A stretch of 64,000 nucleotides of DNA from Polaromonas sp. SP1 (GTDB lineage: Bacteria > Pseudomonadota > Gammaproteobacteria > Burkholderiales > Burkholderiaceae_C): contig NZ_CP031013.1 in the NCBI RefSeq assembly GCF_003711205.1, forward strand, positions 744,001 through 808,000, read 5' to 3'. The translations under genes and the position numbers were made by a program. Shown here piece after piece: positions 1 to 64,000 of this stretch. The notes below the pieces were generated by a model. That model was not told the DNA's origin. It saw only the letters and a list, made by a program, of their open reading frames with translations, and did no database searches. Position 1 is the stretch's first letter. The number at the start of each line of letters is the position of its first letter.

Positions 1-62
1 GCCCGCAGTAAAACATCGGTAGTTCTTGATCCGGCCGCCGCGCAGAAAACTTTTGCCTGCAT
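1..62 (-). CDS. Start of an unidentified gene, cut by the window edge
   Basis: Five bases after the TAA of the CMP-transferase gene, an ATG opens a frame that stays open to the window edge (about 20 codons, beginning MQAKVFCAAAGSRTTDVLLR). The spacing matches the tight packing of the whole array, so this is probably the next gene of the operon. There is no clear Shine-Dalgarno apart from an A-rich stretch. Twenty residues are too few to assign a family. Confidence 0.4.
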   Translation of the reverse strand, partial: MQAKVFCAAAGSRTTDVLLR

Positions 63-66
63 TTCT

Positions 67-762
67 TTATTCCCGCGTTACGTAGCCAAGAAGATACTCG
101 GCCCACTGCCAATCCGTTTCCGTATCGATGTCGACGCCTTCAATGGGCGCATCCATGACCAGCGGCACCGTGTCTTCATTGCAGAAAGAGCGCGACGTCC
201 GCAGCTCGGCGGGGGAAATAAGGTAGAACGCGCCGTTGAGCGCGTAGGCCGACGGCAGCGCCTGGGCACGGAGATCCGCCTGGCTGCGTTCGACAAAAGG
301 CTTCATCGAGCCGCCGTCGATCCGGAAACACCACAGCGGATGCGTGCTTGCCTGCGATACGCCGACGACCGAGCGCAACGCATGCGCCCGGAAAATTTCC
401 AGCCCCCGCAATACCGTTTCCCGGCTGCGGAAAGGCGAGGTCGGCTGCAATAGCAGCAATCCATCCACCGGCCCATGCAGACCTTCGTAGTAGTCAAGCG
501 CATGCAGGGCCACGTCCACCGATGAGGCCTCGTCTGTTGCCAACGCCGCCGGCCGCAACCACGGCACCGATGCGCCCGCTTTGCGGGCGATGTCGCCGAT
601 CCAGTCGTCGTCTGTGGAAACCACGATGTCGACAATTTCGGGAATACCCTGCGCGGCCTGGATGCTCCATTCGATCAGGGGCTTGCCCCCCAGCGCTCGC
701 GTGTTTTTGCCGGGAAGCCGCTTGGAGCCGCCGCGCGCGGGAACAAGGGCGAGTATCTTCAT
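67..762 (-). CDS. legF: CMP-nonulosonate cytidylyltransferase (NeuA/LegF type)
   Basis: Transfers CMP from CTP to a nine-carbon sugar acid in the cytoplasm, giving the activated donor for glycosyltransferases. The 231-aa protein begins MKILALVPARGGSKRLPGKN, the classic acylneuraminate cytidylyltransferase nucleotide-binding start (ARGGSKRLPGKN at residues 9-20), with LLLQPTSPFR further in. The ATG at 762 was chosen over upstream in-frame starts because it begins exactly at this motif and overlaps the hisH stop as ATGA. It lies downstream of neuB, neuC, legB and legC homologues, so CMP-legionaminic acid or its acetamidino derivative is the expected product. Substrate is inferred from context; CMP-pseudaminate or CMP-sialate cannot be excluded from sequence alone. 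Confidence 0.88.
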   Translation of the reverse strand: MKILALVPARGGSKRLPGKNTRALGGKPLIEWSIQAAQGIPEIVDIVVSTDDDWIGDIARKAGASVPWLRPAALATDEASSVDVALHALDYYEGLHGPVDGLLLLQPTSPFRSRETVLRGLEIFRAHALRSVVGVSQASTHPLWCFRIDGGSMKPFVERSQADLRAQALPSAYALNGAFYLISPAELRTSRSFCNEDTVPLVMDAPIEGVDIDTETDWQWAEYLLGYVTRE

Positions 763-1403
763 AGAGACAGGAAATGCTTGAGCACCTTCAGGCCGGCAGT
801 CCCGCTTTTTTCCGGATGGAACTGGCAGCCATGAATGTTGGCCCGCGCGATCACGGCACTCACGGCGGCTCCGCCATACTGGCAATCGGCCACGCGGTGC
901 GAGGGGTCTTGCGGGGCGGCCATGAAGGAGTGGACGAAATAGAACGCCTCGCTGGCGGCCATTCCCTGCAACAGCGTGTCGTCCCAGCTACTTCTGCCGT
1001 CTGGCAGGGACAGTTCACTCCAGCCGATGTGCGGCACTTTCTGCGGGTGCCCGTCGCTAGTGCTGGTCGGGATGGGAATCACCCGTCCGGGAATCAGTCC
1101 CAAGCCGGAGGTCACGCCGAATTCCTCACTCTCGTCGAGCAACAGCTGCATGCCCAGGCAGATGCCCAGCAGAGGCTTCCCCAGGCGGGCGAAAGAGCGC
1201 ACCACTTCGTCCAGATTGCGGCGATGCAACTCGGCCATGGCATCGCGAAAGGCCCCGACGCCCGGCAGTACGATCCGCGGCGCGGCCAGGATGATTTCCG
1301 GGTCGTTTGATACCAGCACCGAGGCACCGCAATGCTCAAAGCCGCGGCTGACGCTCAGCAGATTACCTACCCCGTAATCGATGACAACGACATCAGCGTT
1401 CAT
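759..1403 (-). CDS. hisH: HisH-type glutamine amidotransferase dedicated to sugar amidination
   Basis: Glutaminase subunit of the HisH/HisF pair: hydrolyses glutamine and passes ammonia to its partner. The 214-aa protein keeps the class I glutaminase triad, Cys82 in GICLGMQL and His196/Glu198 in FHPEKS. It is not in a histidine operon. It sits between hisF and the CMP-transferase and shares the cluster with an N-acetyl-sugar amidotransferase, an arrangement known from O-antigen and flagellin loci (WbpG/HisH2/HisF2 of Pseudomonas aeruginosa), where the trio turns an N-acetyl into an acetamidino group. Start at 1403 (MNADVVVIDYGVGN) fits the family; it overlaps the hisF stop by 11 nt. Confidence 0.88.
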   Translation of the reverse strand: MNADVVVIDYGVGNLLSVSRGFEHCGASVLVSNDPEIILAAPRIVLPGVGAFRDAMAELHRRNLDEVVRSFARLGKPLLGICLGMQLLLDESEEFGVTSGLGLIPGRVIPIPTSTSDGHPQKVPHIGWSELSLPDGRSSWDDTLLQGMAASEAFYFVHSFMAAPQDPSHRVADCQYGGAAVSAVIARANIHGCQFHPEKSGTAGLKVLKHFLSL

Positions 1404-2160
1404 ATGCCCGCACCTTGACTCCGCCCGCTTTCGCGGCTTGCCGCAACTCCCCAAGGGTCGCGCGCTCGTAATGGAGGATGTCCGCCATTGCCACCGCGTT
1501 CGCCCCGCTCTCCCTGACCACCGCGACCAGATCGTCAGCCTTACCCATGCCGCCGCTTGCGATCACCGGAATGCCGACGGCGTCGGTGATGGCCCGCGTT
1601 AGCGCAAGATCGAATCCCTGGCGGGTGCCTTCGCGATCAATCGAAGTCACCAGAATTTCCCCGGCGCCCAAGGCTTCGCCCTTGCGTGCCCATTCGACCA
1701 CATCGATGCCGCTTCTTTCGCGTCCGGTGTCCGTATACACCTCCCAGTGGCCGGGGGACTGCTGTTTGGCCTCGATCGACAGCACCATGCACTGCGACCC
1801 GAAACGCCGGGAAACCTCATGGATAAGCTCGGGGCGTAGCACCGCGGCGGTATTGATCGCCACCTTGTCGGCGCCGGCGCCGAGCAGGTCGCTGACATCC
1901 TCGACGCTGCGGATGCCGCCGCCCACCGTGATGGGGATAAAGACATCCTTGGCGGCCGCGCGGATGATGTTCGTCAGCTTGTTACGCCCGTACAGGCTGG
2001 CGACGATGTCGATATACAACAGCTCGTCGGCGCCCTGCTCGTAATATTTTTTCGCGTATTCACCGGGATCGCCGATAACACGCAAGCCTTCAAGGTGTAC
2101 CCCCTTGATCAAATTTGCGCCCTTGATATCGAGCCGGGCGATGAGACGGGTATTGCTCAT
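1393..2160 (-). CDS. hisF: HisF-type cyclase paralogue of the amidination module
   Basis: A (beta/alpha)8 barrel of 255 aa related to the imidazole-glycerol-phosphate synthase cyclase subunit. Here it probably channels ammonia from HisH to the sugar amidotransferase encoded just upstream. Asp11 of HisF is present (RLDIKG), but the second catalytic acid, Asp130 in histidine-pathway HisF, is Glu130 here (MVLSIEAK). The usual LDVKDGRVVKG start reads LDIKGANLIKG. These changes fit a paralogue released from histidine synthesis. The TVGGGIRS and ITSIDREGT-like phosphate-binding segments remain. The gene begins 3 nt after the amidotransferase stop. Confidence 0.88.
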   Translation of the reverse strand: MSNTRLIARLDIKGANLIKGVHLEGLRVIGDPGEYAKKYYEQGADELLYIDIVASLYGRNKLTNIIRAAAKDVFIPITVGGGIRSVEDVSDLLGAGADKVAINTAAVLRPELIHEVSRRFGSQCMVLSIEAKQQSPGHWEVYTDTGRERSGIDVVEWARKGEALGAGEILVTSIDREGTRQGFDLALTRAITDAVGIPVIASGGMGKADDLVAVVRESGANAVAMADILHYERATLGELRQAAKAGGVKVRAYER

Positions 2161-2163
2161 GCA

Positions 2164-3327
2164 CTATTCATCACTTTCATGCCAGACGGCATGGCGCAGC
2201 TTCCACTCACCATCCTGTTGATGCCAGATGTGGTCCGAGCGCCAGCTGTCGATAACCTCGTGCACTTCAGCATCGGTAATCGAACAAAACTCCAGGAATT
2301 CCTTGTAATACTTCCTCGGAAATTCATGGTCATAGCGCTTGACCAACGCGACGCCCTCTTCTCGCGTGATCTTCCCGTCACGGATCTCATGGGCCGCATC
2401 GGAGGTAGTGCGGCCGATGCCAAACTTGATGTATGAAAGATAGTAATGAAACCCATCAATCTGGTCGTCCAGGCTTGCGTACTTCGAGTACGTACCTTCC
2501 GAACGTTCGGTATTGGGTGTAAAACCGGTATGTTCACGGCAGTAGTAGTAGTTCTCCTGCGGATCCCAGAATTTGTAATAGCCCAGAAAATGAATTTCCG
2601 TCTTGTTCTTCGTAGTGTCCTCATAACTAGGCGCCATGAAGGGATACAAATCCGCTAAAGAGACGCCATGCTCCGCCCAGAATTCCGGCGGCAAGCCAGA
2701 GAAGTAATGCTTGTCGTGATCCTGGATGTCGCGCGTCGGCCGGAAGGCGTTTTTCATGTCGCCCCCGTACTCGATCTCACCATTCTCGCCATACATGATG
2801 AGCTGGATATTGTGTTTGACCGCCATGTGCAGTGGGAAATTAGTTTGCCCGTAGATAAAAGGCTGAAACGGGTCGCCCAGATGCTTGAACGACAGGTGCG
2901 TGAGTTTCTTGGTGACCTGGGGGTTCGGCGTGCCCAGGATATGGTTAAAACCGGAGGCAATGAATGCATCCAGATTCTGACGCCCGATGGCGGTTGCCTT
3001 TAACGGCGCCCACGTTACCGCCAGCGGATTCATGCCATATTTGAACTTCAGCTGGTGCGCCACAAAGCTGCCGTCCTTGCCGCCGCTGCATGGCACCACG
3101 ACGTCGTATTCGCCATTGCTCTTGCGATACCGATCACACAGATCAATCAGCTCCTTCTCGCGCTGCGCCCAATCGATCTGCGTGCGCTTGTACTCGGCGT
3201 AATTGCAGGCGGAACAGACGCCATGTTCATCGAAGGTGATACGCGGACGCTGATTGGAAACCGTGCATTTCTTGCAGAACCTAATTTCGGGCGGCAAATT
3301 GTATTGTTTGATTAAATCTCTCTTCAT
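2164..3327 (-). CDS. N-acetyl sugar amidotransferase (WbpG/PseA/PtmG/WbuX family)
   Basis: ATP-dependent PP-loop enzyme of 387 aa that activates an N-acetyl group on a sugar and replaces its oxygen with nitrogen, giving an acetamidino group. Visible features are a zinc-ribbon pair (Cys18-Cys21 and Cys38-Cys41) followed by the PP-loop SGGKDGS at 81-87. Family knowledge: WbpG acts on an O-antigen sugar, PseA on pseudaminic acid, PtmG on legionaminic acid. Its place next to ptmE-like, neuC and neuB genes favours a 5-acetamidino-legionaminic acid product, which is an inference. The start overlaps the previous stop as ATGA. The gene is more A+T rich than its neighbours, a hint of separate acquisition. 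Confidence 0.87.
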   Translation of the reverse strand: MKRDLIKQYNLPPEIRFCKKCTVSNQRPRITFDEHGVCSACNYAEYKRTQIDWAQREKELIDLCDRYRKSNGEYDVVVPCSGGKDGSFVAHQLKFKYGMNPLAVTWAPLKATAIGRQNLDAFIASGFNHILGTPNPQVTKKLTHLSFKHLGDPFQPFIYGQTNFPLHMAVKHNIQLIMYGENGEIEYGGDMKNAFRPTRDIQDHDKHYFSGLPPEFWAEHGVSLADLYPFMAPSYEDTTKNKTEIHFLGYYKFWDPQENYYYCREHTGFTPNTERSEGTYSKYASLDDQIDGFHYYLSYIKFGIGRTTSDAAHEIRDGKITREEGVALVKRYDHEFPRKYYKEFLEFCSITDAEVHEVIDSWRSDHIWHQQDGEWKLRHAVWHESDE

Positions 3328-4400
3328 GGCTTCAACTCTTTCACCAAACTAGTACTAATGGAATCTGTTGCAAACTTCAAATCGTCGGGCCTGCCGACAT
3401 CTAACCACGGTTCGTGCATAGGGTAAGCCACCGTGCGCATGGCCTTGCTCTGCAGGCGCTCGAATAAAGCAGGCATATCGCACGGCACTCCAGGCACAAG
3501 ACTCTCGAGGGCTTCAGGCGCAAGGGCATACACGCCCGCATTAATGTGGCTGCGCGCAATCGGTTTTTCCTCGAAGCCGACGATGTCGATGCCGTCCGTC
3601 TGGACCACGCCGAACGGATGCTGCCATTCATGCAGCCTCACTGCCATGGTTGCAGCTGCCGTATAGCGGCTGTGAAAATCGAGCAACTCACCATAGCGGA
3701 TGTCGGTGATCACGTCACCGTTGGTCACCACGAAGGGCGCATCGGGCCGCGGGTTGAGCAGGCCGAGCGCGCCGGCCGTACCCAATGGCGCAGGCTCGCG
3801 CAAGTAATCGATGGTCACACCGAGCTTTTCGCCATTGCCGAAATAGTCTTCGATCATGTGGCCCAGGTAATGGATGGCAAGCACGAAATGGTTGAAGCCC
3901 TCCGACTTAGCGCGCTCGATGATGTGCTCCAGCATGGGCTTGCCGGCCACCGGCACCAAGGGCTTGGGACAGTTTTCCGTATGTGGCATCAGGCGCGTTC
4001 CCTTACCCCCCGCCATGATCACCATCAGGTTGGAACGCGCAGCCGGCGTTGTGACCTCATCCCAAAGATGCAGCCCGACCACACGCTGATCCTCGTCGAC
4101 GATGGGAATCTGCTGGATCTTGTTGGCCGTCATCAGCCGCAAAACGGTATCCCGCCCCAATCCCGGAGGCACGACCAGGGCGTTGCGATGGACAATTTCC
4201 GCCAGGGGGCTACTCATATCCAGCCCCCTGAGCAGGCCGCGGCGAATATCGCCATCTGAGATCGTGCCTTCCAGCCGTCCGCTCTCGTTGACGACCAGCA
4301 CGATCTTTATCGCGACCTCGTCGAGATTCAGGATCGCCTGCTGGATATTCGCACTGAGGGGCAGGATGCCTTGGCGCCAAAGTTCAATTGAGGCGCTCAT
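3324..4400 (-). CDS. ptmE: CBS-domain nucleotidyltransferase, probable glucosamine-1-phosphate guanylyltransferase (PtmE-like)
   Basis: A 358-aa protein with two CBS motifs (about residues 10-118) fused to a sugar-phosphate nucleotidyltransferase domain starting at MAGGKGTRLMP (129-139), with the PKPLVPV substrate loop at 145-151. This architecture is that of Campylobacter jejuni PtmE, which makes the GDP-linked amino sugar that feeds the legionaminic acid pathway. That would mean legB, legC, legH and neuC here act on GDP-sugars rather than UDP-sugars. Overlaps both neighbours by 4 nt. Nucleotide specificity is inferred from family and context. Confidence 0.82.
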   Translation of the reverse strand: MSASIELWRQGILPLSANIQQAILNLDEVAIKIVLVVNESGRLEGTISDGDIRRGLLRGLDMSSPLAEIVHRNALVVPPGLGRDTVLRLMTANKIQQIPIVDEDQRVVGLHLWDEVTTPAARSNLMVIMAGGKGTRLMPHTENCPKPLVPVAGKPMLEHIIERAKSEGFNHFVLAIHYLGHMIEDYFGNGEKLGVTIDYLREPAPLGTAGALGLLNPRPDAPFVVTNGDVITDIRYGELLDFHSRYTAAATMAVRLHEWQHPFGVVQTDGIDIVGFEEKPIARSHINAGVYALAPEALESLVPGVPCDMPALFERLQSKAMRTVAYPMHEPWLDVGRPDDLKFATDSISTSLVKELKP

Positions 4401-5575
4401 GTCAGTCCTGCCGCATCCATGACGGGTAAGTCATGAAATGTTTTCTTGAGGGAGGTCGGGAAATCGTAGTCTTCCAGAATGTGCAGGATTTTTTGGCTGG
4501 CGCCGCCATCTCCATAGGGACTCGCTACCTGGCTCAGACCTGCCTGGAAATCCGCTGAATAAGCTTGCGCCAGCGCGGCCTTGATGCTCTCCCGGTCCGG
4601 CGTGCAATCGATCACGCTCTGCGCCTTGAGGCGGCCCTTCTGACGGTCTCCGATATTGACGGTCGCCTTCCTGAAACTCGGAACCTCCGCGAGCCCACTC
4701 GAAGAATTGCCGACCACGGCATCGACATGGGCGATGGCCGACAGGTAACGCAGCTGCCCGAGCGAGGCATAGACCTTCGCATTCGGTCTGGCGGCGACGT
4801 AAGCCTCCACCTGCCGGCTCAAGGCCCGCCCTTCCGTATCGGCGTTGGGCATGGTGAAAATGAGGTGGGTATCTTGCAAGGTATCGAGCGCGGCCAGCAG
4901 TTCGTCCATCTGCCCGGCCGCCGCGCCCTGCTCAAGCGTCGCCGGGTGGAAGGTGACGAGCAGGTTTTTCGGTCCCAGCTTGAAGTCCAGCGCCGCTTCC
5001 AGTGCCGCCCGATCAAGGAGATCCAGCTTGAGCATATTGTCGATGCCCAGGCCGCCCACCAGGAAGACGCGGGCGGGATCCTCGCCCAATTGAATGACGC
5101 GGCGACGATATGCCTCCGCCGCAACGAAATGCAACTGGGCCATCTTGGTGATGGAGTGCCGCAGGGCCTCGTCGAAAGCGCCTTCCGTGGTTTCTCCGCC
5201 ATGCAGGTGCGCGACGGGAATGCGTGCAATCGTCGCGGCGGCCGCGGCAGAAAATATCTCGTACCGGTCGCCCAGCACCAACACCAGATCGGGGCGAAGT
5301 TCCGTAAAGGCATCCGCAAAACCGATCATCGCCAAGCCCATGGATTTGGCCACGCCGGACGAGGTATCCGAACTCAGCAGCATTTCGACCTTGCGATCGA
5401 CGGCAAAACCATCCGCTTCGATATCGCGATACGTCAAGCCGAACTCCGGCGACAGGTGCGCGCCGGTGGCGATCACCTGCAACGCAAGCTTCGGCGATTG
5501 CCGGATGCCGTCCATGAGCCAGCGCAGCAGGCCATATTCAGCCCGGGTGCCGGTGACGACGCAAATCTTTTTCAC
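4397..5575 (-). CDS. neuC: Hydrolysing NDP-sugar 2-epimerase (NeuC/LegG)
   Basis: Inverts C2 of an NDP-2,4-diacetamido sugar and releases the nucleotide, giving the free mannosamine-type sugar used by NeuB. The 392-aa GT-B-fold protein starts MKKICVVTGTRAEYGLLRWL, has the LVLGDRYE and HLHGGETTEGAFDE segments, and ends its C-terminal domain with GNSSSGLAEVPSF, all hallmarks of the NeuC family (about 370-390 aa). It lies between the synthase gene and the ptmE-like gene with 4-nt overlaps on both sides. GDP-2,4-diacetamido-2,4,6-trideoxy-glucose is the likely substrate (LegG role). Confidence 0.9.
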   Translation of the reverse strand: MKKICVVTGTRAEYGLLRWLMDGIRQSPKLALQVIATGAHLSPEFGLTYRDIEADGFAVDRKVEMLLSSDTSSGVAKSMGLAMIGFADAFTELRPDLVLVLGDRYEIFSAAAAATIARIPVAHLHGGETTEGAFDEALRHSITKMAQLHFVAAEAYRRRVIQLGEDPARVFLVGGLGIDNMLKLDLLDRAALEAALDFKLGPKNLLVTFHPATLEQGAAAGQMDELLAALDTLQDTHLIFTMPNADTEGRALSRQVEAYVAARPNAKVYASLGQLRYLSAIAHVDAVVGNSSSGLAEVPSFRKATVNIGDRQKGRLKAQSVIDCTPDRESIKAALAQAYSADFQAGLSQVASPYGDGGASQKILHILEDYDFPTSLKKTFHDLPVMDAAGLT

Positions 5576-6582
5576 AGAGCGATCAACTCGTCGGCGGCAA
5601 AGTCGCGTGATGCCACGCGACCGATGACCTCATCCCAGCGCATCGGCGATATGCCCGTGCCGGGGCGCTTGGCCGTGATGTTTTCGGGTGTGAACTTCTC
5701 GCCCGCACGGATCGGCGCATTGGCGACCAGGGACTTTCTGGCAATCGGCTTGTTCTTGGTTTCACTGGGGCTGGCACGCTTGACGCCGTCGCCCAAGGCG
5801 GCTTCGATATTGCGGATCGCCCTCACCATAGCCTTGAGTTCATCCGGCTCCAGGCTCGCGCCGTGATCGGGGCCGGGGAGGCTGCGATCCAGCGTGAAAT
5901 GCTTTTCGATTACACAAGCGCCCAGGGCAACCGCGGCAATCGCGACCTCGATGCCCTGCGTATGATCCGAGTAGCCGACGGCGACATCGAACGCCTTGCC
6001 GATGTTCTGCATCGCACGCAGGTTCACGTCAGACATGGGCGTGGGATATTCGGTATTGCAGTGGAGCACGACTACTTGATCGCGAGCGACGCCGGCGGCT
6101 TCGAACACGGCCAGCGCGCTTTCGATCTCGCCCAACGAGGCCATGCCCGAAGACAGGATTAAAGGCTTGCCCAGCCCACCCGCATGGCGCAGATACGGCA
6201 GATTGGTGATTTCACCAGATGGAATCTTGATCCGGTCCAGCCCCAGCCCAACGAGGAAATCCAGGCTCTGGACATCGAAGCCGGTGCTGAAGAAGGCAAT
6301 GCCGTGCTGGCGGCAATGTTCGATCAGCACTTCGTGCATCTCGGCGGTCAGCTCGAGGCGGCTCAACATGGCGTGCTGCGACTCTGACGCGCTGGTGGAT
6401 TGGACCTGGTATTCGGCTTTGCCGGCGGTACCGGTGGCGAGGCGATCGGCGGAGAAAGTCTGGAACTTGACCATATCGGCGCCCGCCTCGGCCGCAACCT
6501 CGATGAGACGCTTGGCCATGGCGATATTGCCGTTATGGTTTACCCCGGCTTCGGCAATAATCAAAGTGCGAGCACTATTCAT
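5572..6582 (-). CDS. neuB: N,N'-diacetyllegionaminate synthase (NeuB family)
   Basis: Condenses phosphoenolpyruvate with the six-carbon NeuC product to build the nine-carbon acid. The 336-aa protein shows AEAGVNHNG at 10-18, the GEITNLPYL and GYSDHTQG segments and EKHFTLDR of the TIM barrel, then a C-terminal SAF (antifreeze-like) domain from about residue 280. Start 6582 (MNSARTLIIAEAG) overlaps the acetyltransferase stop as ATGA; upstream in-frame ATGs would add unrelated residues. Its grouping with legB/legC/neuC homologues assigns it to the legionaminic pathway, leaving the second NeuB homologue at 18524 for pseudaminic acid. Confidence 0.9.
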   Translation of the reverse strand: MNSARTLIIAEAGVNHNGNIAMAKRLIEVAAEAGADMVKFQTFSADRLATGTAGKAEYQVQSTSASESQHAMLSRLELTAEMHEVLIEHCRQHGIAFFSTGFDVQSLDFLVGLGLDRIKIPSGEITNLPYLRHAGGLGKPLILSSGMASLGEIESALAVFEAAGVARDQVVVLHCNTEYPTPMSDVNLRAMQNIGKAFDVAVGYSDHTQGIEVAIAAVALGACVIEKHFTLDRSLPGPDHGASLEPDELKAMVRAIRNIEAALGDGVKRASPSETKNKPIARKSLVANAPIRAGEKFTPENITAKRPGTGISPMRWDEVIGRVASRDFAADELIAL

Positions 6583-7196
6583 CGCGTACCCCGAAAGATA
6601 GTACCTTCGGTCAAGTTTTTCGCCACTATGGCACCTGCGCCAACGACGCAACGGCTGGCGATCTGCACGCCGTGGTAGACGACCGCACCGCTGCCAATAA
6701 ACGAGCCCGTATCAATATGCACATCCCCGTTCAGCTTGGCGCCGGTCGAGATGTGGCAATGCGCAGCGACGACCGAATCGTGCTCAACCAGGGCCTGGGA
6801 ATTGATGATGCAGTTTGCGCCAACTCTGGCGCCGGCATTGATTATCGCACCATGCATGACGATAGTTCCCGGCTGCACCACCGCATGGCGCGAAACATGT
6901 GCGAGCGGGGAGACGATCGTGGGCAAATCAGCACCCAAGGCCTGCAACTTTTCAAACAAGGCGATTCGGATATCGGGGCTTTTGACCTGCCCCACCGTGA
7001 CCAGTGCCGACGGGTATTTCTTGAGCAAATCCGGCAGGTCACCATCGCGTCCCAACCAGGGATAGCCGAGGCGGTCCGCCGCATCCGTTTCCTTGAGGTC
7101 GACAACGCCGGCAACCGTATAAAGGCCTTGGGCCTCGATCACATCGATGCAGGAGCGGCAATGGCCGCCGCCGCCGATGAGCAGCAGGGGCTTCAC
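6579..7196 (-). CDS. Sugar N-acetyltransferase (PglD/NeuD family, LegH role)
   Basis: Acetylates the 4-amino group of the NDP-amino sugar made by the LegC-type aminotransferase, using acetyl-CoA. The 205-aa protein has a PglD-type Rossmann head (LLLIGGGGHCRSCID) and a left-handed beta-helix tail of hexapeptide repeats from about residue 95. A His-Asp pair in LVEHDSVVAAHCHISTG corresponds to the catalytic base region. Family members also include O-acetyltransferases (NeuD), so O-acetylation is an alternative, but the position between legC and neuB is that of LegH. Confidence 0.84.
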   Translation of the reverse strand: MKPLLLIGGGGHCRSCIDVIEAQGLYTVAGVVDLKETDAADRLGYPWLGRDGDLPDLLKKYPSALVTVGQVKSPDIRIALFEKLQALGADLPTIVSPLAHVSRHAVVQPGTIVMHGAIINAGARVGANCIINSQALVEHDSVVAAHCHISTGAKLNGDVHIDTGSFIGSGAVVYHGVQIASRCVVGAGAIVAKNLTEGTIFRGTR

Positions 7197-8359
7197 GCCA
7201 AACCCGCACTGCTGGGAATGTTGATAAGGCGACGCTCGAGTGACTCAGCGACAGGTAAAGGAGCACGAGGGGCGTCGAGATAGGGAGTCAGGCGATGTAG
7301 CAAGGTCCAGACCGGGCGCGTCATCAACCCGGCATCGTTGGTCGCTTTCAGCACTTCATCGCGCTGCCCGGCGACCGCCTCGCTCAGCAGGATGGCCTGC
7401 AGCCAGTAGTTGCTTTCGCAGCCGGCCGGCTCGGCAACCAGGCTGATCTCCGGCGTCGCCGCGAAGGCGGCCGCGTACCTGGCATAAAGGCGACGCTTCG
7501 ACTGCAGAAACCCCGGCAACTGCTCCAGCTGGGCGCAGCCGAGGGCGGCATTGATGTTCGGCATGCGGTAATTGTAGCCAACCTCGTCATGCTCAAACGC
7601 CCAGCTGTGGGGGCGCTTTGCGGTAGTGGTCACATGCTTCGCGCGGCGCGCCAGGGCCGTGTCGTTGGTCAGGATGGCGCCGCCGCCGCCGGTGGTGATC
7701 GTCTTGTTGCCATTGAAGCTCAGGGTTCCGAGCAGGCCGCTGGTTCCGGTATGGCGGCTTTGGTAGAGACTGCCCAGCGACTCGGCAGCATCCTCGACCA
7801 GCGCAAGGCCGAACTCACCGGCCACCGCCAACAGGCCGGCCAGGTCGCACGGGTGCCCCAAGGTATGCATGGGCAGAAGGGCACGGATCGGGCGACCGGT
7901 CTGCTTGTTCACACAAACGCCGCCGCGCTGTTCGCTGCAATGCTTGAGCCACTCGCGCAGCGCCACCGGGTCGAGGCCGAGTGTCTCCAGGTTGCTGTCC
8001 ACGAAATGCGGCGTAGCGCCGCAATAGCGCACGGCATTGGCCGTCGCGATGAAAGTCAGGGCGGGGATCAGCACCTCGTCGCCGGGCACGACCCCGGCCA
8101 GTAGCAGCGCCACATGCAGCGCGGCGGTGCCGTTGACAACGGCGACAGCATGTTTGGCGCCGGTGAACCGGGCCAGGTCCGCCTCGAAGCGGTCGACATA
8201 AGCGCCGACGGACGAGACAAAGGTAGAGTCCAGGCAGTCCTTGACATAAGCCCATTCCTGCCCGCCGAAACGCGGCTCATGCAAGGCGACCGGGCCCGGG
8301 CCGCATACCTGTGTAAGCGCCTGCACTACCTGCGCGGGGATATTCTGTGGTGTCTGCAC
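7193..8359 (-). CDS. legC: LegC-family aminotransferase
   Basis: PLP-dependent transaminase that places an amino group on C4 of the 4-keto-6-deoxy amino sugar from LegB. Conserved segments include LHEPRFGGQEWAYVKDCLDS, STFVSSVG, EDAAESLGS and the PLP lysine in FNGNKTITTGGGG. The open frame extends far into legB, so I placed the start at the GTG at 8359, 13 nt after the legB stop; this gives 388 aa and the short leader typical of LegC. No good Shine-Dalgarno is visible, so translation may depend on coupling. Overlaps legH by 4 nt. Confidence 0.86.
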   Translation of the reverse strand: MQTPQNIPAQVVQALTQVCGPGPVALHEPRFGGQEWAYVKDCLDSTFVSSVGAYVDRFEADLARFTGAKHAVAVVNGTAALHVALLLAGVVPGDEVLIPALTFIATANAVRYCGATPHFVDSNLETLGLDPVALREWLKHCSEQRGGVCVNKQTGRPIRALLPMHTLGHPCDLAGLLAVAGEFGLALVEDAAESLGSLYQSRHTGTSGLLGTLSFNGNKTITTGGGGAILTNDTALARRAKHVTTTAKRPHSWAFEHDEVGYNYRMPNINAALGCAQLEQLPGFLQSKRRLYARYAAAFAATPEISLVAEPAGCESNYWLQAILLSEAVAGQRDEVLKATNDAGLMTRPVWTLLHRLTPYLDAPRAPLPVAESLERRLINIPSSAGLA

Positions 8360-8372
8360 TGGGTGGGAATGA

Positions 8373-9377
8373 TCAAATGTTGTAGATGTCGGCCTTGTAG
8401 CCGCGCAGATTCTCGGGGCGTAGAAACCACGCCGCCGTTTCGGCGAGCCCGCGCTTGAGCCCGTCACGGCCGCCGTAGGCCGGCGCCCAGCCGAACAATT
8501 CAAGCGCCTTGGTGTTATCCGCCCACAGCCGCTCAACTTCGGAATTGGCAGGGCGCAGGCGACTCTCATCGGTGACGATCTCCACCTCAGCGTTCATAGC
8601 CTCCGCGATCAACCGGGCCGTGTCGCCGATCGACACTTCGAAGTTGCTGCCGAAATTGACGACTTCGCCTATGCCGCGATCCGACTCCAGGGCCGCGATG
8701 AAACCGTTCACCGTGTCCTGTACGAAATTGAAGTCGCGTGTCGGCGATACAGCACCCAGGCTGATCTGCTTCTTGCCGTTGGCGATCTGCGCAATGATCG
8801 TTGGAATCACTGCACGCGCGGACTGGCGCGGACCGTACGTATTAAATGGACGGGCGATGACGACAGGCAGTTCGAACGAGGCGTAGAAGGAATACGCCAT
8901 CTGGTCGGCGGCGATCTTGCTCGCCGAGTAAGGCGACTGGCCCTGCAACGGGTGCTCCTCGGTGATCGGGACAAAGCGCGCGGTGCCGTATACCTCGCTC
9001 GTCGAGGTATGGACCAGCCGCTTGATGCCGAGTTCGCGCGCGGCCTGCAGGACGTTCAACGTACCCTTGACGTTGGTGTCGACATAGGTGTCGGGTGAGT
9101 GATAGGAATATGGGATGGCGATGAGCGCGGCAAGGTGCAGCACCGCGTCGCAGCCCTGCATGGCCGTCTTGACGCCATGCGGATCGCGAATGTCGCCGGA
9201 GAAAACCTCGAACTGCCCCTTCATCTCGACCGGGCACTGGTCCAGCCAGCCCCACGAGTTGAAGGAGTTGTATTGCACGAAGGCGCGGACCTTGTAGCCT
9301 TGTCGCACCAGACGCTCCACGAGGTGGGAGCCGATAAAGCCGTCGGCACCGGTAACCAGAACTGCATTCACATTCAT
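8373..9377 (-). CDS. legB: NAD-dependent 4,6-dehydratase LegB
   Basis: First committed step toward legionaminic acid: converts an NDP-GlcNAc to the 4-keto-6-deoxy sugar. The 334-aa extended SDR has GADGFIGSH at 10-18, the catalytic TSTSEVYG and YSASK segments, and the RPFNTYGPRQ stretch of RmlB-like dehydratases. The start at 9377 (MNVNAVLVTG) is chosen because it places the Rossmann glycine motif at the proper distance; longer versions only read through upstream sequence. With a ptmE-like guanylyltransferase in the operon, the nucleotide is likely GDP, which is an inference. Confidence 0.88.
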   Translation of the reverse strand: MNVNAVLVTGADGFIGSHLVERLVRQGYKVRAFVQYNSFNSWGWLDQCPVEMKGQFEVFSGDIRDPHGVKTAMQGCDAVLHLAALIAIPYSYHSPDTYVDTNVKGTLNVLQAARELGIKRLVHTSTSEVYGTARFVPITEEHPLQGQSPYSASKIAADQMAYSFYASFELPVVIARPFNTYGPRQSARAVIPTIIAQIANGKKQISLGAVSPTRDFNFVQDTVNGFIAALESDRGIGEVVNFGSNFEVSIGDTARLIAEAMNAEVEIVTDESRLRPANSEVERLWADNTKALELFGWAPAYGGRDGLKRGLAETAAWFLRPENLRGYKADIYNI

Positions 9378-9387
9378 TGTCAGGCTC

Positions 9388-10359
9388 TCATAGCAGTTTT
9401 TCAAACTCCACGAGGGAGCGGATGTAGTTGATTTTGTTGCCCGGGAAGGCCTCTTCGAAATGATTGACGCACAAACTCTTGTCCATCGGCGACATGTCGC
9501 CAAACATATGGACCAGGCTGACCGCGCGCTCATTGAAACCCAGCAGCGCCGATGATGAAACCCCGACGGCGAGATGATAGTCTTTATCCATCAATTCGAC
9601 CGGCACGGACGGGTCCAGAACAACCGCGCCGTCGATCTGCAAATCCAGGCGATAAATTGGGTTCGGGTGGTCCTTGATATGGCAAACGTAGCCTCGGCTA
9701 TGGGCTGCCTCAATCAGGGACCTGAACAGCGTGGATTGGCTTGCATCAGAAACAAAACTTTTTCCTGCAATGAACAGGACTTTATTGGTTTTTTGGCTGC
9801 CGCACGAAGAACACCTGGATATCACGTTCCGCGAGAAGCTCACGTCCATACTCGTGATCGCGCCGGGGTAGCTGCGGATCGACATTACGTATTCACTCTC
9901 GTTATCGCCTACCGCCGGTGAACGATAAAACCTGAAGCGGTCGACTACGCCCAATACGCCAAGGAGCCTATAAAGCCTGGTTCTAGGGAACACCTCCGGC
10001 TCGATTTCCTGGAAGCCTGACATGGTCACTTGCGGAAAATAATATCCTCGCGGCTTGATGACCTGCAGCAGCAGGTCGAATATGGGCAAGCAGCACTCGT
10101 GAAAGAAAATGACATGCGTACCGCTGATGCGCGCCTTCAGCAGTACAAACAAGAAATAGAGGGATTGCAGTGGGAGACCGGAGGGGACGCGGACGATCTC
10201 GATTTGCGGATTTTTTGTCCTGAAGCTCTGATAGGACAGCTCGTGTACCTCGCTCAGTACATAAATCTTTTCGACATTCAGCGTCTCCATCTGCGCCGCG
10301 ATAAAGCCTACGGGCAGCGTGGATGCCACGATGCAGATGGATTTGTTTTCTATGTACAT
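9388..10359 (-). CDS. Putative nonulosonic acid transferase, polysialyltransferase-like
   Basis: A 323-aa protein with no family I can name with certainty. The C-terminal half shows IKDHPNP (HP at 231-232) and VGVSSSALLG (Ser 268-270), the His-Pro and Ser-rich pair characteristic of bacterial sialyl/polysialyltransferases of the GT-B fold, where His-Pro binds the CMP-donor. There is no signal peptide or clear membrane helix. It lies 10 nt upstream of legB, so transfer of CMP-legionaminic acid is the natural guess. The gene is clearly more A+T rich than its neighbours. It could instead be a capsule protein with the same fold. Confidence 0.55.
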   Translation of the reverse strand: MYIENKSICIVASTLPVGFIAAQMETLNVEKIYVLSEVHELSYQSFRTKNPQIEIVRVPSGLPLQSLYFLFVLLKARISGTHVIFFHECCLPIFDLLLQVIKPRGYYFPQVTMSGFQEIEPEVFPRTRLYRLLGVLGVVDRFRFYRSPAVGDNESEYVMSIRSYPGAITSMDVSFSRNVISRCSSCGSQKTNKVLFIAGKSFVSDASQSTLFRSLIEAAHSRGYVCHIKDHPNPIYRLDLQIDGAVVLDPSVPVELMDKDYHLAVGVSSSALLGFNERAVSLVHMFGDMSPMDKSLCVNHFEEAFPGNKINYIRSLVEFEKLL

Positions 10360-10399
10360 GAATTGGATACGTCGAAGTTTCGCACCGCGCGTGGCGTGC

Positions 10400-11071
10400 T
10401 CAGCCCTGCGCCTTGATCGCCTTCATGTTCAGGCTGACGGGGAACTCTCCCTTCGGCGTCCGGAAACCGGTTTCCGACCAGTCGCCGAGGTGCGCGCCGA
10501 ACTCCTCAACGGTATTCCATTCGGCCATGTGCTCGAATCCACATGACGCTAGCAAGCTGGCCAGCGCCGCGCGATTAAACACCGACTTGTGAAAGTTGTA
10601 CTCATAGTCCTGCCCACCCATCAGGGCGAGCTTGATCAATTCGAGGTTGTCGCCGTTGGCGTGGTAGATGGTTACTAGACGGTCGAAGTCGGGCACGGAC
10701 AGCCGCAGCACTCCGCCAACTTTCAACTTCTTGCGGAAATTGCGAAGAATTTCGCCGACTTCCTCAAACGAAAAATGTTCAAGTACATGGCACATGTAAA
10801 TCTCGCTGACGGCGCTGTCAGCAAATTCGTTGAGAGCGAAGCCTTCCGATCTCAAGTGGATGTGCGGCGCCTGGCGTGCATCAATGCTGATCCAACCCTG
10901 GATATTGATTGGGCCCGCACCCAGATGTATCTTCAGGCCGCCATCTCCACTCTTCGGGTAGACAGGAAGCTGGCCGCCGTAAACCGCCTGCTGCCTGCGG
11001 TTACGGATCGATTTGATTTTGGCGCGGACTCTGGAAATTAAACTCACTTTGGTGATCCAATCAATGCACAT
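10400..11071 (-). CDS. Class I SAM-dependent methyltransferase
   Basis: A 223-aa protein with a short basic N-terminus and then a methyltransferase domain: LKIHLGAGPINIQGW is motif I and MCHVLEHF with LRPG-like KVGGVLRLSVPD are later core motifs. Proteins of this type occur in surface-polysaccharide loci and methylate sugars or lipid-linked glycans. In Campylobacter a methyltransferase (PtmH) modifies acetamidino-legionaminic acid, a possible analogy that I cannot test from sequence. The exact start is uncertain; the ATG at 11071 lacks a clear ribosome binding site. It sits between the two putative transferase genes. Confidence 0.72.
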   Translation of the reverse strand: MCIDWITKVSLISRVRAKIKSIRNRRQQAVYGGQLPVYPKSGDGGLKIHLGAGPINIQGWISIDARQAPHIHLRSEGFALNEFADSAVSEIYMCHVLEHFSFEEVGEILRNFRKKLKVGGVLRLSVPDFDRLVTIYHANGDNLELIKLALMGGQDYEYNFHKSVFNRAALASLLASCGFEHMAEWNTVEEFGAHLGDWSETGFRTPKGEFPVSLNMKAIKAQG

Positions 11072-11108
11072 TTAGTGTGACGTACCTGGCGACAAACCGG
11101 GCAGGTGC

Positions 11109-11783
11109 TCAAGTCTCGGCAAGCCGGGATCCTATGATCCTGGCAGGTACTCCGCCCAGGATAGAGTAGTCGGGGAAGCTTTTTGTCACCACAGTATTGG
11201 CGCCGACCACCGTACCCTTGCCCAACTTGACGCCTGGAAGAATCACCGAGTTTGCTCCCAGCCAAGAGTCGGCGCCGATGGTGATGGGGGCGTAGGGTCG
11301 GTAATCCGGAGATCTCATGAATACCGCGTCGTTTTCACGTATGGTGCCGCCGCCGCGTATCTGATGCGTGCCGCTCAAAACCGTGACATTGTTGGCGAAC
11401 AGGCAGTCTTCGCCAATGGCAACCTCGCCGGACACAAGGCAGTCAGAAAAAAATGATGTCCGGTTGCCGATCTTTATCGTCCCGCGGCTCGTGGAGATCA
11501 TGCTTCTGGGTCCGATCGACACCCCATCCCCAATCTCTATTACGCCGTTTTCACCTGCGCCAAGTTCCGCCGAACTGGCCACGGTGCATTGATCGCCCAT
11601 GATCAATACGCTATTGCTCAAGGCAAGCGTGCCGCGAAAAACCGTGTTGATCCCGAAGCGGCACCTGGCGATCGACGGAAAGTCCGACCTTATCTTTCCA
11701 CGCATCAAGCCATGCGTAAGGCGAAACCATATGCCCCCGGTTTCGGTCACCAATTTTCTTGTTATTTTTGCAAGGTAACTCAT
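11109..11783 (-). CDS. Acyltransferase with left-handed beta-helix (maltose/galactoside type)
   Basis: A 224-aa hexapeptide-repeat protein. Repeats such as [25 protein letters not shown] and [11 protein letters not shown] run from about residue 60, ending in the [17 protein letters not shown] and [20 protein letters not shown] segments typical of LacA/WbbJ O-acetyltransferases. Likely adds an acetyl group to a sugar hydroxyl of the glycan. The N-terminal 50 residues are basic and not typical. It follows the 482-aa transferase candidate with a 2-nt gap, so the two are translated together. Confidence 0.75.
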
Positions 11784-11785
11784 AA

Positions 11786-13234
11786 CTATGCCGCGAGGTG
11801 GTTGTCCAGCTGTGTCATCAATTCGGCGAAATCGCTCAAAAACTCCGCCTTGTCCGTCGCCGAACCCGATGAAACGCCGGTGCCTATGCCCGGGTAGTTG
11901 TTGATCGTGTTCATCGACAGGGTCCGGTCAAACCACTCAACGCCTTCCATCGGCTCGAACTGCCAACGCCGCTGGTCGTAAAAGACACCGGCCTCACCGA
12001 AGGTCCCGGCAAGATCGTAAATTCCCGGCGCCCCCCTGAACCAGGGGAGCCCCGCGCAACAGGTGGCGAGTCCGACCATGCTGCGTTCGACTCCGATGGA
12101 GCCTGTCACCGTGACCGGAAGCAGCTTCTGGCCACGGGCCTCGCTCAACTTGTAGGTCGGCGGCACGAAGACGCAACCCAGGGCGGCGAGTTGCCTGTAA
12201 TACTCGATTGACCTGCACAGTCCCACCCTGGAGAAACCAACGACCTGGGAATAGTAGATCCAGCTGCCGGGATGCTCCTTGTACAGGATTTTCCCCCGAT
12301 AACCCAGTTTCCGCATGGCGATGACCACATCCAGGTGGGTCGGATAATCGCCGCCCTCCGGAAAGGTCGAGGCCTCCGGTTGATAGTGGGCGTACAGGAT
12401 GGGCAGCGACCCTTCTGCTTCGATCAGGCGGTCGACCGCAGCCTCATCTATCATGCTTCTGAGATAGTACTCGAGCGCGCGTTTCTGCTGCCGGACGATT
12501 CTCAGTATAGACAAGGCATCGTAGTCTTTGCGCTCGTCAATCGGATGCCGGACGACACCCGCATTTTTTCTCGATATCGCTTTCGCGATTGCCTTGGCGC
12601 CGAAGATCGCGACGCGCGCAAGCGCATAGCCGTAGCTCGTCGCCGTCCGGTCGATCTTTTCGTTGAGCTGTGGTGGCCTGGCGGCAAGATGGTTGTCGCG
12701 GTAGGCAATCACCTCGTCCCGAACCTGCTTGTCCGAGACCCCCACTGCCAGAATGCTCCGGTCCCGGATCGAAGCGTGTTGCACCACCGGCAATAAGCGG
12801 CTCGGCGACGCAAAAAAGGGCATCGGATAGAGATAGATCTGTTGTGCTCCCGCAATCTGGCAGGCGACCTCGATCAAGGAATACTCAATGTGATGCGCAA
12901 CACCTGTGAAGAAAACCACGGACTTCACTCCGAGCGTCCGCATCTCCTGCGCCAGGCAGACGACGAACAGCAGGCAGGAGTGCTGGAAATCCTCGTATCT
13001 ATCGGCTTGACCCATCCATCGGAACCACAGCGGCATCGTCCAATGGATCCTGGCTTTTATGTCATCGATGTCCAAGTCGGCGGGGATGGCGCCGGGATAG
13101 GCGATGACTACGGTCTGGCGTGCACCCGCTGACCAATAGGCGATCGACTTTTCCGCATAGATGGCGTATTTGTTATTGCCCCTGTATTCATTCGCCAAGA
13201 ACTCATAGGGCTCTATCAGCAGGATTTCGCTCAT
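11786..13234 (-). CDS. Putative surface-polysaccharide transferase with HYQPE and KEHP motifs
   Basis: A 482-aa protein of unproven function. It carries [15 protein letters not shown] and, about 30 residues on, [10 protein letters not shown] (HP at 321-322), followed by a [12 protein letters not shown] stretch. The same combination of HYQPE-type, KEHP and Ser/Gly-rich segments occurs in capsule-synthesis proteins of the GT-B fold, so a CMP- or NDP-sugar transferase is the working guess. No membrane segment is obvious. I prefer the start at 13234 ([12 protein letters not shown]); an in-frame ATG at 13273 would add 13 residues. It is the largest of three His-Pro proteins in this array. Confidence 0.55.
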
Positions 13235-13279
13235 GTCATGACCATTGCAAACTGGATTTAGGCGCGATGTCATGTCGTT

Positions 13280-14002
13280 TCAATCTGGTCCCGCAAGCAA
13301 AGCAATCGAACTTTGCCCAATGTTGGTATAGGCGGGAAAGAAGGCGATGCTAAAGATGTCACGATACCGGCCTTCAGCCGGAATACCCGCGCGGTGCGGT
13401 GTCGAGCCAGTTGAAAAAAGCAGCGTGTCGCCGCGCTTGCCCGTGAGCTTGCGCGCGATCAGATTTAAATCCTTGTTGTTTCTATCCATGACCGATGGCA
13501 GGAGCTTGTGCTCGTCCGGATTGGCCACAAACTCGAAAGGGCCGTCGTCTGCCGTCACATCACTCACCAGCACGAAGAGCTGGACATTCCTGAAGTCGAC
13601 CACCTTGTCGTAGTGCCAGTTCTGGCTGAACAGTTCGGTGTTGCGATACGCCTCCGGAATCGCATAGTTGCGCCACACCATCCCGTCGTTGACGAGATAT
13701 CCATCGCCGAGGAACATCCTAAGCACGCTGTCGTAATTCCTGATCGCCTGTTTGATGGAGGGCGGCAGGCCGGCCCAGTCGACGGTGTGGTACTTGCTGT
13801 AATAGCGCCCATCCGGCGCCTTGTTGCCCCGGTCTATTGCCTTGCTCTCATCCAGACCAAAATCGCTCTCCAACTCGATGTGGCCGGATACCGACAGCGT
13901 GAAGAACCGCTTCGAGAATATCGAACCGGCATGCCGAAACCGGAAATAGATTTCCGGAATCCGCTGCCTGAACCACGAATAGACCGACTTCAAAACTTTC
14001 AT
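13280..14002 (-). CDS. Putative 2-oxoglutarate/Fe(II) oxygenase (phytanoyl-CoA dioxygenase-like)
   Basis: A 240-aa protein with the non-haem iron triad pattern: His130 and Asp132 in NWHYD, His203 in TPHRAG, and an arginine shortly after (EGRYRDIF) suited to binding 2-oxoglutarate. The region between has the LFVLVSDVTADDGPFEFV strand pattern of PhyH proteins. It would hydroxylate a small molecule, here presumably a sugar or sugar nucleotide. The start at 14002 is preceded by a purine-rich GAGGGAAAGAG site, which decides it against the ATG eight codons upstream. An oxygenase is unusual in a nonulosonic acid locus. Substrate unknown. Confidence 0.68.
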   Translation of the reverse strand: MKVLKSVYSWFRQRIPEIYFRFRHAGSIFSKRFFTLSVSGHIELESDFGLDESKAIDRGNKAPDGRYYSKYHTVDWAGLPPSIKQAIRNYDSVLRMFLGDGYLVNDGMVWRNYAIPEAYRNTELFSQNWHYDKVVDFRNVQLFVLVSDVTADDGPFEFVANPDEHKLLPSVMDRNNKDLNLIARKLTGKRGDTLLFSTGSTPHRAGIPAEGRYRDIFSIAFFPAYTNIGQSSIALLAGPD

Positions 14003-14032
14003 GCGTCTCTTTCCCTCAACCAGCAAGCGCGC

Positions 14033-14569
14033 TCAATCATTTGCCTGCGCATATTTGCCGTAAAAGTGCAGGTCTTGGGGCTGGCCATCCAGCAATTCGT
14101 GCCTCGGCCGCACCGCCTCGCAGTGCATGCCCGACCGTTCCATGATCCTGATCATCGCCTTGTTACTGCCCATCGCGCCCGCAGCCACCTTGCGGATTCG
14201 GCGCTCATCGATGAACCAGGCCACTAAGGTATTCCAGGCGTCCTGGCCGACGCCCTGCCCCCATACCGATCTGCGCCCTATCATGATGCCGATATCGGCA
14301 ACACCATGCTGCGGCGAAACATAAGCCGTCATGGTGCCGATGGCGAGATCCTCGGCTTGCATTCTGACGCTCAGGAACAGGTTGGACGTGTTCAGAAAGC
14401 TCTCCCGGTATACCCGGCACGACGATTCAGTGTGGACGACGAATCGCTGGTTGCTGTATCTCACGACCTCGGGATCATTCAGCCACGCGACGTACTCGGG
14501 CGTGATGTCCGATTGCTCGAACGGGCGCAGCAATACCTTGCGTCCCGACAGGCTGACGAGATCAGCCAT
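14033..14569 (-). CDS. GNAT-family N-acetyltransferase
   Basis: A 178-aa GCN5-related acetyltransferase of the RimJ/RimL/PseH type: VLLRPFEQSDITPEYVAWLNDP at the start, then GRRSVWGQGVG for acetyl-CoA binding and SNKAMIRIMERSGM in the C-terminal helix. The start at 14569 (MADLVSLSG) lies 4 nt after the DegT aminotransferase stop. An aminotransferase followed at once by a GNAT gene suggests that it acetylates the amino group just installed, as PseH does after PseC. The true PseH candidate lies at 19582, so this one may serve a different amino sugar. Confidence 0.8.
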   Translation of the reverse strand: MADLVSLSGRKVLLRPFEQSDITPEYVAWLNDPEVVRYSNQRFVVHTESSCRVYRESFLNTSNLFLSVRMQAEDLAIGTMTAYVSPQHGVADIGIMIGRRSVWGQGVGQDAWNTLVAWFIDERRIRKVAAGAMGSNKAMIRIMERSGMHCEAVRPRHELLDGQPQDLHFYGKYAQAND

Positions 14570-14573
14570 CAAC

Positions 14574-15881
14574 TCAATGGGCACCGTCGTTGGGAAACGC
14601 GGACCTGAGCGCATCGAGGTTCGCCCACACCTTCCTGAATGCCCCCACCATCGCCGCCACTTCTGGGTCCGTGAGCTGGTGCAGGCACATTTCGAAACCC
14701 AGGTACGTCGCGTCGTGCAGCGCCTCCGCAACAGGGCAGATGCCCTTCGCGTAGCTCACGTCGCGACGGCAGATATCGGAAGACCACGGAAAGCCCGACG
14801 AGCCGTAGGCGATCTTTTTCTGGTACATGGGCAGCAGATGCACATTGGCGTAACCGGCCGCCAGCCCCACCAGCCCTTCGGCTTCCAGCGCCTCGATGAT
14901 GCGGGCACGCGACACGCCGAGTTGCGCCACGTCCAGAAGCATAGGGTAGGTGTAATACACATGCGTGCAGTCAGGCTGGACAACCGGTGTCCGCAGCCCG
15001 GCAAGGCCCGCCAGACCCGCGGCCAGTCCCGCAGCGGCATGCTGCCGGCTGGCGACGAAACCGTTGAGCTTCTTGAGCTGCTCGATGCCTATCGCGCACT
15101 CGATTTCGCCGAGGCGAAAGTTGTAGCCAAGCATGTTGCTCAGATCAGTCACGCCTTTGCCGGCAACGACTGCCTCGGCATGGTTGCGGATCAATTGCAG
15201 CTTTTCAGCAATCGCATCGTCATTCGTGACCAGGATGCCGCCTTCGCCGGTATGAATATGCTTGTGGTAGTTCAGGCTGTAGCCGCCGACATGCGCCAGC
15301 GTGCCCGCCGGCTTGCCCTTGTAAAGAGCGCCCGGCGCCTGCGCGGTATCCGAGATGACCTTCAACCCATGTTTCTCGGCAATTGCCATCAGCGCATCCA
15401 TATCCGCCGAGTGGCCAAAGATATCGACCACCATGATGGCTTTTGTGTAAGGGGTGATGTTGGCTTCTACCGACGCAGGATCGAGGCAGAACGACACCGG
15501 ATCGATATCGGCAAAAACGGGGATGGCATTCCAGTGCAGGATTGCGGTGGCGCTTGCGCACATCGTCCAGGGCGGCACGATCACTTCGTCACCCGGCTCA
15601 ATACCGACCGCGCCGATTGCGGCGATGAGGCCGGAAGTCCAGGAATTAACCGTGATGGCGTGCTTCACGCCGAAATACGCGGCAGATTGCTTTTCGAATT
15701 CCTGGACCTTGGGACCGCCGAAAAAATCAGGCTCCCAGCACCCCAGGAATTGAGACAAATTGCCGCTCTCGACCACGCGGCGGGCCGCTTCGACCTCTTC
15801 CTTGCCGAGCGAGTTGTATCGCTGGAATGGCTGGGTGATTGCCTTGGAGCCGCCGAACAATGCCAGTTTCTCTGTGCTCAT
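14574..15881 (-). CDS. DegT/DnrJ/EryC1/StrS-family sugar aminotransferase
   Basis: PLP-dependent sugar transaminase of 435 aa, longer than PseC/LegC (about 385). Visible segments are NSWTSGLIAAIGAVGIEPGDEV, PWTMCASATAI, the DTAQAPGALYKG aspartate region and the PLP lysine in LNYHKHIHTGEGG. This subfamily tends to act on keto sugars in antibiotic and polysaccharide pathways. It overlaps the Gfo/Idh/MocA oxidoreductase gene by 4 nt, a pairing that in other pathways oxidises a sugar hydroxyl and then transaminates the ketone. Exact substrate unknown; the third aminotransferase-type activity in the array besides LegC and PseC. Confidence 0.85.
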   Translation of the reverse strand: MSTEKLALFGGSKAITQPFQRYNSLGKEEVEAARRVVESGNLSQFLGCWEPDFFGGPKVQEFEKQSAAYFGVKHAITVNSWTSGLIAAIGAVGIEPGDEVIVPPWTMCASATAILHWNAIPVFADIDPVSFCLDPASVEANITPYTKAIMVVDIFGHSADMDALMAIAEKHGLKVISDTAQAPGALYKGKPAGTLAHVGGYSLNYHKHIHTGEGGILVTNDDAIAEKLQLIRNHAEAVVAGKGVTDLSNMLGYNFRLGEIECAIGIEQLKKLNGFVASRQHAAAGLAAGLAGLAGLRTPVVQPDCTHVYYTYPMLLDVAQLGVSRARIIEALEAEGLVGLAAGYANVHLLPMYQKKIAYGSSGFPWSSDICRRDVSYAKGICPVAEALHDATYLGFEMCLHQLTDPEVAAMVGAFRKVWANLDALRSAFPNDGAH

Positions 15882-16849
15882 GATGTTCTCTGTTGAATGA
15901 TGGATTCGATTGCTTCAAGCGTCTTCAAGGCCTGTCGCCCGGTGCATAACGTGGTGGCCTTACCGGCCAGATGATCGTGTATCTGATCGTAGACGTGCCA
16001 TTGGTAGATCGCCATGCCATTGGCAATCTGTTCCCGTTCGCTACCCAGGATTTTATAACCCTTGAAGCTCGGGTCGGAATACACCGCCTGCCACTCAATC
16101 AGCTCGCCGCCGCGCTCATACCTCAAGCGCCCGGAATGGCTCAGCAATTCCACGCCGTAATAGGAAAAGGCTTCCTCCCAGGCTGCGCGGAAAACCACGG
16201 CACCGCGCCCGAACCGGACTTCCACATCGGGCTCGGGATCGTGGCCATCCCAAAGGCGGCCGGAGTCCATGACTGTGGTGCTTGTTATATCGCCCAGCCA
16301 GAATTCGAGCAGATTGAGAAAGTGCGAGCCGTTGTTCAGTATTCCTTTGGAATACCACGCATTGCCCTTGACCGGCGTGGTGATTTCACCGCTTTCGATC
16401 CGTCGCTTGATTTCGATCACGCCAGGGTCGGTCCTGCGAATGTAGTTCACGAAGAGGCCGATTCCGGCGTCTTCGCATAGCCGCACCATGGCCCGGGCCT
16501 CCTCCAGTTGGTAGGCCAGGGGTTTCTCACACACTATCAGCTTGGGCCGACAGGTCCTGACGACTTCGGCGAGGATGGTGCCATGCGATGCGGAAGACGT
16601 CGCGATCACCACCACGGCAGGTTGCAGTTGCCGCAGTGCGGACTCGACAGAATCAAAAGCGGGCACACCATAGTGCTGCTCAAAGCGAGCTCGATACACG
16701 GGCAAAACATCCACCCCCCCCACGAGCTGAAATGCGGGATGCGCGGAAATGGCGCGGGCATGCGTGTAAATGGCCGTGCCGGGCGGGAGATCGAGGTCGT
16801 ATCCCATACCGATCTGGCCGAGACCGATGATGATGCAAGACTCAGACAT
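15878..16849 (-). CDS. Gfo/Idh/MocA-family oxidoreductase
   Basis: NAD(P)-dependent sugar oxidoreductase of 323 aa. The N-terminal Rossmann fold begins MSESCIIIGLGQIGMGYD; VCEKPLAY is the family's conserved Lys-Pro segment; NNGSHFLNLLEFWLGD gives the catalytic-side histidine. Family members oxidise or reduce a ring hydroxyl of sugars or sugar nucleotides. Placed between the DegT aminotransferase and a putative transferase and SpsF-type cytidylyltransferase, it could prepare the ketone for transamination. This submodule is not part of the standard legionaminic or pseudaminic pathways. Confidence 0.82.
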   Translation of the reverse strand: MSESCIIIGLGQIGMGYDLDLPPGTAIYTHARAISAHPAFQLVGGVDVLPVYRARFEQHYGVPAFDSVESALRQLQPAVVVIATSSASHGTILAEVVRTCRPKLIVCEKPLAYQLEEARAMVRLCEDAGIGLFVNYIRRTDPGVIEIKRRIESGEITTPVKGNAWYSKGILNNGSHFLNLLEFWLGDITSTTVMDSGRLWDGHDPEPDVEVRFGRGAVVFRAAWEEAFSYYGVELLSHSGRLRYERGGELIEWQAVYSDPSFKGYKILGSEREQIANGMAIYQWHVYDQIHDHLAGKATTLCTGRQALKTLEAIESIIQQRTS

Positions 16850-17747
16850 GATGCGCGGCCCCCGCGGCCAGCCGGCGCATGTGTTCGATCCCGCCCTGCG
16901 GCAACTGGCAGGGCCGGCCGGCTGGCGGAATGGTGCTGATCACGCGCTTGCCGGCCAACAGGCCAACCACCATCGCCATCGATTCGCAACCAACGACGAT
17001 GTCGGACTCGATGGTCTCCTCAAGCAAGGTCTGCTGTCCGCCGAACTTGATGGGCAGCGCCGTGAACTCGCTGGCCCAGTGATACTTCTCCGCACGCTCC
17101 GATGGATGGGGGCGGATGGTGATGGCATCGATCTTCTGCCCCAAGCTACCGATGTTCTCCAGGAAGAAGCGCAGCGCGTCGTGCTCGGTATACCCCCAGT
17201 AGCGCTCATCGCCATATTGAGCGAGGGCATGATCGGCAACAGGTTCGCATACATACAGGACACTGGTGGCAGAAGGATGGGATCTGCCAGCATTCATTCG
17301 GGCGATCTCCGCCAACAGATCCTCGAAATATGGATTCGCCTGCAGCACCACGGGGATTTCCGGGAAGAGCGGGCGGGCAATGCGCTCCGCGTCTGCGTCG
17401 CCGACCCATATCTCGTCGGGCAGCACGCTTTGGCTGGCGTCTTGGAAACGTTCACGATAGTTGACCCAGTGATCCAGGAAAGCCACCGTTTTCTTGCCCC
17501 TGGCCCGACCAAGAACAATCGCTTCGCGTTCATAACTGCTCTGCCAACCGGTGCCGCACAGCACCCAGGTGCATTTGTCCAGCGCGTCATCCAGGCTCAG
17601 GTACTCGGCTTCTGGACACTTCCGCCTGAATATCGCCGCGGCGGGTCCAGCAACGACAACGCTGCAGCCGAAATCCGCACGGTTCAACCAACTGCTCAGG
17701 ATTTCGGCGCCTCCCGCATCATGGCCGACGACTGCAACGTGTTCCAT
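16842..17747 (-). CDS. Putative GT-B-like transferase of a nonulosonic acid cluster
   Basis: A 301-aa protein that I do not recognise with certainty. It starts MEHVAVVGHDAGGAEILSS and has a GT-B-like layout: a first half with CGTGWQSSYERE, and a second half with TIRPHPSERAEKYH (HP near 214-215) and VGCESMAMVVGLLAGKRVIS. The His-Pro followed by a Glu-Ser-Met loop is reminiscent of sialyltransferase-like and capsule proteins. No signal peptide. It overlaps the Gfo/Idh gene by 8 nt and the SpsF-type gene by one base (ATG and TGA share a base), so all three are translationally coupled. Confidence 0.5.
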   Translation of the reverse strand: MEHVAVVGHDAGGAEILSSWLNRADFGCSVVVAGPAAAIFRRKCPEAEYLSLDDALDKCTWVLCGTGWQSSYEREAIVLGRARGKKTVAFLDHWVNYRERFQDASQSVLPDEIWVGDADAERIARPLFPEIPVVLQANPYFEDLLAEIARMNAGRSHPSATSVLYVCEPVADHALAQYGDERYWGYTEHDALRFFLENIGSLGQKIDAITIRPHPSERAEKYHWASEFTALPIKFGGQQTLLEETIESDIVVGCESMAMVVGLLAGKRVISTIPPAGRPCQLPQGGIEHMRRLAAGAAHHV

Positions 17748-18481
17748 CAAGTATTGCCTTTGCGCGCGACTTCCTTGTTGATCTCCGCGAACTCGGGGAA
17801 CTGGCGCAAAAAGCGCACCGCATCGAGGCAGGAAAACAAGGGGTTGTGCGCATCGAAATGTTCGATGATTTTTTTCAACAGCTCGTAATCGCTGCGCTCG
17901 TCGAGTGTCAGGCCCAGTTCAGGCCAGTGAATCTCGGGCGGTGCAACCAGATGCACATGCGTAAACACCTCCGGATGATTCCGGATATGCAGCGTCACGT
18001 GTTCGTGATCGAGCGGATCGTCTGTCATCTGCGCCGACCGCTTGAGCGTCTCCAGCGTGAACACCTGGGTATCCATGCCGTCGGGGTAGCTGCGCGCATG
18101 AGCATTGCTCACGTAATCGGCGTCATGGGCTTTGAACATCCGGATGGTCTGCTCGATGATCTCGGGATCGATGATCGGGCAATCCCCCGTGATCTCGACC
18201 ACCACGTCGGCATCAGCCGAGGCGGCGGCATCGATGACACGCTGCATCACGTCCTGCTCGTCCCCGCGGAATACGGAGATGCCGAGGCGCCCGGCGAGCT
18301 CCACCAGCGGCGCATCGGCGGCATTGACCGTAGTTGCCAGGACGATCGCATCGATCGAAGGCACGGCCTTCAATCTGCGCACCAGATGCTCAAGCATGGG
18401 CGCACCTGCGGCAGTCAGCAGCGGCTTGCCCGGCAGGCGGCTGGAAGTCATGCGGGCCTCGATAGTTGCAACGATTCTCAT
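17747..18481 (-). CDS. SpsF-type cytidylyltransferase
   Basis: A 244-aa nucleotidyltransferase starting MRIVATIEARMTSSRLPGKP, the SpsF/KdsB-like variant of the CTP-binding motif, followed by VVVEITGDCPIIDP and DPLDHEHVTLHIRNHP. B. subtilis SpsF and its relatives are thought to activate acid sugars with CMP. It is one of three CMP-type activating domains in the array, and lies beside an oxidoreductase, a DegT aminotransferase and a putative transferase on one side and the pseudaminate synthase gene on the other. It could therefore be the PseF activity or serve a separate sugar. No choice is possible from sequence alone. Confidence 0.8.
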   Translation of the reverse strand: MRIVATIEARMTSSRLPGKPLLTAAGAPMLEHLVRRLKAVPSIDAIVLATTVNAADAPLVELAGRLGISVFRGDEQDVMQRVIDAAASADADVVVEITGDCPIIDPEIIEQTIRMFKAHDADYVSNAHARSYPDGMDTQVFTLETLKRSAQMTDDPLDHEHVTLHIRNHPEVFTHVHLVAPPEIHWPELGLTLDERSDYELLKKIIEHFDAHNPLFSCLDAVRFLRQFPEFAEINKEVARKGNT

Positions 18482-18523
18482 GCGGATTCTTTCAATAAGC
18501 CTTCTTACACGGCGGGACGTGCT

Positions 18524-19585
18524 TCAGCGGCCCTTCAGATGGTCCCAGCTCAAGGCCGTGCCGAACGTCACATCTCGGTCCAAGTAACGGCCGACCACCT
18601 CATCCAGGTATTTCGGCGCGAGGCCGAAACCAGGCCTGACACTGCGGATCGCATCGCTGGTGATCAAGTCGCCGGCTTTAAGGTCCTTGACGAAATACAA
18701 GGAGCGCCTGAACTGCACATTGCCCTGCTCGCTCGACTTGCGCCCGAAGTCCACCTTGCCCAAGGCGCTCCAGGCGGTACGCGCGTCGTTGCACAGTGCC
18801 GCGAGCTCGCCCGGTTCGAGGGAGAAACTGTCATCCGGCCCGCCGCCGCTGCGATCCAGCGTGAAATGTTTCTCAATGATGGAGGCGCCTAGCGCCACAC
18901 TGGAAATCGCCGTCGTGTTGTCCAATGTGTGATCCGACAGGCCGGTGACCAGTCCGAAGCGCCGCTGCATTTCCGGAAGCGTGGCAAGGTTGTAATCGGC
19001 GGCAGGAGCCGGATAGCCGCTGACGCAATGAAGGATGGCCAGCTCACTGCAGCCGCCGGCGCGTGCCGCCTCTATCGCTTCACCTATCTCTTCCGCATCC
19101 GCCATACCGGTCGAGATGATCATCGGCTTGCCGGTGCCGGCGACATACTTGATCAAGGGCAGGTCGACGGCCTCGAACGAAGCGATCTTGTAGGCAGGTG
19201 CATTCATGTCCTCAAGCAGATCAACGGCGGTAGTGTCGAACGGCGAACTGAAGATGGTGATACCGACTTTTCTGGCGTGTGCGAACAGGGGTGCATGCCA
19301 GTCCCAGGGCATATGCGCCTCGCGGTACAGGTCGTACAGCGTGCGTCCATCCCATAAACCGCCCTTAATATGGAACTCGGCGGCGTCGCTGTTCAAGGTG
19401 ATGGTATCGGGGGTATAGGTCTGCAGCTTGACCGCATCGGCGCCGGACTTCCTGGCCGCCTCGATAATCCGCAGCGCGGTGTCGATATTGCCGTTGTGAT
19501 TGGCCGACATCTCCGCAATGATGAAGGGAGGCTCCCCCAGTCCGATTCTGCGGCCTGCGATATTAATATGTGGTGCGTCGTTCAT
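18524..19585 (-). CDS. pseI: Pseudaminic acid synthase
   Basis: NeuB-family enzyme of 353 aa that condenses phosphoenolpyruvate with 2,4-diacetamido-2,4,6-trideoxy-L-altrose. PseI features: AEMSANHNGNIDTALRIIEA near the start, GGLWDGRTLYDLYREAHMPW, SSPFDTTAVDLLEDMNAPAYK, and a C-terminal SAF domain ending the protein. The AEMSANH start and the LYDLY insertion separate PseI from the sialate/legionaminate synthases. Start 19585 overlaps the pseH stop as ATGA. Together with pseH, pseG and pseC upstream it defines a pseudaminic acid pathway next to the legionaminic one. Confidence 0.92.
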   Translation of the reverse strand: MNDAPHINIAGRRIGLGEPPFIIAEMSANHNGNIDTALRIIEAARKSGADAVKLQTYTPDTITLNSDAAEFHIKGGLWDGRTLYDLYREAHMPWDWHAPLFAHARKVGITIFSSPFDTTAVDLLEDMNAPAYKIASFEAVDLPLIKYVAGTGKPMIISTGMADAEEIGEAIEAARAGGCSELAILHCVSGYPAPAADYNLATLPEMQRRFGLVTGLSDHTLDNTTAISSVALGASIIEKHFTLDRSGGGPDDSFSLEPGELAALCNDARTAWSALGKVDFGRKSSEQGNVQFRRSLYFVKDLKAGDLITSDAIRSVRPGFGLAPKYLDEVVGRYLDRDVTFGTALSWDHLKGR

Positions 19586-20106
19586 TTTGAATGCCCCGAT
19601 TTCATGTTCCATTCGTCCTGCAGCAGGCCGAAGCAAATAATGTCGTGATAGCTGTCGGCTATCCTGTGCTGCTGCCGCAGGACGCCCTCCTGCCGGAAGC
19701 CGAGTTTCTGATGCATGCGAATGGAGGCCTCGTTGAAAGCCAGTGCCTGGCCGCACACCTTGTGCAGCGCCAAGGTGTTGAAAGCAAATTCGAGGGCAGT
19801 CGAACCAATCCTGGTTCCGGCACCCTTTGTCCCATCGGGAGCGGCATAAAACCCCCATGTGGCAATTGCCCCAATCTCCACGCCACTGAAACCCACGAAG
19901 CCAAGTGGTAGACCGGCCTCCTCGACGATCAACAAGCGGCGCATTGGATCCTGGGTGCTGCGCTCGAACCATTGCTGATGCTCGGCAAACGTAATTTCAT
20001 GCTGCGTCAGCATACAAGCCCGGACCTGCGGCTGATTGCGCCACGCCAGCATCTGCTCCAGATCGGCGGCCCCCACCGGGCGGATGCGGCAATTATTAAC
20101 TTGCAT
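19582..20106 (-). CDS. pseH: UDP-4-amino-4,6-dideoxy-N-acetyl-altrosamine N-acetyltransferase
   Basis: GNAT enzyme of 174 aa that acetylates the 4-amino group of the PseC product. It shows IRPVGAADLEQMLAWRNQPQVR and HQQWFERSTQDP at the start, typical of PseH, then the acetyl-CoA region KGAGTRIGSTALEFAF and NEASIRMHQKLGFRQEG. Lies between pseG and pseI with 11-nt and 4-nt overlaps, the usual pse order. Confident by both sequence pattern and context. Confidence 0.9.
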   Translation of the reverse strand: MQVNNCRIRPVGAADLEQMLAWRNQPQVRACMLTQHEITFAEHQQWFERSTQDPMRRLLIVEEAGLPLGFVGFSGVEIGAIATWGFYAAPDGTKGAGTRIGSTALEFAFNTLALHKVCGQALAFNEASIRMHQKLGFRQEGVLRQQHRIADSYHDIICFGLLQDEWNMKSGHSK

Positions 20107-21181
20107 GGCTCATGGCTTCCACGACGCGGGAAACACCCATTCCGTCGCATACGGCGCGGCAGGCCTCCTGCATATCCAGCATATTACGCGCCACGCTCAA
20201 GTTCGCTATTTTGGCCTTCAATTCCATCGCCAGTTCGCGCCCGCCCAGCAGCAGCGAGACCGCACCGGCCTCGCTCAGGGCAAGTGCGCCGCCGCGCTGG
20301 TTGTCGGCAAGCACCATCGTCAACGTGGGCAACCCGAGGCAACAGCGCTCCCAAGCGGAAGTGCCGGCCGCCCCGATCGCCAGATCGCTGTCCGCCATCA
20401 GTTGCGCCATATCCCGCACATCAACTAAAACCTCCACGGCCTGCATTTGCCTTGCCTGGGCGCGAACCTCGGGCAGCCACGGCGCGCTCGCCCCCATCAC
20501 AACCGTGATACGGCTGCCAACCGGCAACGGGTGGTGCATCAGGGCATCGAGCACCTGACCGGTCGCGTTATCCCTGTCGATGCCGCCCATGCCGATCAGC
20601 AGGCGGTCCATCCTTGCCTGGGTGCGCCGGGTGAAGCTGTATTCACGCAATGCCGAAAAATCAGGTCTCAACAACGCATATCGAGGCCCGGCAAGAACAT
20701 CCGACCCCGCGGGAACCAGTCCGGCGTAGTCATCAGCCTTGCGATTCAGATTCTGGTCGAGCAGAAGCTTGCAATCGTGGAGCCGGTCGGCCAGGTCGTC
20801 GAAGACCATGACATGCCGGCTCACCGCGCCCGCCAAGCGCTCCCAGCGCGCATCCAGCGCATAGTGATCCACGACCAGCCAATCGACGGTGGCGGCGCCC
20901 ACCGCCGCTACGGTCTGCTGCGCATCTGCCGCCCAGTCCGCGCCCAACCAACTGGCGTAACCTCCGGTGCCACATTCCCGGCCTGCATCGGAAAGCAAAG
21001 GCAAGGCATGCGCCTCATGGCCGCGGGCACGAATCACGTCGATCAAATTTCCGGAGTGCTCCCGGCATACGAAGCCGCACCGACCACCCTGTGCACGCAA
21101 CGCATCCGCCAGCGTCAGGCAACGCATGACGTGGCCGGTGCCAATGTCCAGCGAGGCATCCGCGCGAAAAATGACCTTCAT
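20096..21181 (-). CDS. pseG: UDP-2,4-diacetamido-2,4,6-trideoxy-altropyranose hydrolase
   Basis: Removes UDP from the diacetylated altrose derivative, releasing the free sugar for PseI. The 361-aa GT-B-like protein begins MKVIFRADASLDIGTGHVMRC, the PseG signature with GTGHVMRC, and carries DHYALDARWE and IGMGGIDRDNATG plus the GAAGTSAWERCCLGLPTLTM C-terminal donor-site region. Start 21181 is the only ATG that places the signature at the N-terminus. Located 5 nt after the cytidylyltransferase-aminotransferase fusion gene. Confidence 0.9.
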   Translation of the reverse strand: MKVIFRADASLDIGTGHVMRCLTLADALRAQGGRCGFVCREHSGNLIDVIRARGHEAHALPLLSDAGRECGTGGYASWLGADWAADAQQTVAAVGAATVDWLVVDHYALDARWERLAGAVSRHVMVFDDLADRLHDCKLLLDQNLNRKADDYAGLVPAGSDVLAGPRYALLRPDFSALREYSFTRRTQARMDRLLIGMGGIDRDNATGQVLDALMHHPLPVGSRITVVMGASAPWLPEVRAQARQMQAVEVLVDVRDMAQLMADSDLAIGAAGTSAWERCCLGLPTLTMVLADNQRGGALALSEAGAVSLLLGGRELAMELKAKIANLSVARNMLDMQEACRAVCDGMGVSRVVEAMSHAS

Positions 21182-21186
21182 CACGC

Positions 21187-23214
21187 TCAGTTCAGCCGCT
21201 TGAAGCCCGCATGACACAACGGCCCCTTCATCAGAGCCATGACGTCGCGCCCGTCTTCGCATTCCCTGATCAATTTGAAGATCGGAGCAAGCGCATCGAA
21301 ATACCCGTCAACGATATCGGGAGTGTGCTCGGTGCAGGCATAGGCGCTGTTGCCGGCCAGGTAGCCCTTGTCGAGCATTTCCTGGGTGATCAGTGTTTTA
21401 TAGGCCAGGGCCTGGGGGCTGAGGAACGAAAACCCGGCCAGTGCCGGCAGGCCCCAGTGAGAAATTTCAAGCCCATGCTGGTCGGCCAGTTGCTGCCACC
21501 GCTGGCGAATGCCCAGGCCGGTCTGGGTAATGGTGCTCCACGACTGAACGCGCTCCATGACCTCCAGCGTCTTCAAGGCAGCTGTGGGGCCAATGCGCTC
21601 GGTCCAGAAGGTACTGCTGATGAAGGTGCTCTGTGCGGCTTCCATGATGTCCCTACGCCCGATGGTCGCGGTGATGCCGTAGCCGTTGCCCAAAGTCTTG
21701 CCGAACATGGCCATGTCGGGCTCGACGCCGTACTTCTTGTGCAGACCGCCGAAGGTCTCGCGAAAACCCGACGTGCACTCGTCGAAGATCAGCACGATGT
21801 TGCGGTCGGTGGCCAGTTTGCGCACCTTCTGCAGGAAGTTGTCTTCCGGCCCCATATTGCGCACCACCTCCATCTTGATCACGCCGATGTCGTGAGCCTG
21901 AACCAGGGCCTCCAGCTCGCCAAAGTTGTTGTAGTTAAACGGAAAGACCGTTCCCGCCAGGTTACGCGGAACGCCATTCGGCTCCAGGCCAGGCAGCAGG
22001 TGGCCGTCCAGCCCCTTGTCGGCGCCCAGGTTGGCAGACAGATACCAATCGTGCCATCCGTGGTAGCCACAGATCGCCACCTTGTCACGCCCAGAGGCGG
22101 CGCGAGCGATGCGGATTGCCACGGCATTCGCCTCGCCGCCTGAGCGGGCAAGGCGGGCCATGTCGGCCCAAGGATGGAGTTCGATCAGCTTCTCGGCGAG
22201 GTACACCTCTTCGGGGCAATTGAACGTCGACATGTTGCCGGCATCGACGGTCTTGCGCACCGCCTCATCCACCTCGGGATGACCGTATCCAAGCGAGTTG
22301 GTGCCGACCCCCATGAGGCTCATGTCGATGTATTCATTTCCGTCGAGATCCCAGACCTTGCAGCCTTTGGCCTTGCTGAAATAAGCCGGCCATTGATCGG
22401 GCAGAAACATCTCGGCGCGCTTGGAGAGCAGCATGTTGCCGCCCGGAATGATCTGCTTGGCCCGTTTCCAAAGTTTTTGCCCGTTACCCATTGCAGCTCC
22501 TTCGTTTCGTTGTACCTGGTGGTTGGCCGCGAACAGCGCGGGTGTATCCGATTGCAGTTGAAGCACCTGGCGCCAGCCGAAGTGGATTTCAGGGGCAAAG
22601 TGCGCAAAGACGTTGCTCGCCACCTCGAAGTCGGCCGGCTCATCGACCGTCCATCGCAACCCCGACAGGTCCTGTTCGTTCTGCATCGCGGCCGTCGTGA
22701 AACGCCCGGAAGTCCGGACATAAGGCGTCACATGTTCATGATCGAACTGGCTATCGCTTTCCTTCAGCGTCCGCTCCAGCGCGGCCAGGTTCACGACTTC
22801 GATGTCCAGCCCATCGGGATAGGTGGCCGGACTCACATTGCTGAAATAGTCGACCCCGGCGAGGCGGAACTGGCGGATGCAGTCGTCAACCAAAACTGGG
22901 TCGACCAGCGGGCAGTCCCCCGTGATGCGCACGACCACATCAGCCTGGTGTGCCTTGGCGGCCTTGACGAAGCGATCCAGGACGTCGTTCTCGCTACCCT
23001 GTTCGCAGGCATAACCCAAGCCCTGAACATGCTCGACCAAAATGCGATTCCGGGGCTCGATCGACGTGGCCACGATGATCTTGTCCAACTCGACGGAACG
23101 CGAAAGACGGGCCAGCAGCAGTTCGATCATTGGCACCCCGCCGATTGCCTTCATCACTTTGTTGGGCAATCGGGTCGAGCCCATGCGGGCCTGGACGATA
23201 GCAACGATTCTCAT
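21187..23214 (-). CDS. Fusion: SpsF-type cytidylyltransferase plus class III (GSA-like) aminotransferase
   Basis: A 675-aa two-domain protein. Residues 1 to about 235 are an SpsF/PseF-type cytidylyltransferase (IVQARMGSTRLPNKVMKAIG, VVVRITGDCPLVDP). From about 242 the protein is a class III PLP enzyme close to glutamate-1-semialdehyde aminomutases (WKRAKQIIPGGNMLLSKR, RSGGEANAVAIRIARAASGR, FDECTSGFRETFGG, PLP lysine in MFGKTLGNGYG). Met242 is preceded by a perfect GAAGGAG site, so a separate aminotransferase of about 433 aa may also be made. Position between pseG and the aldo/keto reductase suggests that the first half supplies the CMP-pseudaminate step; the role of the aminotransferase half is unknown. 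Confidence 0.88.
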   Translation of the reverse strand: MRIVAIVQARMGSTRLPNKVMKAIGGVPMIELLLARLSRSVELDKIIVATSIEPRNRILVEHVQGLGYACEQGSENDVLDRFVKAAKAHQADVVVRITGDCPLVDPVLVDDCIRQFRLAGVDYFSNVSPATYPDGLDIEVVNLAALERTLKESDSQFDHEHVTPYVRTSGRFTTAAMQNEQDLSGLRWTVDEPADFEVASNVFAHFAPEIHFGWRQVLQLQSDTPALFAANHQVQRNEGAAMGNGQKLWKRAKQIIPGGNMLLSKRAEMFLPDQWPAYFSKAKGCKVWDLDGNEYIDMSLMGVGTNSLGYGHPEVDEAVRKTVDAGNMSTFNCPEEVYLAEKLIELHPWADMARLARSGGEANAVAIRIARAASGRDKVAICGYHGWHDWYLSANLGADKGLDGHLLPGLEPNGVPRNLAGTVFPFNYNNFGELEALVQAHDIGVIKMEVVRNMGPEDNFLQKVRKLATDRNIVLIFDECTSGFRETFGGLHKKYGVEPDMAMFGKTLGNGYGITATIGRRDIMEAAQSTFISSTFWTERIGPTAALKTLEVMERVQSWSTITQTGLGIRQRWQQLADQHGLEISHWGLPALAGFSFLSPQALAYKTLITQEMLDKGYLAGNSAYACTEHTPDIVDGYFDALAPIFKLIRECEDGRDVMALMKGPLCHAGFKRLN
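22497..22503 (-). promoter_or_regulatory. Internal Shine-Dalgarno inside the fusion gene
   Basis: On the minus strand GAAGGAG lies 5 nt before an in-frame ATG (22491-22489), exactly at the junction of the two domains. Few genes of the array have so strong a site. It suggests that the aminotransferase was once, or still is, translated on its own. Confidence 0.6.
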
Positions 23215-24092
23215 GATCCGGCCCGATTCCAGTTTGAAGGATTGATCAGATCCGCATCAGCACAAGCAAGGTCCGGCAGCGGCAGGGGCGCCATCACCTT
23301 TGCATCTGCGCAATCGTGCAGCAGGGTCTTGAACTCTTCGGCGCTCGCCACACCGACAACGACGCGACCGACCTGCGGCAAGGAAAGCGGATATTGAAGG
23401 CACGCAAAGGTCGCCGTAACGGCATGCGCATCCAGCCAATCGTGCCACGCGTCCCATAAATGATTCCAGCGCGCGAAGCGGGCGGGTATGGCGGCCCTCG
23501 GCATGAGCAGTAGCCCCTGGAGAAAGGCGGAGCGCGTGTGCACCTCCACGCCGGCTTCATGCAGGCGCTGCAACCAGCCGGATGTCTCCAGGCGGCGGTC
23601 GAGCAAGTTCAATGGAGCCTGCACCAGGTCAGGCGCGCAGACCGGCATGATCGAAGCCAACTGTTCCGGCTCGTAAATGGATACGCCGACCTTGGCTACC
23701 AGCCCCTCCTGCTTCAGCGCCTGCAATGCATGAGCAAGCGCCTGCCCCCGGGGGCCTTGGAGCTGTTCGGCACGATGCAGAAGTACGCCATGAATCCGCG
23801 TCACGCCCAGGCGTTTCAAAGAAGCCTCGATCTGGCCGCGCACCCACGCCTCGACGCTGTCCACATCCCCGGTAATTGCGGGCAGCTTCGTCACCACCTT
23901 GAAACCAGAGACTCCAACTTCGCCCAGACAGGCTTCACTGTCACCGTAGGCGATCGCGGTGTCGATCGTATCCACACCACCCGTCCGAGCCAAGCCGACA
24001 ATATTGCGCGCAGCCTCGCGCGAGACCTGACCACTTAAATTCGAAACACCGTAAGCGAGGCCGAACTGGGCCCCTCCCAACGCAAGCTTCAT
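23211..24092 (-). CDS. Aldo/keto reductase-family protein
   Basis: A 293-aa NAD(P)H-dependent TIM-barrel oxidoreductase: MKLALGGAQFGLAYGVSN at the start, GGVDTIDTAIAYGDSEACLG carrying the catalytic Asp and Tyr, KVVTKLP with the lysine, and IHGVLLHRAEQL with the histidine. All four catalytic positions of the family are therefore visible. Proteins of this subgroup are found in flagellin-glycosylation and spore-coat polysaccharide clusters, often beside pse genes, but their substrate is not established as far as I know. Overlaps pseC and the fusion gene by 4 nt each. Confidence 0.83.
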   Translation of the reverse strand: MKLALGGAQFGLAYGVSNLSGQVSREAARNIVGLARTGGVDTIDTAIAYGDSEACLGEVGVSGFKVVTKLPAITGDVDSVEAWVRGQIEASLKRLGVTRIHGVLLHRAEQLQGPRGQALAHALQALKQEGLVAKVGVSIYEPEQLASIMPVCAPDLVQAPLNLLDRRLETSGWLQRLHEAGVEVHTRSAFLQGLLLMPRAAIPARFARWNHLWDAWHDWLDAHAVTATFACLQYPLSLPQVGRVVVGVASAEEFKTLLHDCADAKVMAPLPLPDLACADADLINPSNWNRAGS

Positions 24093-25249
24093 GCGAATGC
24101 CTCGGCCAGGACCTGAATAACCTTACCTTGCTCGATGCCGGTCAGCGTCGGGTACATCGGGATGCTCAAGGTCTGCTTGTGATAACGCTCAGACGCCGGA
24201 CAATAGCCCGCACGAAAGCCCATGGCCTCGTAGTATGGCTGCCGATAGACCGGGATGTAATGCAGGTTGACATTGATTCCGGCGGCCTGCAGCGCGTCGT
24301 AAATCCGTCGCTGCGTGGAGCCACTTGCGTCCTGATCGACTTGAATCGTATAGAGGTGATAGCTGGAGTAGCTGTCCGGATGCTGCCACGGCAACTGTAT
24401 GGGCAAGCCGGCCAACTCGTTGTCATAGCGTTCGGCGATGCGGTGGCGCATTTGGACAAGTTCCTGCAACCGCTTCATCTGGCTCACGCCCAGAGCGGCC
24501 TGGATGTCGGTCATCCGATAGTTGTACCCAAGGCAGATTTGCTGGTAGTTCCAGATCTCATCGTCCGGCCGTAGCTGCATTTTTTTGGATTCGCTGGTGA
24601 TGCCATGACTACGAAACCGCTGCATCAGACTCGCGAGAGCGGGATCATTGGTCAGCGCCATGCCACCCTCACCGGTCGTGATGATCTTCACAGGATGAAA
24701 ACTGAACACCGTGATGTCGCTATAGCGGCAGTTCCCGACCGGTTCGCCCTGGTAGCTGGCGCCGATGGCATGCGATGCGTCTTCAATGACCTTGAACCCA
24801 TATTGCTGGCTGAGCTTGTGAATGCCCGCCATGTCGCAGGATTGGCCGCTGAAGTGCACCGGAACCACCACCTTGGGAAGTCGGCCTTCCTGCTGCGCAT
24901 GTGCCAGCTTTTCAGCCAGCTTTTCCACGCTCATGTTGTAGGTGGCAGGGTCAATGTCGACAAAGTCGACCTTGGCCCCGCAGTAAAGCCCGCAATTGGC
25001 ACTGGCGACAAAGGTAATCGGCGAGGTCCACAACCAGTCGCCTTCGCCCAATTCGAGCGCCAGGCACGCGATGTGCAGCGCAGCGGTGGCGTTATTGACC
25101 GCGATGGCGTATTTTGCACCCACCTGGGTGGATACGGTCTGCTCAAATAACGGAACCATGGGTCCTTGCGTCAGGAAGTCCGATTTAAGGACCTCCAGCA
25201 CAGCGGAAATATCAGCTTCGGAAATATCTTGTCGGCCGTAGGGAATCAT
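24089..25249 (-). CDS. pseC: UDP-4-amino-4,6-dideoxy-N-acetyl-altrosamine transaminase
   Basis: PLP aminotransferase of 386 aa that converts the PseB product to the 4-amino-altrosamine. PseC hallmarks: [30 protein letters not shown] at the N-terminus, VNNATAALHIACLALELG, the EDASHAIGASYQG region and the PLP lysine in FHPVKIITTGEGG. Start 25249 overlaps the ABC transporter stop as ATGA. No pseB homologue accompanies it in this window, which is unusual because pseB normally precedes pseC. Confidence 0.92.
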   Translation of the reverse strand: MIPYGRQDISEADISAVLEVLKSDFLTQGPMVPLFEQTVSTQVGAKYAIAVNNATAALHIACLALELGEGDWLWTSPITFVASANCGLYCGAKVDFVDIDPATYNMSVEKLAEKLAHAQQEGRLPKVVVPVHFSGQSCDMAGIHKLSQQYGFKVIEDASHAIGASYQGEPVGNCRYSDITVFSFHPVKIITTGEGGMALTNDPALASLMQRFRSHGITSESKKMQLRPDDEIWNYQQICLGYNYRMTDIQAALGVSQMKRLQELVQMRHRIAERYDNELAGLPIQLPWQHPDSYSSYHLYTIQVDQDASGSTQRRIYDALQAAGINVNLHYIPVYRQPYYEAMGFRAGYCPASERYHKQTLSIPMYPTLTGIEQGKVIQVLAEAFA

Positions 25250-27045
25250 GGGGAAATGCCTTGTGAAGGGTGGCCGATGATGTCGGCATAGGAGCCCACC
25301 CGTTTTACAGCGCCAGCGTCCAATTCGACGATTTGCGAACAATTCTTCAAAGTCGTCAAACGATGGGCCACGATAAGGATGGTCAATTCACCGCCGAGGC
25401 TATCAATCGCCTGCATGACGGCCTGTTCGGTCTCGTTGTCCAGTGCGCTCGTGGCCTCGTCGAACACGATGACATTGGCTTGCTTGTACAGCGCCCGGGC
25501 GATGCCGATTCGCTGGCGCTGTCCGCCGGAAAGACGTACGCCGCGCTCGCCGACCATGGTTTCGTACTGCTTGTCCCAGGTGGCTATGGTCTGAGCAATT
25601 TGCGCCTGCTCGGCGGCCGCGCGCAGACGAGTCCGATCGATCTGGTTCGCGGGCACGCCGAAAGCGATATTTTCGGCGATCGTACTGTCGGACAGAAAAA
25701 TCGCCTGCGGCACATGCGCAATATTCGCCTGCCAGGCACGATGGTTTTGGGGGGTGATCGCTACGCCATCAACCTGCATGGTCCCGTCGGTAGGCGGCAA
25801 CAAGCCCATCACGATGTCCAGCAGCGTACTCTTTCCACTGCCCGTCTTGCCGATGAACCCAATGCGAGCGCCCTTGGGTATCGTCAGGTTCAAGCCATTC
25901 AACACCAGCGGACCTTCCGGGGTATAGCGAAAGCGCAGGCACTTCAGATCGATGCCGTAGCGGAACGCAATCGGCGCTGGCCGGGGTTCGCTGGCATAGG
26001 CGGGTAAGGGCTGGTCTAGCAGTTCCAGCGTGTCCCGCAAGGGGGCGCGGCCGGCATGGATGTGCGCCAGGCTCGAGTAGACCAGTTGCATCACGGGTAA
26101 CAAGCGCTGCGCGCCTAGCACCATGGCGCCGATCACGGGGATCGCGGTAGTGATGCCTTCCGGCCGGTTGGCCAGCACATAAGCCAGCACGGCGATAACG
26201 ACCATCCCGAGGGCCTCAATGCCGAAGCGCGGGCTACCATTGGTGATCTGGACGTTGGCCATGGCCCGCCGAAGTGGTTGGTCTGCATTCAGATAGGTCT
26301 TGCAGTAGGCCGCCTGCGCGCCATCGATCAACACGTCGCGAATCCCGCTGAGACCTTCTTGTACCGCCTTGATGACCTGGTTTTGCTCCCGGCTGATGCA
26401 TATGCTGTTTTCCACAAGCCGCTTCTTGGTAGCCAGGAGGATCAACACATAAATCGTGCCGAAGACCACCAGCACGACAAAGGGGATCAGCGGCTCGATC
26501 ACGATCAGGGCCGCGACGATGGTCAACAGCATCAGCAGGGAGCTGACGATGGCGAGGACGGGCAGAATGATGCCGTTCACCAACCCGTTCGCCTTGGCTG
26601 AAATGCCCGCAATGACCTCGCTGCTATTGCGCGCCAGATGCACCGCATAGGGCTGATAGAGCGTGCGGCGGTAGATGCTGATGCTGAAATCCGCACCTAT
26701 GGAATGGCTCAGCCGCGTCTGCGCCCACAGGAGAATAAAGCGCATCACACCCGAGACAATCGCCGACACAGCGAAAACCACGGTCAACGGCAACAACAGT
26801 TGCCTCGCTTCGGTCAATCCGAGCCACTGGATCACGCCTTGCATATAAGGCTGCCTGAAAATCGGCTCCGGATTGGTCAACACGCCCAGGAACGGCAACA
26901 CTGCACCGATGCTGATCACCTCGGCCAGGGACGCGAGGATCATCAGGGCAAACAGGACGCTCAGTTGCACGCGGCGCCGGGGGCTGATGTGAGGCCACAG
27001 CCGGCGAAGAAGTTCAAACAGGGACTGATGGCGCTGCACGGTCAC
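25246..27045 (-). CDS. ABC transporter, fused permease-ATPase (PglK/MsbA-like flippase)
   Basis: A 599-aa half-transporter. The first about 330 residues are an ABC transmembrane domain with roughly six helices (for example [24 protein letters not shown] and [24 protein letters not shown]); the rest is the ATPase with Walker [10 protein letters not shown], signature [10 protein letters not shown] and Walker [13 protein letters not shown]. The layout matches PglK, which flips lipid-linked oligosaccharide across the inner membrane, more than lipid-A flippase MsbA given the surroundings. It is the only flippase candidate found in the window. Overlaps pseC and gmd by 4 nt. Confidence 0.85.
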
Positions 27046-28136
27046 TCGTGGTAATCCATGGTCTTGAAACCATGGTGCTTGATCAGCTCATCGCGCTCGG
27101 CAGCCTTGAGGTCTTCGCGCACCATTTCTGCGACGAGTTCCGCGAACGTAATCTTGGGCGTCCAGCCCAGCTTTTCCCGAGCCTTGGTCGGGTCGCCCAG
27201 CAGAGTCTCGACTTCGGTCGGGCGGAAGTAACGCGGGTCCACGCTGACGATGCACTTGCCGTTGCCGTCATAGCCCTTCTCATCGACGCCGGCTCCTTCC
27301 CAGCGGATGCGCATGTCCAATTCCGCGGCTGCGGCATCGACAAAATCCCTGACCGAAAATTGCACGCCGGTGGCGATCACAAAATCCTCGGGTTTTTCCT
27401 GCTGCATCATCAGCCACTGCATTTCAACGTAGTCGCGTGCATGGCCCCAGTCGCGCCTGGCGTCGAGGTTGCCGAGGTAAAGGCAGTCCTGCAGGTTGAG
27501 CTTGATGCGGGCCAGCGCGCGCGTGATCTTGCGCGTCACAAAGGTTTCGCCGCGCACCGGGCTTTCGTGGTTAAAAAGGATGCCGTTGCATGCGTAGATC
27601 CCGTACGCCTCGCGGTAATTGACCACCATCCAGTAGCCGTACAGCTTGGCTACCGCATAGGGGCTGCGTGGATAAAAGGGTGTCGTTTCCTTTTGCGGAA
27701 TTTCCTGCACCAGGCCATACAGCTCGCTGGTGGACGCCTGGTAAAAACGGGTCTTCTTCTCCAGGCCAAGAATGCGGATCGCCTCCAGCAGGCGCAGCAC
27801 GCCCAATGCATCCGAATTGGCCGTGTACTCGGGCTCCTCGAAACTGACCGCCACGTGGCTTTGGGCCGCCAGGTTGTAGATCTCGTCCGGCTGGATCTGC
27901 TGGATGATGCGGATCAGCGAGGACGAATCGGTCATGTCGCCGTGATGGAGAAAGAACTGCACGTCGCGTTCGTGGCGATCCCGGTAGAGGTGATCGATGC
28001 GGTCCGTATTGAACAGGCTCGTGCGGCGTTTGAGGCCGTGCACGATATACCCTTTTTGCAGCAGCAACTCGGCGAGATACGAGCCGTCTTGACCGGTCAC
28101 ACCGGTGATGAATGCGACCTTTTGCTTTGAGGACAT
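27042..28136 (-). CDS. gmd: GDP-mannose 4,6-dehydratase
   Basis: First step of GDP-L-fucose (or GDP-rhamnose/perosamine) synthesis: GDP-mannose to GDP-4-keto-6-deoxymannose. The 364-aa protein has [18 protein letters not shown] at the N-terminus, the [15 protein letters not shown] segment, catalytic QASTSELYG and [15 protein letters not shown], and the [16 protein letters not shown] stretch unique to Gmd. Followed by fcl in the direction opposite to transcription order expected in E. coli (gmd-fcl); here fcl is upstream of gmd. Overlaps the ABC transporter by 4 nt. Confidence 0.95.
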
Positions 28137-28151
28137 CGTCTGAGGCTTTCT

Positions 28152-29171
28152 TTATCTTTGGGCCGCTTGGGAGGGCGGTTGTACGGGCGGTCGTGCGCTG
28201 GGCTGCGAGGCCAGGAAATCCTGGTACGCGGCCGCCAATCCCTGCGTAAGGCTGACCTCGGCGCGCCAGCCCAGTGCATTCAGCCTGGCGCTGTCCATCA
28301 GCTTGCGCGGCGCACCGTCGGGCTTGCTGATATCGAAGCTGAACCCACCGGAATACCCGACCGCGCGGGCGACGGATTCGGCAAGTTCACGTATGGTGAT
28401 GTCGCTGCCGACGCCGACGTTGATATGGCTTTGCATGGGCGACACGTGCCTGTCGTAGCTCGCCTTGTCCAGGTTCATCACATGGACGCTCGCGGCGGCC
28501 ATGTCATCGACATACAGGAACTCCCGCTTCGGCGTTCCGCTGCCCCAGATAACCACCTGCGGCGCGCTTTCTACCTTGGCCTCATGAAGGCGGCGGATGA
28601 GCGCCGGGATGACATGGGAGTTCTCGGGGTGGTAGTTGTCGCCGGGACCGTACAGATTGGTCGGCATCACGCTGCGGTAGTCCAGGCCGTGGCTGTCGCC
28701 GTATTGGCGGTTATAGCTTTCGCAAAGCTTGATGCCGGCGATCTTGGCAATCGCGTAGGGTTCGTTGGTTGGCTCCAGCGTACCCGTCAACAAGGAATCT
28801 TCGCGCATGGGCTGCGCGGCAAGACGCGGGTAGATGCAGCTGGATCCCAGGAACAGCAGCTTGCGCACGCCGCTGCGGAAAGCGCTGTCGATGACGTTGG
28901 CCTCGACCATCAGGTTTTCGTAGATGAACTCGGCGGGATAGGTATTGTTGGCATGGATGCCGCCGACTTTGGCCGCCGCGAGATACACCTGCGAGGGCTT
29001 TTCGGTTTCGAAGAAATGGCGCACTGCGGCTTGATTCGTGAGGTCAAGCTCCGCGTGGGTGCGGGTCAGCAGCAGCTCAGCCGGGTGGCCTGCCGCCAGC
29101 AGTTGGCGGACAATGGCCGAGCCGACCATGCCGCGATGGCCGGCGACATAGATCTTTGCGTCGGTCCTCAT
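28152..29171 (-). CDS. fcl: GDP-L-fucose synthase
   Basis: Epimerises and reduces GDP-4-keto-6-deoxymannose to GDP-L-fucose. The 339-aa SDR has [16 protein letters not shown], the [15 protein letters not shown] loop, catalytic FLGSSCIYP and [10 protein letters not shown], and [22 protein letters not shown], all diagnostic of Fcl/WcaG. The C-terminus ends in a Pro/Gln-rich tail of about 20 residues absent from E. coli WcaG. Start overlaps the manC stop by 4 nt. Confidence 0.94.
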
Positions 29172-30631
29172 CGGTCACTCCGTCCGTACCGATCTTCAAA
29201 ACGGACGATATCGTCTTCACCCAGATAGCTGCCCGACTGCACTTCAATGATCTCCAATGGGATCGTGCCGGGGTTGGTGAGGCGATGGACCTCGCCCAAA
29301 GGGATATACGTTGACTGGTTTTCGGTCAGCATGATCGTCTTGTCGCCGCAGGTGATCTCTGCCGTGCCCTTGACCACCACCCAATGCTCTGCCCGGTGAT
29401 GATGCTTTTGGAGGCTTAGACTTGCCTTGGGTTTGACCTGGATACGCTTGACCTTGAAGCGCGGCCCCTCGTCGATGCTGTCGTACCAGCCCCAAGGGCG
29501 ATGCACTTTGCGGTGCATCGCCAGCTCTTCCCGCCCGCCGGCAGTAAGCTGGTTGACGATGTGTTTGACGTCCTGGCTGCGGGATTGGTCGGCGACGAGG
29601 ACGGCATCCGGGGTTTCGATGACTATAAGATTGTCGACGCCAACAAGACCGACGAGACGGCTGGTGGCATGAACCAAGGTATTGCGACTGTCAACGGTCA
29701 GAACATCCCCAAAGCAGGCATTGCCCTTATCGTCCTTGGACAGAATTTCCCAGACAGAATCCCAGGCGCCCAAGTCACTCCAACCGGCATCAAGAGGGAC
29801 CATTTTGAGCGGGAAATCGCTACCGCGGCAGCGTTCCATCACGGCGTAATCGACGGATTCGGCAGGAACGGCAGTGAACTCCTGCTTTCCGGGTCGAACA
29901 AATTTCTGGTCGATGCTGCGCTTTGCCCATGCGGCGCGGCTGGCTTCGGCAATATCCGGCCGGAAGCATTCCAGAGCCACCATCCACACGGAAGCTTTGA
30001 GCACGAACATGCCGGCATTCCAGTAATACCCACCCTCGTCGAGGTAAGCCTGTGCCATTGCGGCGTCGGGCTTTTCAACAAAACGCTCCACGGTAAAACC
30101 CGGCGCTGGCTCGCCGGCAGTTGATACCGCCTTGATGTAGCCGTAGCCGGTTTCCGGCCCATCCGGCGTAATGCCAAGGATGACGACGGCACCCGCAGCA
30201 GCCTCGCGAATTGCCGCTTGCATGGCGATAGCGAAAGCCGGCTGATCAGCAACGGTCTGATCAGCCGGGGTCACGAACAGAACAGGATCATCTCCATTTT
30301 CCATCGCGGCAAGGGCTGCCAAAGTCAGGGCTGGCGCAGTATTACGTCCCACGGGCTCAAGAAGCGAGCACCCCAATTCAATGCCCGCTTCGCGCAATTG
30401 TTCCTGCGCCAAAAACCGGTGCTCCTCATTGGTAACTATGTACAGAGGCGCAACTTTAATTTGCGCATCACCCACGCTCATCAACCGCTTCGTGGCCAGT
30501 TGAAACAGGCTTTCTTCACCCGTAAGACAAAGAAACTGCTTGGGAAACCCCGTTCGCGAAAGCGGCCAGAGTCTCGTTCCAGACCCACCGCATAGAACTA
30601 CCGGCCTTGCTTGAATCGTAGGTAAGCTCAT
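29168..30631 (-). CDS. manC: Mannose-1-phosphate guanylyltransferase / mannose-6-phosphate isomerase
   Basis: Makes GDP-mannose. The 487-aa protein has the guanylyltransferase domain first ([39 protein letters not shown]) and the cupin-type type II phosphomannose isomerase domain at the end ([31 protein letters not shown]). It therefore covers two activities, as AlgA/WbpW do. With gmd and fcl it completes Man-6-P to GDP-fucose except for phosphomannomutase, which was not found in the window. Overlaps the regulator stop as ATGA, so it is translated with it. Confidence 0.94.
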
Positions 30632-30951
30632 TCGTTGCCGACCTCGGTTTTCAATTGCTCGATTTCGGCTTGCAACGACTCATACTCCGCCAGCTTTCGC
30701 TTTAAAAACTCAGCTGTCAGCTTCGACTTCTCTGCCACCCCCGACGGCGTTAGCAGGTAGGCGTAAGCAAGCTTGTTGTCGCTGCTGCGAAAGTTCTGAA
30801 CCTTGATCAGCCCTTTGCTCATTAGCGCCTTGAGGCAGTAATTGGTCTTGCCAAGGCTGATACCCAAGGCATCTGCCAAGCCGCGTTGATTTACCCGCGG
30901 ATTTGTCTGCAGCAAACGCAGTACCTGCAAATGAGACTCTTCAGTGGACAT
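30628..30951 (-). CDS. MarR-family EPS-associated transcriptional regulator
   Basis: First gene of the 31-gene minus-strand array. The 107-aa protein has a winged helix ([40 protein letters not shown] in outline, about residues 8-48), a wing ending in AYLLTPSGV, and a C-terminal coiled coil ([22 protein letters not shown]). This is the small MarR type that typically heads exopolysaccharide loci of proteobacteria. It probably controls the locus, including itself, through the palindrome at 31030-31046 next to the promoter; that link is inferred. Confidence 0.88.
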
Positions 30952-30998
30952 GTTTATCTTGGGTTGCTTTGTCGGGTCAGTGCAGAAAGCTCCGATAC

Positions 30999-31042
30999 CA
31001 TCTGTTGTTGATGCCGCGCAGACTTAGTATGTTCAACAGATG
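30999..31042. repeat. 9-bp inverted repeat around the start of the long operon
   Basis: CATCTGTTG at 30999-31007 is the exact reverse complement of CAACAGATG at 31034-31042, with 26 bases between. The right arm overlaps the 17-bp palindrome. The geometry suits two bound dimers or an RNA stem in the 5' leader of the regulator transcript. Confidence 0.5.
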
Positions 31043-31046
31043 AACA
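31030..31046. promoter_or_regulatory. Palindromic operator candidate
   Basis: TGTTCA-ACAGA-TGAACA is a perfect 6-5-6 inverted repeat. It abuts the leftward -10 element TATACT, so a protein bound here would cover the transcription start of the long operon. Size and placement fit a MarR-type repressor site for the regulator encoded at 30628-30951. Binding is inferred. Confidence 0.55.
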
Positions 31047-31074
31047 GTATATATGTAAGGCATGGATTTTTCCA
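31046..31074 (-). promoter_or_regulatory. Putative sigma70 promoter of the long glycan operon
   Basis: Reading leftward: TGGAAA at 31074-31069 as -35 (4 of 6 consensus), a 17-nt spacer, and TATACT at 31051-31046 as -10 (5 of 6). Transcription would start inside the palindrome and leave a leader of roughly 85-90 nt before the MarR-type gene. Confidence 0.5.
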
Positions 31075-31095
31075 GTAAGTGCAATGACCAAACGC

Positions 31096-31114
31096 CCCTC
31101 CTCTATTTGGAGGG
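31096..31114. other. Small hairpin in the divergent region
   Basis: CCCTCC at 31096-31101 pairs with GGAGGG at 31109-31114 across a 7-nt loop. No T-tract follows on either strand, so it is not a typical terminator. Function unknown. Confidence 0.3.
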
Positions 31115-31215
31115 CGGCATTAACGCGAACCCGTCAGCATAGAATCGAGCGTCGTAAATGCTGTTGCGCACAAACTGCAGAGCTACCCGGGAGGGTGGGT
31201 ATAAAAGGAGCATTC

Positions 31216-31254
31216 ATGACAAGTTCAAAACAGCAAAAGGTGATGTTCCTTTGA
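31216..31254 (+). CDS. Putative 12-aa leader peptide coupled to the sugar transferase
   Basis: A strong site AAAAGGAG (31203-31210) lies 5 nt before an ATG that encodes [12 protein letters not shown] and then TGA. The stop overlaps the TTG start of the next gene as TTGA. The short frame itself contains AAGGTGA, which can act as ribosome binding site of the downstream gene. Either this is a coupling leader, or a single-base change has split an originally longer N-terminus from the transferase. Confidence 0.45.
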   Translation: MTSSKQQKVMFL

Positions 31255-31811
31255 AGCGGCTATTCGATCTGGCTCTTGCCGTCCTACTGTCAGGCGCCCT
31301 TGCCCTTCCTATTCTGATCGTTGCCATCCTGGTCCGGCTCACTTCACCAGGCCCGGCGCTGTACTGGTCTGATCGCGTTGGCCGTCAGAACCGCATATTC
31401 AGGATGCCAAAATTCCGGAGTATGCGCACGGGCACCCCAGCTGTTGCCACGCATCTGCTGGCGAACCCGCAGGCGCACCTCACTTCAATCGGCCCGTTTC
31501 TGCGTAAAAGCAGCCTCGACGAACTCCCGCAGCTTTGGAGCATCCTCGTGGGGGACATGAGCTTTGTGGGGCCGCGACCGGCACTGTTCAACCAGGCTGA
31601 CCTGATTGCGCTACGTACGGCGCAGGGGGTGCACGAACTTGTCCCGGGACTCACGGGATGGGCGCAGATCAATGGCCGCGATGAGTTGCCGATTCCTGAA
31701 AAAGTGGCGCTGGATGCAGAGTATCTGCGTCGGCAGTCGCTCTGGTTCGATATCCGGATTATGTGGATGACCGCAGTCAAAGTGCTTCGCCGTGACGGCG
31801 TTTCTCACTAA
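31251..31811 (+). CDS. Initiating sugar-1-phosphate transferase (PglC/WcaJ-type phosphoglycosyltransferase)
   Basis: Membrane enzyme that transfers a sugar phosphate from an NDP-sugar to undecaprenyl phosphate and so starts glycan assembly. The 186-aa protein begins [15 protein letters not shown], the family's re-entrant membrane helix, followed by the basic [10 protein letters not shown] motif, [21 protein letters not shown] and PRP, then [14 protein letters not shown]. It matches the short monotopic PglC form rather than the long WbaP/WcaJ form. The TTG start at 31251 is chosen because it begins at this motif with AAGGTGA 7 nt upstream. The longer frame from 31158 would add an untypical basic extension. 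Confidence 0.86.
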
Positions 31812-31818
31812 GCCGCAA

Positions 31819-33801
31819 ATGACCGGTTCCACTTACGATACCAAGTCAATGATCAAGAAGAACCTGTTGAGCCAGTCGCGGCGCGTCAAACAACTGATGG
31901 TGCTGTTCGCCGACGCCGTAATGGGCATCGCGGCTGTTTGGGTGGCCTACTCGTTACGCCTCGACACCCTGCATTGGCCGTATAGCGCTCACCAATGGTG
32001 GCCTTATGTGCTGGCGCCGATATTGGCGGCACCCATCTTCTGGCGCAACGGTCTTTATCGGGCGGTTTTCCGGCACAGCGGCATGGCGGCCATGCGGGCG
32101 CTGGTGATTGCCGTGACGCTATATGCCGTTTTGTTTTTCGGCTTGTTGGTGTTCATGTCATGGCCCGATGTGCCACGCTCGCTTGGCCTGCTGCAACCAT
32201 TGATACTCATACTGCTTGTAGGAGGAAGCCGGGCTGCTGCGCGCCAGTGGCTGAGCAGCTTATCCGCGAGGCAACGTAGGGACACACCGGTCAGTCGCCT
32301 GTTGATCTATGGCGCGGGATCCGCCGGCGTTCAAATCGCCAACGCCATAGCGACCTCTCACGAGTTCAAACTGCTTGGGTTTGTCGACGACAGCCCGGCC
32401 CTGCAAGGTTTGACCATCAACAATGTGCCTGTTTACGCACCGGCCAACCTACCGGGCCTGGTTGAAAAAGACGGCATCACCGACATGCTGCTGGCGCTGC
32501 CATCCATCACCCGGGTTCGCCGCAATGAAATCCTGAACGAACTCCAGCCACTGCCAGTCCACGTGCGCTCCCTGCCCGGCCTTACTGATCTTGCCCATGG
32601 CCGCGTAGCCCTGGCCGACATCAAGGATCTGGATGTGGAAGATTTGCTGGGCCGCGATCCCGTACCGCCCGACCGCGCATTGCTGGCCCGCAACCTGATG
32701 GGAAAAGTGGTGCTCGTCACCGGCGCCGCGGGAAGCATAGGCAGTGAGCTTTGCCGTCAGATACTGCAAGAACGGCCGGCGCGCCTGATTCTCGTCGAGC
32801 ACAGCGAGTTCGGCCTCTATAGCATCCACCAGGAACTTGAGCAACTCTGCCGGCGCATTGCCGAGCACTGCGGCGCCACTGTGGAACTCGCACCGTTGTT
32901 GGCCAACGTCCGCGACTACGGTCGCATGCTGGAGATTTGCCGGGCCTACCAGCCACACACGATTTACCACGCAGCCGCCTACAAACACGTTCCACTCGTC
33001 GAGCACAACCCCGCCGAAGGAATCGCAAACAACGTGCTGGGCACGTTCAACACGGCACGCGCCGCAATAGAGACTGGTGTCAGCCATTTCGTGCTCGTGT
33101 CCACTGATAAAGCCGTGCGGCCCACCAACGTTATGGGTGCCAGCAAACGGCTTGCCGAAATGGTTTTGCAGGCGCTCTCAGCCATGCCAGCTCTCAGTTT
33201 CGGGCACGGCAGCGCTACAGACAACCTCACACGGTTTGCCATGGTGCGGTTCGGAAACGTTCTAGGCAGCAGCGGCAGCGTGGTGCCTTTGTTTCGGCGC
33301 CAAATCGAAACTGGTGGCCCGATCACCCTGACACACGCCGATGTGACGCGGTATTTCATGACCATTCCCGAGGCCGCACAGCTAGTGCTTCAGGCAGGCG
33401 CCATGGCTGAAGGCGGCGAAGTGTATGTGCTGGACATGGGCGAACCGGTACGAATCATCGACCTGGCTCGCCGCATGGTGAAACTATCGGGTTTCACAGT
33501 GCGAGACGAAAACCGCCCTGACGGGGATATCGCCATCGAGGTGACGGGCCTGCGCCCCGGGGAAAAACTCTATGAAGAGCTGCTCATCGGCGACAACCCC
33601 GTCGGAACGCCTCATCCCCGAATCCTGAAAGCGCGCGAGGATTTTGTCCCGTGGGAGGCGTTTCGGGACGATCTGGAACTGCTGCAAGGTGCTGTTCTGG
33701 CCAACGACACCGCCACACTGCGGACATTGCTGCTCAAACACGTCAGTGGATTTACCCCTGACGCCCAGGACAGCGACCTCGTCGGGATGGCGGGCGCTTA
33801 A
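31819..33801 (+). CDS. WbpM/PglF-type nucleotide-sugar 4,6-dehydratase
   Basis: Membrane-anchored dehydratase of about 660 aa. About four N-terminal helices (for example LVIAVTLYAVLFFGLLVFMSW) are followed by a first Rossmann-like domain (LLIYGAGSAGVQIANAI) and the catalytic SDR domain with VLVTGAAGSIGSELCRQIL, YHAAAYKHVPLVE, VSTDKAVRPTNVMGASKRLAE. The STDKA triad in place of Tyr is the WbpM/PglF form, which makes UDP-4-keto-6-deoxy-HexNAc for QuiNAc, FucNAc or bacillosamine. Start uncertain: GTG 31792, ATG 31819 or ATG 31849. It follows the initiating transferase directly and its stop overlaps that of rfbC on the other strand. Confidence 0.9.
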   Translation: MTGSTYDTKSMIKKNLLSQSRRVKQLMVLFADAVMGIAAVWVAYSLRLDTLHWPYSAHQWWPYVLAPILAAPIFWRNGLYRAVFRHSGMAAMRALVIAVTLYAVLFFGLLVFMSWPDVPRSLGLLQPLILILLVGGSRAAARQWLSSLSARQRRDTPVSRLLIYGAGSAGVQIANAIATSHEFKLLGFVDDSPALQGLTINNVPVYAPANLPGLVEKDGITDMLLALPSITRVRRNEILNELQPLPVHVRSLPGLTDLAHGRVALADIKDLDVEDLLGRDPVPPDRALLARNLMGKVVLVTGAAGSIGSELCRQILQERPARLILVEHSEFGLYSIHQELEQLCRRIAEHCGATVELAPLLANVRDYGRMLEICRAYQPHTIYHAAAYKHVPLVEHNPAEGIANNVLGTFNTARAAIETGVSHFVLVSTDKAVRPTNVMGASKRLAEMVLQALSAMPALSFGHGSATDNLTRFAMVRFGNVLGSSGSVVPLFRRQIETGGPITLTHADVTRYFMTIPEAAQLVLQAGAMAEGGEVYVLDMGEPVRIIDLARRMVKLSGFTVRDENRPDGDIAIEVTGLRPGEKLYEELLIGDNPVGTPHPRILKAREDFVPWEAFRDDLELLQGAVLANDTATLRTLLLKHVSGFTPDAQDSDLVGMAGA

Positions 33802-34346
33802 GACAGGGAAAGAGCTTCCTGAAAGCTCTCTCCCACAACGTCTTTGGCAGAAAGAACAGGTTGGCCGCCGTCCAGAGGCCAGTCGATCCCAAGCGTGGGA
33901 TCATTCCATACGATACAGCGCTCCTTTTCAGGCGCGTAGTAGTCAGTGGTCTTGTATAGAAATTCTGCGCTGTCGCTCAGCACCAGAAAACCGTGTGCAA
34001 GGCCCGGAGGCACCCAAAGCTGCCGGCGATTCTCCTCACTGAGCTCCAGGCCGAACCAGCGCCCAAAAGTGGGTGACGACGGGCGGATATCAACCGCCAC
34101 ATCAAAAACCGCGCCCCGCACGACCCGAACGAGTTTGCCTTGCGGCTGCCCAACTTGGTCGTGCAGGCCACGCAGGACATTTTTTGCTGAACGGCTGTGG
34201 TTGTCCTGGACAAAGGTGAAGTCGGTTCCTGTAGCGGCATTGAACTCGCGCTGATTGAAGCTCTCAAGGAAAAACCCCCGTTCATCGCCGAAAACCCGGG
34301 GCTCGATGATCAGCACATCAGCGATAGAAGTGGGAGTGACCTTCAT
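33798..34346 (-). CDS. rfbC: dTDP-4-dehydrorhamnose 3,5-epimerase
   Basis: Third step of dTDP-L-rhamnose synthesis. The 182-aa cupin protein shows [33 protein letters not shown] with the catalytic histidine, [34 protein letters not shown] and the catalytic tyrosine region YKTTDYYAP. The residue after the catalytic His is Asp where most family members have Tyr (LHYQ). Last gene of the rfbBDAC operon; it overlaps rfbA by 4 nt and its TAA shares TTAA with the convergent dehydratase gene. Confidence 0.95.
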
Positions 34347-35230
34347 GCCCGGCCCCTCTCTTTCAGAAGGTTTTGCAGGTACTGGCCGTATCCGCTTTTT
34401 GCGAGCGGTGCAGCCAGCTTCTCAAGCTGGGCATCGTCAATGAATCCATTGCGCCAGGATATTTCCTCGGGGCACGCGATTTTGAGGCCTTGGCGATGCT
34501 CCAGTGTCGAGATGAACTGGCTGGCTTCAAGCAGGCTGTCATGTGTGCCGGTATCAAGCCAGGCGTAGCCGCGCTGCATGATTTGCACCTTTAGCTGGGC
34601 CTGCTCCAGATAGCGCTGGTTAACCGCCGTGATTTCTAGCTCGCCGCGGGCGCTTGGTTTGATCGACTTGGCGATCTCCACGACCTGGGCATCATAAAAG
34701 TACAGACCCGTAACAGCGTAATTGCTTTTGGGCTCAGGCGGTTTTTCCTCAATGCTGCGGGCCTTGCCGGCCGGATCAAACTCCACGACACCATAGCGCT
34801 CGGGGTCTTTCACATGATAGGCAAACACAGTCGCACCCGATGCCTCTGAATCCGCGTCTACCAACAGCTTGTGCAAGTCATGGCCATAGAAAATGTTGTC
34901 CCCCAACACCAGGGCGCTGGGCGCGCCGTTGAGAAACTTCTCACCGATGATGAACGCCTGGGCGAGTCCGTCGGGGCTGGCTTGCACGGCATATTGAAGA
35001 TTCATGCCCCACTGGGAGCCGTCTCCCAAAAGTTGCTCGAATCGCGGAGTGTCCTGCGGCGTGCTGATGATCAGCACTTCGCGGATGCCGGCGATCATGA
35101 GGGTGCTGAGCGGGTAATACACCATGGGCTTGTCGTACACCGGGAGCAATTGCTTGCTCATGGCCAATGTAGCCGGGTGCAACCGGGTGCCGGAGCCACC
35201 AGCCAGGATGATGCCTTTGCGTTGAGTCAT
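34343..35230 (-). CDS. rfbA: Glucose-1-phosphate thymidylyltransferase
   Basis: First step of dTDP-rhamnose synthesis, making dTDP-glucose. The 295-aa protein has [17 protein letters not shown], the [21 protein letters not shown] loop, [12 protein letters not shown], and [17 protein letters not shown] with metal-binding Asp. Length and motifs are those of RmlA. Overlaps rfbC by 4 nt and follows rfbD by 10 nt. Confidence 0.96.
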
Positions 35231-35240
35231 AGAAAGTGGG

Positions 35241-36137
35241 TCAGTTCAGTTCGGCCAGCATGCGGGCAACGCCCTGCTCCCAGGCCGGCAGTTGCAGACC
35301 AAAGGCGCCGCGAAATTTAGTGGTGTTCAAGCGCGAATTATGCGGGCGTACTGCAGGCGTCGGGAAGACCGACGTGGGGACGGGGTCCACGGTGTCCGGT
35401 GACGCCCTGAGCGCCTTGCCGCTTTTCACGGCGCAATCGAGAACAAACTGCGCATAACCGTGCCATGAGGTTTCGCCCGCAGCCGCGACGTGGTAAGTGC
35501 CAGCCACACCTGCCGCAGCCCCTGTCAACGCGCTGCACAGCATGTGCGCCGTGACATCGGCCAGCAGTTCGGCCCCCGTCGGTGCGCCGAACTGGTCATC
35601 AACGACGGTCAGGCGGTCGCGTTCCGCAGCAAGGCGCAGCATCGTTTTGGCGAAGTTTCCGCCCCGCGCCGCATAGACCCAGCTTGTGCGCAGAACAAGG
35701 TGTTGCGCACACTGAGCCGCGATGCGCTGTTCGCCCTCCAGCTTGGTCCGTCCATAAACACTGAGCGGGCCAACAGGGCCAGCCTCTTCCCAGGGTTTGC
35801 TGCCGCTGCCGTCAAACACGTAGTCCGTCGAATAGTGAACCAGCCACGCGCCCACAGCACTGGCCGCCTCCGCCAACACGCCCGGCGCCTGGGCATTGAC
35901 AGTGTGCGCAAGCGCGGCATCGCTTTCGGCTTTATCGACGGCGGTATAGGCTGCGGCATTGACGATAACGTCAGGCCGGATCTGCAGCACCGTCTCGCGG
36001 ATTCCGTTCAGGTTGGCGAGGTCACCGCAGAATGCCTTGCTGTAGCGATCCAGTGCAACAAGCTCGCCGAGCGGCGCCAGGCTGCGCTGCAGTTCCCAGC
36101 CCACCTGTCCGTTCTTCCCGAAGAGCAGCACTTTCAT
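35241..36137 (-). CDS. rfbD: dTDP-4-dehydrorhamnose reductase
   Basis: Final step giving dTDP-L-rhamnose. The 298-aa SDR begins [20 protein letters not shown], has [23 protein letters not shown] and YGRTKLEGE with the YxxxK pair, then [13 protein letters not shown]. Start 36137 places the GxxGxxG motif at the N-terminus; the longer frame reads back into rfbB. Gap of 8 nt to rfbB. Confidence 0.95.
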
Positions 36138-36145
36138 GTGGGCAC

Positions 36146-37210
36146 TCAGGATGAGGTCGCCGCATATTGGGCCTCGACCCAATCACGATAGGCACCGCTC
36201 TGTACATGGTTAACCCATTCAGGATTGTCCAGGTACCACTGGACGGTCTTGCGAATGCCGGTTTCGAAAGTTTCAGCAGGCTTCCACCCAAGCTCCTGCA
36301 TGATCTTGCCGGCATCAATCGCGTAACGGCGATCATGGCCGGGCCTGTCCTTGATGAAGGCCACCTGTTCGCGGTAGCTGCCACTGCTGCGTGGGCGCAG
36401 TTCATCGAGCAACGCGCAAACCGCATGGACGATGTCGAGATTCGGTTTTTCGTTGCAGCCGCCGATGTTGTAGGTCTCGCCGGGTTTCCCGGCTTCGAGC
36501 ACGCGGCGAATGCCGCTGCAGTGGTCTTTGACGTACAACCAGTCGCGCACCTGCTGGCCGTCGCCATAGACCGGCAGGGGCTTGCCGGCAAGGGCGTTGA
36601 CGATCATGAGCGGAATCAGCTTTTCAGGGAAGTGGTAGGGCCCGTAATTGTTGGAGCAGTTGGTGGTGAGCACTGGCAGGCCGTAGGTGTGGTGATAGGC
36701 CCGGGCCAGATGGTCGCTGGCAGCCTTGCTGGCCGAATAGGGACTGTTCGGCTCATACCGGTTGGTCTCGCTAAAGGCCGGGTCGGCAGGCTGCAAGGAG
36801 CCATAAACCTCATCGGTAGAGACCTGGAGGAAACGAAACGCGCCCTTCTCGCCGGCAGGCAGGCCGTTCCAGAACTGGCGCGCTGCTTCCAGCAAGCGAA
36901 AGGTGCCGACGATGTTGGTCTGGATGAATTCTTCAGGGTCCGCAATCGACCGGTCTACATGCGACTCGGCTGCAAAGTGAACGATCGCGCGAGGTTTGTG
37001 CCGGGCCAACAAGTCCGCGACCAGGGCGCTGTCGCCGATCTCGCCCCGGACAAAAATATGCCGTGGATCACCCTTCAGGGGGTCCAGGGTTTCCATATTG
37101 CCCGCATAGGTGAGTTTGTCCAGGTTGACGACCGGCTCGTCGGTGCCCGCCAGCCAGTCGAGGACAAAGTTGGCGCCGATAAATCCGGCTCCCCCTGTAA
37201 CCAAAATCAT
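36146..37210 (-). CDS. rfbB: dTDP-glucose 4,6-dehydratase
   Basis: Second step of dTDP-rhamnose synthesis and first gene of the operon. The 354-aa SDR starts [20 protein letters not shown], has [35 protein letters not shown] and [18 protein letters not shown], diagnostic of RmlB. ATG 37210 is preceded by AAGGGTGAG, which decides the start over an ATG 15 codons upstream. The 147-nt region before it must hold the operon promoter but also carries a large hairpin. Confidence 0.96.
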
Positions 37211-37290
37211 GAACTCACCCTTCAATATCCGGTGCGGCGTGGCACCGGCTTGCATTATGCCTTTGGCCCCGCAATGGCGGTCATGAAGAA

Positions 37291-37353
37291 GGCGGGCGAA
37301 ACCAGTAAGGCCCCGCCCGCGCGGGGAAATCCTTTTAAGGGCTCTCGCCCGCC
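37291..37353. terminator. Nested hairpin between the reductase and rfbB
   Basis: GGCGGGCGA at 37291-37299 pairs with TCGCCCGCC at 37345-37353, enclosing a second stem CCCCGC (37311-37316) with GCGGGG (37321-37326). It begins 5 nt past the stop of the leftward reductase gene, the place of a terminator, although the T-tract is weak on the minus strand. It may also insulate rfbB from read-through. Confidence 0.5.
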
Positions 37354-37357
37354 CCGG

Positions 37358-39343
37358 TCAGAAGTGAATTCCGCGCATCATTTGCTGCATGGCCACAGCC
37401 TCGGCGGACAGCTGGGGTTTCGCCGCTTTCTCGCCCTTGGCGGCCGAGGAGTCGGGGAACATGCGGAAGCTGGTGTTCATCGCAATTTGCGCGATGCGCG
37501 GCACCAGCGCATGCATCAGCTGGCCCGTAATGCCCAGGCGCGTGGCCACGCGCACCGGCTTGAAGATGCAGGCCTGCGCGATCATGTCGGCCGCCTCTTC
37601 AGGAGACAGCGTCGGTACGTTGTTGTACAGGTTGGTCGGCGCAATCATGGGCGTGCGCACCAGCGGCATGTTGATGGTGGTGAAGCTGATGCCGACGTCC
37701 GCGAACTCGCTGGAAGCGCAGCGTGTCCAGGCGTCGAGCGCGGCCTTGGAGGCCACATAGGCTGAAAATCGCGGTGCGTTGGTCAGCACGCCGATCGAGC
37801 TGATGTTGACCACGTGGCCCTTGCGTTTGGCGGCCATGCCGGGCAAAAGGCCCATGGTCACACGCAGGCAGCCGAAGTAGTTGAGCTGCATCGTGCGCTC
37901 ATAGTCATGGAAACGGTCGTAGCTGGCCTCAATCGCACGGCGGATGGAGCGGCCCGCGTTGTTGATGAGGAAGTCCACGCCGCCGTGGTTCGCGATCAGC
38001 AGCTTGAGGAAGCGGTCGCAGTCGGCCATGTCGGCGATGTCGGCGGGATAGGCCACGAAGTGATAGCCCTTGGCCTTGGCTTCCTTGCAGGCTTCATCGA
38101 GCTTGTCCTGGTCGCGCCCGCAGATGACGGTGATGGCACCCGCTTCGGCAAATTTATGCGCAGCCGCCAGGCCGATGCCGGAAGAGCCGCCGGTAACCAG
38201 CACCACTTTGCCATTGACCGTACCCCTGAGCGAGCGGTCGATGTGCAGGTCCGGGTCCAGGTGGCGCTCCCAGTAGTCCCACAGGCGCCAGGCGTAATCC
38301 TTCAGGTTGGGGCATTCGATGTCCGCACCCTTGAGCGCGGCCATGGTGTCGCGGCAGTCAAAGCGGGTCGGGTAGTTGACGAAAGTCAGCATGTCTTCAG
38401 GCAGGCCCAGGTCGGCCAGCACCGCGTTGCGCACGCGCCGCACGGGCGCCAGCGCCATCAGGCTCTTTTTCACGCCTTTCGGAATGAAACCGAGCAAGGC
38501 GGCATTCACAAAGAGGTTCATCTTGGGCGCATGCGCCGCGCGGCTGAAGATGTCCAGCACGTCGCCCACGCGGTAGCCCACCGGATCGACCAGATGGAAG
38601 CACTTCTTGGCGATCGCCGTTTTGTGGCTGATGTGGTCCAGCGCGTCGACGACAAAATCGACGGGGACGATGTTGATGCGCCCGCCTTCGAGCCCCACTG
38701 CCGGCATCCAGGGCGGCAGCAATTGGCGCATGCGCTGGATCAGCTTGAAGAAATAGTACGGGCCGTCAATCTTGTCCATCTCGCCGGTCTTGCTGTCGCC
38801 CACCACCATGGCGGGGCGGAACACCGTCCACGGCACCTTGCATTCCTTGCGCACGATTTTTTCGCTCTCGTGCTTGGTCATGAAGTAGGGGTGCTCGTAG
38901 TTCTCGGCTTCCTCGAACATGTCTTCGCGGAACACGCCTTCATAAAGGCCGGCCGCGGCGATGGAGCTCACATGGTGAAAATGCCCGGCATCGATGGCCT
39001 TGGCGAACTCGACCGTGTTGCGTGTGCCTTCGATGTTGACGGCGATCTGGCTTTCTTCGTCGGCGCCCAGGTCGTAGACGGCGGCCAAGTGGTAGAAATG
39101 CCCGACCTGCCCTTTGAGCTTTTTGATGTCTTCGCTACTAACACCCAGCTTTTTGCTGGTGAGGTCGCCATGCACGGCAACGGCGCGCGCGGCGCTGACG
39201 CCCCAGAACTCCCTCAGCGCCGCCACCTTGCCGGCGCTCTCCTTGCGAATCAGGAAATGCACGGTCGTGCCTTTTCGTTCCAGAAGTTTTTTGACCAGGC
39301 GTTTACCGATGAAGCCTGTGGCTCCCGTGACGAAATAATGCAT
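37358..39343 (-). CDS. Two-domain SDR protein, probable fatty acyl-CoA reductase type
   Basis: A 661-aa protein with two Rossmann domains. Residues 1 to about 370 form an extended SDR (MHYFVTGATGFIGKRLVKKL, FYHLAAVYDLGA, HPYFMTKHESEK with YxxxK) of the NAD_binding_4/male-sterility type. Residues about 385-620 are a classical SDR (VVLVTGGSSGIGLAAAHKF, FLINNAGRSIRR, ISSIGV and YVASKAALDAW). This layout and length resemble the bacterial fatty acyl-CoA reductases described in Marinobacter, which reduce acyl-CoA to alcohol. Many Burkholderiales have this protein simply annotated as SDR oxidoreductase. GGAG precedes the chosen ATG. Neighbours (phasin, patatin, fadD) concern lipids or storage polymers. 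Confidence 0.82.
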   Translation of the reverse strand: MHYFVTGATGFIGKRLVKKLLERKGTTVHFLIRKESAGKVAALREFWGVSAARAVAVHGDLTSKKLGVSSEDIKKLKGQVGHFYHLAAVYDLGADEESQIAVNIEGTRNTVEFAKAIDAGHFHHVSSIAAAGLYEGVFREDMFEEAENYEHPYFMTKHESEKIVRKECKVPWTVFRPAMVVGDSKTGEMDKIDGPYYFFKLIQRMRQLLPPWMPAVGLEGGRINIVPVDFVVDALDHISHKTAIAKKCFHLVDPVGYRVGDVLDIFSRAAHAPKMNLFVNAALLGFIPKGVKKSLMALAPVRRVRNAVLADLGLPEDMLTFVNYPTRFDCRDTMAALKGADIECPNLKDYAWRLWDYWERHLDPDLHIDRSLRGTVNGKVVLVTGGSSGIGLAAAHKFAEAGAITVICGRDQDKLDEACKEAKAKGYHFVAYPADIADMADCDRFLKLLIANHGGVDFLINNAGRSIRRAIEASYDRFHDYERTMQLNYFGCLRVTMGLLPGMAAKRKGHVVNISSIGVLTNAPRFSAYVASKAALDAWTRCASSEFADVGISFTTINMPLVRTPMIAPTNLYNNVPTLSPEEAADMIAQACIFKPVRVATRLGITGQLMHALVPRIAQIAMNTSFRMFPDSSAAKGEKAAKPQLSAEAVAMQQMMRGIHF

Positions 39344-39468
39344 GTTGTGTTTTCTCCGCTGAACTGCCAATCAAAAAGTGATTCTTGCTTAAAGGGCATG
39401 ACTCTCTATTCAGCAGAAACCCGCGTTCAGCGGCCTGCCGGACGCTTTTCCATAGAGCCACGTCTCTA

Positions 39469-39482
39469 GCGTTCTAGAACGC
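39469..39482. promoter_or_regulatory. 14-bp perfect palindrome between reductase and phasin
   Basis: GCGTTCTAGAACGC lies in the 235-bp divergent region, 97 bp before the phasin ATG. Its shape suits a dimeric regulator, for instance of the TetR type encoded at 41636, but no binding evidence is available from sequence. Confidence 0.4.
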
Positions 39483-39578
39483 GGCACCTAAACGCCGCTG
39501 CGCAGAGGGCTTATTATTTTCCGTTCTGCGCGGTATATTGCGCAACGATCCACAACCACACACAGTCTGGAGTACACC

Positions 39579-40085
39579 ATGGTCAAGAAACTGCAAAAAA
39601 TGAGCGCCGACAAAAAGACGGGCCCGCAGCTGTCGGGCGCCGTCAAGGAATCCGCCCAGCAAATCTGGCTGGCCGGCCTGGGTGCTTTCTCCAAGGCACA
39701 GGAGGAAGGCGGCAAAGTGTTTGAGACGCTGGTCAAGGAAGGCCTGTCCATCCAGCGCAAGACCCAGGCAGTTGCTGAAGAAAAAATCTCCGAGGCCACC
39801 AACAAGATGGCCAACATGGCCACCGACATCCAGTCCAAGGCCGGCCACCAGTGGGACAAGCTCGAAAACATCTTCGAAGAACGCGTCGCCAAAGCCCTGA
39901 ACAAGCTCGGCGTGCCTTCGGCCAAAGACGTGGACGCCCTAATTGCCCGCATCGACGAACTCAATCGCAATGTGCAGCAAATGAGCGGAAAAGCGCCTGC
40001 CCGCAAAGCAGCGGCAAAAACCGCAGCCAAGCCGGCCGCCAAAAAGGCTCCCGCCAAACGGCCCGCAGCACGCAAGTCGGCCTGA
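39579..40085 (+). CDS. Phasin-family protein (polyhydroxyalkanoate granule-associated)
   Basis: A 168-aa protein that coats PHA granules or a related function. The central part (QQIWLAGLGAFSKAQEEGGKVF then about 80 residues of amphipathic helix) is the typical phasin/PhaI-PhaF domain; the C-terminal about 35 residues are a Lys/Ala/Pro-rich histone-like tail (KTAAKPAAKKAPAKR) as in PhaF, which can bind DNA. Start MVKKLQKMSADKK at 39579. A strong terminator follows, so the gene is monocistronic. Confidence 0.88.
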   Translation: MVKKLQKMSADKKTGPQLSGAVKESAQQIWLAGLGAFSKAQEEGGKVFETLVKEGLSIQRKTQAVAEEKISEATNKMANMATDIQSKAGHQWDKLENIFEERVAKALNKLGVPSAKDVDALIARIDELNRNVQQMSGKAPARKAAAKTAAKPAAKKAPAKRPAARKSA

Positions 40086-40102
40086 TCATCACAAGGATCC
40101 AG

Positions 40103-40130
40103 AAAAAGGGACACGCCGTCCCTTTTTTTA
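40103..40130 (+). terminator. Rho-independent terminator of the phasin gene
   Basis: AAAAAGGGAC at 40103-40112, a 5-nt loop, and GTCCC followed by a run of seven T at 40118-40129. It is a textbook intrinsic terminator 18 nt after the phasin stop. Confidence 0.85.
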
Positions 40131-40212
40131 CGCCTGATCGCGGCCGTTTGCCCTTTCGCAATTGCTGCAGAGCAGCAAATTCCCCTCGGGCCGCCGTCTA
40201 CACTTTCTTGCC

Positions 40213-41508
40213 ATGACTCCAGCCAAGCGTTCCAAAAAGAAGCCTTCTTCCCACAAGCCGCGCATTGCATTGGCACTTGCCGGCGGCGGTCCTTTGGGGG
40301 CCATCTACGAAATCGGCGCGCTGTGCGCACTCGATGAAACCCTGCGAGGCCTTTCATTCACCGGCCTGGACCACTATGTCGGTGTCTCGGCCGGCGGTTT
40401 TATCGCTGCGGGCCTGGCCAACGGCATGACGCCGCGCGAGTTGTGCGCGGCCTTCATTGAAAACGGCGACACGGCCTCCGAAGTGTTTGACCCGGCCTGG
40501 CTCATGGTGCCGGCCTACGGCGAGTTCCTGCGGCGAGGCATCATGTTCCCCGGCCTTGCCGCATCGGCCCTCTGGCGCGCGACGCTGGGGCGTAAATCAC
40601 TCGTTAATGCGCTGGAAGCGCTGGGGCCGGCCTTGCCCACGGGCATCTTCTCCAACGACGAAGTCCACACACAACTCGAGAAACTCTTTTCCAAACCCGG
40701 CCGCACCAACGACTTCCGGGAACTGCGCACGCGCCTCACGCTGGTGGCGACCAACCTGGACAGCGGGGACGCCGCTCCTTTCGGCCGCCCGGGCTGGGAC
40801 CACGTCCCCATCTCCAAAGCCGTGCAGGCCAGCTCCGCTTTGCCCGGCCTGTTCCCCCCGGTCGAGATCGACAGGCACTATTACGTCGACGGGGCGCTGA
40901 AGAAAACCATGCACGCCGGTGTGGCGATGGACGACGGCATCGACCTGATGTTCTGCCTGAATCCGCTGGTGCCGTTCAATTCGACGCGGGCACCCGAGCT
41001 GGCGATGGACCAGCGCGTCATGCGCCGCGGCCTGCCGCGTGAGAAACAGTCCATCCCGCGCATCGTCAATGGCGGCCTGCCCGCGGTGCTGAGCCAGACC
41101 TTCCGCTCGATGATCCATTCGCGGCTGGAACTGGGCATGAAGCACTACGAGAAGGCTTATCCCGACACCGACATCGTGCTGCTGGAGCCCGACCACCGCG
41201 ATGCCGAAATGTTTTTGGCCAATACCTTCAGTTACAGCCAGCGCCGCGAGCTGGCCGAGCACGCTTACCAAAAAACCCGGCAAATGCTGCGCTCGCGCAA
41301 GACCACGCTGTCGGCCAGGCTGGCGCGGCACGGCGTGTCGCTGAACCTGGACATCCTGGAAGACCCCAAAAGGCACCTCGTGGCCGCCAGGCCGGCTGCG
41401 ACCCGCGTGGGCCGCGCCATCGCCTCGCTCGAAGACGTGATGGAAGATTTGAGCCACGCCGTGAAGGCGGCTTCCCGCCACGGGCACGCGTTGCCTGCAG
41501 CGGTTTAA
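40213..41508 (+). CDS. Patatin-like phospholipase
   Basis: A 431-aa serine hydrolase of the patatin family. The oxyanion motif GGGPLGAIYEIGAL, the nucleophile elbow GVSAGG and the catalytic Asp in YVDGAL are all present. The first about 20 residues are strongly basic (KRSKKKPSSHK) rather than a signal peptide, so it is probably cytoplasmic or membrane-associated. ATG 40213 was preferred over an upstream in-frame start. Patatins near phasins may act as PHA or lipid hydrolases; that link is contextual. Confidence 0.87.
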   Translation: MTPAKRSKKKPSSHKPRIALALAGGGPLGAIYEIGALCALDETLRGLSFTGLDHYVGVSAGGFIAAGLANGMTPRELCAAFIENGDTASEVFDPAWLMVPAYGEFLRRGIMFPGLAASALWRATLGRKSLVNALEALGPALPTGIFSNDEVHTQLEKLFSKPGRTNDFRELRTRLTLVATNLDSGDAAPFGRPGWDHVPISKAVQASSALPGLFPPVEIDRHYYVDGALKKTMHAGVAMDDGIDLMFCLNPLVPFNSTRAPELAMDQRVMRRGLPREKQSIPRIVNGGLPAVLSQTFRSMIHSRLELGMKHYEKAYPDTDIVLLEPDHRDAEMFLANTFSYSQRRELAEHAYQKTRQMLRSRKTTLSARLARHGVSLNLDILEDPKRHLVAARPAATRVGRAIASLEDVMEDLSHAVKAASRHGHALPAAV

Positions 41509-41635
41509 GTCAAAGGTTCTCCGCGTTGCATCCCGGGATGCGCGGCAAGCCCGCGCCGGCTGATTGATGGACTTCCCTAGTTCCGCGCCGGCAGGCGCTG
41601 GGTTAGAGTAAAGAACACTAAGAGGTAGACAACTT

Positions 41636-42295
41636 ATGGCGAAAAAAGCGCCGCGCCGTACAGCAGAACGGATCCTGGAGGTCACCCTGGACCTGTTCAA
41701 CCGCTTTGGCGAGCCCAATGTGTCGACCACGCTGATCTCCGCCGAGCTCAACATCAGCCCCGGCAACCTCTACTACCACTACCCGGCCAAAGACGAGCTC
41801 ATCAACTCGCTGTTCGACCGCTACGAAAAATCCCTGAGCGAGCTGCTCAATGCCAGCGACGGCGTGCGCGATGTGGAGGACGCCTGGTTTTTCATGCACA
41901 CGCTGTTCGAGCTGATCTGGCAGTACCGCTTCCTGTACCGCGACCTGAACGACCTGCTGAGCAAGAACCGCCGGCTGGAAACCCACTTCCAGTGGGTGCT
42001 CAAGAACAAGACGCGCGCCGTCAAGGCGCTGCTTGACGGCATGAGCCGCACCGGCGCGATGACGATTGATTCGCGCGAAGTCGAGGCCACGGCCACCAGC
42101 ATGGTGGTCGTGCTGACTTACTGGCTCAGCTTCGAATACGTTCGCGACCCGCGCAACGCGCTGGAACCGGCCAACGCGCAGGCTGCGCTGCTGCGCGGCG
42201 CGCACCATGTGCTGAACCTGCTGATTCCCTACCTGGAGCAAGGCCAGCGCGCCCACTTGCAGGCCCTGGTGGGTGCGTACAGCAACCCGTCTTGA
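41636..42295 (+). CDS. TetR-family transcriptional regulator
   Basis: A 219-aa regulator. The N-terminal helix-turn-helix (TAERILEVTLDLFNRFGEPN, ISAELNISPGNLYYHYPAKDEL) is clear; the C-terminal ligand domain is all-helical and has an unusual aromatic stretch FELIWQYRFLYRDLNDL. It lies between a patatin and a TPR-like gene in a lipid-related area. Target genes are unknown; the palindrome at 39469 is a candidate site. Confidence 0.87.
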   Translation: MAKKAPRRTAERILEVTLDLFNRFGEPNVSTTLISAELNISPGNLYYHYPAKDELINSLFDRYEKSLSELLNASDGVRDVEDAWFFMHTLFELIWQYRFLYRDLNDLLSKNRRLETHFQWVLKNKTRAVKALLDGMSRTGAMTIDSREVEATATSMVVVLTYWLSFEYVRDPRNALEPANAQAALLRGAHHVLNLLIPYLEQGQRAHLQALVGAYSNPS

Positions 42296-42364
42296 GTTCT
42301 CTTGAGTTCAGCCAATCCGCCCTCATCCATAACACCAACAATTTTTACCTAGGAGACAACACAC

Positions 42365-43138
42365 ATGGCCAAATGGACTGCCTTTCCCCACGCCGGCGAC
42401 TACACATTTGATGCCGCCAGCCTGAAGAAGAGCTGGGCCCGCCTGCACCAGGGCGACTGCGAACCCCTGCCCAAGGATGCGGATGTGCTTCAGGCCTGGG
42501 TCCTGTTTCACAACGGCGACTTCCAGAAGGCCTTTGATGCCGGCATCAAGGCCGGCGGCGACGGCATCACCGTGGCCAACAAAGCCGCCAGCATGTACGC
42601 CACCTACCTGGAAACGAAAGAAAAAACCAAGCTCGACCTCTTCATGGAAGTCGCGGCCCGCGCCGAGGCGCAGCAAAAGGACGACCCCAAGAACGCCAAC
42701 GCCTGGTACTGGCAGGCCTATGCGCTGGGCCGCTACAGCCAGGGCATCAGCGTGGCCAAGGCCCTGGCCCAGGGCCTGGGAACCAAGGTGAAAAACTCGC
42801 TGGAGCAGGCCATCAAGCTGTCGCCCAGGCATGCCGACGCGCACATCGCGCTGGCGGCCTTCCACGCCGAGGTGATCGACAAGGTGGGCTCGCTGATAGG
42901 CGGCATGACCTACGGCGCCAAGAAAGACATCGGCCTGACGCTCTACAAGGACGCGCTCAAACTGCATCCCGGCTCCGCCATCGGCATGATCGAGTACGCC
43001 AACGGCATGGTCATGCTGGAAGGCGACAAGAAGATGAAGGAAGCCACCAGGCTGTATGAGCAGGCCGCTGCCAGCAAGCCGCTGGACGCGACCGAGCGGC
43101 TGGATGTGGAGATGGCGAAAGCCGAACTGGAAGACTGA
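42365..43138 (+). CDS. TPR-like protein of unknown function
   Basis: A 257-aa soluble protein with helical repeats resembling TPRs (ANAWYWQAYALGRYSQG, HADAHIALAAFHAEVID, MIEYANGMVMLEGDKKMKEA). It has no signal peptide. The pattern is close to the T-component (TatT) and RMD-type helical proteins, but I would not assign a function. TAGGAGACAACACAC before the ATG is a good ribosome binding site. A terminator follows the gene. Confidence 0.72.
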   Translation: MAKWTAFPHAGDYTFDAASLKKSWARLHQGDCEPLPKDADVLQAWVLFHNGDFQKAFDAGIKAGGDGITVANKAASMYATYLETKEKTKLDLFMEVAARAEAQQKDDPKNANAWYWQAYALGRYSQGISVAKALAQGLGTKVKNSLEQAIKLSPRHADAHIALAAFHAEVIDKVGSLIGGMTYGAKKDIGLTLYKDALKLHPGSAIGMIEYANGMVMLEGDKKMKEATRLYEQAAASKPLDATERLDVEMAKAELED

Positions 43139-43182
43139 GCCCGCGTTGCCGCTGCGCCCACGGCGCGAGCAGCAAGCCCTTC

Positions 43183-43220
43183 AAAGCCCGTGTGCCTGCC
43201 TCATGCGGGCTTTTTGTTTT
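43183..43220 (+). terminator. Terminator of the TPR-like gene
   Basis: AAAGCCCG at 43183-43190 pairs with CGGGCTTT at 43206-43213, with a T-rich tail running on. It lies 45 nt past the stop. Confidence 0.75.
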
Positions 43221-43249
43221 TTTCTTGATTTTTCTTGATTTTTTGTTTT

Positions 43250-43299
43250 TGCTATTGTTTTGATAGCTACAAGCCTAATCAGAACCTGGGCTAGAGGCC
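43250..43299 (+). repeat. Interspersed repeat, copy A
   Basis: Begins TGCTATTGTTTTGATAGCT, a small hairpin, and ends GGGCTAGAGGCC about 50 bases on. The same ends and spacing recur on the minus strand at 53981-54034. I recall such elements as frequent in Comamonadaceae genomes, usually between genes. Confidence 0.65.
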
Positions 43300-43397
43300 A
43301 AAAACACTAAAAACCTGCGAAACGTTCGAGCGTTCGCGGCAGGCTCCGTCAACAACAGCCTTTTCGGCCTGCAACCCACACCCTGCCTGGGCATGCC

Positions 43398-43415
43398 GCT
43401 ATCTAATTCATAGCA
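43398..43415 (-). repeat. Fragment of the interspersed repeat, inverted
   Basis: On the minus strand TGCTATGAATTAGATAGC, which matches the head of copies A and C in both GC-TAT arms but lacks the GGGCTAGAG tail. With copy A it forms an inverted pair around about 130 bp. Confidence 0.5.
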
Positions 43416-43439
43416 TCAGAGTGTCGTGATGTCGTGGTG

Positions 43440-44201
43440 TCACAGCGAAACCAGCAATTTCTCCACGATGGCATGCGCATAGCGGCTCGCCACTTCTTCG
43501 ACAAACCGCGGGAAATCAACATGCGCACTGTCGTCCGCCCGGTCGGAAATGGTCCGCACGGCGGCAAACGGCACGCCGTAGTCCAGGCACACCTGCGCCA
43601 CCGCCGCGCCTTCCATCTCCACCGCCAGCACCTCGTGGCCGGCGCCGGTCAGCGCGGCGTGCAGCGCACGCGATTCGCCGGCGCCTGAGACAAAGCGGTC
43701 ACCGCTGGCGATCAGGCCCTGGTGAGCGCGCGCTTGCGGAAACGCCGCGCTGGCCTGGCCATGGGCAAGCGCGGCGGAGGCGGCACCGAAAAGCAGCGCC
43801 GTCAGGGCCGGGTCGGCGTCGAAGCGGGTGCGGCCGTACAGAGGCACCTCGTAGCGCGGAAACAGCGGCGAGGCGTCCAGGTCGTGCTGTACAAAATCGG
43901 TGGCCACCACGATGTCGCCGACATTCACGCCCGCGCCCAGGCCGCCCGCCACGCCGGTAAACACCATGCGCCGCACGCTGAAGCGCTCGATCAGCGCCGT
44001 CGCCGTGGTGGCGGCCGCCACCTTGCCGATCTTTGACAAGGCCAGCACCACCGGCCTGCCGTGCAGGTCGCCCAGCCAGAAGTCGCGGCCGGCGTGGCTG
44101 ACTTTGCGCGGATGATGCAACAACTCCATCAGGCCTTGCTGCTCCTGCAACAGGGCACTGAGGATGGCGGTTGGGGTGGTGGAGGCGGGTGTGGGTGACA
44201 T
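43440..44201 (-). CDS. 5'-methylthioadenosine/S-adenosylhomocysteine nucleosidase
   Basis: Cleaves MTA and SAH to adenine and a ribosyl product in methionine salvage. The 253-aa protein has LSKIGKVAAATTATALIERF, FTGVAGGLGAGVNVGDIVVA, the substrate loop VEMEGAAVAQV, and the catalytic Asp in RTISDRADD. It is slightly longer than E. coli MTAN (232 aa) at the N-terminus. Start is taken at 44201; an ATG 8 codons upstream is also possible. Confidence 0.9.
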   Translation of the reverse strand: MSPTPASTTPTAILSALLQEQQGLMELLHHPRKVSHAGRDFWLGDLHGRPVVLALSKIGKVAAATTATALIERFSVRRMVFTGVAGGLGAGVNVGDIVVATDFVQHDLDASPLFPRYEVPLYGRTRFDADPALTALLFGAASAALAHGQASAAFPQARAHQGLIASGDRFVSGAGESRALHAALTGAGHEVLAVEMEGAAVAQVCLDYGVPFAAVRTISDRADDSAHVDFPRFVEEVASRYAHAIVEKLLVSL

Positions 44202-44244
44202 GGCTTGATTGTGCCCATGAGGCATCCCCAGGTGGGTACGGGCG

Positions 44245-44270
44245 TAAAAAAGGGCGACTTGCGTCGCCCC
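44245..44270 (-). terminator. Intrinsic terminator, leftward
   Basis: On the minus strand GGGCGAC, loop GCAA, GTCGCCC and a run of six T (44250-44245). It lies downstream of fadD and before the nucleosidase gene, separating the two transcripts. Confidence 0.7.
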
Positions 44271-44371
44271 GTAGAAAACCTTTGCAGGCTCTAAAACTTG
44301 TGTGCTCGGCCACTTCTTGCAGCGCCGGCATCACAAGCCCTGCAAGCAGGGCAGTTGTGAGCCTTTGCTGA

Positions 44372-44398
44372 AAGAAATGACGCTTCGCGTCATTTCTT
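44372..44398 (-). terminator. Long hairpin overlapping the fadD stop
   Basis: AAGAAATGACG at 44372-44382 pairs perfectly with CGTCATTTCTT at 44388-44398 around a 5-nt loop. The right arm contains the last codons and the TGA of fadD. The TTTCTTTC tail on the minus strand makes it terminator-like; with the hairpin at 44245 it gives a double stop. Confidence 0.55.
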
Positions 44399-46078
44399 GT
44401 CGCGCAACTCGCGGCGAAGAATTTTGCCGACAGGCGTCTTGGGCAGGTCGGTGCGGAACTCGACCACCTTGGGCTGTTTGTAGCCGGTCAGGTTGGCCTT
44501 GCAGTATTCGCGCACCTGGGCTTCGGTGAGGTCGGGGTTTTTCTTGACGATGACCAGCTTCACAGCTTCGCCGGATTTGTCGTCGGCCACGCCCACACAG
44601 GCGCATTCCATCACGCCGTCGAGCTTGGCCACCACGTCTTCGATCTCGTTCGGGTAGACATTGAAGCCGCTGACCAGGATCATGTCCTTCTTGCGGTCGA
44701 CGATCTTGAAGAAGCCGTTCTCGTCGAGCACGCCGATGTCGCCGGACTTGAAGTAGCCGTCGGGCGTCATGACCTTGGCGGTTTCGTCGGGGCGCTGCCA
44801 GTAGCCGGCCATGACCTGCGGGCCCTTGATGGCGATCTCGCCGGGCTGGCCTTGCGGCACTTCGTTGCCGTCATCGTCGAGCAGTTTGAAGTACGTGCCG
44901 GGAATCGGCACGCCGATGGTGCCGGTGAAGGCCTTGCTGTTGGTCGGGTTGCAACTGGCAGAAGGCGAGGTTTCCGACAGGCCGTAGCCTTCGCAGACCG
45001 GGCAGCCGGTTTTCTCAAGCCAGAGCTTGGCCACCGCGCTTTGCACGGCCATGCCGCCGCCCAGCGAAATCTTCAGGTGCGACCAGTCGACCGTGTTGAA
45101 GTCGGGGTGGTTGGCCAGTCCGTTGAAAAGCGTGTTGACCGCAGGGAAGCTGTTGACCTTGTGCTTGGCCAGCTCCTTGAGGACGGCCGGCAAATCGCGC
45201 GGATTCGGGATCAGGATGTTTTTGCCGCCGGTGCGCATGCCCAGCATCATGTTCACCGTGAAAGCGAAGATGTGATACAGAGGCAGCGCGCAGACATAGG
45301 TGGGTTGCTGGTCGGCGGACATGCCGGCCATGGCCGGGCCGTTCCAGGCTTCGGACTGCAGCACGTTGGCGATCACGTTGCGGTGCAGCAGCACGGCGCC
45401 CTTGGAAACGCCGGTGGTGCCGCCGGTGTATTGCAGCACGGCCACGTCGTCAGGCTTGATGTCGGGACGCTTGAGCGTCAGGCGCGTGCCCTGCGCCACT
45501 GCGTCGTTAAAGCGCACGGCGCCCGGCAGGTTGAAAGCCGGCACCATCTTCTTGACATTGCGCACCACGTAGTTGACCAGCGCGCCCTTGAGCATGCCCA
45601 GCTGGTCGCCCATGGCGCACAGAACCACGTGCTTGACCGGGGTGGCGGCGATGCACTGCTCCAGCGTGTTGGCGAAGTTTTCAATAATGACGATCGCCTT
45701 GGAGCCCGAGTCCTTGAGCTGGTGCTCCAGTTCGCGCGGGGTGTACAGCGGGTTGACATTGACCACCACATAGCCGGCGCGCAGGATGGCGGCCACGGCC
45801 ACCGGGTACTGCGGCACGTTGGGCATCATGATGGCGACGCGGTCGCCCTTGGCCAGGCCCAGGCTTTGCAAATAGGCGCCGAAGGCCTGCGACAGGCTGT
45901 CGGTCTGGCCGAAAGTGACGTCCTTGCCCATGAAGCTGTAGGCGACGCGGCTGCCGTGTTTCTTGAAGCTTTCCTCCATCAAGGCGACCAGCGACGGGTA
46001 CTGGGACGCGTCGATATCGGTTGGAACGCCCGGCGGATAGGCTTTGAGCCATGGGCGGTCAAGGGTCGCTGCATTCAT
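44390..46078 (-). CDS. fadD: Long-chain-fatty-acid--CoA ligase
   Basis: Activates fatty acids with ATP and CoA at the inner membrane for beta-oxidation. The 562-aa protein, nearly the length of E. coli FadD, has the AMP-binding signature YTGGTTGVSKGAVLLHRN, GYGLSETSP, YFKSGDIGVLDENGFFKIVDR and the catalytic lysine near the end in KTPVGKILRREL. ATG 46078 is chosen because GGAG lies 9 nt upstream; ATGs at 46093 and 46123 are in frame too. Confidence 0.93.
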   Translation of the reverse strand: MNAATLDRPWLKAYPPGVPTDIDASQYPSLVALMEESFKKHGSRVAYSFMGKDVTFGQTDSLSQAFGAYLQSLGLAKGDRVAIMMPNVPQYPVAVAAILRAGYVVVNVNPLYTPRELEHQLKDSGSKAIVIIENFANTLEQCIAATPVKHVVLCAMGDQLGMLKGALVNYVVRNVKKMVPAFNLPGAVRFNDAVAQGTRLTLKRPDIKPDDVAVLQYTGGTTGVSKGAVLLHRNVIANVLQSEAWNGPAMAGMSADQQPTYVCALPLYHIFAFTVNMMLGMRTGGKNILIPNPRDLPAVLKELAKHKVNSFPAVNTLFNGLANHPDFNTVDWSHLKISLGGGMAVQSAVAKLWLEKTGCPVCEGYGLSETSPSASCNPTNSKAFTGTIGVPIPGTYFKLLDDDGNEVPQGQPGEIAIKGPQVMAGYWQRPDETAKVMTPDGYFKSGDIGVLDENGFFKIVDRKKDMILVSGFNVYPNEIEDVVAKLDGVMECACVGVADDKSGEAVKLVIVKKNPDLTEAQVREYCKANLTGYKQPKVVEFRTDLPKTPVGKILRRELRDKK

Positions 46079-46204
46079 GTTTGTCTTCTCCATTACGTGT
46101 TGCTTACTGCCATGGATTCTCATGGCGTGCCCTCTTCGTGGCTATTGCGTTTTCCCTAGGAAACCCGGGAAATCAGGAGGGAAAGCTCTCTAAATTGAGA
46201 GGCG

Positions 46205-46249
46205 CCCGCGGCGCAAGGCCGCGGGAAGCCCCGGCAGGCGTGAGCCTGC
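46205..46249 (-). terminator. Tandem hairpins after pntB
   Basis: CCCGCGGC (46205-46212) with GCCGCGGG (46218-46225), and GCAGGC (46234-46239) with GCCTGC (46244-46249). They lie within 60 nt past the pntB stop but lack a T-tract, so a Rho-aided or 3' stabilising role is as likely as intrinsic termination. Confidence 0.4.
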
Positions 46250-46264
46250 GCTCAGGCTTTTGGG

Positions 46265-47689
46265 TTACTCGATGGCCTTGCCCATGTCTTCGATCACCTT
46301 TTTGGCGTCGCCGAACACCATCATGGTCTTGTCCATGTAGAAGAGTTCGTTGTCCAGGCCCGCATAGCCGGCCGCCATCGAGCGCTTGTTGACAATGACG
46401 GTCTTGGCCTTGTAGGCCTCCAGGATGGGCATGCCGTAAATGGCGCTGCCCTTGACGTGCGCGGCCGGGTTCACCACGTCGTTGGCGCCCAGGATGATGG
46501 CGACGTCGGCCTGGCCGAACTCGGCGTTGATATCTTCCATTTCATGCACCTGGTCGTAAGGCACTTCGGCCTCGGCCAGCAGCACGTTCATGTGGCCCGG
46601 CATGCGGCCTGCCACAGGGTGAATCGCGTACTTGACGTTGACGCCCTTCTCAGTGAGCTTTTGCGCCAGTTCCTTGACGGAATGCTGGGCGCGTGCCACG
46701 GCCAGGCCGTAGCCCGGCACGATGATCACGGTCTCGGCATTGCCCAGGATGAAAGCCGCGTCATCGGCAGAGCCCGACTTGACGGGGCGCTGCTCTTTGG
46801 CGCCTGCGGCGGCCGTGCCGGCCTCACCGCCGAAGCCGCCCAGGATCACGTTGAAGAAGGAGCGGTTCATCGCCTTGCACATGATGTACGAGAGGATGGC
46901 GCCCGACGAGCCGACCAGCGAGCCCGCAATGATCAGCATGGAGTTGTTGAGCGAAAAACCGATGCCGGCCGCGGCCCAGCCCGAGTAGCTATTGAGCATG
47001 GACACCACCACCGGCATGTCGGCGCCGCCGATCGGGATGATGATCAGCACGCCCATCACGAAGGCCAGCGCCAGCATCGCGAAAAACGCGGGCCAGCTGC
47101 CCGTGAACATGAACACCAGCCCCAGGCCGATGGTGATAAGGCCCAGCACCAGGTTCAGCTTGTGCTGGCCGGCGAACTGTACCGGCGCACCCTGGAACAG
47201 ACGGAACTTGTAGGTGCCCGACAGCTTGCCGAAGGCGATCACCGAGCCGCTGAAGGTGATGGCGCCAATGGCCGCGCCGAGGAAGAGCTCCAGCCGGTTG
47301 CCGGTGGGGATAGGGCTGCCTTTGGGCGCGATGCCGAAAGCGTAGGGCTCGGCCACCGCGGCCACGGCGATAAAGACCGCGGCCAGGCCGATCATGCTGT
47401 GAAAGAACGCCACCAGCTCGGGCATCTTGGTCATCTCGACCGTCTTGGCGCGCCAGGCGCCATAGCCCCCGCCGACCACCAGGCCCAGCAGGACGTAACC
47501 CATGCCCAGGGCCTTGCCGCCCGAGATTTCGACGATTAGTGCGGCCGTGGTCAGCGCGGCAATCGCCATGCCGACCATGCCGAACAGGTTGCCGCGGATC
47601 GAACTGGTGGGGTGTGACAGGCCCTTGAGCGCCTGGATAAAACAAACAGAAGCCACCAGGTACAGCAGCGTGACGAGGTTCATGCTCAT
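46265..47689 (-). CDS. pntB: NAD(P) transhydrogenase subunit beta
   Basis: Membrane and NADP(H)-binding subunit of the proton-translocating transhydrogenase, which makes NADPH at the cost of proton-motive force. The 474-aa protein has about eight N-terminal helices (MSMNLVTLLYLVASVCFIQALKG and on), then the dIII domain: VIIVPGYGLAVARAQHSVKEL, HPVAGRMPGHMNVLLAEA, ILGANDVVNPAA and KRSMAAGYAGLDNELFY. Overlaps the small alpha-2 gene by 4 nt. Confidence 0.95.
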   Translation of the reverse strand: MSMNLVTLLYLVASVCFIQALKGLSHPTSSIRGNLFGMVGMAIAALTTAALIVEISGGKALGMGYVLLGLVVGGGYGAWRAKTVEMTKMPELVAFFHSMIGLAAVFIAVAAVAEPYAFGIAPKGSPIPTGNRLELFLGAAIGAITFSGSVIAFGKLSGTYKFRLFQGAPVQFAGQHKLNLVLGLITIGLGLVFMFTGSWPAFFAMLALAFVMGVLIIIPIGGADMPVVVSMLNSYSGWAAAGIGFSLNNSMLIIAGSLVGSSGAILSYIMCKAMNRSFFNVILGGFGGEAGTAAAGAKEQRPVKSGSADDAAFILGNAETVIIVPGYGLAVARAQHSVKELAQKLTEKGVNVKYAIHPVAGRMPGHMNVLLAEAEVPYDQVHEMEDINAEFGQADVAIILGANDVVNPAAHVKGSAIYGMPILEAYKAKTVIVNKRSMAAGYAGLDNELFYMDKTMMVFGDAKKVIEDMGKAIE

Positions 47690-48012
47690 TTGGCGGCTCC
47701 TTCAGCAGGCGCGGCGGCTTTCTTGTCTTTCTTGCGGAACATCTCCAGCATCCGGCGCGTGACCAGGAAGCCGCCGAAGATGTTGACGGCCGCCAGTGCC
47801 ACGGCCAGCACGCCCATGGTTTTGCCCAGCGGCGTTTCGGTCAGTGCGGCCGCGAGCATCGCGCCCACGATCACGATGGCCGAGATCGCATTGGTCACCG
47901 CCATCAGCGGCGTGTGAAGGGCCGGCGTGACGGTCCACACCACGTGGTAACCCACGTAAATGGCCAGTACAAAAATAATCAGGTTGATGAGGGTGGGTGA
48001 CACTGCATCCAT
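47686..48012 (-). CDS. pntAB: NAD(P) transhydrogenase subunit alpha part 2
   Basis: Small membrane part of the split alpha subunit, 108 aa. About three helices are visible (LINLIIFVLAIYVGYHVVW, AISAIVIVGAMLAAAL, MGVLAVALAAVNIFGGFLVT), ending in a basic Lys-rich tail. In E. coli these helices are fused to the NAD-binding domain; the split form is common in proteobacteria such as Rhodospirillum. GGAG precedes the ATG at 48012. Confidence 0.92.
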   Translation of the reverse strand: MDAVSPTLINLIIFVLAIYVGYHVVWTVTPALHTPLMAVTNAISAIVIVGAMLAAALTETPLGKTMGVLAVALAAVNIFGGFLVTRRMLEMFRKKDKKAAAPAEGAAK

Positions 48013-48089
48013 GGTCTTCTCCGTGAGGGACTGCGCGGGCATGAACCCGGCCATCCGATTAAATTCAATTGAGCCGATTGATCCGGGGG

Positions 48090-49205
48090 TTACTTCTTCT
48101 TGACCTCGCCGCCCTGCGTCATCAGGCAGGCGGCGACGATGTCATCTTCCAGGTCGACATTGAGCGTGCCTTCCTTGGTGATGATGAGCTTGAGGAAATC
48201 GAGCAGGTTGCGGGCATAGAGCGCGCTGGCGTCCGCCGCGACGAGGGCCGGCACATTGGTCTGGCCGATCAGCGTCACGCCGTGCTTGACGACGGTCTTG
48301 CCGGGCTCGGTCAGCGGGCAGTTGCCGCCTTGCGGTGCGGCCAGGTCGACGATCACGCTGCCGGGTTTCATGGCCTTGACCATGTCTTCGGTGACCAGCA
48401 CGGGTGCGGGGCGGCCCGGGATCAGTGCGGTGGTGATGACGACATCGGCTTGCGCGACGCGCTTGGCGACTTCGGCCTTTTGCCGCTCGAGCCAGCTTGG
48501 CGGCATGGGCTTGGCATAACCGCCCACACCGACGGCGGCTTCGCGCTCTTCGTCGGTTTCGTAGGGCACGTCGATGAACTTGCCGCCCAGGGATTCGACT
48601 TGTTCTTTCACGCTGGGGCGCACGTCGCTGGCCTCAATCACAGCGCCCAGGCGCTTGGCGGTGGCAATCGCCTGCAGGCCGGCCACACCGACGCCGAGGA
48701 TTACCACGCGTGCCGCCTTGACCGTGCCGGCCGCCGTCATCAGCATGGGGAAGAAGCGCTGGTATTCAGCCGCGGCCATCATCACGGCCTTGTAGCCGGC
48801 AATGTTGGCTTGCGACGAGAGCACGTCCATGCTTTGCGCGCGGCTGGTGCGCGGCGCGGCTTCAAGGGCAAAGGAAGTGAGCTGTGCTGCCGCCAGGCGC
48901 TGCAGGCCTGCGGCATCGAAGGGGTTGAGCATGCCGACCAGGACACCGCCGGATTTGGCCAGGCCCATTTCGCTGTCGAGCGGGCAGCGCACCTTGAGCA
49001 CGATGTCGGCGCCGTAAGCGCCCGCCGCATCGGTGATCTCCGCGCCGACAGCCGTGTAAGCCTCGTCGGGAACGCTGGCGGCGACGCCGGCGCCCGATTG
49101 CACACGGACGGTGTGCCCTTGGGCCTTGAGCTTTTTGGCCGTTTCGGGCGTGATGGCGACGCGTGTTTCTCCGGCCGTGATTTCGGCGGGTACCCCAATG
49201 AGCAT
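48090..49205 (-). CDS. pntAA: NAD(P) transhydrogenase subunit alpha part 1
   Basis: Soluble NAD(H)-binding dI subunit, 371 aa, related to alanine dehydrogenase. It starts MLIGVPAEITAGETRVAITPE, has SSQANIAGYKAVMMAA, the Rossmann motif VVILGVGVAGLQAIATAKRLG, and VIVDLAAPQGGNCPLTEPG. First gene of the pntAA-pntAB-pntB operon; 77 nt separate it from pntAB. Confidence 0.95.
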   Translation of the reverse strand: MLIGVPAEITAGETRVAITPETAKKLKAQGHTVRVQSGAGVAASVPDEAYTAVGAEITDAAGAYGADIVLKVRCPLDSEMGLAKSGGVLVGMLNPFDAAGLQRLAAAQLTSFALEAAPRTSRAQSMDVLSSQANIAGYKAVMMAAAEYQRFFPMLMTAAGTVKAARVVILGVGVAGLQAIATAKRLGAVIEASDVRPSVKEQVESLGGKFIDVPYETDEEREAAVGVGGYAKPMPPSWLERQKAEVAKRVAQADVVITTALIPGRPAPVLVTEDMVKAMKPGSVIVDLAAPQGGNCPLTEPGKTVVKHGVTLIGQTNVPALVAADASALYARNLLDFLKLIITKEGTLNVDLEDDIVAACLMTQGGEVKKK

Positions 49206-49390
49206 GGGTCTCTCCTCAGTACGTTGGTGTTGGTTTGGTTGACGTCAGCCCAGGGCGGGCTTGCGCGCGATCTGTCTCGGTGTCTGGTGTCTGCGAGTCC
49301 GTTTTTGTACCTGTCATGAAGCTTACATGAGATTTTTGCAATTTTTTGTCAGGGGAGTCTATAGTTTTTGACCCACATCAAGACACGCAT

Positions 49391-49440
49391 AAAAATAGCC
49401 CCACCGGCCCTGATGTGGCGGGTGGGGCTGGGCTTGTTGC
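49391..49440 (-). terminator. Intrinsic terminator of mmsA
   Basis: AGCCCCACC (49398-49406) pairs with GGTGGGGCT (49432-49440); on the minus strand the stem is followed by ATTTTTA. It starts 15 nt past the mmsA stop. The rest of the 249-bp gap to pntAA must hold the pnt promoter; a CTGACA with CATGTA 17 nt on (minus strand) is a weak candidate. Confidence 0.75.
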
Positions 49441-49454
49441 GGCTTGCCGGTGGG

Positions 49455-50987
49455 TTACTTTGCGGTGGGCATCACGAACTCGGCGCCTTTGCCGATGCTC
49501 TCGGGCCAGCGCTGCATGATGGACTTCTGCTTCGTATAAAAGCGCACGCCTTCTTCGCCGTAGGCATGCATGTCGCCAAAGAGGCTTTTCTTCCAGCCGC
49601 CGAAGCCGTGCCAGGCCATGGGCACCGGGATGGGCACGTTGATGCCGACCATGCCGACCTGGATGCGGCGGCTGAATTCGCGCGCCACATGGCCGTCGCG
49701 GGTAAAGCAGCTCACGCCGTTGCCGAACTCATGGGCGTTGATCAGGTTCACCGCTTCGGCAAAGTCCTTCACGCGCACGCAGCCCAGCACCGGGCCGAAG
49801 ATCTCTTCCTTATAGATGCGCATATCGGGCGTGACGTGGTCGAACAGCGTGCCGCCCATCCAGAAGCCCTTGTCGCAGCCCGGGCCGGCCTTGGCGCCGG
49901 TGAAGGTGCGGCCGTCCACCAGCAGCTTGGCGCCTTCTTTCACGCCCGTGTCGATGTAGCCGGTGATGCGCTGGTGCGCCGCCGAGGTAACGATGGGGCC
50001 CATCTCGGCGTCGAGCTCCACGCCGTTCTTGATGACCAGCGTTTTGGCGCGTGCCTCGAGCATGGGGATGAGCTTGTCGGCCACATTGCCGACCAGCACG
50101 GCCACCGAGATCGCCATGCAGCGCTCGCCGGCTGAGCCGTAGCCTGCGCCGATCAGGGCGTCCACCGCCTGCGCCAGGTCGGCGTCGGGCATGACCACCA
50201 TGTGGTTCTTGGCGCCGCCCAGGGCCTGCACACGTTTGCCGTGGCGCGCGCCGGTCTCATAGATGTAGTTGGCGATCGGCGTAGAGCCGACAAAGGACAC
50301 GGCCTTCACGTCCGGGTGCACCAGCAGCGCGTCGACCGCTTCCTTGTCGCCTTGCACCACGTTGAAGACGCCGTCCGGCAGGCCGGCCTGCTTGAGCAGA
50401 TCGGCCATGAAGAGGCTGGGGCTGGGGTCAATCGGGCTGGGCTTGAGGACAAAGCAGTTGCCGGCCGCAATCGCCACCGGGAACATCCACATCGGCACCA
50501 TCACCGGAAAGTTGAACGGCGTGATGCCGGCCACCACACCCAGCGGCTGGCGCAGCGTCCAGTTGTCGATGCCGGTAGAGACCTGGTCGGTGAAGTCGCC
50601 CTTGAGCAGTTGCGGGATGCCGCAGGCGAATTCCACGATGTCGATGCCGCGCGAGACCTCGCCTTGCGCATCGGTGAAGACCTTGCCGTGTTCGGCCGTG
50701 ATCATGTGGGCCAGCTTGTCCTTGTTCTGGTTGAGCAGTTCCAGGAACTTGAACATCACGCGCGCGCGGCGCAGCGGCGGCAGGTCGGACCAGGCCGGGA
50801 AAGCCGCCTGCGCGGAGGCCACGGCGGCGTCCACTTCCGCCGTGCTGGCCAGCGCCACATGGCCAGACACCGCGCCGGTGGCCGGGTTAAAGACTTCCTG
50901 GCTGCGGCCCGACGTGGGTGCAGTGACGCGGCCGTTGAGGTAGTGGCCGATGGTGGCTTGCGAAGCAGTGGCGGGCGATAAAGACAT
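49455..50987 (-). CDS. mmsA: CoA-acylating methylmalonate-semialdehyde dehydrogenase
   Basis: Oxidises methylmalonate semialdehyde to propionyl-CoA in valine (and inositol) breakdown. The 510-aa ALDH has the family's [19 protein letters not shown] segment, [14 protein letters not shown], the nucleophile Cys in [11 protein letters not shown], and [19 protein letters not shown]. The GERCMA and FNFPVMVP patterns are diagnostic for MmsA. AGAGGA lies before ATG 50987. Divergent from a LysR gene, which may control it. Confidence 0.93.
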
Positions 50988-51100
50988 GGGGAATCCTCTG
51001 GAGATGGCCTGGCAGTTGAAGTGGGCACCCACAAAGGGGCGGCTTGATGGCAGTCTAGGCGCGCAAGCCCGAATTGATAATGCCCTCTTTTGTGATTACA

Positions 51101-51120
51101 TTGTTCATATTGCTGAACAA
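51101..51120. promoter_or_regulatory. Inverted repeat in the mmsA/LysR divergent region
   Basis: TTGTTCA-TATTGC-TGAACAA is a perfect 7-6-7 inverted repeat, 33 bp before the LysR start and 114 bp before mmsA. Its T-rich/A-rich arms and location fit a LysR recognition site controlling both genes. Confidence 0.55.
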
Positions 51121-51152
51121 TCAATCGCCGAAGTGGCTTAAACGGCTTACCC

Positions 51153-52112
51153 ATGTCTTCCGACCAGCTTTCCCCCCTTGTGGCCGACCTCCACCTGCTC
51201 ACGGTGCTGGCCGCCACCCGCAGTTTTACCGAGACGGCGCGCCGCCTGGGCGCCTCCAAGGCCTCGGTCAGCATGCGCATCAGCGAGCTGGAGCGCGCCG
51301 CCGGCGTGATGCTGGTGCGGCGCACCACACGTTCGGTCGGCCTGACGGAGGCCGGCCAGCAGCTGGTCAACGGCATGCAGCCGGCCTTTAACCGGATCAG
51401 CGAGAGCTTCACCGCCGTCAAGGACCTGGTGGGAACGCCGCGCGGACTGGTGCGCGTCACGGCGCCGGTCGCCTTGGGGCGCCAGCACCTGGCGCCCTTT
51501 GTGGCGGCTTTCCTCAAGCGCTTTCCCGAGATCCACATCGAGCTCGAGTTGACCGACCGCTTTGTCAACCTGGCCAACGAGGGTTTCGACCTGGCCATAA
51601 GGCACACCAACGCCCCACCTGACACCCATGTGGCCTGGGTGCTGTGCGAAACACGCTCCATCCTGCTGGCCAGCCCGGATTACCTGGCGCGGCGCGGCAC
51701 GCCGGCGCAGCCGTCCGAACTGGCCGGCCACGACTGCCTGCTCTACCTGGGCAACCACAACGCAGCCACCACCTGGACCTTTGTGCGCAGCGGCAAGCGA
51801 AAGTCCCGCGAGCAGGTAGGCGTAACGGTGACCGGCACCCTCAAGGCCAACAACAGCGAGGTGTTGCGCGAGGCCCTGGTGGCGGGCCTGGGCATCGGCC
51901 TGCTGCCGGACTTCAGCGCCACCACGGCCAGCGGCCCGCCGCTGGTTCAGGTGCTGCCCGACTGGCAGGTGCAAGGCTTTTTCGGTGAGCGCATCTACGC
52001 CTTGAGGCCCTGGTCGCCGCAGGTGCCGAAGGCAGTGCAATGCCTGGTCGAGCATTTGCGGGAGAGTTTTGCCGGCGGCTTTGGTGCCGCGGCGCAAAAG
52101 CCCGCGGGATGA
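51153..52112 (+). CDS. LysR-family transcriptional regulator
   Basis: A 319-aa LysR-type regulator. The N-terminal helix-turn-helix is clear (LLTVLAATRSFTETARRLGASKASVSMRI in outline, residues about 14-43); the C-terminal effector domain has the usual SELAGHDCLLY and EALVAGLGIGLLPDF segments. Divergent transcription from mmsA with a palindrome between suggests control of valine catabolism; the effector is unknown. Confidence 0.9.
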   Translation: MSSDQLSPLVADLHLLTVLAATRSFTETARRLGASKASVSMRISELERAAGVMLVRRTTRSVGLTEAGQQLVNGMQPAFNRISESFTAVKDLVGTPRGLVRVTAPVALGRQHLAPFVAAFLKRFPEIHIELELTDRFVNLANEGFDLAIRHTNAPPDTHVAWVLCETRSILLASPDYLARRGTPAQPSELAGHDCLLYLGNHNAATTWTFVRSGKRKSREQVGVTVTGTLKANNSEVLREALVAGLGIGLLPDFSATTASGPPLVQVLPDWQVQGFFGERIYALRPWSPQVPKAVQCLVEHLRESFAGGFGAAAQKPAG

Positions 52113-52188
52113 CGGCCGGCCCTGCCCATCCGGCCATGGCAAAAATACCCGCCGGGTTTGTCACACGCCCCACCGATAATCCCCACCC

Positions 52189-52698
52189 ATGAATACACGA
52201 TGGAAACCCAGCGTCACGGTCGCTGCGGTGATAGAAAAAACGATAGACGGCGTCTCGAAATTCCTGCTGGTCGAGGAGGAAACCCGGGACGGCCTGAAGC
52301 TCAACAACCCCGCCGGCCACCTGGATCCGGGCGAAAGCCCGATACAGGGCTGCGCCCGCGAGACGCTGGAAGAAACCGCCTTTCACTTCAAGCCGACCGA
52401 GATCGTCGGTGTGTACCTGTCCCGCTTCGAGCGCGCCGTGCCCGGGCAGGACGAGCCGATGGACATTACCTACCTGCGTTTTGCCTTTTGCGGCGAACTC
52501 GGTGAGCACGTGGCCGGCCAGGCGCTGGACGAAGGCATCGTGCGCACCGTGTGGCTCACGGCCGACGAAATCCGGGCCAGCGTCCCCATGCACCGCAGCC
52601 CCTTGCTGCTGACCTGCATGGAAGACTACCTGGCGGGCAAGCGCTACCCGATGGCGCTGGTGACGACCGACCCCAGCGTGTACCAGCCCCGGGGCTGA
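52189..52698 (+). CDS. nudJ: Nudix hydrolase, NudJ-like phosphatase
   Basis: A 169-aa Nudix protein. The box GHLDPGESPIQGCARETLEE fits GX5EX7RE-UXEE, but the following Gly is Ala (EETAF) and the U after RE is Thr. NudJ of E. coli, a thiamine pyrophosphate/nucleotide phosphatase, also sits directly before mnmA, so position supports the name. Starts MNTRWKPSVTVAAVIEK. Upstream of mnmA by 79 nt. Confidence 0.84.
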   Translation: MNTRWKPSVTVAAVIEKTIDGVSKFLLVEEETRDGLKLNNPAGHLDPGESPIQGCARETLEETAFHFKPTEIVGVYLSRFERAVPGQDEPMDITYLRFAFCGELGEHVAGQALDEGIVRTVWLTADEIRASVPMHRSPLLLTCMEDYLAGKRYPMALVTTDPSVYQPRG

Positions 52699-52777
52699 AA
52701 CGCGCTTTTCCCGCGCCCCCGGGGCGCCATCATCCCCGCAAACCCACCGTGATTGGGCGCGCGGGGATAATTAGCCC

Positions 52778-54001
52778 ATGGCTAATAAAGGCACATCCGC
52801 GCAGCGGATCGTTGTGGGTTTGAGCGGAGGCGTGGACTCCGCGGTGACCGCGCACCTGCTCAAACAGCAGGGCCACGAGGTCATCGGCATCTTCATGAAG
52901 AACTGGGAAGATGACGACGACAGCGAGTTCTGCTCATCCAACATCGATTTTGTCGACGCCGCTGCGGTGGCCGACGTGATCGGCATCGAGATCGAGCACG
53001 TCAACTTCGCCGCCGACTACAAAGACCGCGTGTTTGCCGAGTTCCTGCGCGAATACCAGGCCGGCCGCACGCCCAACCCCGACATCCTGTGCAACGCCGA
53101 GATCAAGTTCAAGGCGTTTTTAGACCACGCGATGCGCCTGGGCGCCGAAAAAATCGCCACCGGGCACTATGCGCGGGTGCGCCACAACGAAGCCACCGGC
53201 CTGCACGAGCTGCTCAAGGGCCTGGACCCGGCCAAAGACCAGAGCTACTTTTTGCACCGCCTGAACCAGGCGCAGTTGGCCAAAACGCTGTTCCCCGTGG
53301 GCGAGTTGCACAAGACCGAAGTGCGCCGCATCGCCGACGAGATCGGCCTGCCGAACGCGAAGAAAAAAGACTCCACCGGCATTTGTTTTATCGGTGAGCG
53401 GCCCTTCCGCGAGTTTTTGAACCGCTACATCGCCAAGGAACCCGGCCCCATCAAGAACGACAAGGGCCGCGTGCTGGGTGAGCATGTCGGTTTGTCGTTC
53501 TACACGCTGGGCCAGCGCCAGGGCCTGGGCATTGGCGGCGTGAAGGCCAAAGGCGCCGAACTCAAGGCGGCGCAGGCGCGCGGCCAACGCGGCGTTGGCG
53601 AGCACGAACCGTGGTTTGTGGCGCGCAAGGACCTGGACACCAACACCCTGTGGGTGGTGCAAGGCCATGAGCACCCGTGGCTGCAATCGACCGTGTTGCA
53701 GGCGCAGGACTGCAGCTGGGTGGCCGGCCACGCACCGGCGCCCGGCGCCATGGCGGCCAAGGCGCGCTACCGGCAGGCCGACGCGGCGTGCGTGTTGAGC
53801 AGCGGCGCAGGCGCCACCTGCGAGCTGACGTTTACCGATGCCCAATGGGCGGTCACGCCGGGGCAGTCGGCCGTGCTGTACCAGGGCGGTGTGTGCCTGG
53901 GCGGCGGTGTGATTGCCGCCAGCAATGTGCAGAACCTGCCGGCCGCGCCGGTCAAGGCGGTCTCGCCTGATTTCAAGCGAAATCAGGCTCTAGCCCAATA
54001 A
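52778..54001 (+). CDS. mnmA: tRNA-specific 2-thiouridylase
   Basis: Adds sulfur to U34 of tRNA-Lys, Glu and Gln. The 407-aa protein has the PP-loop [15 protein letters not shown], the target segment [13 protein letters not shown], the nucleophile Cys in [13 protein letters not shown] and the second Cys in [17 protein letters not shown]. It is longer than E. coli MnmA (368 aa), mainly by an Ala/Gly/Lys-rich insertion near residues 250-280 and a short tail. The last residues (NQALAQ) are encoded by an interspersed repeat. Confidence 0.95.
53966..53987. repeat. Inverted repeat inside the mnmA 3' end
   Basis: CCTGATTT at 53966-53973 and AAATCAGG at 53980-53987 form a perfect 8-bp stem with a 6-nt loop, ending within 14 nt of the stop. 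It overlaps the right end of repeat copy C. Confidence 0.6.
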
Positions 54002-54034
54002 CCACCTTGGGTTATAGCTCCTGAATTCATAGCA
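53981..54034 (-). repeat. Interspersed repeat, copy C
   Basis: On the minus strand it begins TGCTATGAATTCAGGAGCTAT and ends GGGCTAGAGCCTGATT. It has the same head and tail as copy A, in opposite orientation. It covers the mnmA stop codon and most of the 53-bp gap to the convergent MipA-like gene. Confidence 0.65.
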
Positions 54035-54054
54035 AACCGGGTTTGACCGAAGGC

Positions 54055-55473
54055 TTAAAGCGCCGACTCGACGTAGGTGTAGATGTAGTTGGAGCCGCCG
54101 TTGACATTGCCCAGCAGGCGCGACGTGCCAAAAATACCGGAGCGGTGCGAGACGCCGAAGCCGATATAGGTTTCCTTCAGCGGGCGGTAGCCGATCAGGT
54201 CGCCCAGGCTCACGTCGATGGTCGGGTCCAGGAAATTCAGCATGCGCGAGGGCGACTTGCCGTTGGCCGCCAGGCTGGACGACTCAATGTAAGGCGCCCG
54301 CTGCGCCATCGACACGCCCACGCCCAGCCCCAGCCGCGTCTTCACGCGGTCGCTCCACGGAAAGCCCGAATACACCGCCTTCATGAACAAGTCGAGCTGC
54401 ACGCCGTTGGCCTGCAGGCCGCGCTCGTTGTGGTGCGTCAGGCCCACATAGCCGATGAAGTCCAGCGGCCAGCCGTTGACGTTGTTCAGGAAGGGCTTGC
54501 CCACCTGGATGCCGGTGATGCTGGTCGAATTGGTTTTGGCGGTGGAGAGGCACTGCGCCGTGATGATCTTGGCCAGGTGGCAGCCGTCCTCGGTCGATTT
54601 GCCGTACAGCAGCTTGAAGTAGGTGGGCGAGCTGTCTTCGGCCCATTCGCGCTTGTGGCCGCCGAAGTCATACGCCGCGCCCAGGTACACCGCGGGCAGC
54701 ACGCCTTTTTGCACGATGGGGCTGTCCTTGGTCTTGCTGTCCAGCATGGTGGCCGACACGCCGGCCAGCAGGCGCCAGCGCTGCGTCAGGTCGTAAGAGC
54801 CATACAGGCCGATGGAGGTCTGAATGCCGGAGCCCGGCGCATACGCGGGCCGGCCCGGTGTCGCCTCGCCGGGCTGCACGCCGTAGTAATAGTTGTTGAG
54901 CCTGGCGTCGCGCATGGACACGGTGATGTTGGGCCGCAGCATCCACGGGCCTGAGCGCCAGTCGTAGGTGTAGCCCAGGCGGACCTCGTTGCCCTTGTAG
55001 GTGTTGCTGATGTCATGCACCAGCTCGGCCTGCAGCGTGCCCCAGGGCTGGCGCCAGCGGTAAGCCAGGCCCAGGTCGATGCCCGAATCGCGCGGCGACA
55101 TGCCGGCCAGGCTGGCGGGCAGCCGCTCGGTCGGAAAGCCCTCCAGGCGCTGCTCGATAAAAAGGTCCAGCCGCTGCTCGGTGCCGTTGAGCAGCTTCAC
55201 GCCGCCGCGGTTGGCATGCAGGAAAAGCCGCTCGCCCTCATACAGGTACAGCGGCAGCAGGTCGTAGCGGGTGCCCGCATCCTTGTAGGGCGAGCGCTCG
55301 ATCCGCGTCACCAGGCCCAGGCCGGCGCTGCCGGGCGCCGAGAGGATGTCGGTGAGCGGCTCGGTGTTGCCGCCCGCCAGGGCCGGCGATACCGCGAAAA
55401 GGGCGCAAAGGCTGCCCAGCGCAAGGGTGGAGCCCACAAGGAGGCGGCGCGGCGAGAAGGTGAGATTCATCAT
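54055..55473 (-). CDS. Outer-membrane protein, MipA/OmpV-like
   Basis: A 472-aa exported beta-barrel protein. A signal peptide is plain (LLVGSTLALGSLCALFAVSPALA then GG). The mature part has barrel-type alternation and MipA-family segments (SPYKDAGTRYDLLPLYLYEGERLFL and GGVKLLNG-like), continuing with FGVSHRSGIFG near the end. MipA/OmpV proteins are usually about 250 aa, so this one is nearly twice as long. The last residue is Leu, not the usual Phe. MipA binds the lytic transglycosylase MltA in E. coli; that role is not shown here. Confidence 0.72.
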   Translation of the reverse strand: MMNLTFSPRRLLVGSTLALGSLCALFAVSPALAGGNTEPLTDILSAPGSAGLGLVTRIERSPYKDAGTRYDLLPLYLYEGERLFLHANRGGVKLLNGTEQRLDLFIEQRLEGFPTERLPASLAGMSPRDSGIDLGLAYRWRQPWGTLQAELVHDISNTYKGNEVRLGYTYDWRSGPWMLRPNITVSMRDARLNNYYYGVQPGEATPGRPAYAPGSGIQTSIGLYGSYDLTQRWRLLAGVSATMLDSKTKDSPIVQKGVLPAVYLGAAYDFGGHKREWAEDSSPTYFKLLYGKSTEDGCHLAKIITAQCLSTAKTNSTSITGIQVGKPFLNNVNGWPLDFIGYVGLTHHNERGLQANGVQLDLFMKAVYSGFPWSDRVKTRLGLGVGVSMAQRAPYIESSSLAANGKSPSRMLNFLDPTIDVSLGDLIGYRPLKETYIGFGVSHRSGIFGTSRLLGNVNGGSNYIYTYVESAL

Positions 55474-55603
55474 GTTTTTTTGGGGGAAAGTGCAAAAAAA
55501 GAGGGCAAAAAAGGGCTGCCCGATGGCTGGGGCGCGAAGGACACTCCGATGCTATCCACGAATGGCACACCCCGGCCCGCCCAACTTGTAAGCAAAACGG
55601 CAC

Positions 55604-55638
55604 AAACCGGCTAGGCCGGCATCCTTTTGGGCCGGTTT
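55604..55638. other. Hairpin upstream of the DUF4242 gene
   Basis: AAACCGGC at 55604-55611 pairs with GCCGGTTT at 55631-55638 around a 19-nt loop, 66 nt before the start of the next gene. The gap 55474-55704 otherwise holds A/T-rich promoter-like sequence and no gene that I can support. Confidence 0.35.
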
Positions 55639-55704
55639 CCTCACACGCCGGCTCACACGTACACTGCCTATCGTCGGGTCTCCACCAACTCAAAGGAGCC
55701 TGTT

Positions 55705-55980
55705 ATGCCCAAATTTGTGATCGAACGCGCCATCCCCGGACTCGGGGCCCTGAAGCCCGCCGAACTGCAATCCATCTCCCAGAAATCCTGCGGCGTGCTG
55801 CACGACCTGGGGCCGGACGTCCAGTGGATGCAAAGCTACGTGACGGGTGACAAGATGTACTGCATCTACCGCGCGGCCAATGAAGAACTCGTCAGGGAAC
55901 ATGCGCGCAGGGGGGGCTTTCCGGCGAATTCCATCGCGCAGGTCACCACCGTCATCGACCCCACCACCGCCGAAGCCTGA
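55705..55980 (+). CDS. DUF4242-family small protein (SCO4226-like)
   Basis: A 91-aa protein starting MPKFVIERAIPGLGALKPAEL, with WMQSYVTGDKMYCIYRAANEE and EHARRGGFPANSI, the typical DUF4242 pattern. One member, SCO4226 of Streptomyces, binds nickel; the role here is unknown. AAAGGAG precedes the ATG by 6 nt. The BTAD regulator gene starts 9 nt after its stop, so the two form an operon. Confidence 0.84.
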   Translation: MPKFVIERAIPGLGALKPAELQSISQKSCGVLHDLGPDVQWMQSYVTGDKMYCIYRAANEELVREHARRGGFPANSIAQVTTVIDPTTAEA

Positions 55981-55989
55981 GGCCCACCG

Positions 55990-57816
55990 GTGAAACCGCA
56001 AGCCCCCGACGCCCCGCCGCCGCAGGGGCTTGCCATTTACCTGCTCGGCCCGCCGCGGGTCGAGCGCGGCGGCAGCCCGGTGGCGGCCCCGCGCGGGCAC
56101 AAGGTCTGGGGTCTGCTCGCCTATTTGGTCCAGAGCGGCGCGCCGGTCAGCCGCAAACACCTGGCAGGGCTGCTGTTCGAGGATGCCGAAGACCCGCTGG
56201 CCGCCTTGCGCTGGAACCTCAGCGAGTTGCGCCGCCTGCTCGGCACCGACGGCCTGCGCGGCGATGTGCCGGCGCTGCCGCTTGAAGCGGCCAGCTACGT
56301 CGACCTGCGCGCCGTGCTGTCGGGAAGCTGGGCGCAGGCCCTGTGCGTGCCCGGCCTGGGCCGCGAGCTGCTGGAAGGCATGAATTTCCCCGGCAGCCCG
56401 GCCTTTGAGGTCTGGCTCGCCACCGAACGCCGCCATTTGCAGGCCGCCGCAGAAGCCGTGCTGCGCGAAGCCGCACTGGCCCGCATGGCCGCCGGCGCCA
56501 TGGCCGAAGCCGCCGCGCTGGCCGGCCGGCTGGTGCGGCACAACCCGCTCGATGAAAACTACCAGGCGCTGCTGGTGCGCAGCCTTGCGGCGGCAGGCGA
56601 CGGCGTGGGCGCGGCGCGCCAGGCCGCCGCCTGCCGGGAGCTGTTCCAGCGCGAGCTCGGCGTGCAACCCGGCGCCACGCTGGACGCCGCCATGCGCACG
56701 GTCACGGCGGTGCCCACTGCAGGGCCCGCCACCGGGCGCGCCGCGGCGCTGGCGCAGCTGGAAGCCGGCGAGGCGGCCATCGGCGCCGGCGCGCTGGATG
56801 CCGGACTGCAGTGCCTGCGCCGCGCCATTGTGGAAGCCGACGCCACCGGCGACGCCGTTCTGCGAACCCGGGCCCGCGTGGCGCTGGGCGGCGCACTGGT
56901 ACATGCCGCCCGGGGGCGCGACGAGGAAGGCGCCACGGCGCTCCACGAAGCGCTGGCGGTCGGCCGGGACGCCTCACCGGCGCTCGCCGCGGCGGCCTGC
57001 CGCGAACTTGGCTATGTGGAGTTCCTGCGCGGGCGTTACGAGCGCACGCTGGCGTGGCTGGAGCAGGCCGCCCCGCTGGCCGCCGGCGACCGCCCCGAGC
57101 AGGCGCGCATCGCCATCGTGCACGGCGCCGCGCTCAGCGACACCGCGCACTACACGGCCGCCATCGGCCTGTTGCAAGAGGCCGAAACGCTGGCCGCGGC
57201 CGCCGGCGACAGGCGGCAAACCGCCTACGCGCTGTCGATGCTGGGGCGTGCGCTGCTGCTGCACGGGGATCCCGATGCCGCGGCCGGCGCCCTGGACAGG
57301 TCGGTCGGCCTCGCCCAGCAAGGCTGGACGGCGTTTGTGCCGTGGCCGCAATCGCTGCGGGCCGAAGTCGACCTGGTGCGCGGCGACGTGGACGCCGCGG
57401 CGAGCCGCTTTGAACACGCTTTTGCGCTCGGCTGCCAGATCGGCGACCCTTGCTGGGAAGGCATTGCCGGCCGGGGCCTGGGATGCGTGGCCATCGCGCG
57501 CGGTGAGCCGCAGCGCGCGGTCGAAATCCTCCTTGACGCCATCGCGCGCTGTACTCGCCTGCCGGACGCCTACCTGTGGGGCAAGGCCTATGCGCTTGAC
57601 GCCCTGTGCGGCGTGGCCGTGGCGCACGCCATGCCCCAGGCCTCGGCCTGGATCAACGACATGCAGGGCCTGGCCGCGCGCAGCGGCATGCGCGAGTTGA
57701 CGGTGCGCGCCTGCCTGCACCGCGCCGCACTCGGCGACAGCGCCAGCGGGGCCGCGGCGCGGCTGCTCGCAGGCCGGATCGACAACCCCGCGCTGCACGC
57801 GCTGGCCGCGCTTTGA
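55990..57816 (+). CDS. BTAD/SARP-type transcriptional regulator with TPR-like tail
   Basis: A 608-aa protein from a GTG start. It begins with a winged-helix trans_reg-like region (IYLLGPPRVERGGSPVAAPRGHK, LLAYLVQSGAPVSRKHLAGLLF), followed by a bacterial transcriptional activation domain (residues about 95-240: NPLDENYQALLVRSLAAAGD, LFQRELGVQPGATL) and then about 350 residues of Ala-rich helical TPR-like repeats. SARP-like regulators of this kind without a NACHT ATPase are seen in Burkholderiales. Signal and targets unknown; the flanking DUF4242 and DUF2917 genes are natural candidates. Confidence 0.82.
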   Translation: MKPQAPDAPPPQGLAIYLLGPPRVERGGSPVAAPRGHKVWGLLAYLVQSGAPVSRKHLAGLLFEDAEDPLAALRWNLSELRRLLGTDGLRGDVPALPLEAASYVDLRAVLSGSWAQALCVPGLGRELLEGMNFPGSPAFEVWLATERRHLQAAAEAVLREAALARMAAGAMAEAAALAGRLVRHNPLDENYQALLVRSLAAAGDGVGAARQAAACRELFQRELGVQPGATLDAAMRTVTAVPTAGPATGRAAALAQLEAGEAAIGAGALDAGLQCLRRAIVEADATGDAVLRTRARVALGGALVHAARGRDEEGATALHEALAVGRDASPALAAAACRELGYVEFLRGRYERTLAWLEQAAPLAAGDRPEQARIAIVHGAALSDTAHYTAAIGLLQEAETLAAAAGDRRQTAYALSMLGRALLLHGDPDAAAGALDRSVGLAQQGWTAFVPWPQSLRAEVDLVRGDVDAAASRFEHAFALGCQIGDPCWEGIAGRGLGCVAIARGEPQRAVEILLDAIARCTRLPDAYLWGKAYALDALCGVAVAHAMPQASAWINDMQGLAARSGMRELTVRACLHRAALGDSASGAAARLLAGRIDNPALHALAAL

Positions 57817-57845
57817 CACCGCCGCCGCAATACCTCAAGAGGCTG

Positions 57846-58316
57846 ATGATGAAGACAAACACCTTGCACGGCGGAACCCGGCTGCTGGCGCCCGGCCAGG
57901 CGCTGCGCCTGCCCCGCGCGGGCGGCGAACTGACGGTGCTGCGCGGCCGGCTCTGGCTGACGCGCAACCACGACCTGGGCGACCACTTCATCGAAGCGGG
58001 GCAACGCGTGTGGCTGGACGCCGGCGAGAACGCAGTGGTTGAATCAGCAGGAAGGCAAAAGCAGCAAGGCGCCAGCCTGCACTGGGAGCCCTGCCGGCAA
58101 GGGGTTTTCAGCGCCCTGCTCGCCGGGCCGCTGAACGGCACGGCCTTCCTTGCGCTGCTGGCGGCCCGCGCTTTCATGGCGCTGGGACGCAGCGCCGCAG
58201 CGGGCGCCATCCGGGCGCGCGGCCGCCGCGAGACCAGCGACTGCCATGCGGTGTTCATCGCGCTGGAGCGTGGCGGTGCAGCGCAGCCTGCGGCCTTCAA
58301 AGGCCAGCGCCCCTAA
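57846..58316 (+). CDS. DUF2917-family protein
   Basis: A 156-aa protein of unknown function. The DUF2917 core is LPRAGGELTVLRGRLWLTRNHDLGDHFIEAG in outline, ending GQRVWLDAGENAVVES at about residue 60. The C-terminal 80 residues are Ala/Arg-rich with a possible short membrane or amphipathic stretch (ALLAGPLNGTAFLALLAA). AAGAGG precedes the double ATG (57846 and 57849). Starts 29 nt after the BTAD regulator. Confidence 0.74.
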   Translation: MMKTNTLHGGTRLLAPGQALRLPRAGGELTVLRGRLWLTRNHDLGDHFIEAGQRVWLDAGENAVVESAGRQKQQGASLHWEPCRQGVFSALLAGPLNGTAFLALLAARAFMALGRSAAAGAIRARGRRETSDCHAVFIALERGGAAQPAAFKGQRP

Positions 58317-58355
58317 AGAAAAAAGGCCCAAGGCGTCAACGCCTGGGGCCTCTTG
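58317..58355. terminator. Bidirectional terminator between DUF2917 gene and ssb
   Basis: Stem GGCCC (58325-58329)/GGGCC (58346-58350) enclosing AGGCGT/ACGCCT. On the minus strand it is followed by a run of T (58324-58317), a strong end for ssb; on the plus strand TCTTGTTT follows, which is weaker. Confidence 0.8.
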
Positions 58356-58377
58356 TTTGCAACGCCGAAGCGGCGGA

Positions 58378-58872
58378 TCAGAACGGAATATCGTCGTCCA
58401 TGTCGTCGAAACCGCTGGCAGCCTTGGAGGCCGCTGGCGCCTGCCGGGGTGCGGCTGCGGCAGGTGCGCGTGCCGGTGCGGACTGGCGCGGGGCTTCGTA
58501 GCCGCCGCCGTCGTCACCGCCGGGGCCGCCCATGCCCTGGCGGCTGCCCAGCATCTGCATCTGGTCGGCGCGGATTTCAGTGGTGAATTTTTCGATGCCG
58601 TCCTTGTCGGTCCACTTGCGCGTGCGCAGGCTGCCTTCAACGTACACCTGCGAGCCCTTGCGCAGGTACTGGCCGACGATCTCGGCCAGGCGACCGTTGA
58701 ACACCACGCGGTGCCATTCGGTGGCTTCTTTCATTTCGCCGCTTTGTTTGTCTTTCCATTTGTCGGTGGTGGCAATGGTGACGTTGGCGACCTGGTCGCC
58801 GCTCGGGAAAGTGCGCATTTCGGGGTCGCGGCCGAGATTGCCGACGACGATGACTTTATTGACGGATGCCAT
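58378..58872 (-). CDS. ssb: Single-stranded DNA-binding protein
   Basis: Binds single-stranded DNA in replication and repair. The 164-aa protein has the OB fold ([53 protein letters not shown]), a Gly/Pro/Ala-rich linker, and the acidic protein-docking tip DDMDDDIPF. Encoded near uvrA with an MFS gene between, the typical Burkholderiales order. No LexA site was found before it. Confidence 0.97.
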
Positions 58873-58905
58873 GGGGTGTTCTCCTGATCTAACCTGGATC
58901 GAACT

Positions 58906-60132
58906 TTAGAGTTTAACTGGGTGGCCCGGTGCGGCATTAGGGTTGTCTGTAACAGACGCAGCCCCATGCCGGCTGGGCGCCTTCATGGGCCAGGCCACCG
59001 CGAGCCACAGCAGCATCAGGCCGCCGCAGACTGCAAAAAGCCCCTCGGCGCCGTGCGTCTTGGTGATCCAGCCGCCGACCGCCCCACCGGCAAAAAAGCC
59101 CAGCGACTGCAGGGTGTTGTAGACCCCCAGCGCCGCACCGCGCGCATGCGCCGGCGCCACGCGCGATGCAAGACTGGGCTGCGTGGCCTCCAGCACATTG
59201 AAGCCGCAGAAAAACAGGAACAGCAAGCCCGCCAGCAAGCCCAGGCCGGGTGTCGCCGAAGCCACCCAGAGCAGGCCCAGCTGCACCAGCCCGATCAGGC
59301 CTACCGCGCCCAGGAACACGGCCCGCAGGTAGCCGCGCTTTTCCAGCGGAAACAGCGTCATGCCCATCACCACAAATGAGGCCAGCACCGCCGGCAGGTA
59401 CACCTGCCAGTGGCTGGCCTTGTCCAGCCCGGCGCCCACCAGCAGGGCCGGAATGGCGACCCACATGGCCAGTTGCACGGCGTGGAGGATAAAAACGCCA
59501 AAGTCCAGCCGCAGCAGGGCCGCATCTTTCAGGACTTCGGCCACACTGCCGCGCGGGCGGTTGGCGTGCTCCACCGGCTCGGGCGGCACCCACCAGATCA
59601 CCACGGCAATGCCACCCAGCGCCAGGGCGCCGGTCAGGGCAAACAGGCCATGCAGGCCGATGAGGCCGCCCAGCAGCGGCGCCACCACCAGCGAGAGCGC
59701 AAACATCAAGGCAATGCTGCCACCCACCAGGGCCATGGCCTTGGTGCGCACCTCGTCCCGGGTGGAGTCGGCCAGCAGCGCGGTGACAGCGGCCGAAATG
59801 GCGCCCGCGCCCTGCAGTGAGCGGCCGGCAATCAGCCAGTGAAGGTCGGGCGCCCAGGCCGCCACCAGGCTGCCCAGCGCAAAAACCACCAGGCCGGAAA
59901 TAATCACGCGTTTTCGGCCCCACCAGTCCGAGGCGATGCCGAACGGAATCTGCAAAAGGCCTTGCGTCAGGCCGTAAATGCCCATGGCCAGCCCAACCCG
60001 CGCCGGGTCATCGCCGCCGGGGTATTTGGCCGCCTCCAGCGCAAACACCGGCAGCACCAGGAAAAGGCCCAGCATGCGCAGCGCAAAAATCGACGCCAGC
60101 GAGGCGCTGGCGCGCCGCTCGGTAGCGGTCAT
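58906..60132 (-). CDS. Major facilitator superfamily transporter
   Basis: A 408-aa membrane protein with about 12 helices. The MFS loop 2-3 motif is seen as GIASDWWGRKRVIISG, and RSLQGAGAISAAVTALLADS matches helix 4-5 of drug/proton antiporter types. The start at 60132 (MTATERRASASLASIF) is preferred over longer frames because it leads directly into helix 1. Located between ssb and uvrA; substrate unknown, and its neighbours are likely positional rather than functional. Confidence 0.88.
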   Translation of the reverse strand: MTATERRASASLASIFALRMLGLFLVLPVFALEAAKYPGGDDPARVGLAMGIYGLTQGLLQIPFGIASDWWGRKRVIISGLVVFALGSLVAAWAPDLHWLIAGRSLQGAGAISAAVTALLADSTRDEVRTKAMALVGGSIALMFALSLVVAPLLGGLIGLHGLFALTGALALGGIAVVIWWVPPEPVEHANRPRGSVAEVLKDAALLRLDFGVFILHAVQLAMWVAIPALLVGAGLDKASHWQVYLPAVLASFVVMGMTLFPLEKRGYLRAVFLGAVGLIGLVQLGLLWVASATPGLGLLAGLLFLFFCGFNVLEATQPSLASRVAPAHARGAALGVYNTLQSLGFFAGGAVGGWITKTHGAEGLFAVCGGLMLLWLAVAWPMKAPSRHGAASVTDNPNAAPGHPVKL

Positions 60133-60240
60133 CGGGAAGGACAAAGGGGCAGTCGGCGCGGTCAAGGGGTAAAAAGCGGCAAAAAGGGCTGAAAAAGAGG
60201 GGAAAACGGGCAATCGGCCTGTATGACACGGCAAACCCGG

Positions 60241-60252
60241 CCGTCCGGACGG
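60241..60252. other. 12-bp palindrome between MFS gene and uvrA
   Basis: CCGTCCGGACGG is self-complementary and lies in the 189-bp divergent gap. No perfect LexA box (CTGT-N8-ACAG) was found here; TTGT-N7-ACAG at about 60265 is one base short. Confidence 0.3.
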
Positions 60253-60321
60253 TACCCAACCGGCTATTGTGCTTGAAACAGTGCTTCGGTCTATGATGGA
60301 GAGTTTTGCGGCTGCCACATC

Positions 60322-63300
60322 TTGAACTCTCCCGACGACAGCAAATACCTCGCTTCCCAGGCCGCAGAAGGCCGGCATGTGGCTGAGCCTGCAGGCCGTT
60401 ATCTGGCGCAGGCCCTGGCGGCGCAACGCATCAGCATTCGCGGGGCACGCACGCACAACCTCAAGAACATTGACCTGGACATCCCGCGCAACCAGCTGGT
60501 GGTCATCACCGGGCTGAGCGGGTCGGGCAAGTCAAGCCTGGCCTTCGACACGCTGTACGCCGAAGGCCAGCGCCGCTACGTCGAAAGCCTCTCCACCTAC
60601 GCCCGCCAGTTTTTGCAGCTGATGGACAAGCCCGACGTTGACATGATCGAGGGCCTGTCGCCCGCGATCTCCATCGAGCAAAAGGCGACCTCGCACAACC
60701 CGCGCTCCACCGTCGGCACGGTGACCGAGATCCACGACTACCTGCGCCTCTTGTTTGCCCGCGCCGGCACGCCGTTTTGCCCGATTCACGACTTGCCGCT
60801 GCAGGCGCAAAGCGTCAGCGAGATGGTCGACACCGTGCTGGCCCTGCCCGAAGACACCAAGCTGATGATCCTGGCGCCGGTGGCGCGCGACCGCAAGGGC
60901 GAGTTTGTGGACGTGTTTGCCGAGATGCAGTCGCAAGGTTATGTGCGCTTTCGCGTCGACGGCACGGCGTATGAGTACGACGACCTGCCCAAGCTCAAGA
61001 AAACCGAGAAGCACAACATCGACGTGGTGATTGACCGCATCAAGGTGCGCGCCGACATGCAGCAGCGCCTGGCCGAAAGCTTTGAAGCCGCGCTGCGCCT
61101 GGCCGACGGCAAGGCGATTGCGCTGGAAATGGACACGGACAAAGAGCATCTCTTCAGCGCCAGGTTTTCCTGCCCGGTATGCGACTACTCACTCAGCGAG
61201 ATGGAGCCGCGGCTCTTCTCGTTCAACTCGCCCGTCGGCGCCTGCCCGACCTGCGACGGCCTGGGCCACATGGAGTTTTTCGACCCGGCGCGCGTGGTGG
61301 CATTCCCCTCATTGAGCCTGGCCAGCGGCGCCGTCAAGGGGTGGGACCGCCGCAACGGCTATTACTTCTCGATGCTCGAGAGCCTGGCCAAGCATTACAA
61401 GTTCGACATCGACACGGCCTTTGAAGACCTGCCCGAGAACGTGCAGCAAGTGGTGCTGCACGGTTCGGGCGAGGAAGAAATCAAGTTCAGCTATGTGATG
61501 GACTCGGGCAACTTCGCCGGCAAGAAGATCACCAAGAAGCATCCCTTCGAAGGCGTGATCACCAACTTCGAGCGCCGCTACCGCGACACCGACTCCGCTG
61601 CCGTGCGCGAGGAACTCGCCCGCTACCGCAGCGTGCAGCCCTGCCCCGATTGCGAAGGCACGCGCCTGCGCACCGAAGCGCGCCACGTGTACCTGGTGGG
61701 CGCGCCGGAAGACGGCAGCGATCCCCTGGCGCGCAGCCACCGCAAGGCGATTTATGAAATCAGCCACGCCACGCTGCGCGAAAGCTTCGACTATTTCAAC
61801 GCGCTGAAGATGCAGGGCGCCAAGGCCGAGATTGCCGCCAAGGTGGTGCGCGAGATCGGCCTGCGCCTGAAATTCCTCAACGACGTCGGCCTCAATTACC
61901 TGAGCCTGGACCGCAGCGCCGAGACACTCTCGGGCGGCGAGTCGCAGCGCATCCGCCTGGCCTCGCAAATCGGCTCGGGCCTGACGGGCGTGATGTATGT
62001 GCTCGACGAGCCCAGCATCGGCCTGCACCAGCGCGACAACGACCGCCTGATCGGTACCCTCAAACATTTGCGCGACATCGGCAACAGCGTGCTGGTGGTC
62101 GAGCATGACGAAGACATGATCCGCGCCGCCGACCACGTGATCGACATGGGCCCGGGCGCCGGCATCCACGGCGGGCGCGTGATGGCGCAGGGCACGTTTG
62201 AAGAAGTGCGGGACAACCCCGCCTCGCTGACCGGCCAGTACCTGGCCCAGACGCTGAAGATCGCCGTGCCCCAACGCCGCACGCCCTGGCTGCCGACGGT
62301 CAAAGCGGTGGAAGCGGCCGAGAAGAAAAAAGTCTCGCGCTTTCCGCAAAGCCCGGCCGCCGAGCGCCGCGCCGCACGCGAAGCCGTGCACCAGGCCACG
62401 CTGGGCGACATGCAGGCGCTGCGCGTCATCAACGCCACCGGCCACAACCTCAAGGGCGTGAGTGTCGAATTCCCGGTGGGCCTGCTCACCTGCGTGACCG
62501 GCGTCTCCGGCTCCGGCAAGTCCACGCTGGTCAACGACACGCTGTACGCCGCAGTGGCGCGCACGCTGTACCGCGCGCATGAAGAGCCCGCGGCCCACGA
62601 AGCGATTGAAGGCATCGAGCATTTCGACAAGGTCATCAACGTCGACCAGTCGCCCATCGGCCGCACGCCGCGCAGCAACCCGGCCACCTACACCGGCCTC
62701 TTCACGCCGATTCGCGAGCTGATGGCCGAGATGAACACCGCGCGCGAACGCGGCTACGGCGCCGGGCGCTTCAGCTTTAACGTGGCCGGCGGCCGCTGCG
62801 AAGCCTGCCAGGGCGACGGCGTGGTGAAGGTCGAAATGCACTTTTTGCCCGACGTGTATGTGCCCTGCGATGTCTGCAAGGGCATGCGCTACAACCGCGA
62901 AACCCTCGAGGTGCAATACAAGGGCAAAAACATCGCGCAGATCCTCGATTTGACCGTCGAGGTGGCCGCCGAGTTCTTCAAGGCCGTGCCCACCATCTCG
63001 CGCAAGCTGCACACGCTGCTGGATGTGGGCCTGTCTTACATCAAGCTGGGCCAGGCCGCGACGACGCTGTCGGGCGGCGAGGCGCAACGCGTCAAGCTCG
63101 CGCTGGAGCTGAGCAAACGCGACACCGGCCGCACGCTCTACATCCTGGACGAGCCGACCACCGGCCTGCACTTTGCCGACATCGACCTGCTGCTCAAGGT
63201 GCTGCACCAGCTGCGCGATGCCGGCAACACGATTGTGGTGATCGAGCACAACCTGGACGTCATCAAGACCGCCGACTGGCTGGTCGACATGGGCCCCGAA

Positions 63301-63402
63301 GGCGGGGCCGGTGGCGGCACGGTGGTGGGCGTGGGCACACCCGAAGACATCGCCGCCAACCCGGCCAGCCACACCGGCCGCTACCTGGCCCGCCTGCTGT
63401 AA
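60322..63402 (+). CDS. uvrA: Excinuclease ABC subunit A
   Basis: Damage-recognition ATPase of nucleotide excision repair. The 1026-aa protein has two ABC modules: Walker [21 protein letters not shown] and [16 protein letters not shown], zinc motifs CPVCDY/CPTCDG and [14 protein letters not shown], and signatures [19 protein letters not shown] and [18 protein letters not shown]. It is longer than E. coli UvrA (940 aa), with about 37 extra residues before the usual start [15 protein letters not shown] and an insertion between the modules. The first codon taken here is TTG 60322 without a clear ribosome site; GTG 60379, preceded by GAAGG, is a good alternative. Confidence 0.96.
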
Positions 63403-63423
63403 TTTTTTGTTGTTGATGCGTCA

Positions 63424-63460
63424 GGGCGCGCGCCGCGCCCGGGCCGCGCCTTTTTGTTTT
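63424..63460 (+). terminator. Terminator of uvrA
   Basis: GGGCGCG (63424-63430)/CGCGCCC (63434-63440), with an alternative longer stem ending GCGCC at 63450, followed directly by TTTTTGTTTT. It starts 22 nt past the uvrA stop. Confidence 0.8.
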
Positions 63461-63485
63461 CCCTTTCTTTCATGGAATCCCGGTT

Positions 63486-64000
63486 TTGAACAGCTCCACC
63501 TTTTTCACCCAGCGCAAAGTCGTTTTCCTGCTGGCCTCGCTGTGCTGCCTGCTCTGGGGCAGCGCCTACCCGGCCATCAAGAACGGCTACGCGCTGTTCC
63601 ATATCGCCGCCAACGACATTCCGTCCAAGCTGGTGTTTGCCGGCTGGCGTTTTGTATTTGCCGGCCTGGTGCTGCTGGTGTTTGCCGCACTCAGCAAAAA
63701 GCCGGTGTTCAAGCTGGACCGCCGCACCTTCGGGCAGGTGACGCTGGTGGGCCTGACGCAGACGAGCCTGCAATACGTGTTCTTCTACATCGGCCTGGCG
63801 TATGCCACGGGTGTGAAGAGTTCGATCATGAATGCGACGGGCACTTTTTTCAGCGTGCTGCTGGCGCACTACATCTACAAGAACGACCGGCTCAGTTTTA
63901 ACAAGGTGCTGGGCTGCGTGGTCGGTTTTGCCGGCGTGATGGTGGTGAACTTCAGCGAAGGTTTGCTGACCTTCGACTTCACGCTGCTGGGCGAGGGCTT
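63486..64000 (+). CDS. DMT-family (EamA-type) transporter, cut by the window edge
   Basis: An open frame of 171 codons begins at TTG 63486 and runs off the edge. The predicted protein starts with LNSSTFFTQRKVVFLLASLC, continues CLLWGSAYPAIKNGYALF and WRFVFAGLVLLVFAALS, and shows LAYATGVKSSIMNATGTFFSVLLAH, the EamA pattern of a drug/metabolite transporter with about 5 helices so far. GGA lies about 10 nt before the TTG. An ATG at 63472 is out of frame and closes after five codons, so TTG is the only sensible start seen. Confidence 0.8.
   Translation, partial: MNSSTFFTQRKVVFLLASLCCLLWGSAYPAIKNGYALFHIAANDIPSKLVFAGWRFVFAGLVLLVFAALSKKPVFKLDRRTFGQVTLVGLTQTSLQYVFFYIGLAYATGVKSSIMNATGTFFSVLLAHYIYKNDRLSFNKVLGCVVGFAGVMVVNFSEGLLTFDFTLLGEG

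Follow-up and report, generated by a model that had tools for sequence, protein, structure and literature searches.

Introduction

Two described loci that resemble the one analysed here are flagellar. According to excerpts of PMC13130089, the flagellar locus of Campylobacter jejuni (pse plus leg/ptm) holds the gene sets for both pseudaminic acid (Pse) and legionaminic acid (Leg), and the extracts available for the Clostridium butyricum CDC_51208 island describe a flagellar locus that likewise carries both sets, with an active PseB of its own. For the C. jejuni-type system, parts of PMC13317340 present a GDP-type route to legionaminic acid and the acetamidino synthase PtmG. On the chemistry of the first Pse step, passages of PMC3699295 assign 4,6-dehydration and C5-epimerisation to CapE and 'the same enzymatic reactions' to FlaA1/PseB, with similar statements in portions of PMC5774825 and PMC7439481.

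We analysed a window of 64,000 nucleotides from Polaromonas sp. SP1, in which a 31-gene array again combines both acid sets. From gene families and their arrangement, we consider it likely that this array forms the bulk of a roughly 44-kb cluster for a surface polysaccharide, either O-antigen or exopolysaccharide, and that the cluster would make CMP-legionaminic acid, CMP-pseudaminic acid, GDP-L-fucose and UDP-L-FucNAc, with a Pse branch lacking PseB and using FnlA instead.

Results

Thirty-one open reading frames (g1 to g31), all on the minus strand, tile 67..30951 with a coding share of 99.6%; with start codons set beside the upstream stop, the largest gap at their 30 junctions is 42 nt (18481/18524), and 17 junctions overlap, 13 of them by exactly 4 nt. 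An earlier note on this DNA had described such a tight same-strand array, with neuB-type genes of both pathways, GDP-fucose genes, a flippase and a MarR-type gene at its head, and each of these elements was recovered: the neuB-type genes lie at 5572-6582 and 18524-19585, and the head gene g31 (30628..30951) is a MarR_EPS regulator-like protein (TIGR04176, 158.6 bits against a cut-off of 88). Of the upstream enzymes claimed for both acids, a Leg-type set is present, but the Pse set lacks its first enzyme, PseB. The limits given for the array need a similar amendment, because the 31-gene run is real but coordinate 67 is the window edge and the run does not end there. Same-strand polysaccharide-type genes reach about genome position 730.7 kb, some 13 kb past that edge, and include glycosyltransferase-like genes and an FnlA/FnlC-like set (L-FucNAc). 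The array is therefore part of a longer cluster with L-FucNAc genes, of the surface-polysaccharide type given the glycosyltransferases and L-FucNAc set in the continuing run; genes for a sugar transferase and a WbpM-like protein, together with rml-type genes, adjoin it. One glycosyltransferase-like fragment in the cluster, at genome 741119-741557, is broken.

The packing fits one transcription unit, which we infer from the layout. Consensus scans of 1-32000 gave five promoter-like sites (4 and 1, against 6.2 and 5.6 in shuffled sequence) and 26 terminator-like sites (17 and 9, against 14.1 and 13.3); these counts are below or within one standard deviation of the shuffles, that is, at chance level, and do not decide for or against a single transcript. 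The sole promoter-like match in 16001-32000 (shuffle mean 5.6) lies upstream of g31 on the minus strand (31046..31074, 9 of 12 consensus positions). Control of the array is a candidate role for g31.

Both LegB and LegC, which the GDP-type CMP-legionaminic pathway requires, exceed their curated cut-offs: the 4,6-dehydratase g10 (8373..9377; TIGR04180, 533.6 bits) and the aminotransferase g9 (7193..8359; TIGR04181, 535.1). Also over cut-off are the LegH/NeuD-type acetyltransferase g8 (6579..7196; TIGR03570, 198.5), the LegI-type synthase g7 (5572..6582; TIGR03569 NeuB, 496.4 against 399.65) and the LegG/NeuC-type hydrolysing 2-epimerase g6 (4397..5575; TIGR03568 NeuC, 480.7). These three models cannot part Leg from Neu, but the neighbours can: g7 is named LegI because it adjoins LegB and LegC, and g6 LegG because of its own neighbours. 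The NeuB and NeuC model names are also compatible with neuraminic acid, and the Leg call rests on LegB and LegC. For a PtmE-type GDP-GlcNAc synthase and for LegF, domains and neighbours fit while specific models stay under cut-off. The PtmE-like g5 (3324..4400), which we take to be the GDP-GlcNAc maker, has CBS and NTP_transferase domains, shares 69-72% with genes in other Leg loci and matched no specific model over cut-off in the NCBIfam scan; the LegF-like CMP-nonulosonate synthetase g1 (67..762) scores 145.8 bits on TIGR03584 (cut-off 205.7), its closest PDB entry being the CMP-Neu5Ac synthetase 6ifd (128.5 bits). Between them lies an acetamidino module consisting of the N-acetyl sugar amidotransferase WbuX (g4, 2164..3327; TIGR03573, 360.2, over cut-off), a HisF/WbuZ-type subunit (g3, 1393..2160; TIGR03572 292.8 and TIGR00735 288.4, just under cut-offs of 299.7 and 294.55) and a HisH-type subunit adjoining WbuX and HisF (g2, 759..1403; TIGR01855, 205.6, over cut-off).

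Four of the other enzymes required for CMP-pseudaminic acid are over cut-off: the synthase PseI (g21, 18524..19585; TIGR03586, 499.4 against 340.25), the acetyltransferase PseH (g22, 19582..20106; TIGR03585, 121.5), the hydrolase PseG (g23, 20096..21181; TIGR03590, 310.4) and the aminotransferase PseC (g26, 24089..25249; TIGR03588, 545.4). The PseC start codon overlaps the stop of the neighbouring gene by 4 nt, leaving no room for PseB at this junction. That gene, g27 (25246..27039), is a PglK/MsbA-type ABC flippase (TIGR02203 265 and NF050066 263, both under cut-off); at higher coordinates lie a gene at 27042..28136 (TIGR01472, 592.2, over cut-off), the GDP-L-fucose synthase Fcl (g29, 28152..29171; NF047922, 513.4, over cut-off) and ManC/GMP-PMI (g30, 29168..30631; TIGR01479, 632.7, over cut-off). 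No array gene exceeds the TIGR03584 cut-off as a PseF CMP-Pse synthetase; the other cytidylyltransferase domains are g20 and the N-terminal part of g24. The latter (21187..23214) fuses a cytidylyltransferase (residues 1-234; PF02348) to a class III aminotransferase (235-675; PF00202), both over cut-off, and the two parts share one stop-free frame in 15 of 19 fetched rows holding both (13 of 17 without two Rhizobiales repeats). The earlier description had missed both cytidylyltransferase domains and the fusion. An aldo/keto reductase, g25 (23211..24092; PF00248, over cut-off), completes this stretch.

Three middle genes, g11, g14 and g15, matched no Pfam or NCBIfam family. We guess that g11 (9388..10359), with 36% homologues only in L065 and L066 among the fetched loci, is a candidate glycosyltransferase; g14 (11786..13273; 50% in the same two loci) has an unreliable predicted structure (pLDDT 46) and serves as marker of a collinear block; g15 (13280..14002; 60-63% in these loci, 27% in L123) resembles a PhyH-type oxygenase by eye only, its PDB matches reaching E 0.47 at best. 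Alongside stand a methyltransferase-like gene (g12, 10400..11071; PF13489, weak and under cut-off) and a hexapeptide acyltransferase (g13, 11109..11783; PF00132, over cut-off).

Genes g16 to g20 form a widespread module that lies beside genes of the neuB type; SAR11 and Prochlorococcus are among the records in which it was found. It comprises a GNAT acetyltransferase (g16, 14033..14569; PF13302, over cut-off), a DegT aminotransferase (g17, 14574..15881; PDB 8gyh 223 bits, Kdo8N transaminase 5k8b 160 bits), a Gfo/Idh/MocA oxidoreductase (g18, 15878..16849; PF01408, over cut-off), a GT-B-fold protein (g19, 16842..17747; model pLDDT 96) and a cytidylyltransferase, presumably of the SpsF type (g20, 17747..18481; PF02348, over cut-off; PDB 6oew 124.5 bits). 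A search of genome contigs returned 340 relatives of g17; in 77 of 80 loci the gene immediately upstream of g17 is g18, and g19 is present in 70 of the 80. The best Foldseek matches of g19 are UDP-GlcNAc 2-epimerases and GT-B transferases, with a TM to query of at most 0.65 among the 50 matches listed.

No gene of the complete genome reaches the PseB cut-off (TIGR03589; best 318.9 bits against 407.75), and only five places match the family at E 0.001. The best match is of the FnlA type (TIGR04130, 578.5 bits, under that model's own curated cut-off of 730), scoring 517 bits with WbjB (PDB 4j2o), 481 with CapE and 230 with PseB (2gn4). All 18 extracted PseB proteins carry NLYGxTK with Tyr, and 11 FnlA proteins carry YPINAMG or YPVNAMG with Met, the Polaromonas gene reading YPINAMG; the families separate in a tree at 100/99, on which the PseB-less FnlA users occupy at least three places among FnlA. 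For UDP-L-FucNAc, the genome thus has FnlA with Met for the catalytic Tyr as well as an FnlC-type 2-epimerase (TIGR00236, over cut-off); no FnlB model match was found in the L-FucNAc set.

FnlA presence is statistically tied to PseB absence. PseB occurs in 111 of 119 PseI carriers, and an FnlA-type gene in seven of the eight without PseB versus 3 of the 111 with it (Fisher 1.7e-8, a test that ignores kinship); the strictest count, with a completeness and genus filter applied to the PseB-less side only, gives 5/6 versus 3/111 (2e-6). PseC is over cut-off in seven of the eight. Among these eight, G693 is 75% complete, G357 and G619 share a genus, in G387 and G795 PseI sits at the end of a contig and PseC on a different one, G610 has FnlA and PseI on different contigs, and the FnlA-type gene of G387 is only 42% like FnlA, its motif diverged. 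Sub-cut-off matches in G905 and G915 were left out because they lack the motif.

The earlier note held side-by-side pathways to be uncommon. They are rare among relatives, but partial texts on C. jejuni and C. butyricum show that two-acid loci had been published. PseI and a TIGR03569-grade synthase lie side by side in our genome only, among 16 scored two-neuB genomes (all 14 two-neuB-type PseI carriers in the samples of the family and the order, and in addition G002 and G083); in G063, G341, G408 and G541 both synthases lie on different contigs or more than 1 Mb apart. The gene order is not conserved across the family: the marker g14 occurs in one of 399 family genomes, the Polaromonas genome itself, and was not found in the five other same-genus genomes listed. 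Identical order instead appears in two distantly related bacteria, Rhizobium sp. Root708 (NZ_LMHV01000042.1; g27-g1, 27 genes) and Rhizobiales R1607_A (UCMW01000010.1; g27-g6, 22 genes), both with no over-cut-off PseB and with FnlA (74-76%) inside the cluster. The collinear 27-gene block is sporadic, here and in Rhizobiales. New in this locus are the PseB-less Pse set with a candidate FnlA stand-in, the block order kept in two Rhizobiales and the g16-g20 module.

Discussion

Starting from the gene content and order, the missing over-cut-off PseB and the presence of an FnlA-family gene, we propose the following model. CMP-legionaminic acid would be made, probably via the GDP-type route, by PtmE-like, LegB, LegC, LegH, LegG, LegI and LegF proteins, with the WbuX-HisF-HisH module attached. 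The absence of PseB is probably covered by the FnlA/CapE enzyme of the L-FucNAc branch, which would carry out the PseB reaction and feed PseC, with PseG, PseH and PseI following towards CMP-pseudaminic acid; the two branches would then have an intermediate in common, and both acids may enter the same glycan. The literature is divided on this chemistry: a figure legend in PMC7198725 gives FnlA 3- and 5-epimerase activity, so the arabino intermediate might stay unreleased. A review (PMC8987622) places L-FucNAc under retaining dehydratases, CapE and WbjB being unnamed; Pdeg, 46% identical to PseB, is not inverting (PMC4514872), and SpsM, a Met-type relative, makes the Leg precursor according to parts of PMC7439481.

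It is conceivable, if doubtful, that the g27-g1 block works as a transferable unit yielding three nine-carbon acids in activated form: Leg, FnlA-fed Pse and a C8-aminated third acid, for which g18 would oxidise C8 of a Pse-type acid, g17 aminate it, g16 acylate it and g20 or the N-terminal part of g24 activate it. The g18-g17 pair, tied to neuB-type genes, recalls the logic of Kdo8N-like 8-amino ulosonic acids, with 5k8b not the closest solved g17 relative, and a natural 8-amino nonulosonic acid is reported from Flexibacter maritimus in the accessible part of PMC3210612.

We find it unlikely that the Pse branch is incomplete, with PseB lost, FnlA serving L-FucNAc only, and PseC, PseG, PseH and PseI working on another precursor or decaying. 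The genome-wide lack of an over-cut-off PseB and some decay in the cluster (the broken fragment at 741119-741557) would agree with this; however, all four genes are open and over cut-off, two Rhizobiales keep the PseB-less order with Pse proteins at 45-78% identity, not expected from long-term decay, and FnlA is tied to PseB absence. Slightly less probable again is another replacement for PseB, either the WbpM/PglF-like protein (window 31792-33801), which scores 171 bits on the PseB model, or an unrecognised pair like Pen/Pal of Bacillus thuringiensis, a precedent in the available text of PMC7439481. The WbpM-like protein has a long two-part architecture (PF13727 plus PF02719), WbpM/PglF are listed outside the C5-inverting group (PMC8987622), long-type genes are also matched in 20 of 50 PseB-positive genomes, and just five places in the genome match the PseB family at E 0.001. 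That the array is a Campylobacter-type flagellar glycosylation locus, its two acids being separate flagellin decorations, is very improbable: the C. jejuni and C. butyricum loci, as excerpted, offer the parallel, but no Maf transferase or flagellar gene was found among the families scanned (NCBIfam on the 31 genes, Pfam on 14, plus scans of part of the extension), and the surroundings, flanks and extension alike, are of the polysaccharide kind.

Should FnlA feed PseC, as we favour, Pse and L-FucNAc would have a common first step in some bacteria, PseB could not be used as an obligatory marker in genome-based Pse prediction, and loss of fnlA would mean loss of two sugars together. The collinear 27-gene block is a natural unit for asking why two acids are made together. 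The g16-g20 module marks a sugar step of candidate wide distribution beside neuB-type genes, and the three-acid reading, if true, would connect naturally occurring 8-amino nonulosonic acids with genes.

How does the locus compare with known systems? In Root708 and R1607_A, FnlABC-like and GDP-fucose genes are placed elsewhere than in the array, and in R1607_A, unlike here, WbuX-HisF-HisH was not seen between PtmE and LegF. The C. jejuni locus is flagellar, with maf and PseB, whereas the array belongs to a polysaccharide cluster with no Maf seen and no PseB. With the FnlABC route (CapE/CapF/CapG, WbjB/WbjC/WbjD) the locus shares an FnlA that is 57-76% like ten fetched FnlA genes and adjoins an FnlC-like 2-epimerase, but a short RmlD-like reductase with no match to NF047837 (UDP-arabino-hexulose reductase) takes the middle position, and FnlA is predicted to feed PseC too. 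CMP-Pse made without PseB, as proposed here, has its counterpart in the Pen/Pal system of B. thuringiensis, for which the portion of the literature at hand describes two dedicated enzymes where we propose a single shared one.

Gene content and limits of the array

Thirty-one minus-strand open reading frames (g1-g31) lie end to end over window positions 67-30951, confirming the single same-strand array described in an earlier note, with a largest gap of 42 nt, overlaps at 17 of the 30 junctions (13 of them by 4 nt, with starts set beside upstream stops) and 99.6% of the array coding. The head carries, as had been noted, a MarR-type gene (MarR_EPS, g31), the GDP-fucose genes ManC, Fcl and Gmd (g30-g28) and an ABC flippase (g27). 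These are followed by PseC (g26), an aldo/keto reductase (g25), the adjoining fusion of a cytidylyltransferase with a class III aminotransferase (g24, 21187-23214), PseG, PseH and PseI (g23-g21) and a cytidylyltransferase (g20); of the 19 fetched rows with both parts of g24, 15 have them in a single open frame. Next come a GT-B-fold protein (g19), a Gfo/Idh/MocA protein (g18), a DegT protein (g17), a GNAT protein (g16), g15 and g14 without assigned function, an acyltransferase (g13), a methyltransferase-like protein (g12) and g11, again without assigned function. LegB, LegC, a NeuD-type protein, NeuB/LegI and NeuC/LegG (g10-g6), a PtmE-like protein (g5), WbuX-HisF-HisH (g4-g2) and a LegF-like protein (g1) complete the order. 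PDB sequence searches gave nothing useful for g15 or g19, and the structure prediction for g14 was uninformative (pLDDT 46). Because LegB and LegC adjoin it, we read the synthase set as legionaminic (Leg) and not neuraminic acid, two pathways that the NeuB and NeuC models cannot separate.

Two of the earlier claims need revision. The Leg and pseudaminic acid (Pse) sets are both in the array, but the upstream enzymes are incomplete, PseB being missing genome-wide by its family model, TIGR03589. Position 67 is not the array's end but only the window edge: the window is 744001-808000 of the single contig (4,507,493 bases), and same-strand genes continue to about 730.7 kb.

A missing PseB and an FnlA-type gene

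In the fetched Pse loci of relatives, a PseB-type gene usually adjoins PseC, and the order in the same-genus genome G099 is MarR_EPS, ABC, PseB, PseC. Here the PseC ATG overlaps the flippase stop by 4 nt, and no gene in the complete genome exceeds the TIGR03589 cut-off. The best match (318.9 bits) is an FnlA-type gene at genome 737991-739001, FnlA being the first enzyme of the L-FucNAc branch and our proposed substitute for PseB. Reading this match (738045-739001) as PseB was rejected, since PDB ranking, motif, tree and model scores place it in the FnlA type. FnlA types have Met at the position of PseB's catalytic Tyr, as two papers also give for CapE and WbjB (PMC3699295, PMC5774825), and they separate from PseB in the tree, where the placement of G387, G905 and G915, all long rows, is uncertain.

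As a control, six loci of g17 relatives (L056, L079, L091, L097, L103 and L110) have PseC and no PseB match in their fetched flanks, and all six genomes carry PseB over cut-off elsewhere. A missing PseB next to PseC is thus weak evidence by itself, and genome-wide absence was taken as the PseB-less criterion.

Samples of 299 family, 399 order and 369 class genomes held 28, 57 and 37 PseI carriers over cut-off; since our genome (G000) belongs to every sample and G087 to two of them, these are 119 different carriers. PseB exceeds its cut-off in 111 of them (28/30, 50/53 and 33/36). An FnlA-type gene occurs in seven of the eight PseB-less carriers (G000, G610, G387, G357, G619, G795 and G925, with none in G693) versus three of the 111 PseB-positive ones (G429, G584 and G335, each on a different contig from PseI); G387 qualified only through its diverged Met-type motif and an identity of 42%. 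Fisher's test of PseB absence against FnlA presence gives 1.7e-8, and a strict version, limited on the PseB-less side to a single genome per genus of at least 95% completeness and scoring G387 as a miss, gives 2.0e-6, kinship being ignored in both and the cuts having been set after the data were seen. Weak points among the PseB-less genomes are two PseI genes at contig edges and two genomes sharing one genus. Not counted as FnlA were G905 (285.5 bits) and G915 (276.5 bits), below cut-off and without the STDK motif, and long-type matches, which score about 172-202 bits and come from reading frames of roughly 500 aa and longer. The PseB search also covered G002 and G083, which stand outside the 119, having no PseI over cut-off; the G083 match is partial (309.9 bits over positions 2-195). 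PseC exceeds its cut-off in all PseB-less carriers except G693 (7/8), and it shares a contig with PseI, in a genome without PseB, in G000, G610, G357, G925 and two Rhizobiales genomes. In the literature searched we found no printed report of FnlA/PseB sharing, though one may exist.

A collinear block shared with Rhizobiales

Among the best 80 of 340 relatives of g17 returned, the loci of Rhizobium sp. Root708 (L066) and Rhizobiales R1607_A (L065) hold g27 to g6 in the same order at 36-78% identity; Root708 keeps g5-g1 in order as well, and R1607_A shows g5 and g1 only. Neither has PseB over cut-off, and both carry in the cluster an FnlA 74-76% identical to ours. Across family samples and fetched loci, the g14 marker was found in our genome and these two only: in 1 of 297 genomes of Root708's family, in none of the five other same-genus genomes listed and in 1 of 399 genomes of our own family, so that conservation of the gene order within the family was rejected. 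Because g14 is limited to three genomes, we read the g27-g1 block as sporadic and infer that it was probably exchanged, long ago, by distant lineages. A plasmid-borne block was rejected, as a search of 72,556 plasmid records gave no match to g14. PseC alone matched 27 plasmid records. The accessible literature searched held no report of PseB-less wiring or of a block shared with Rhizobiales.

A putative modification module and the surrounding genes

What might g16-g20 do? Among the same best 80 of 340 g17 loci, g18 lies directly upstream of g17 in 77, g19 is present in 70, and 73 have a neuB-type gene in the fetched stretch, at a median distance of 1.7 kb. The predicted structure of g19 (pLDDT 96) shows a GT-B fold, its near matches being UDP-GlcNAc 2-epimerases and transferases. 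With oxidoreductase, aminotransferase and acyltransferase genes in a row, the module suggests that a single hydroxyl would be oxidised, aminated and acylated. Our guess is C8 of a nonulosonic acid, since natural 8-amino acids exist, as reported in PMC3210612; nothing on Pse together with MocA, aminotransferase and aldo/keto genes was found in the literature searched. Six loci (L047, L057, L061, L064, L076 and L085) have g17-g18-g20 modules beside neuB-type genes 31-37% like PseI, perhaps of a further nonulosonic acid type.

In the leftward extension a GT2 gene is followed by a membrane protein, possibly the polymerase (by eye, with no family match), and a pilin-like frame. Beyond these come a GT4-like gene, FnlA with an RmlD-like reductase before it and an FnlC-like 2-epimerase after it, two unassigned frames, an acetyltransferase-like gene, a fusion of GT2 and epimerase parts, and finally an SDR-like gene. 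The pilin-like frame (genome 741557-742189, L007:17557-18189) matches Pilin PF00114 weakly (26.9 bits, cut-off 22); inside a polysaccharide cluster it is possibly a glycan acceptor, or chance. Between it and the GT4-like gene, just left of the window, sits a glycosyltransferase-like fragment (by eye) with stops and frame changes (genome 741119-741557, L007:17119-17557). Divergent and upstream of the array, a sugar transferase gene and a WbpM-like gene are followed by rmlC, rmlA, rmlD and rmlB-like genes (Pfam, window 33798-37255) that suggest dTDP-rhamnose supply. Given these flanks and the extension genes, the whole looks like a polysaccharide cluster.

Comparison with other dual loci

The earlier note held both pathways together to be uncommon, which stands for the relatives sampled. 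A second neuB-type gene within about 31 kb of PseI (E 1e-60) occurs in 2 of 28 PseI carriers in the family sample (G000 and G099) and 7 of 57 in the order sample (G000, G321, G341, G584, G610, G629 and G677), the class sample, searched at 1e-115, having served for PseI only. Both synthases exceed their own cut-offs side by side only in G000 among the 16 two-match genomes scored. In G321, G341, G629 and G610 the second gene lies about 6 kb from PseI; in the same-genus Pse locus L020 (G099:C48, 93.2 kb) a diverged one lies between PseC and HisH. A stretch of G002 (C15, L022-L023) has a MarR_EPS-like gene, a Leg-type set (LegB, LegC, NeuD, LegI, LegG, PtmE and LegF-like), a second neuB-type gene, two more LegF-like genes and no PseI over cut-off. 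L060 is a further dual locus; the gene preceding its PseC is presumed to be of PseB type from its position and from its 40% identity to FnlA. Co-location of Leg and Pse as such is known, and a Leptospira paper describes multiple synthases in one cluster and a complete Leg pathway.
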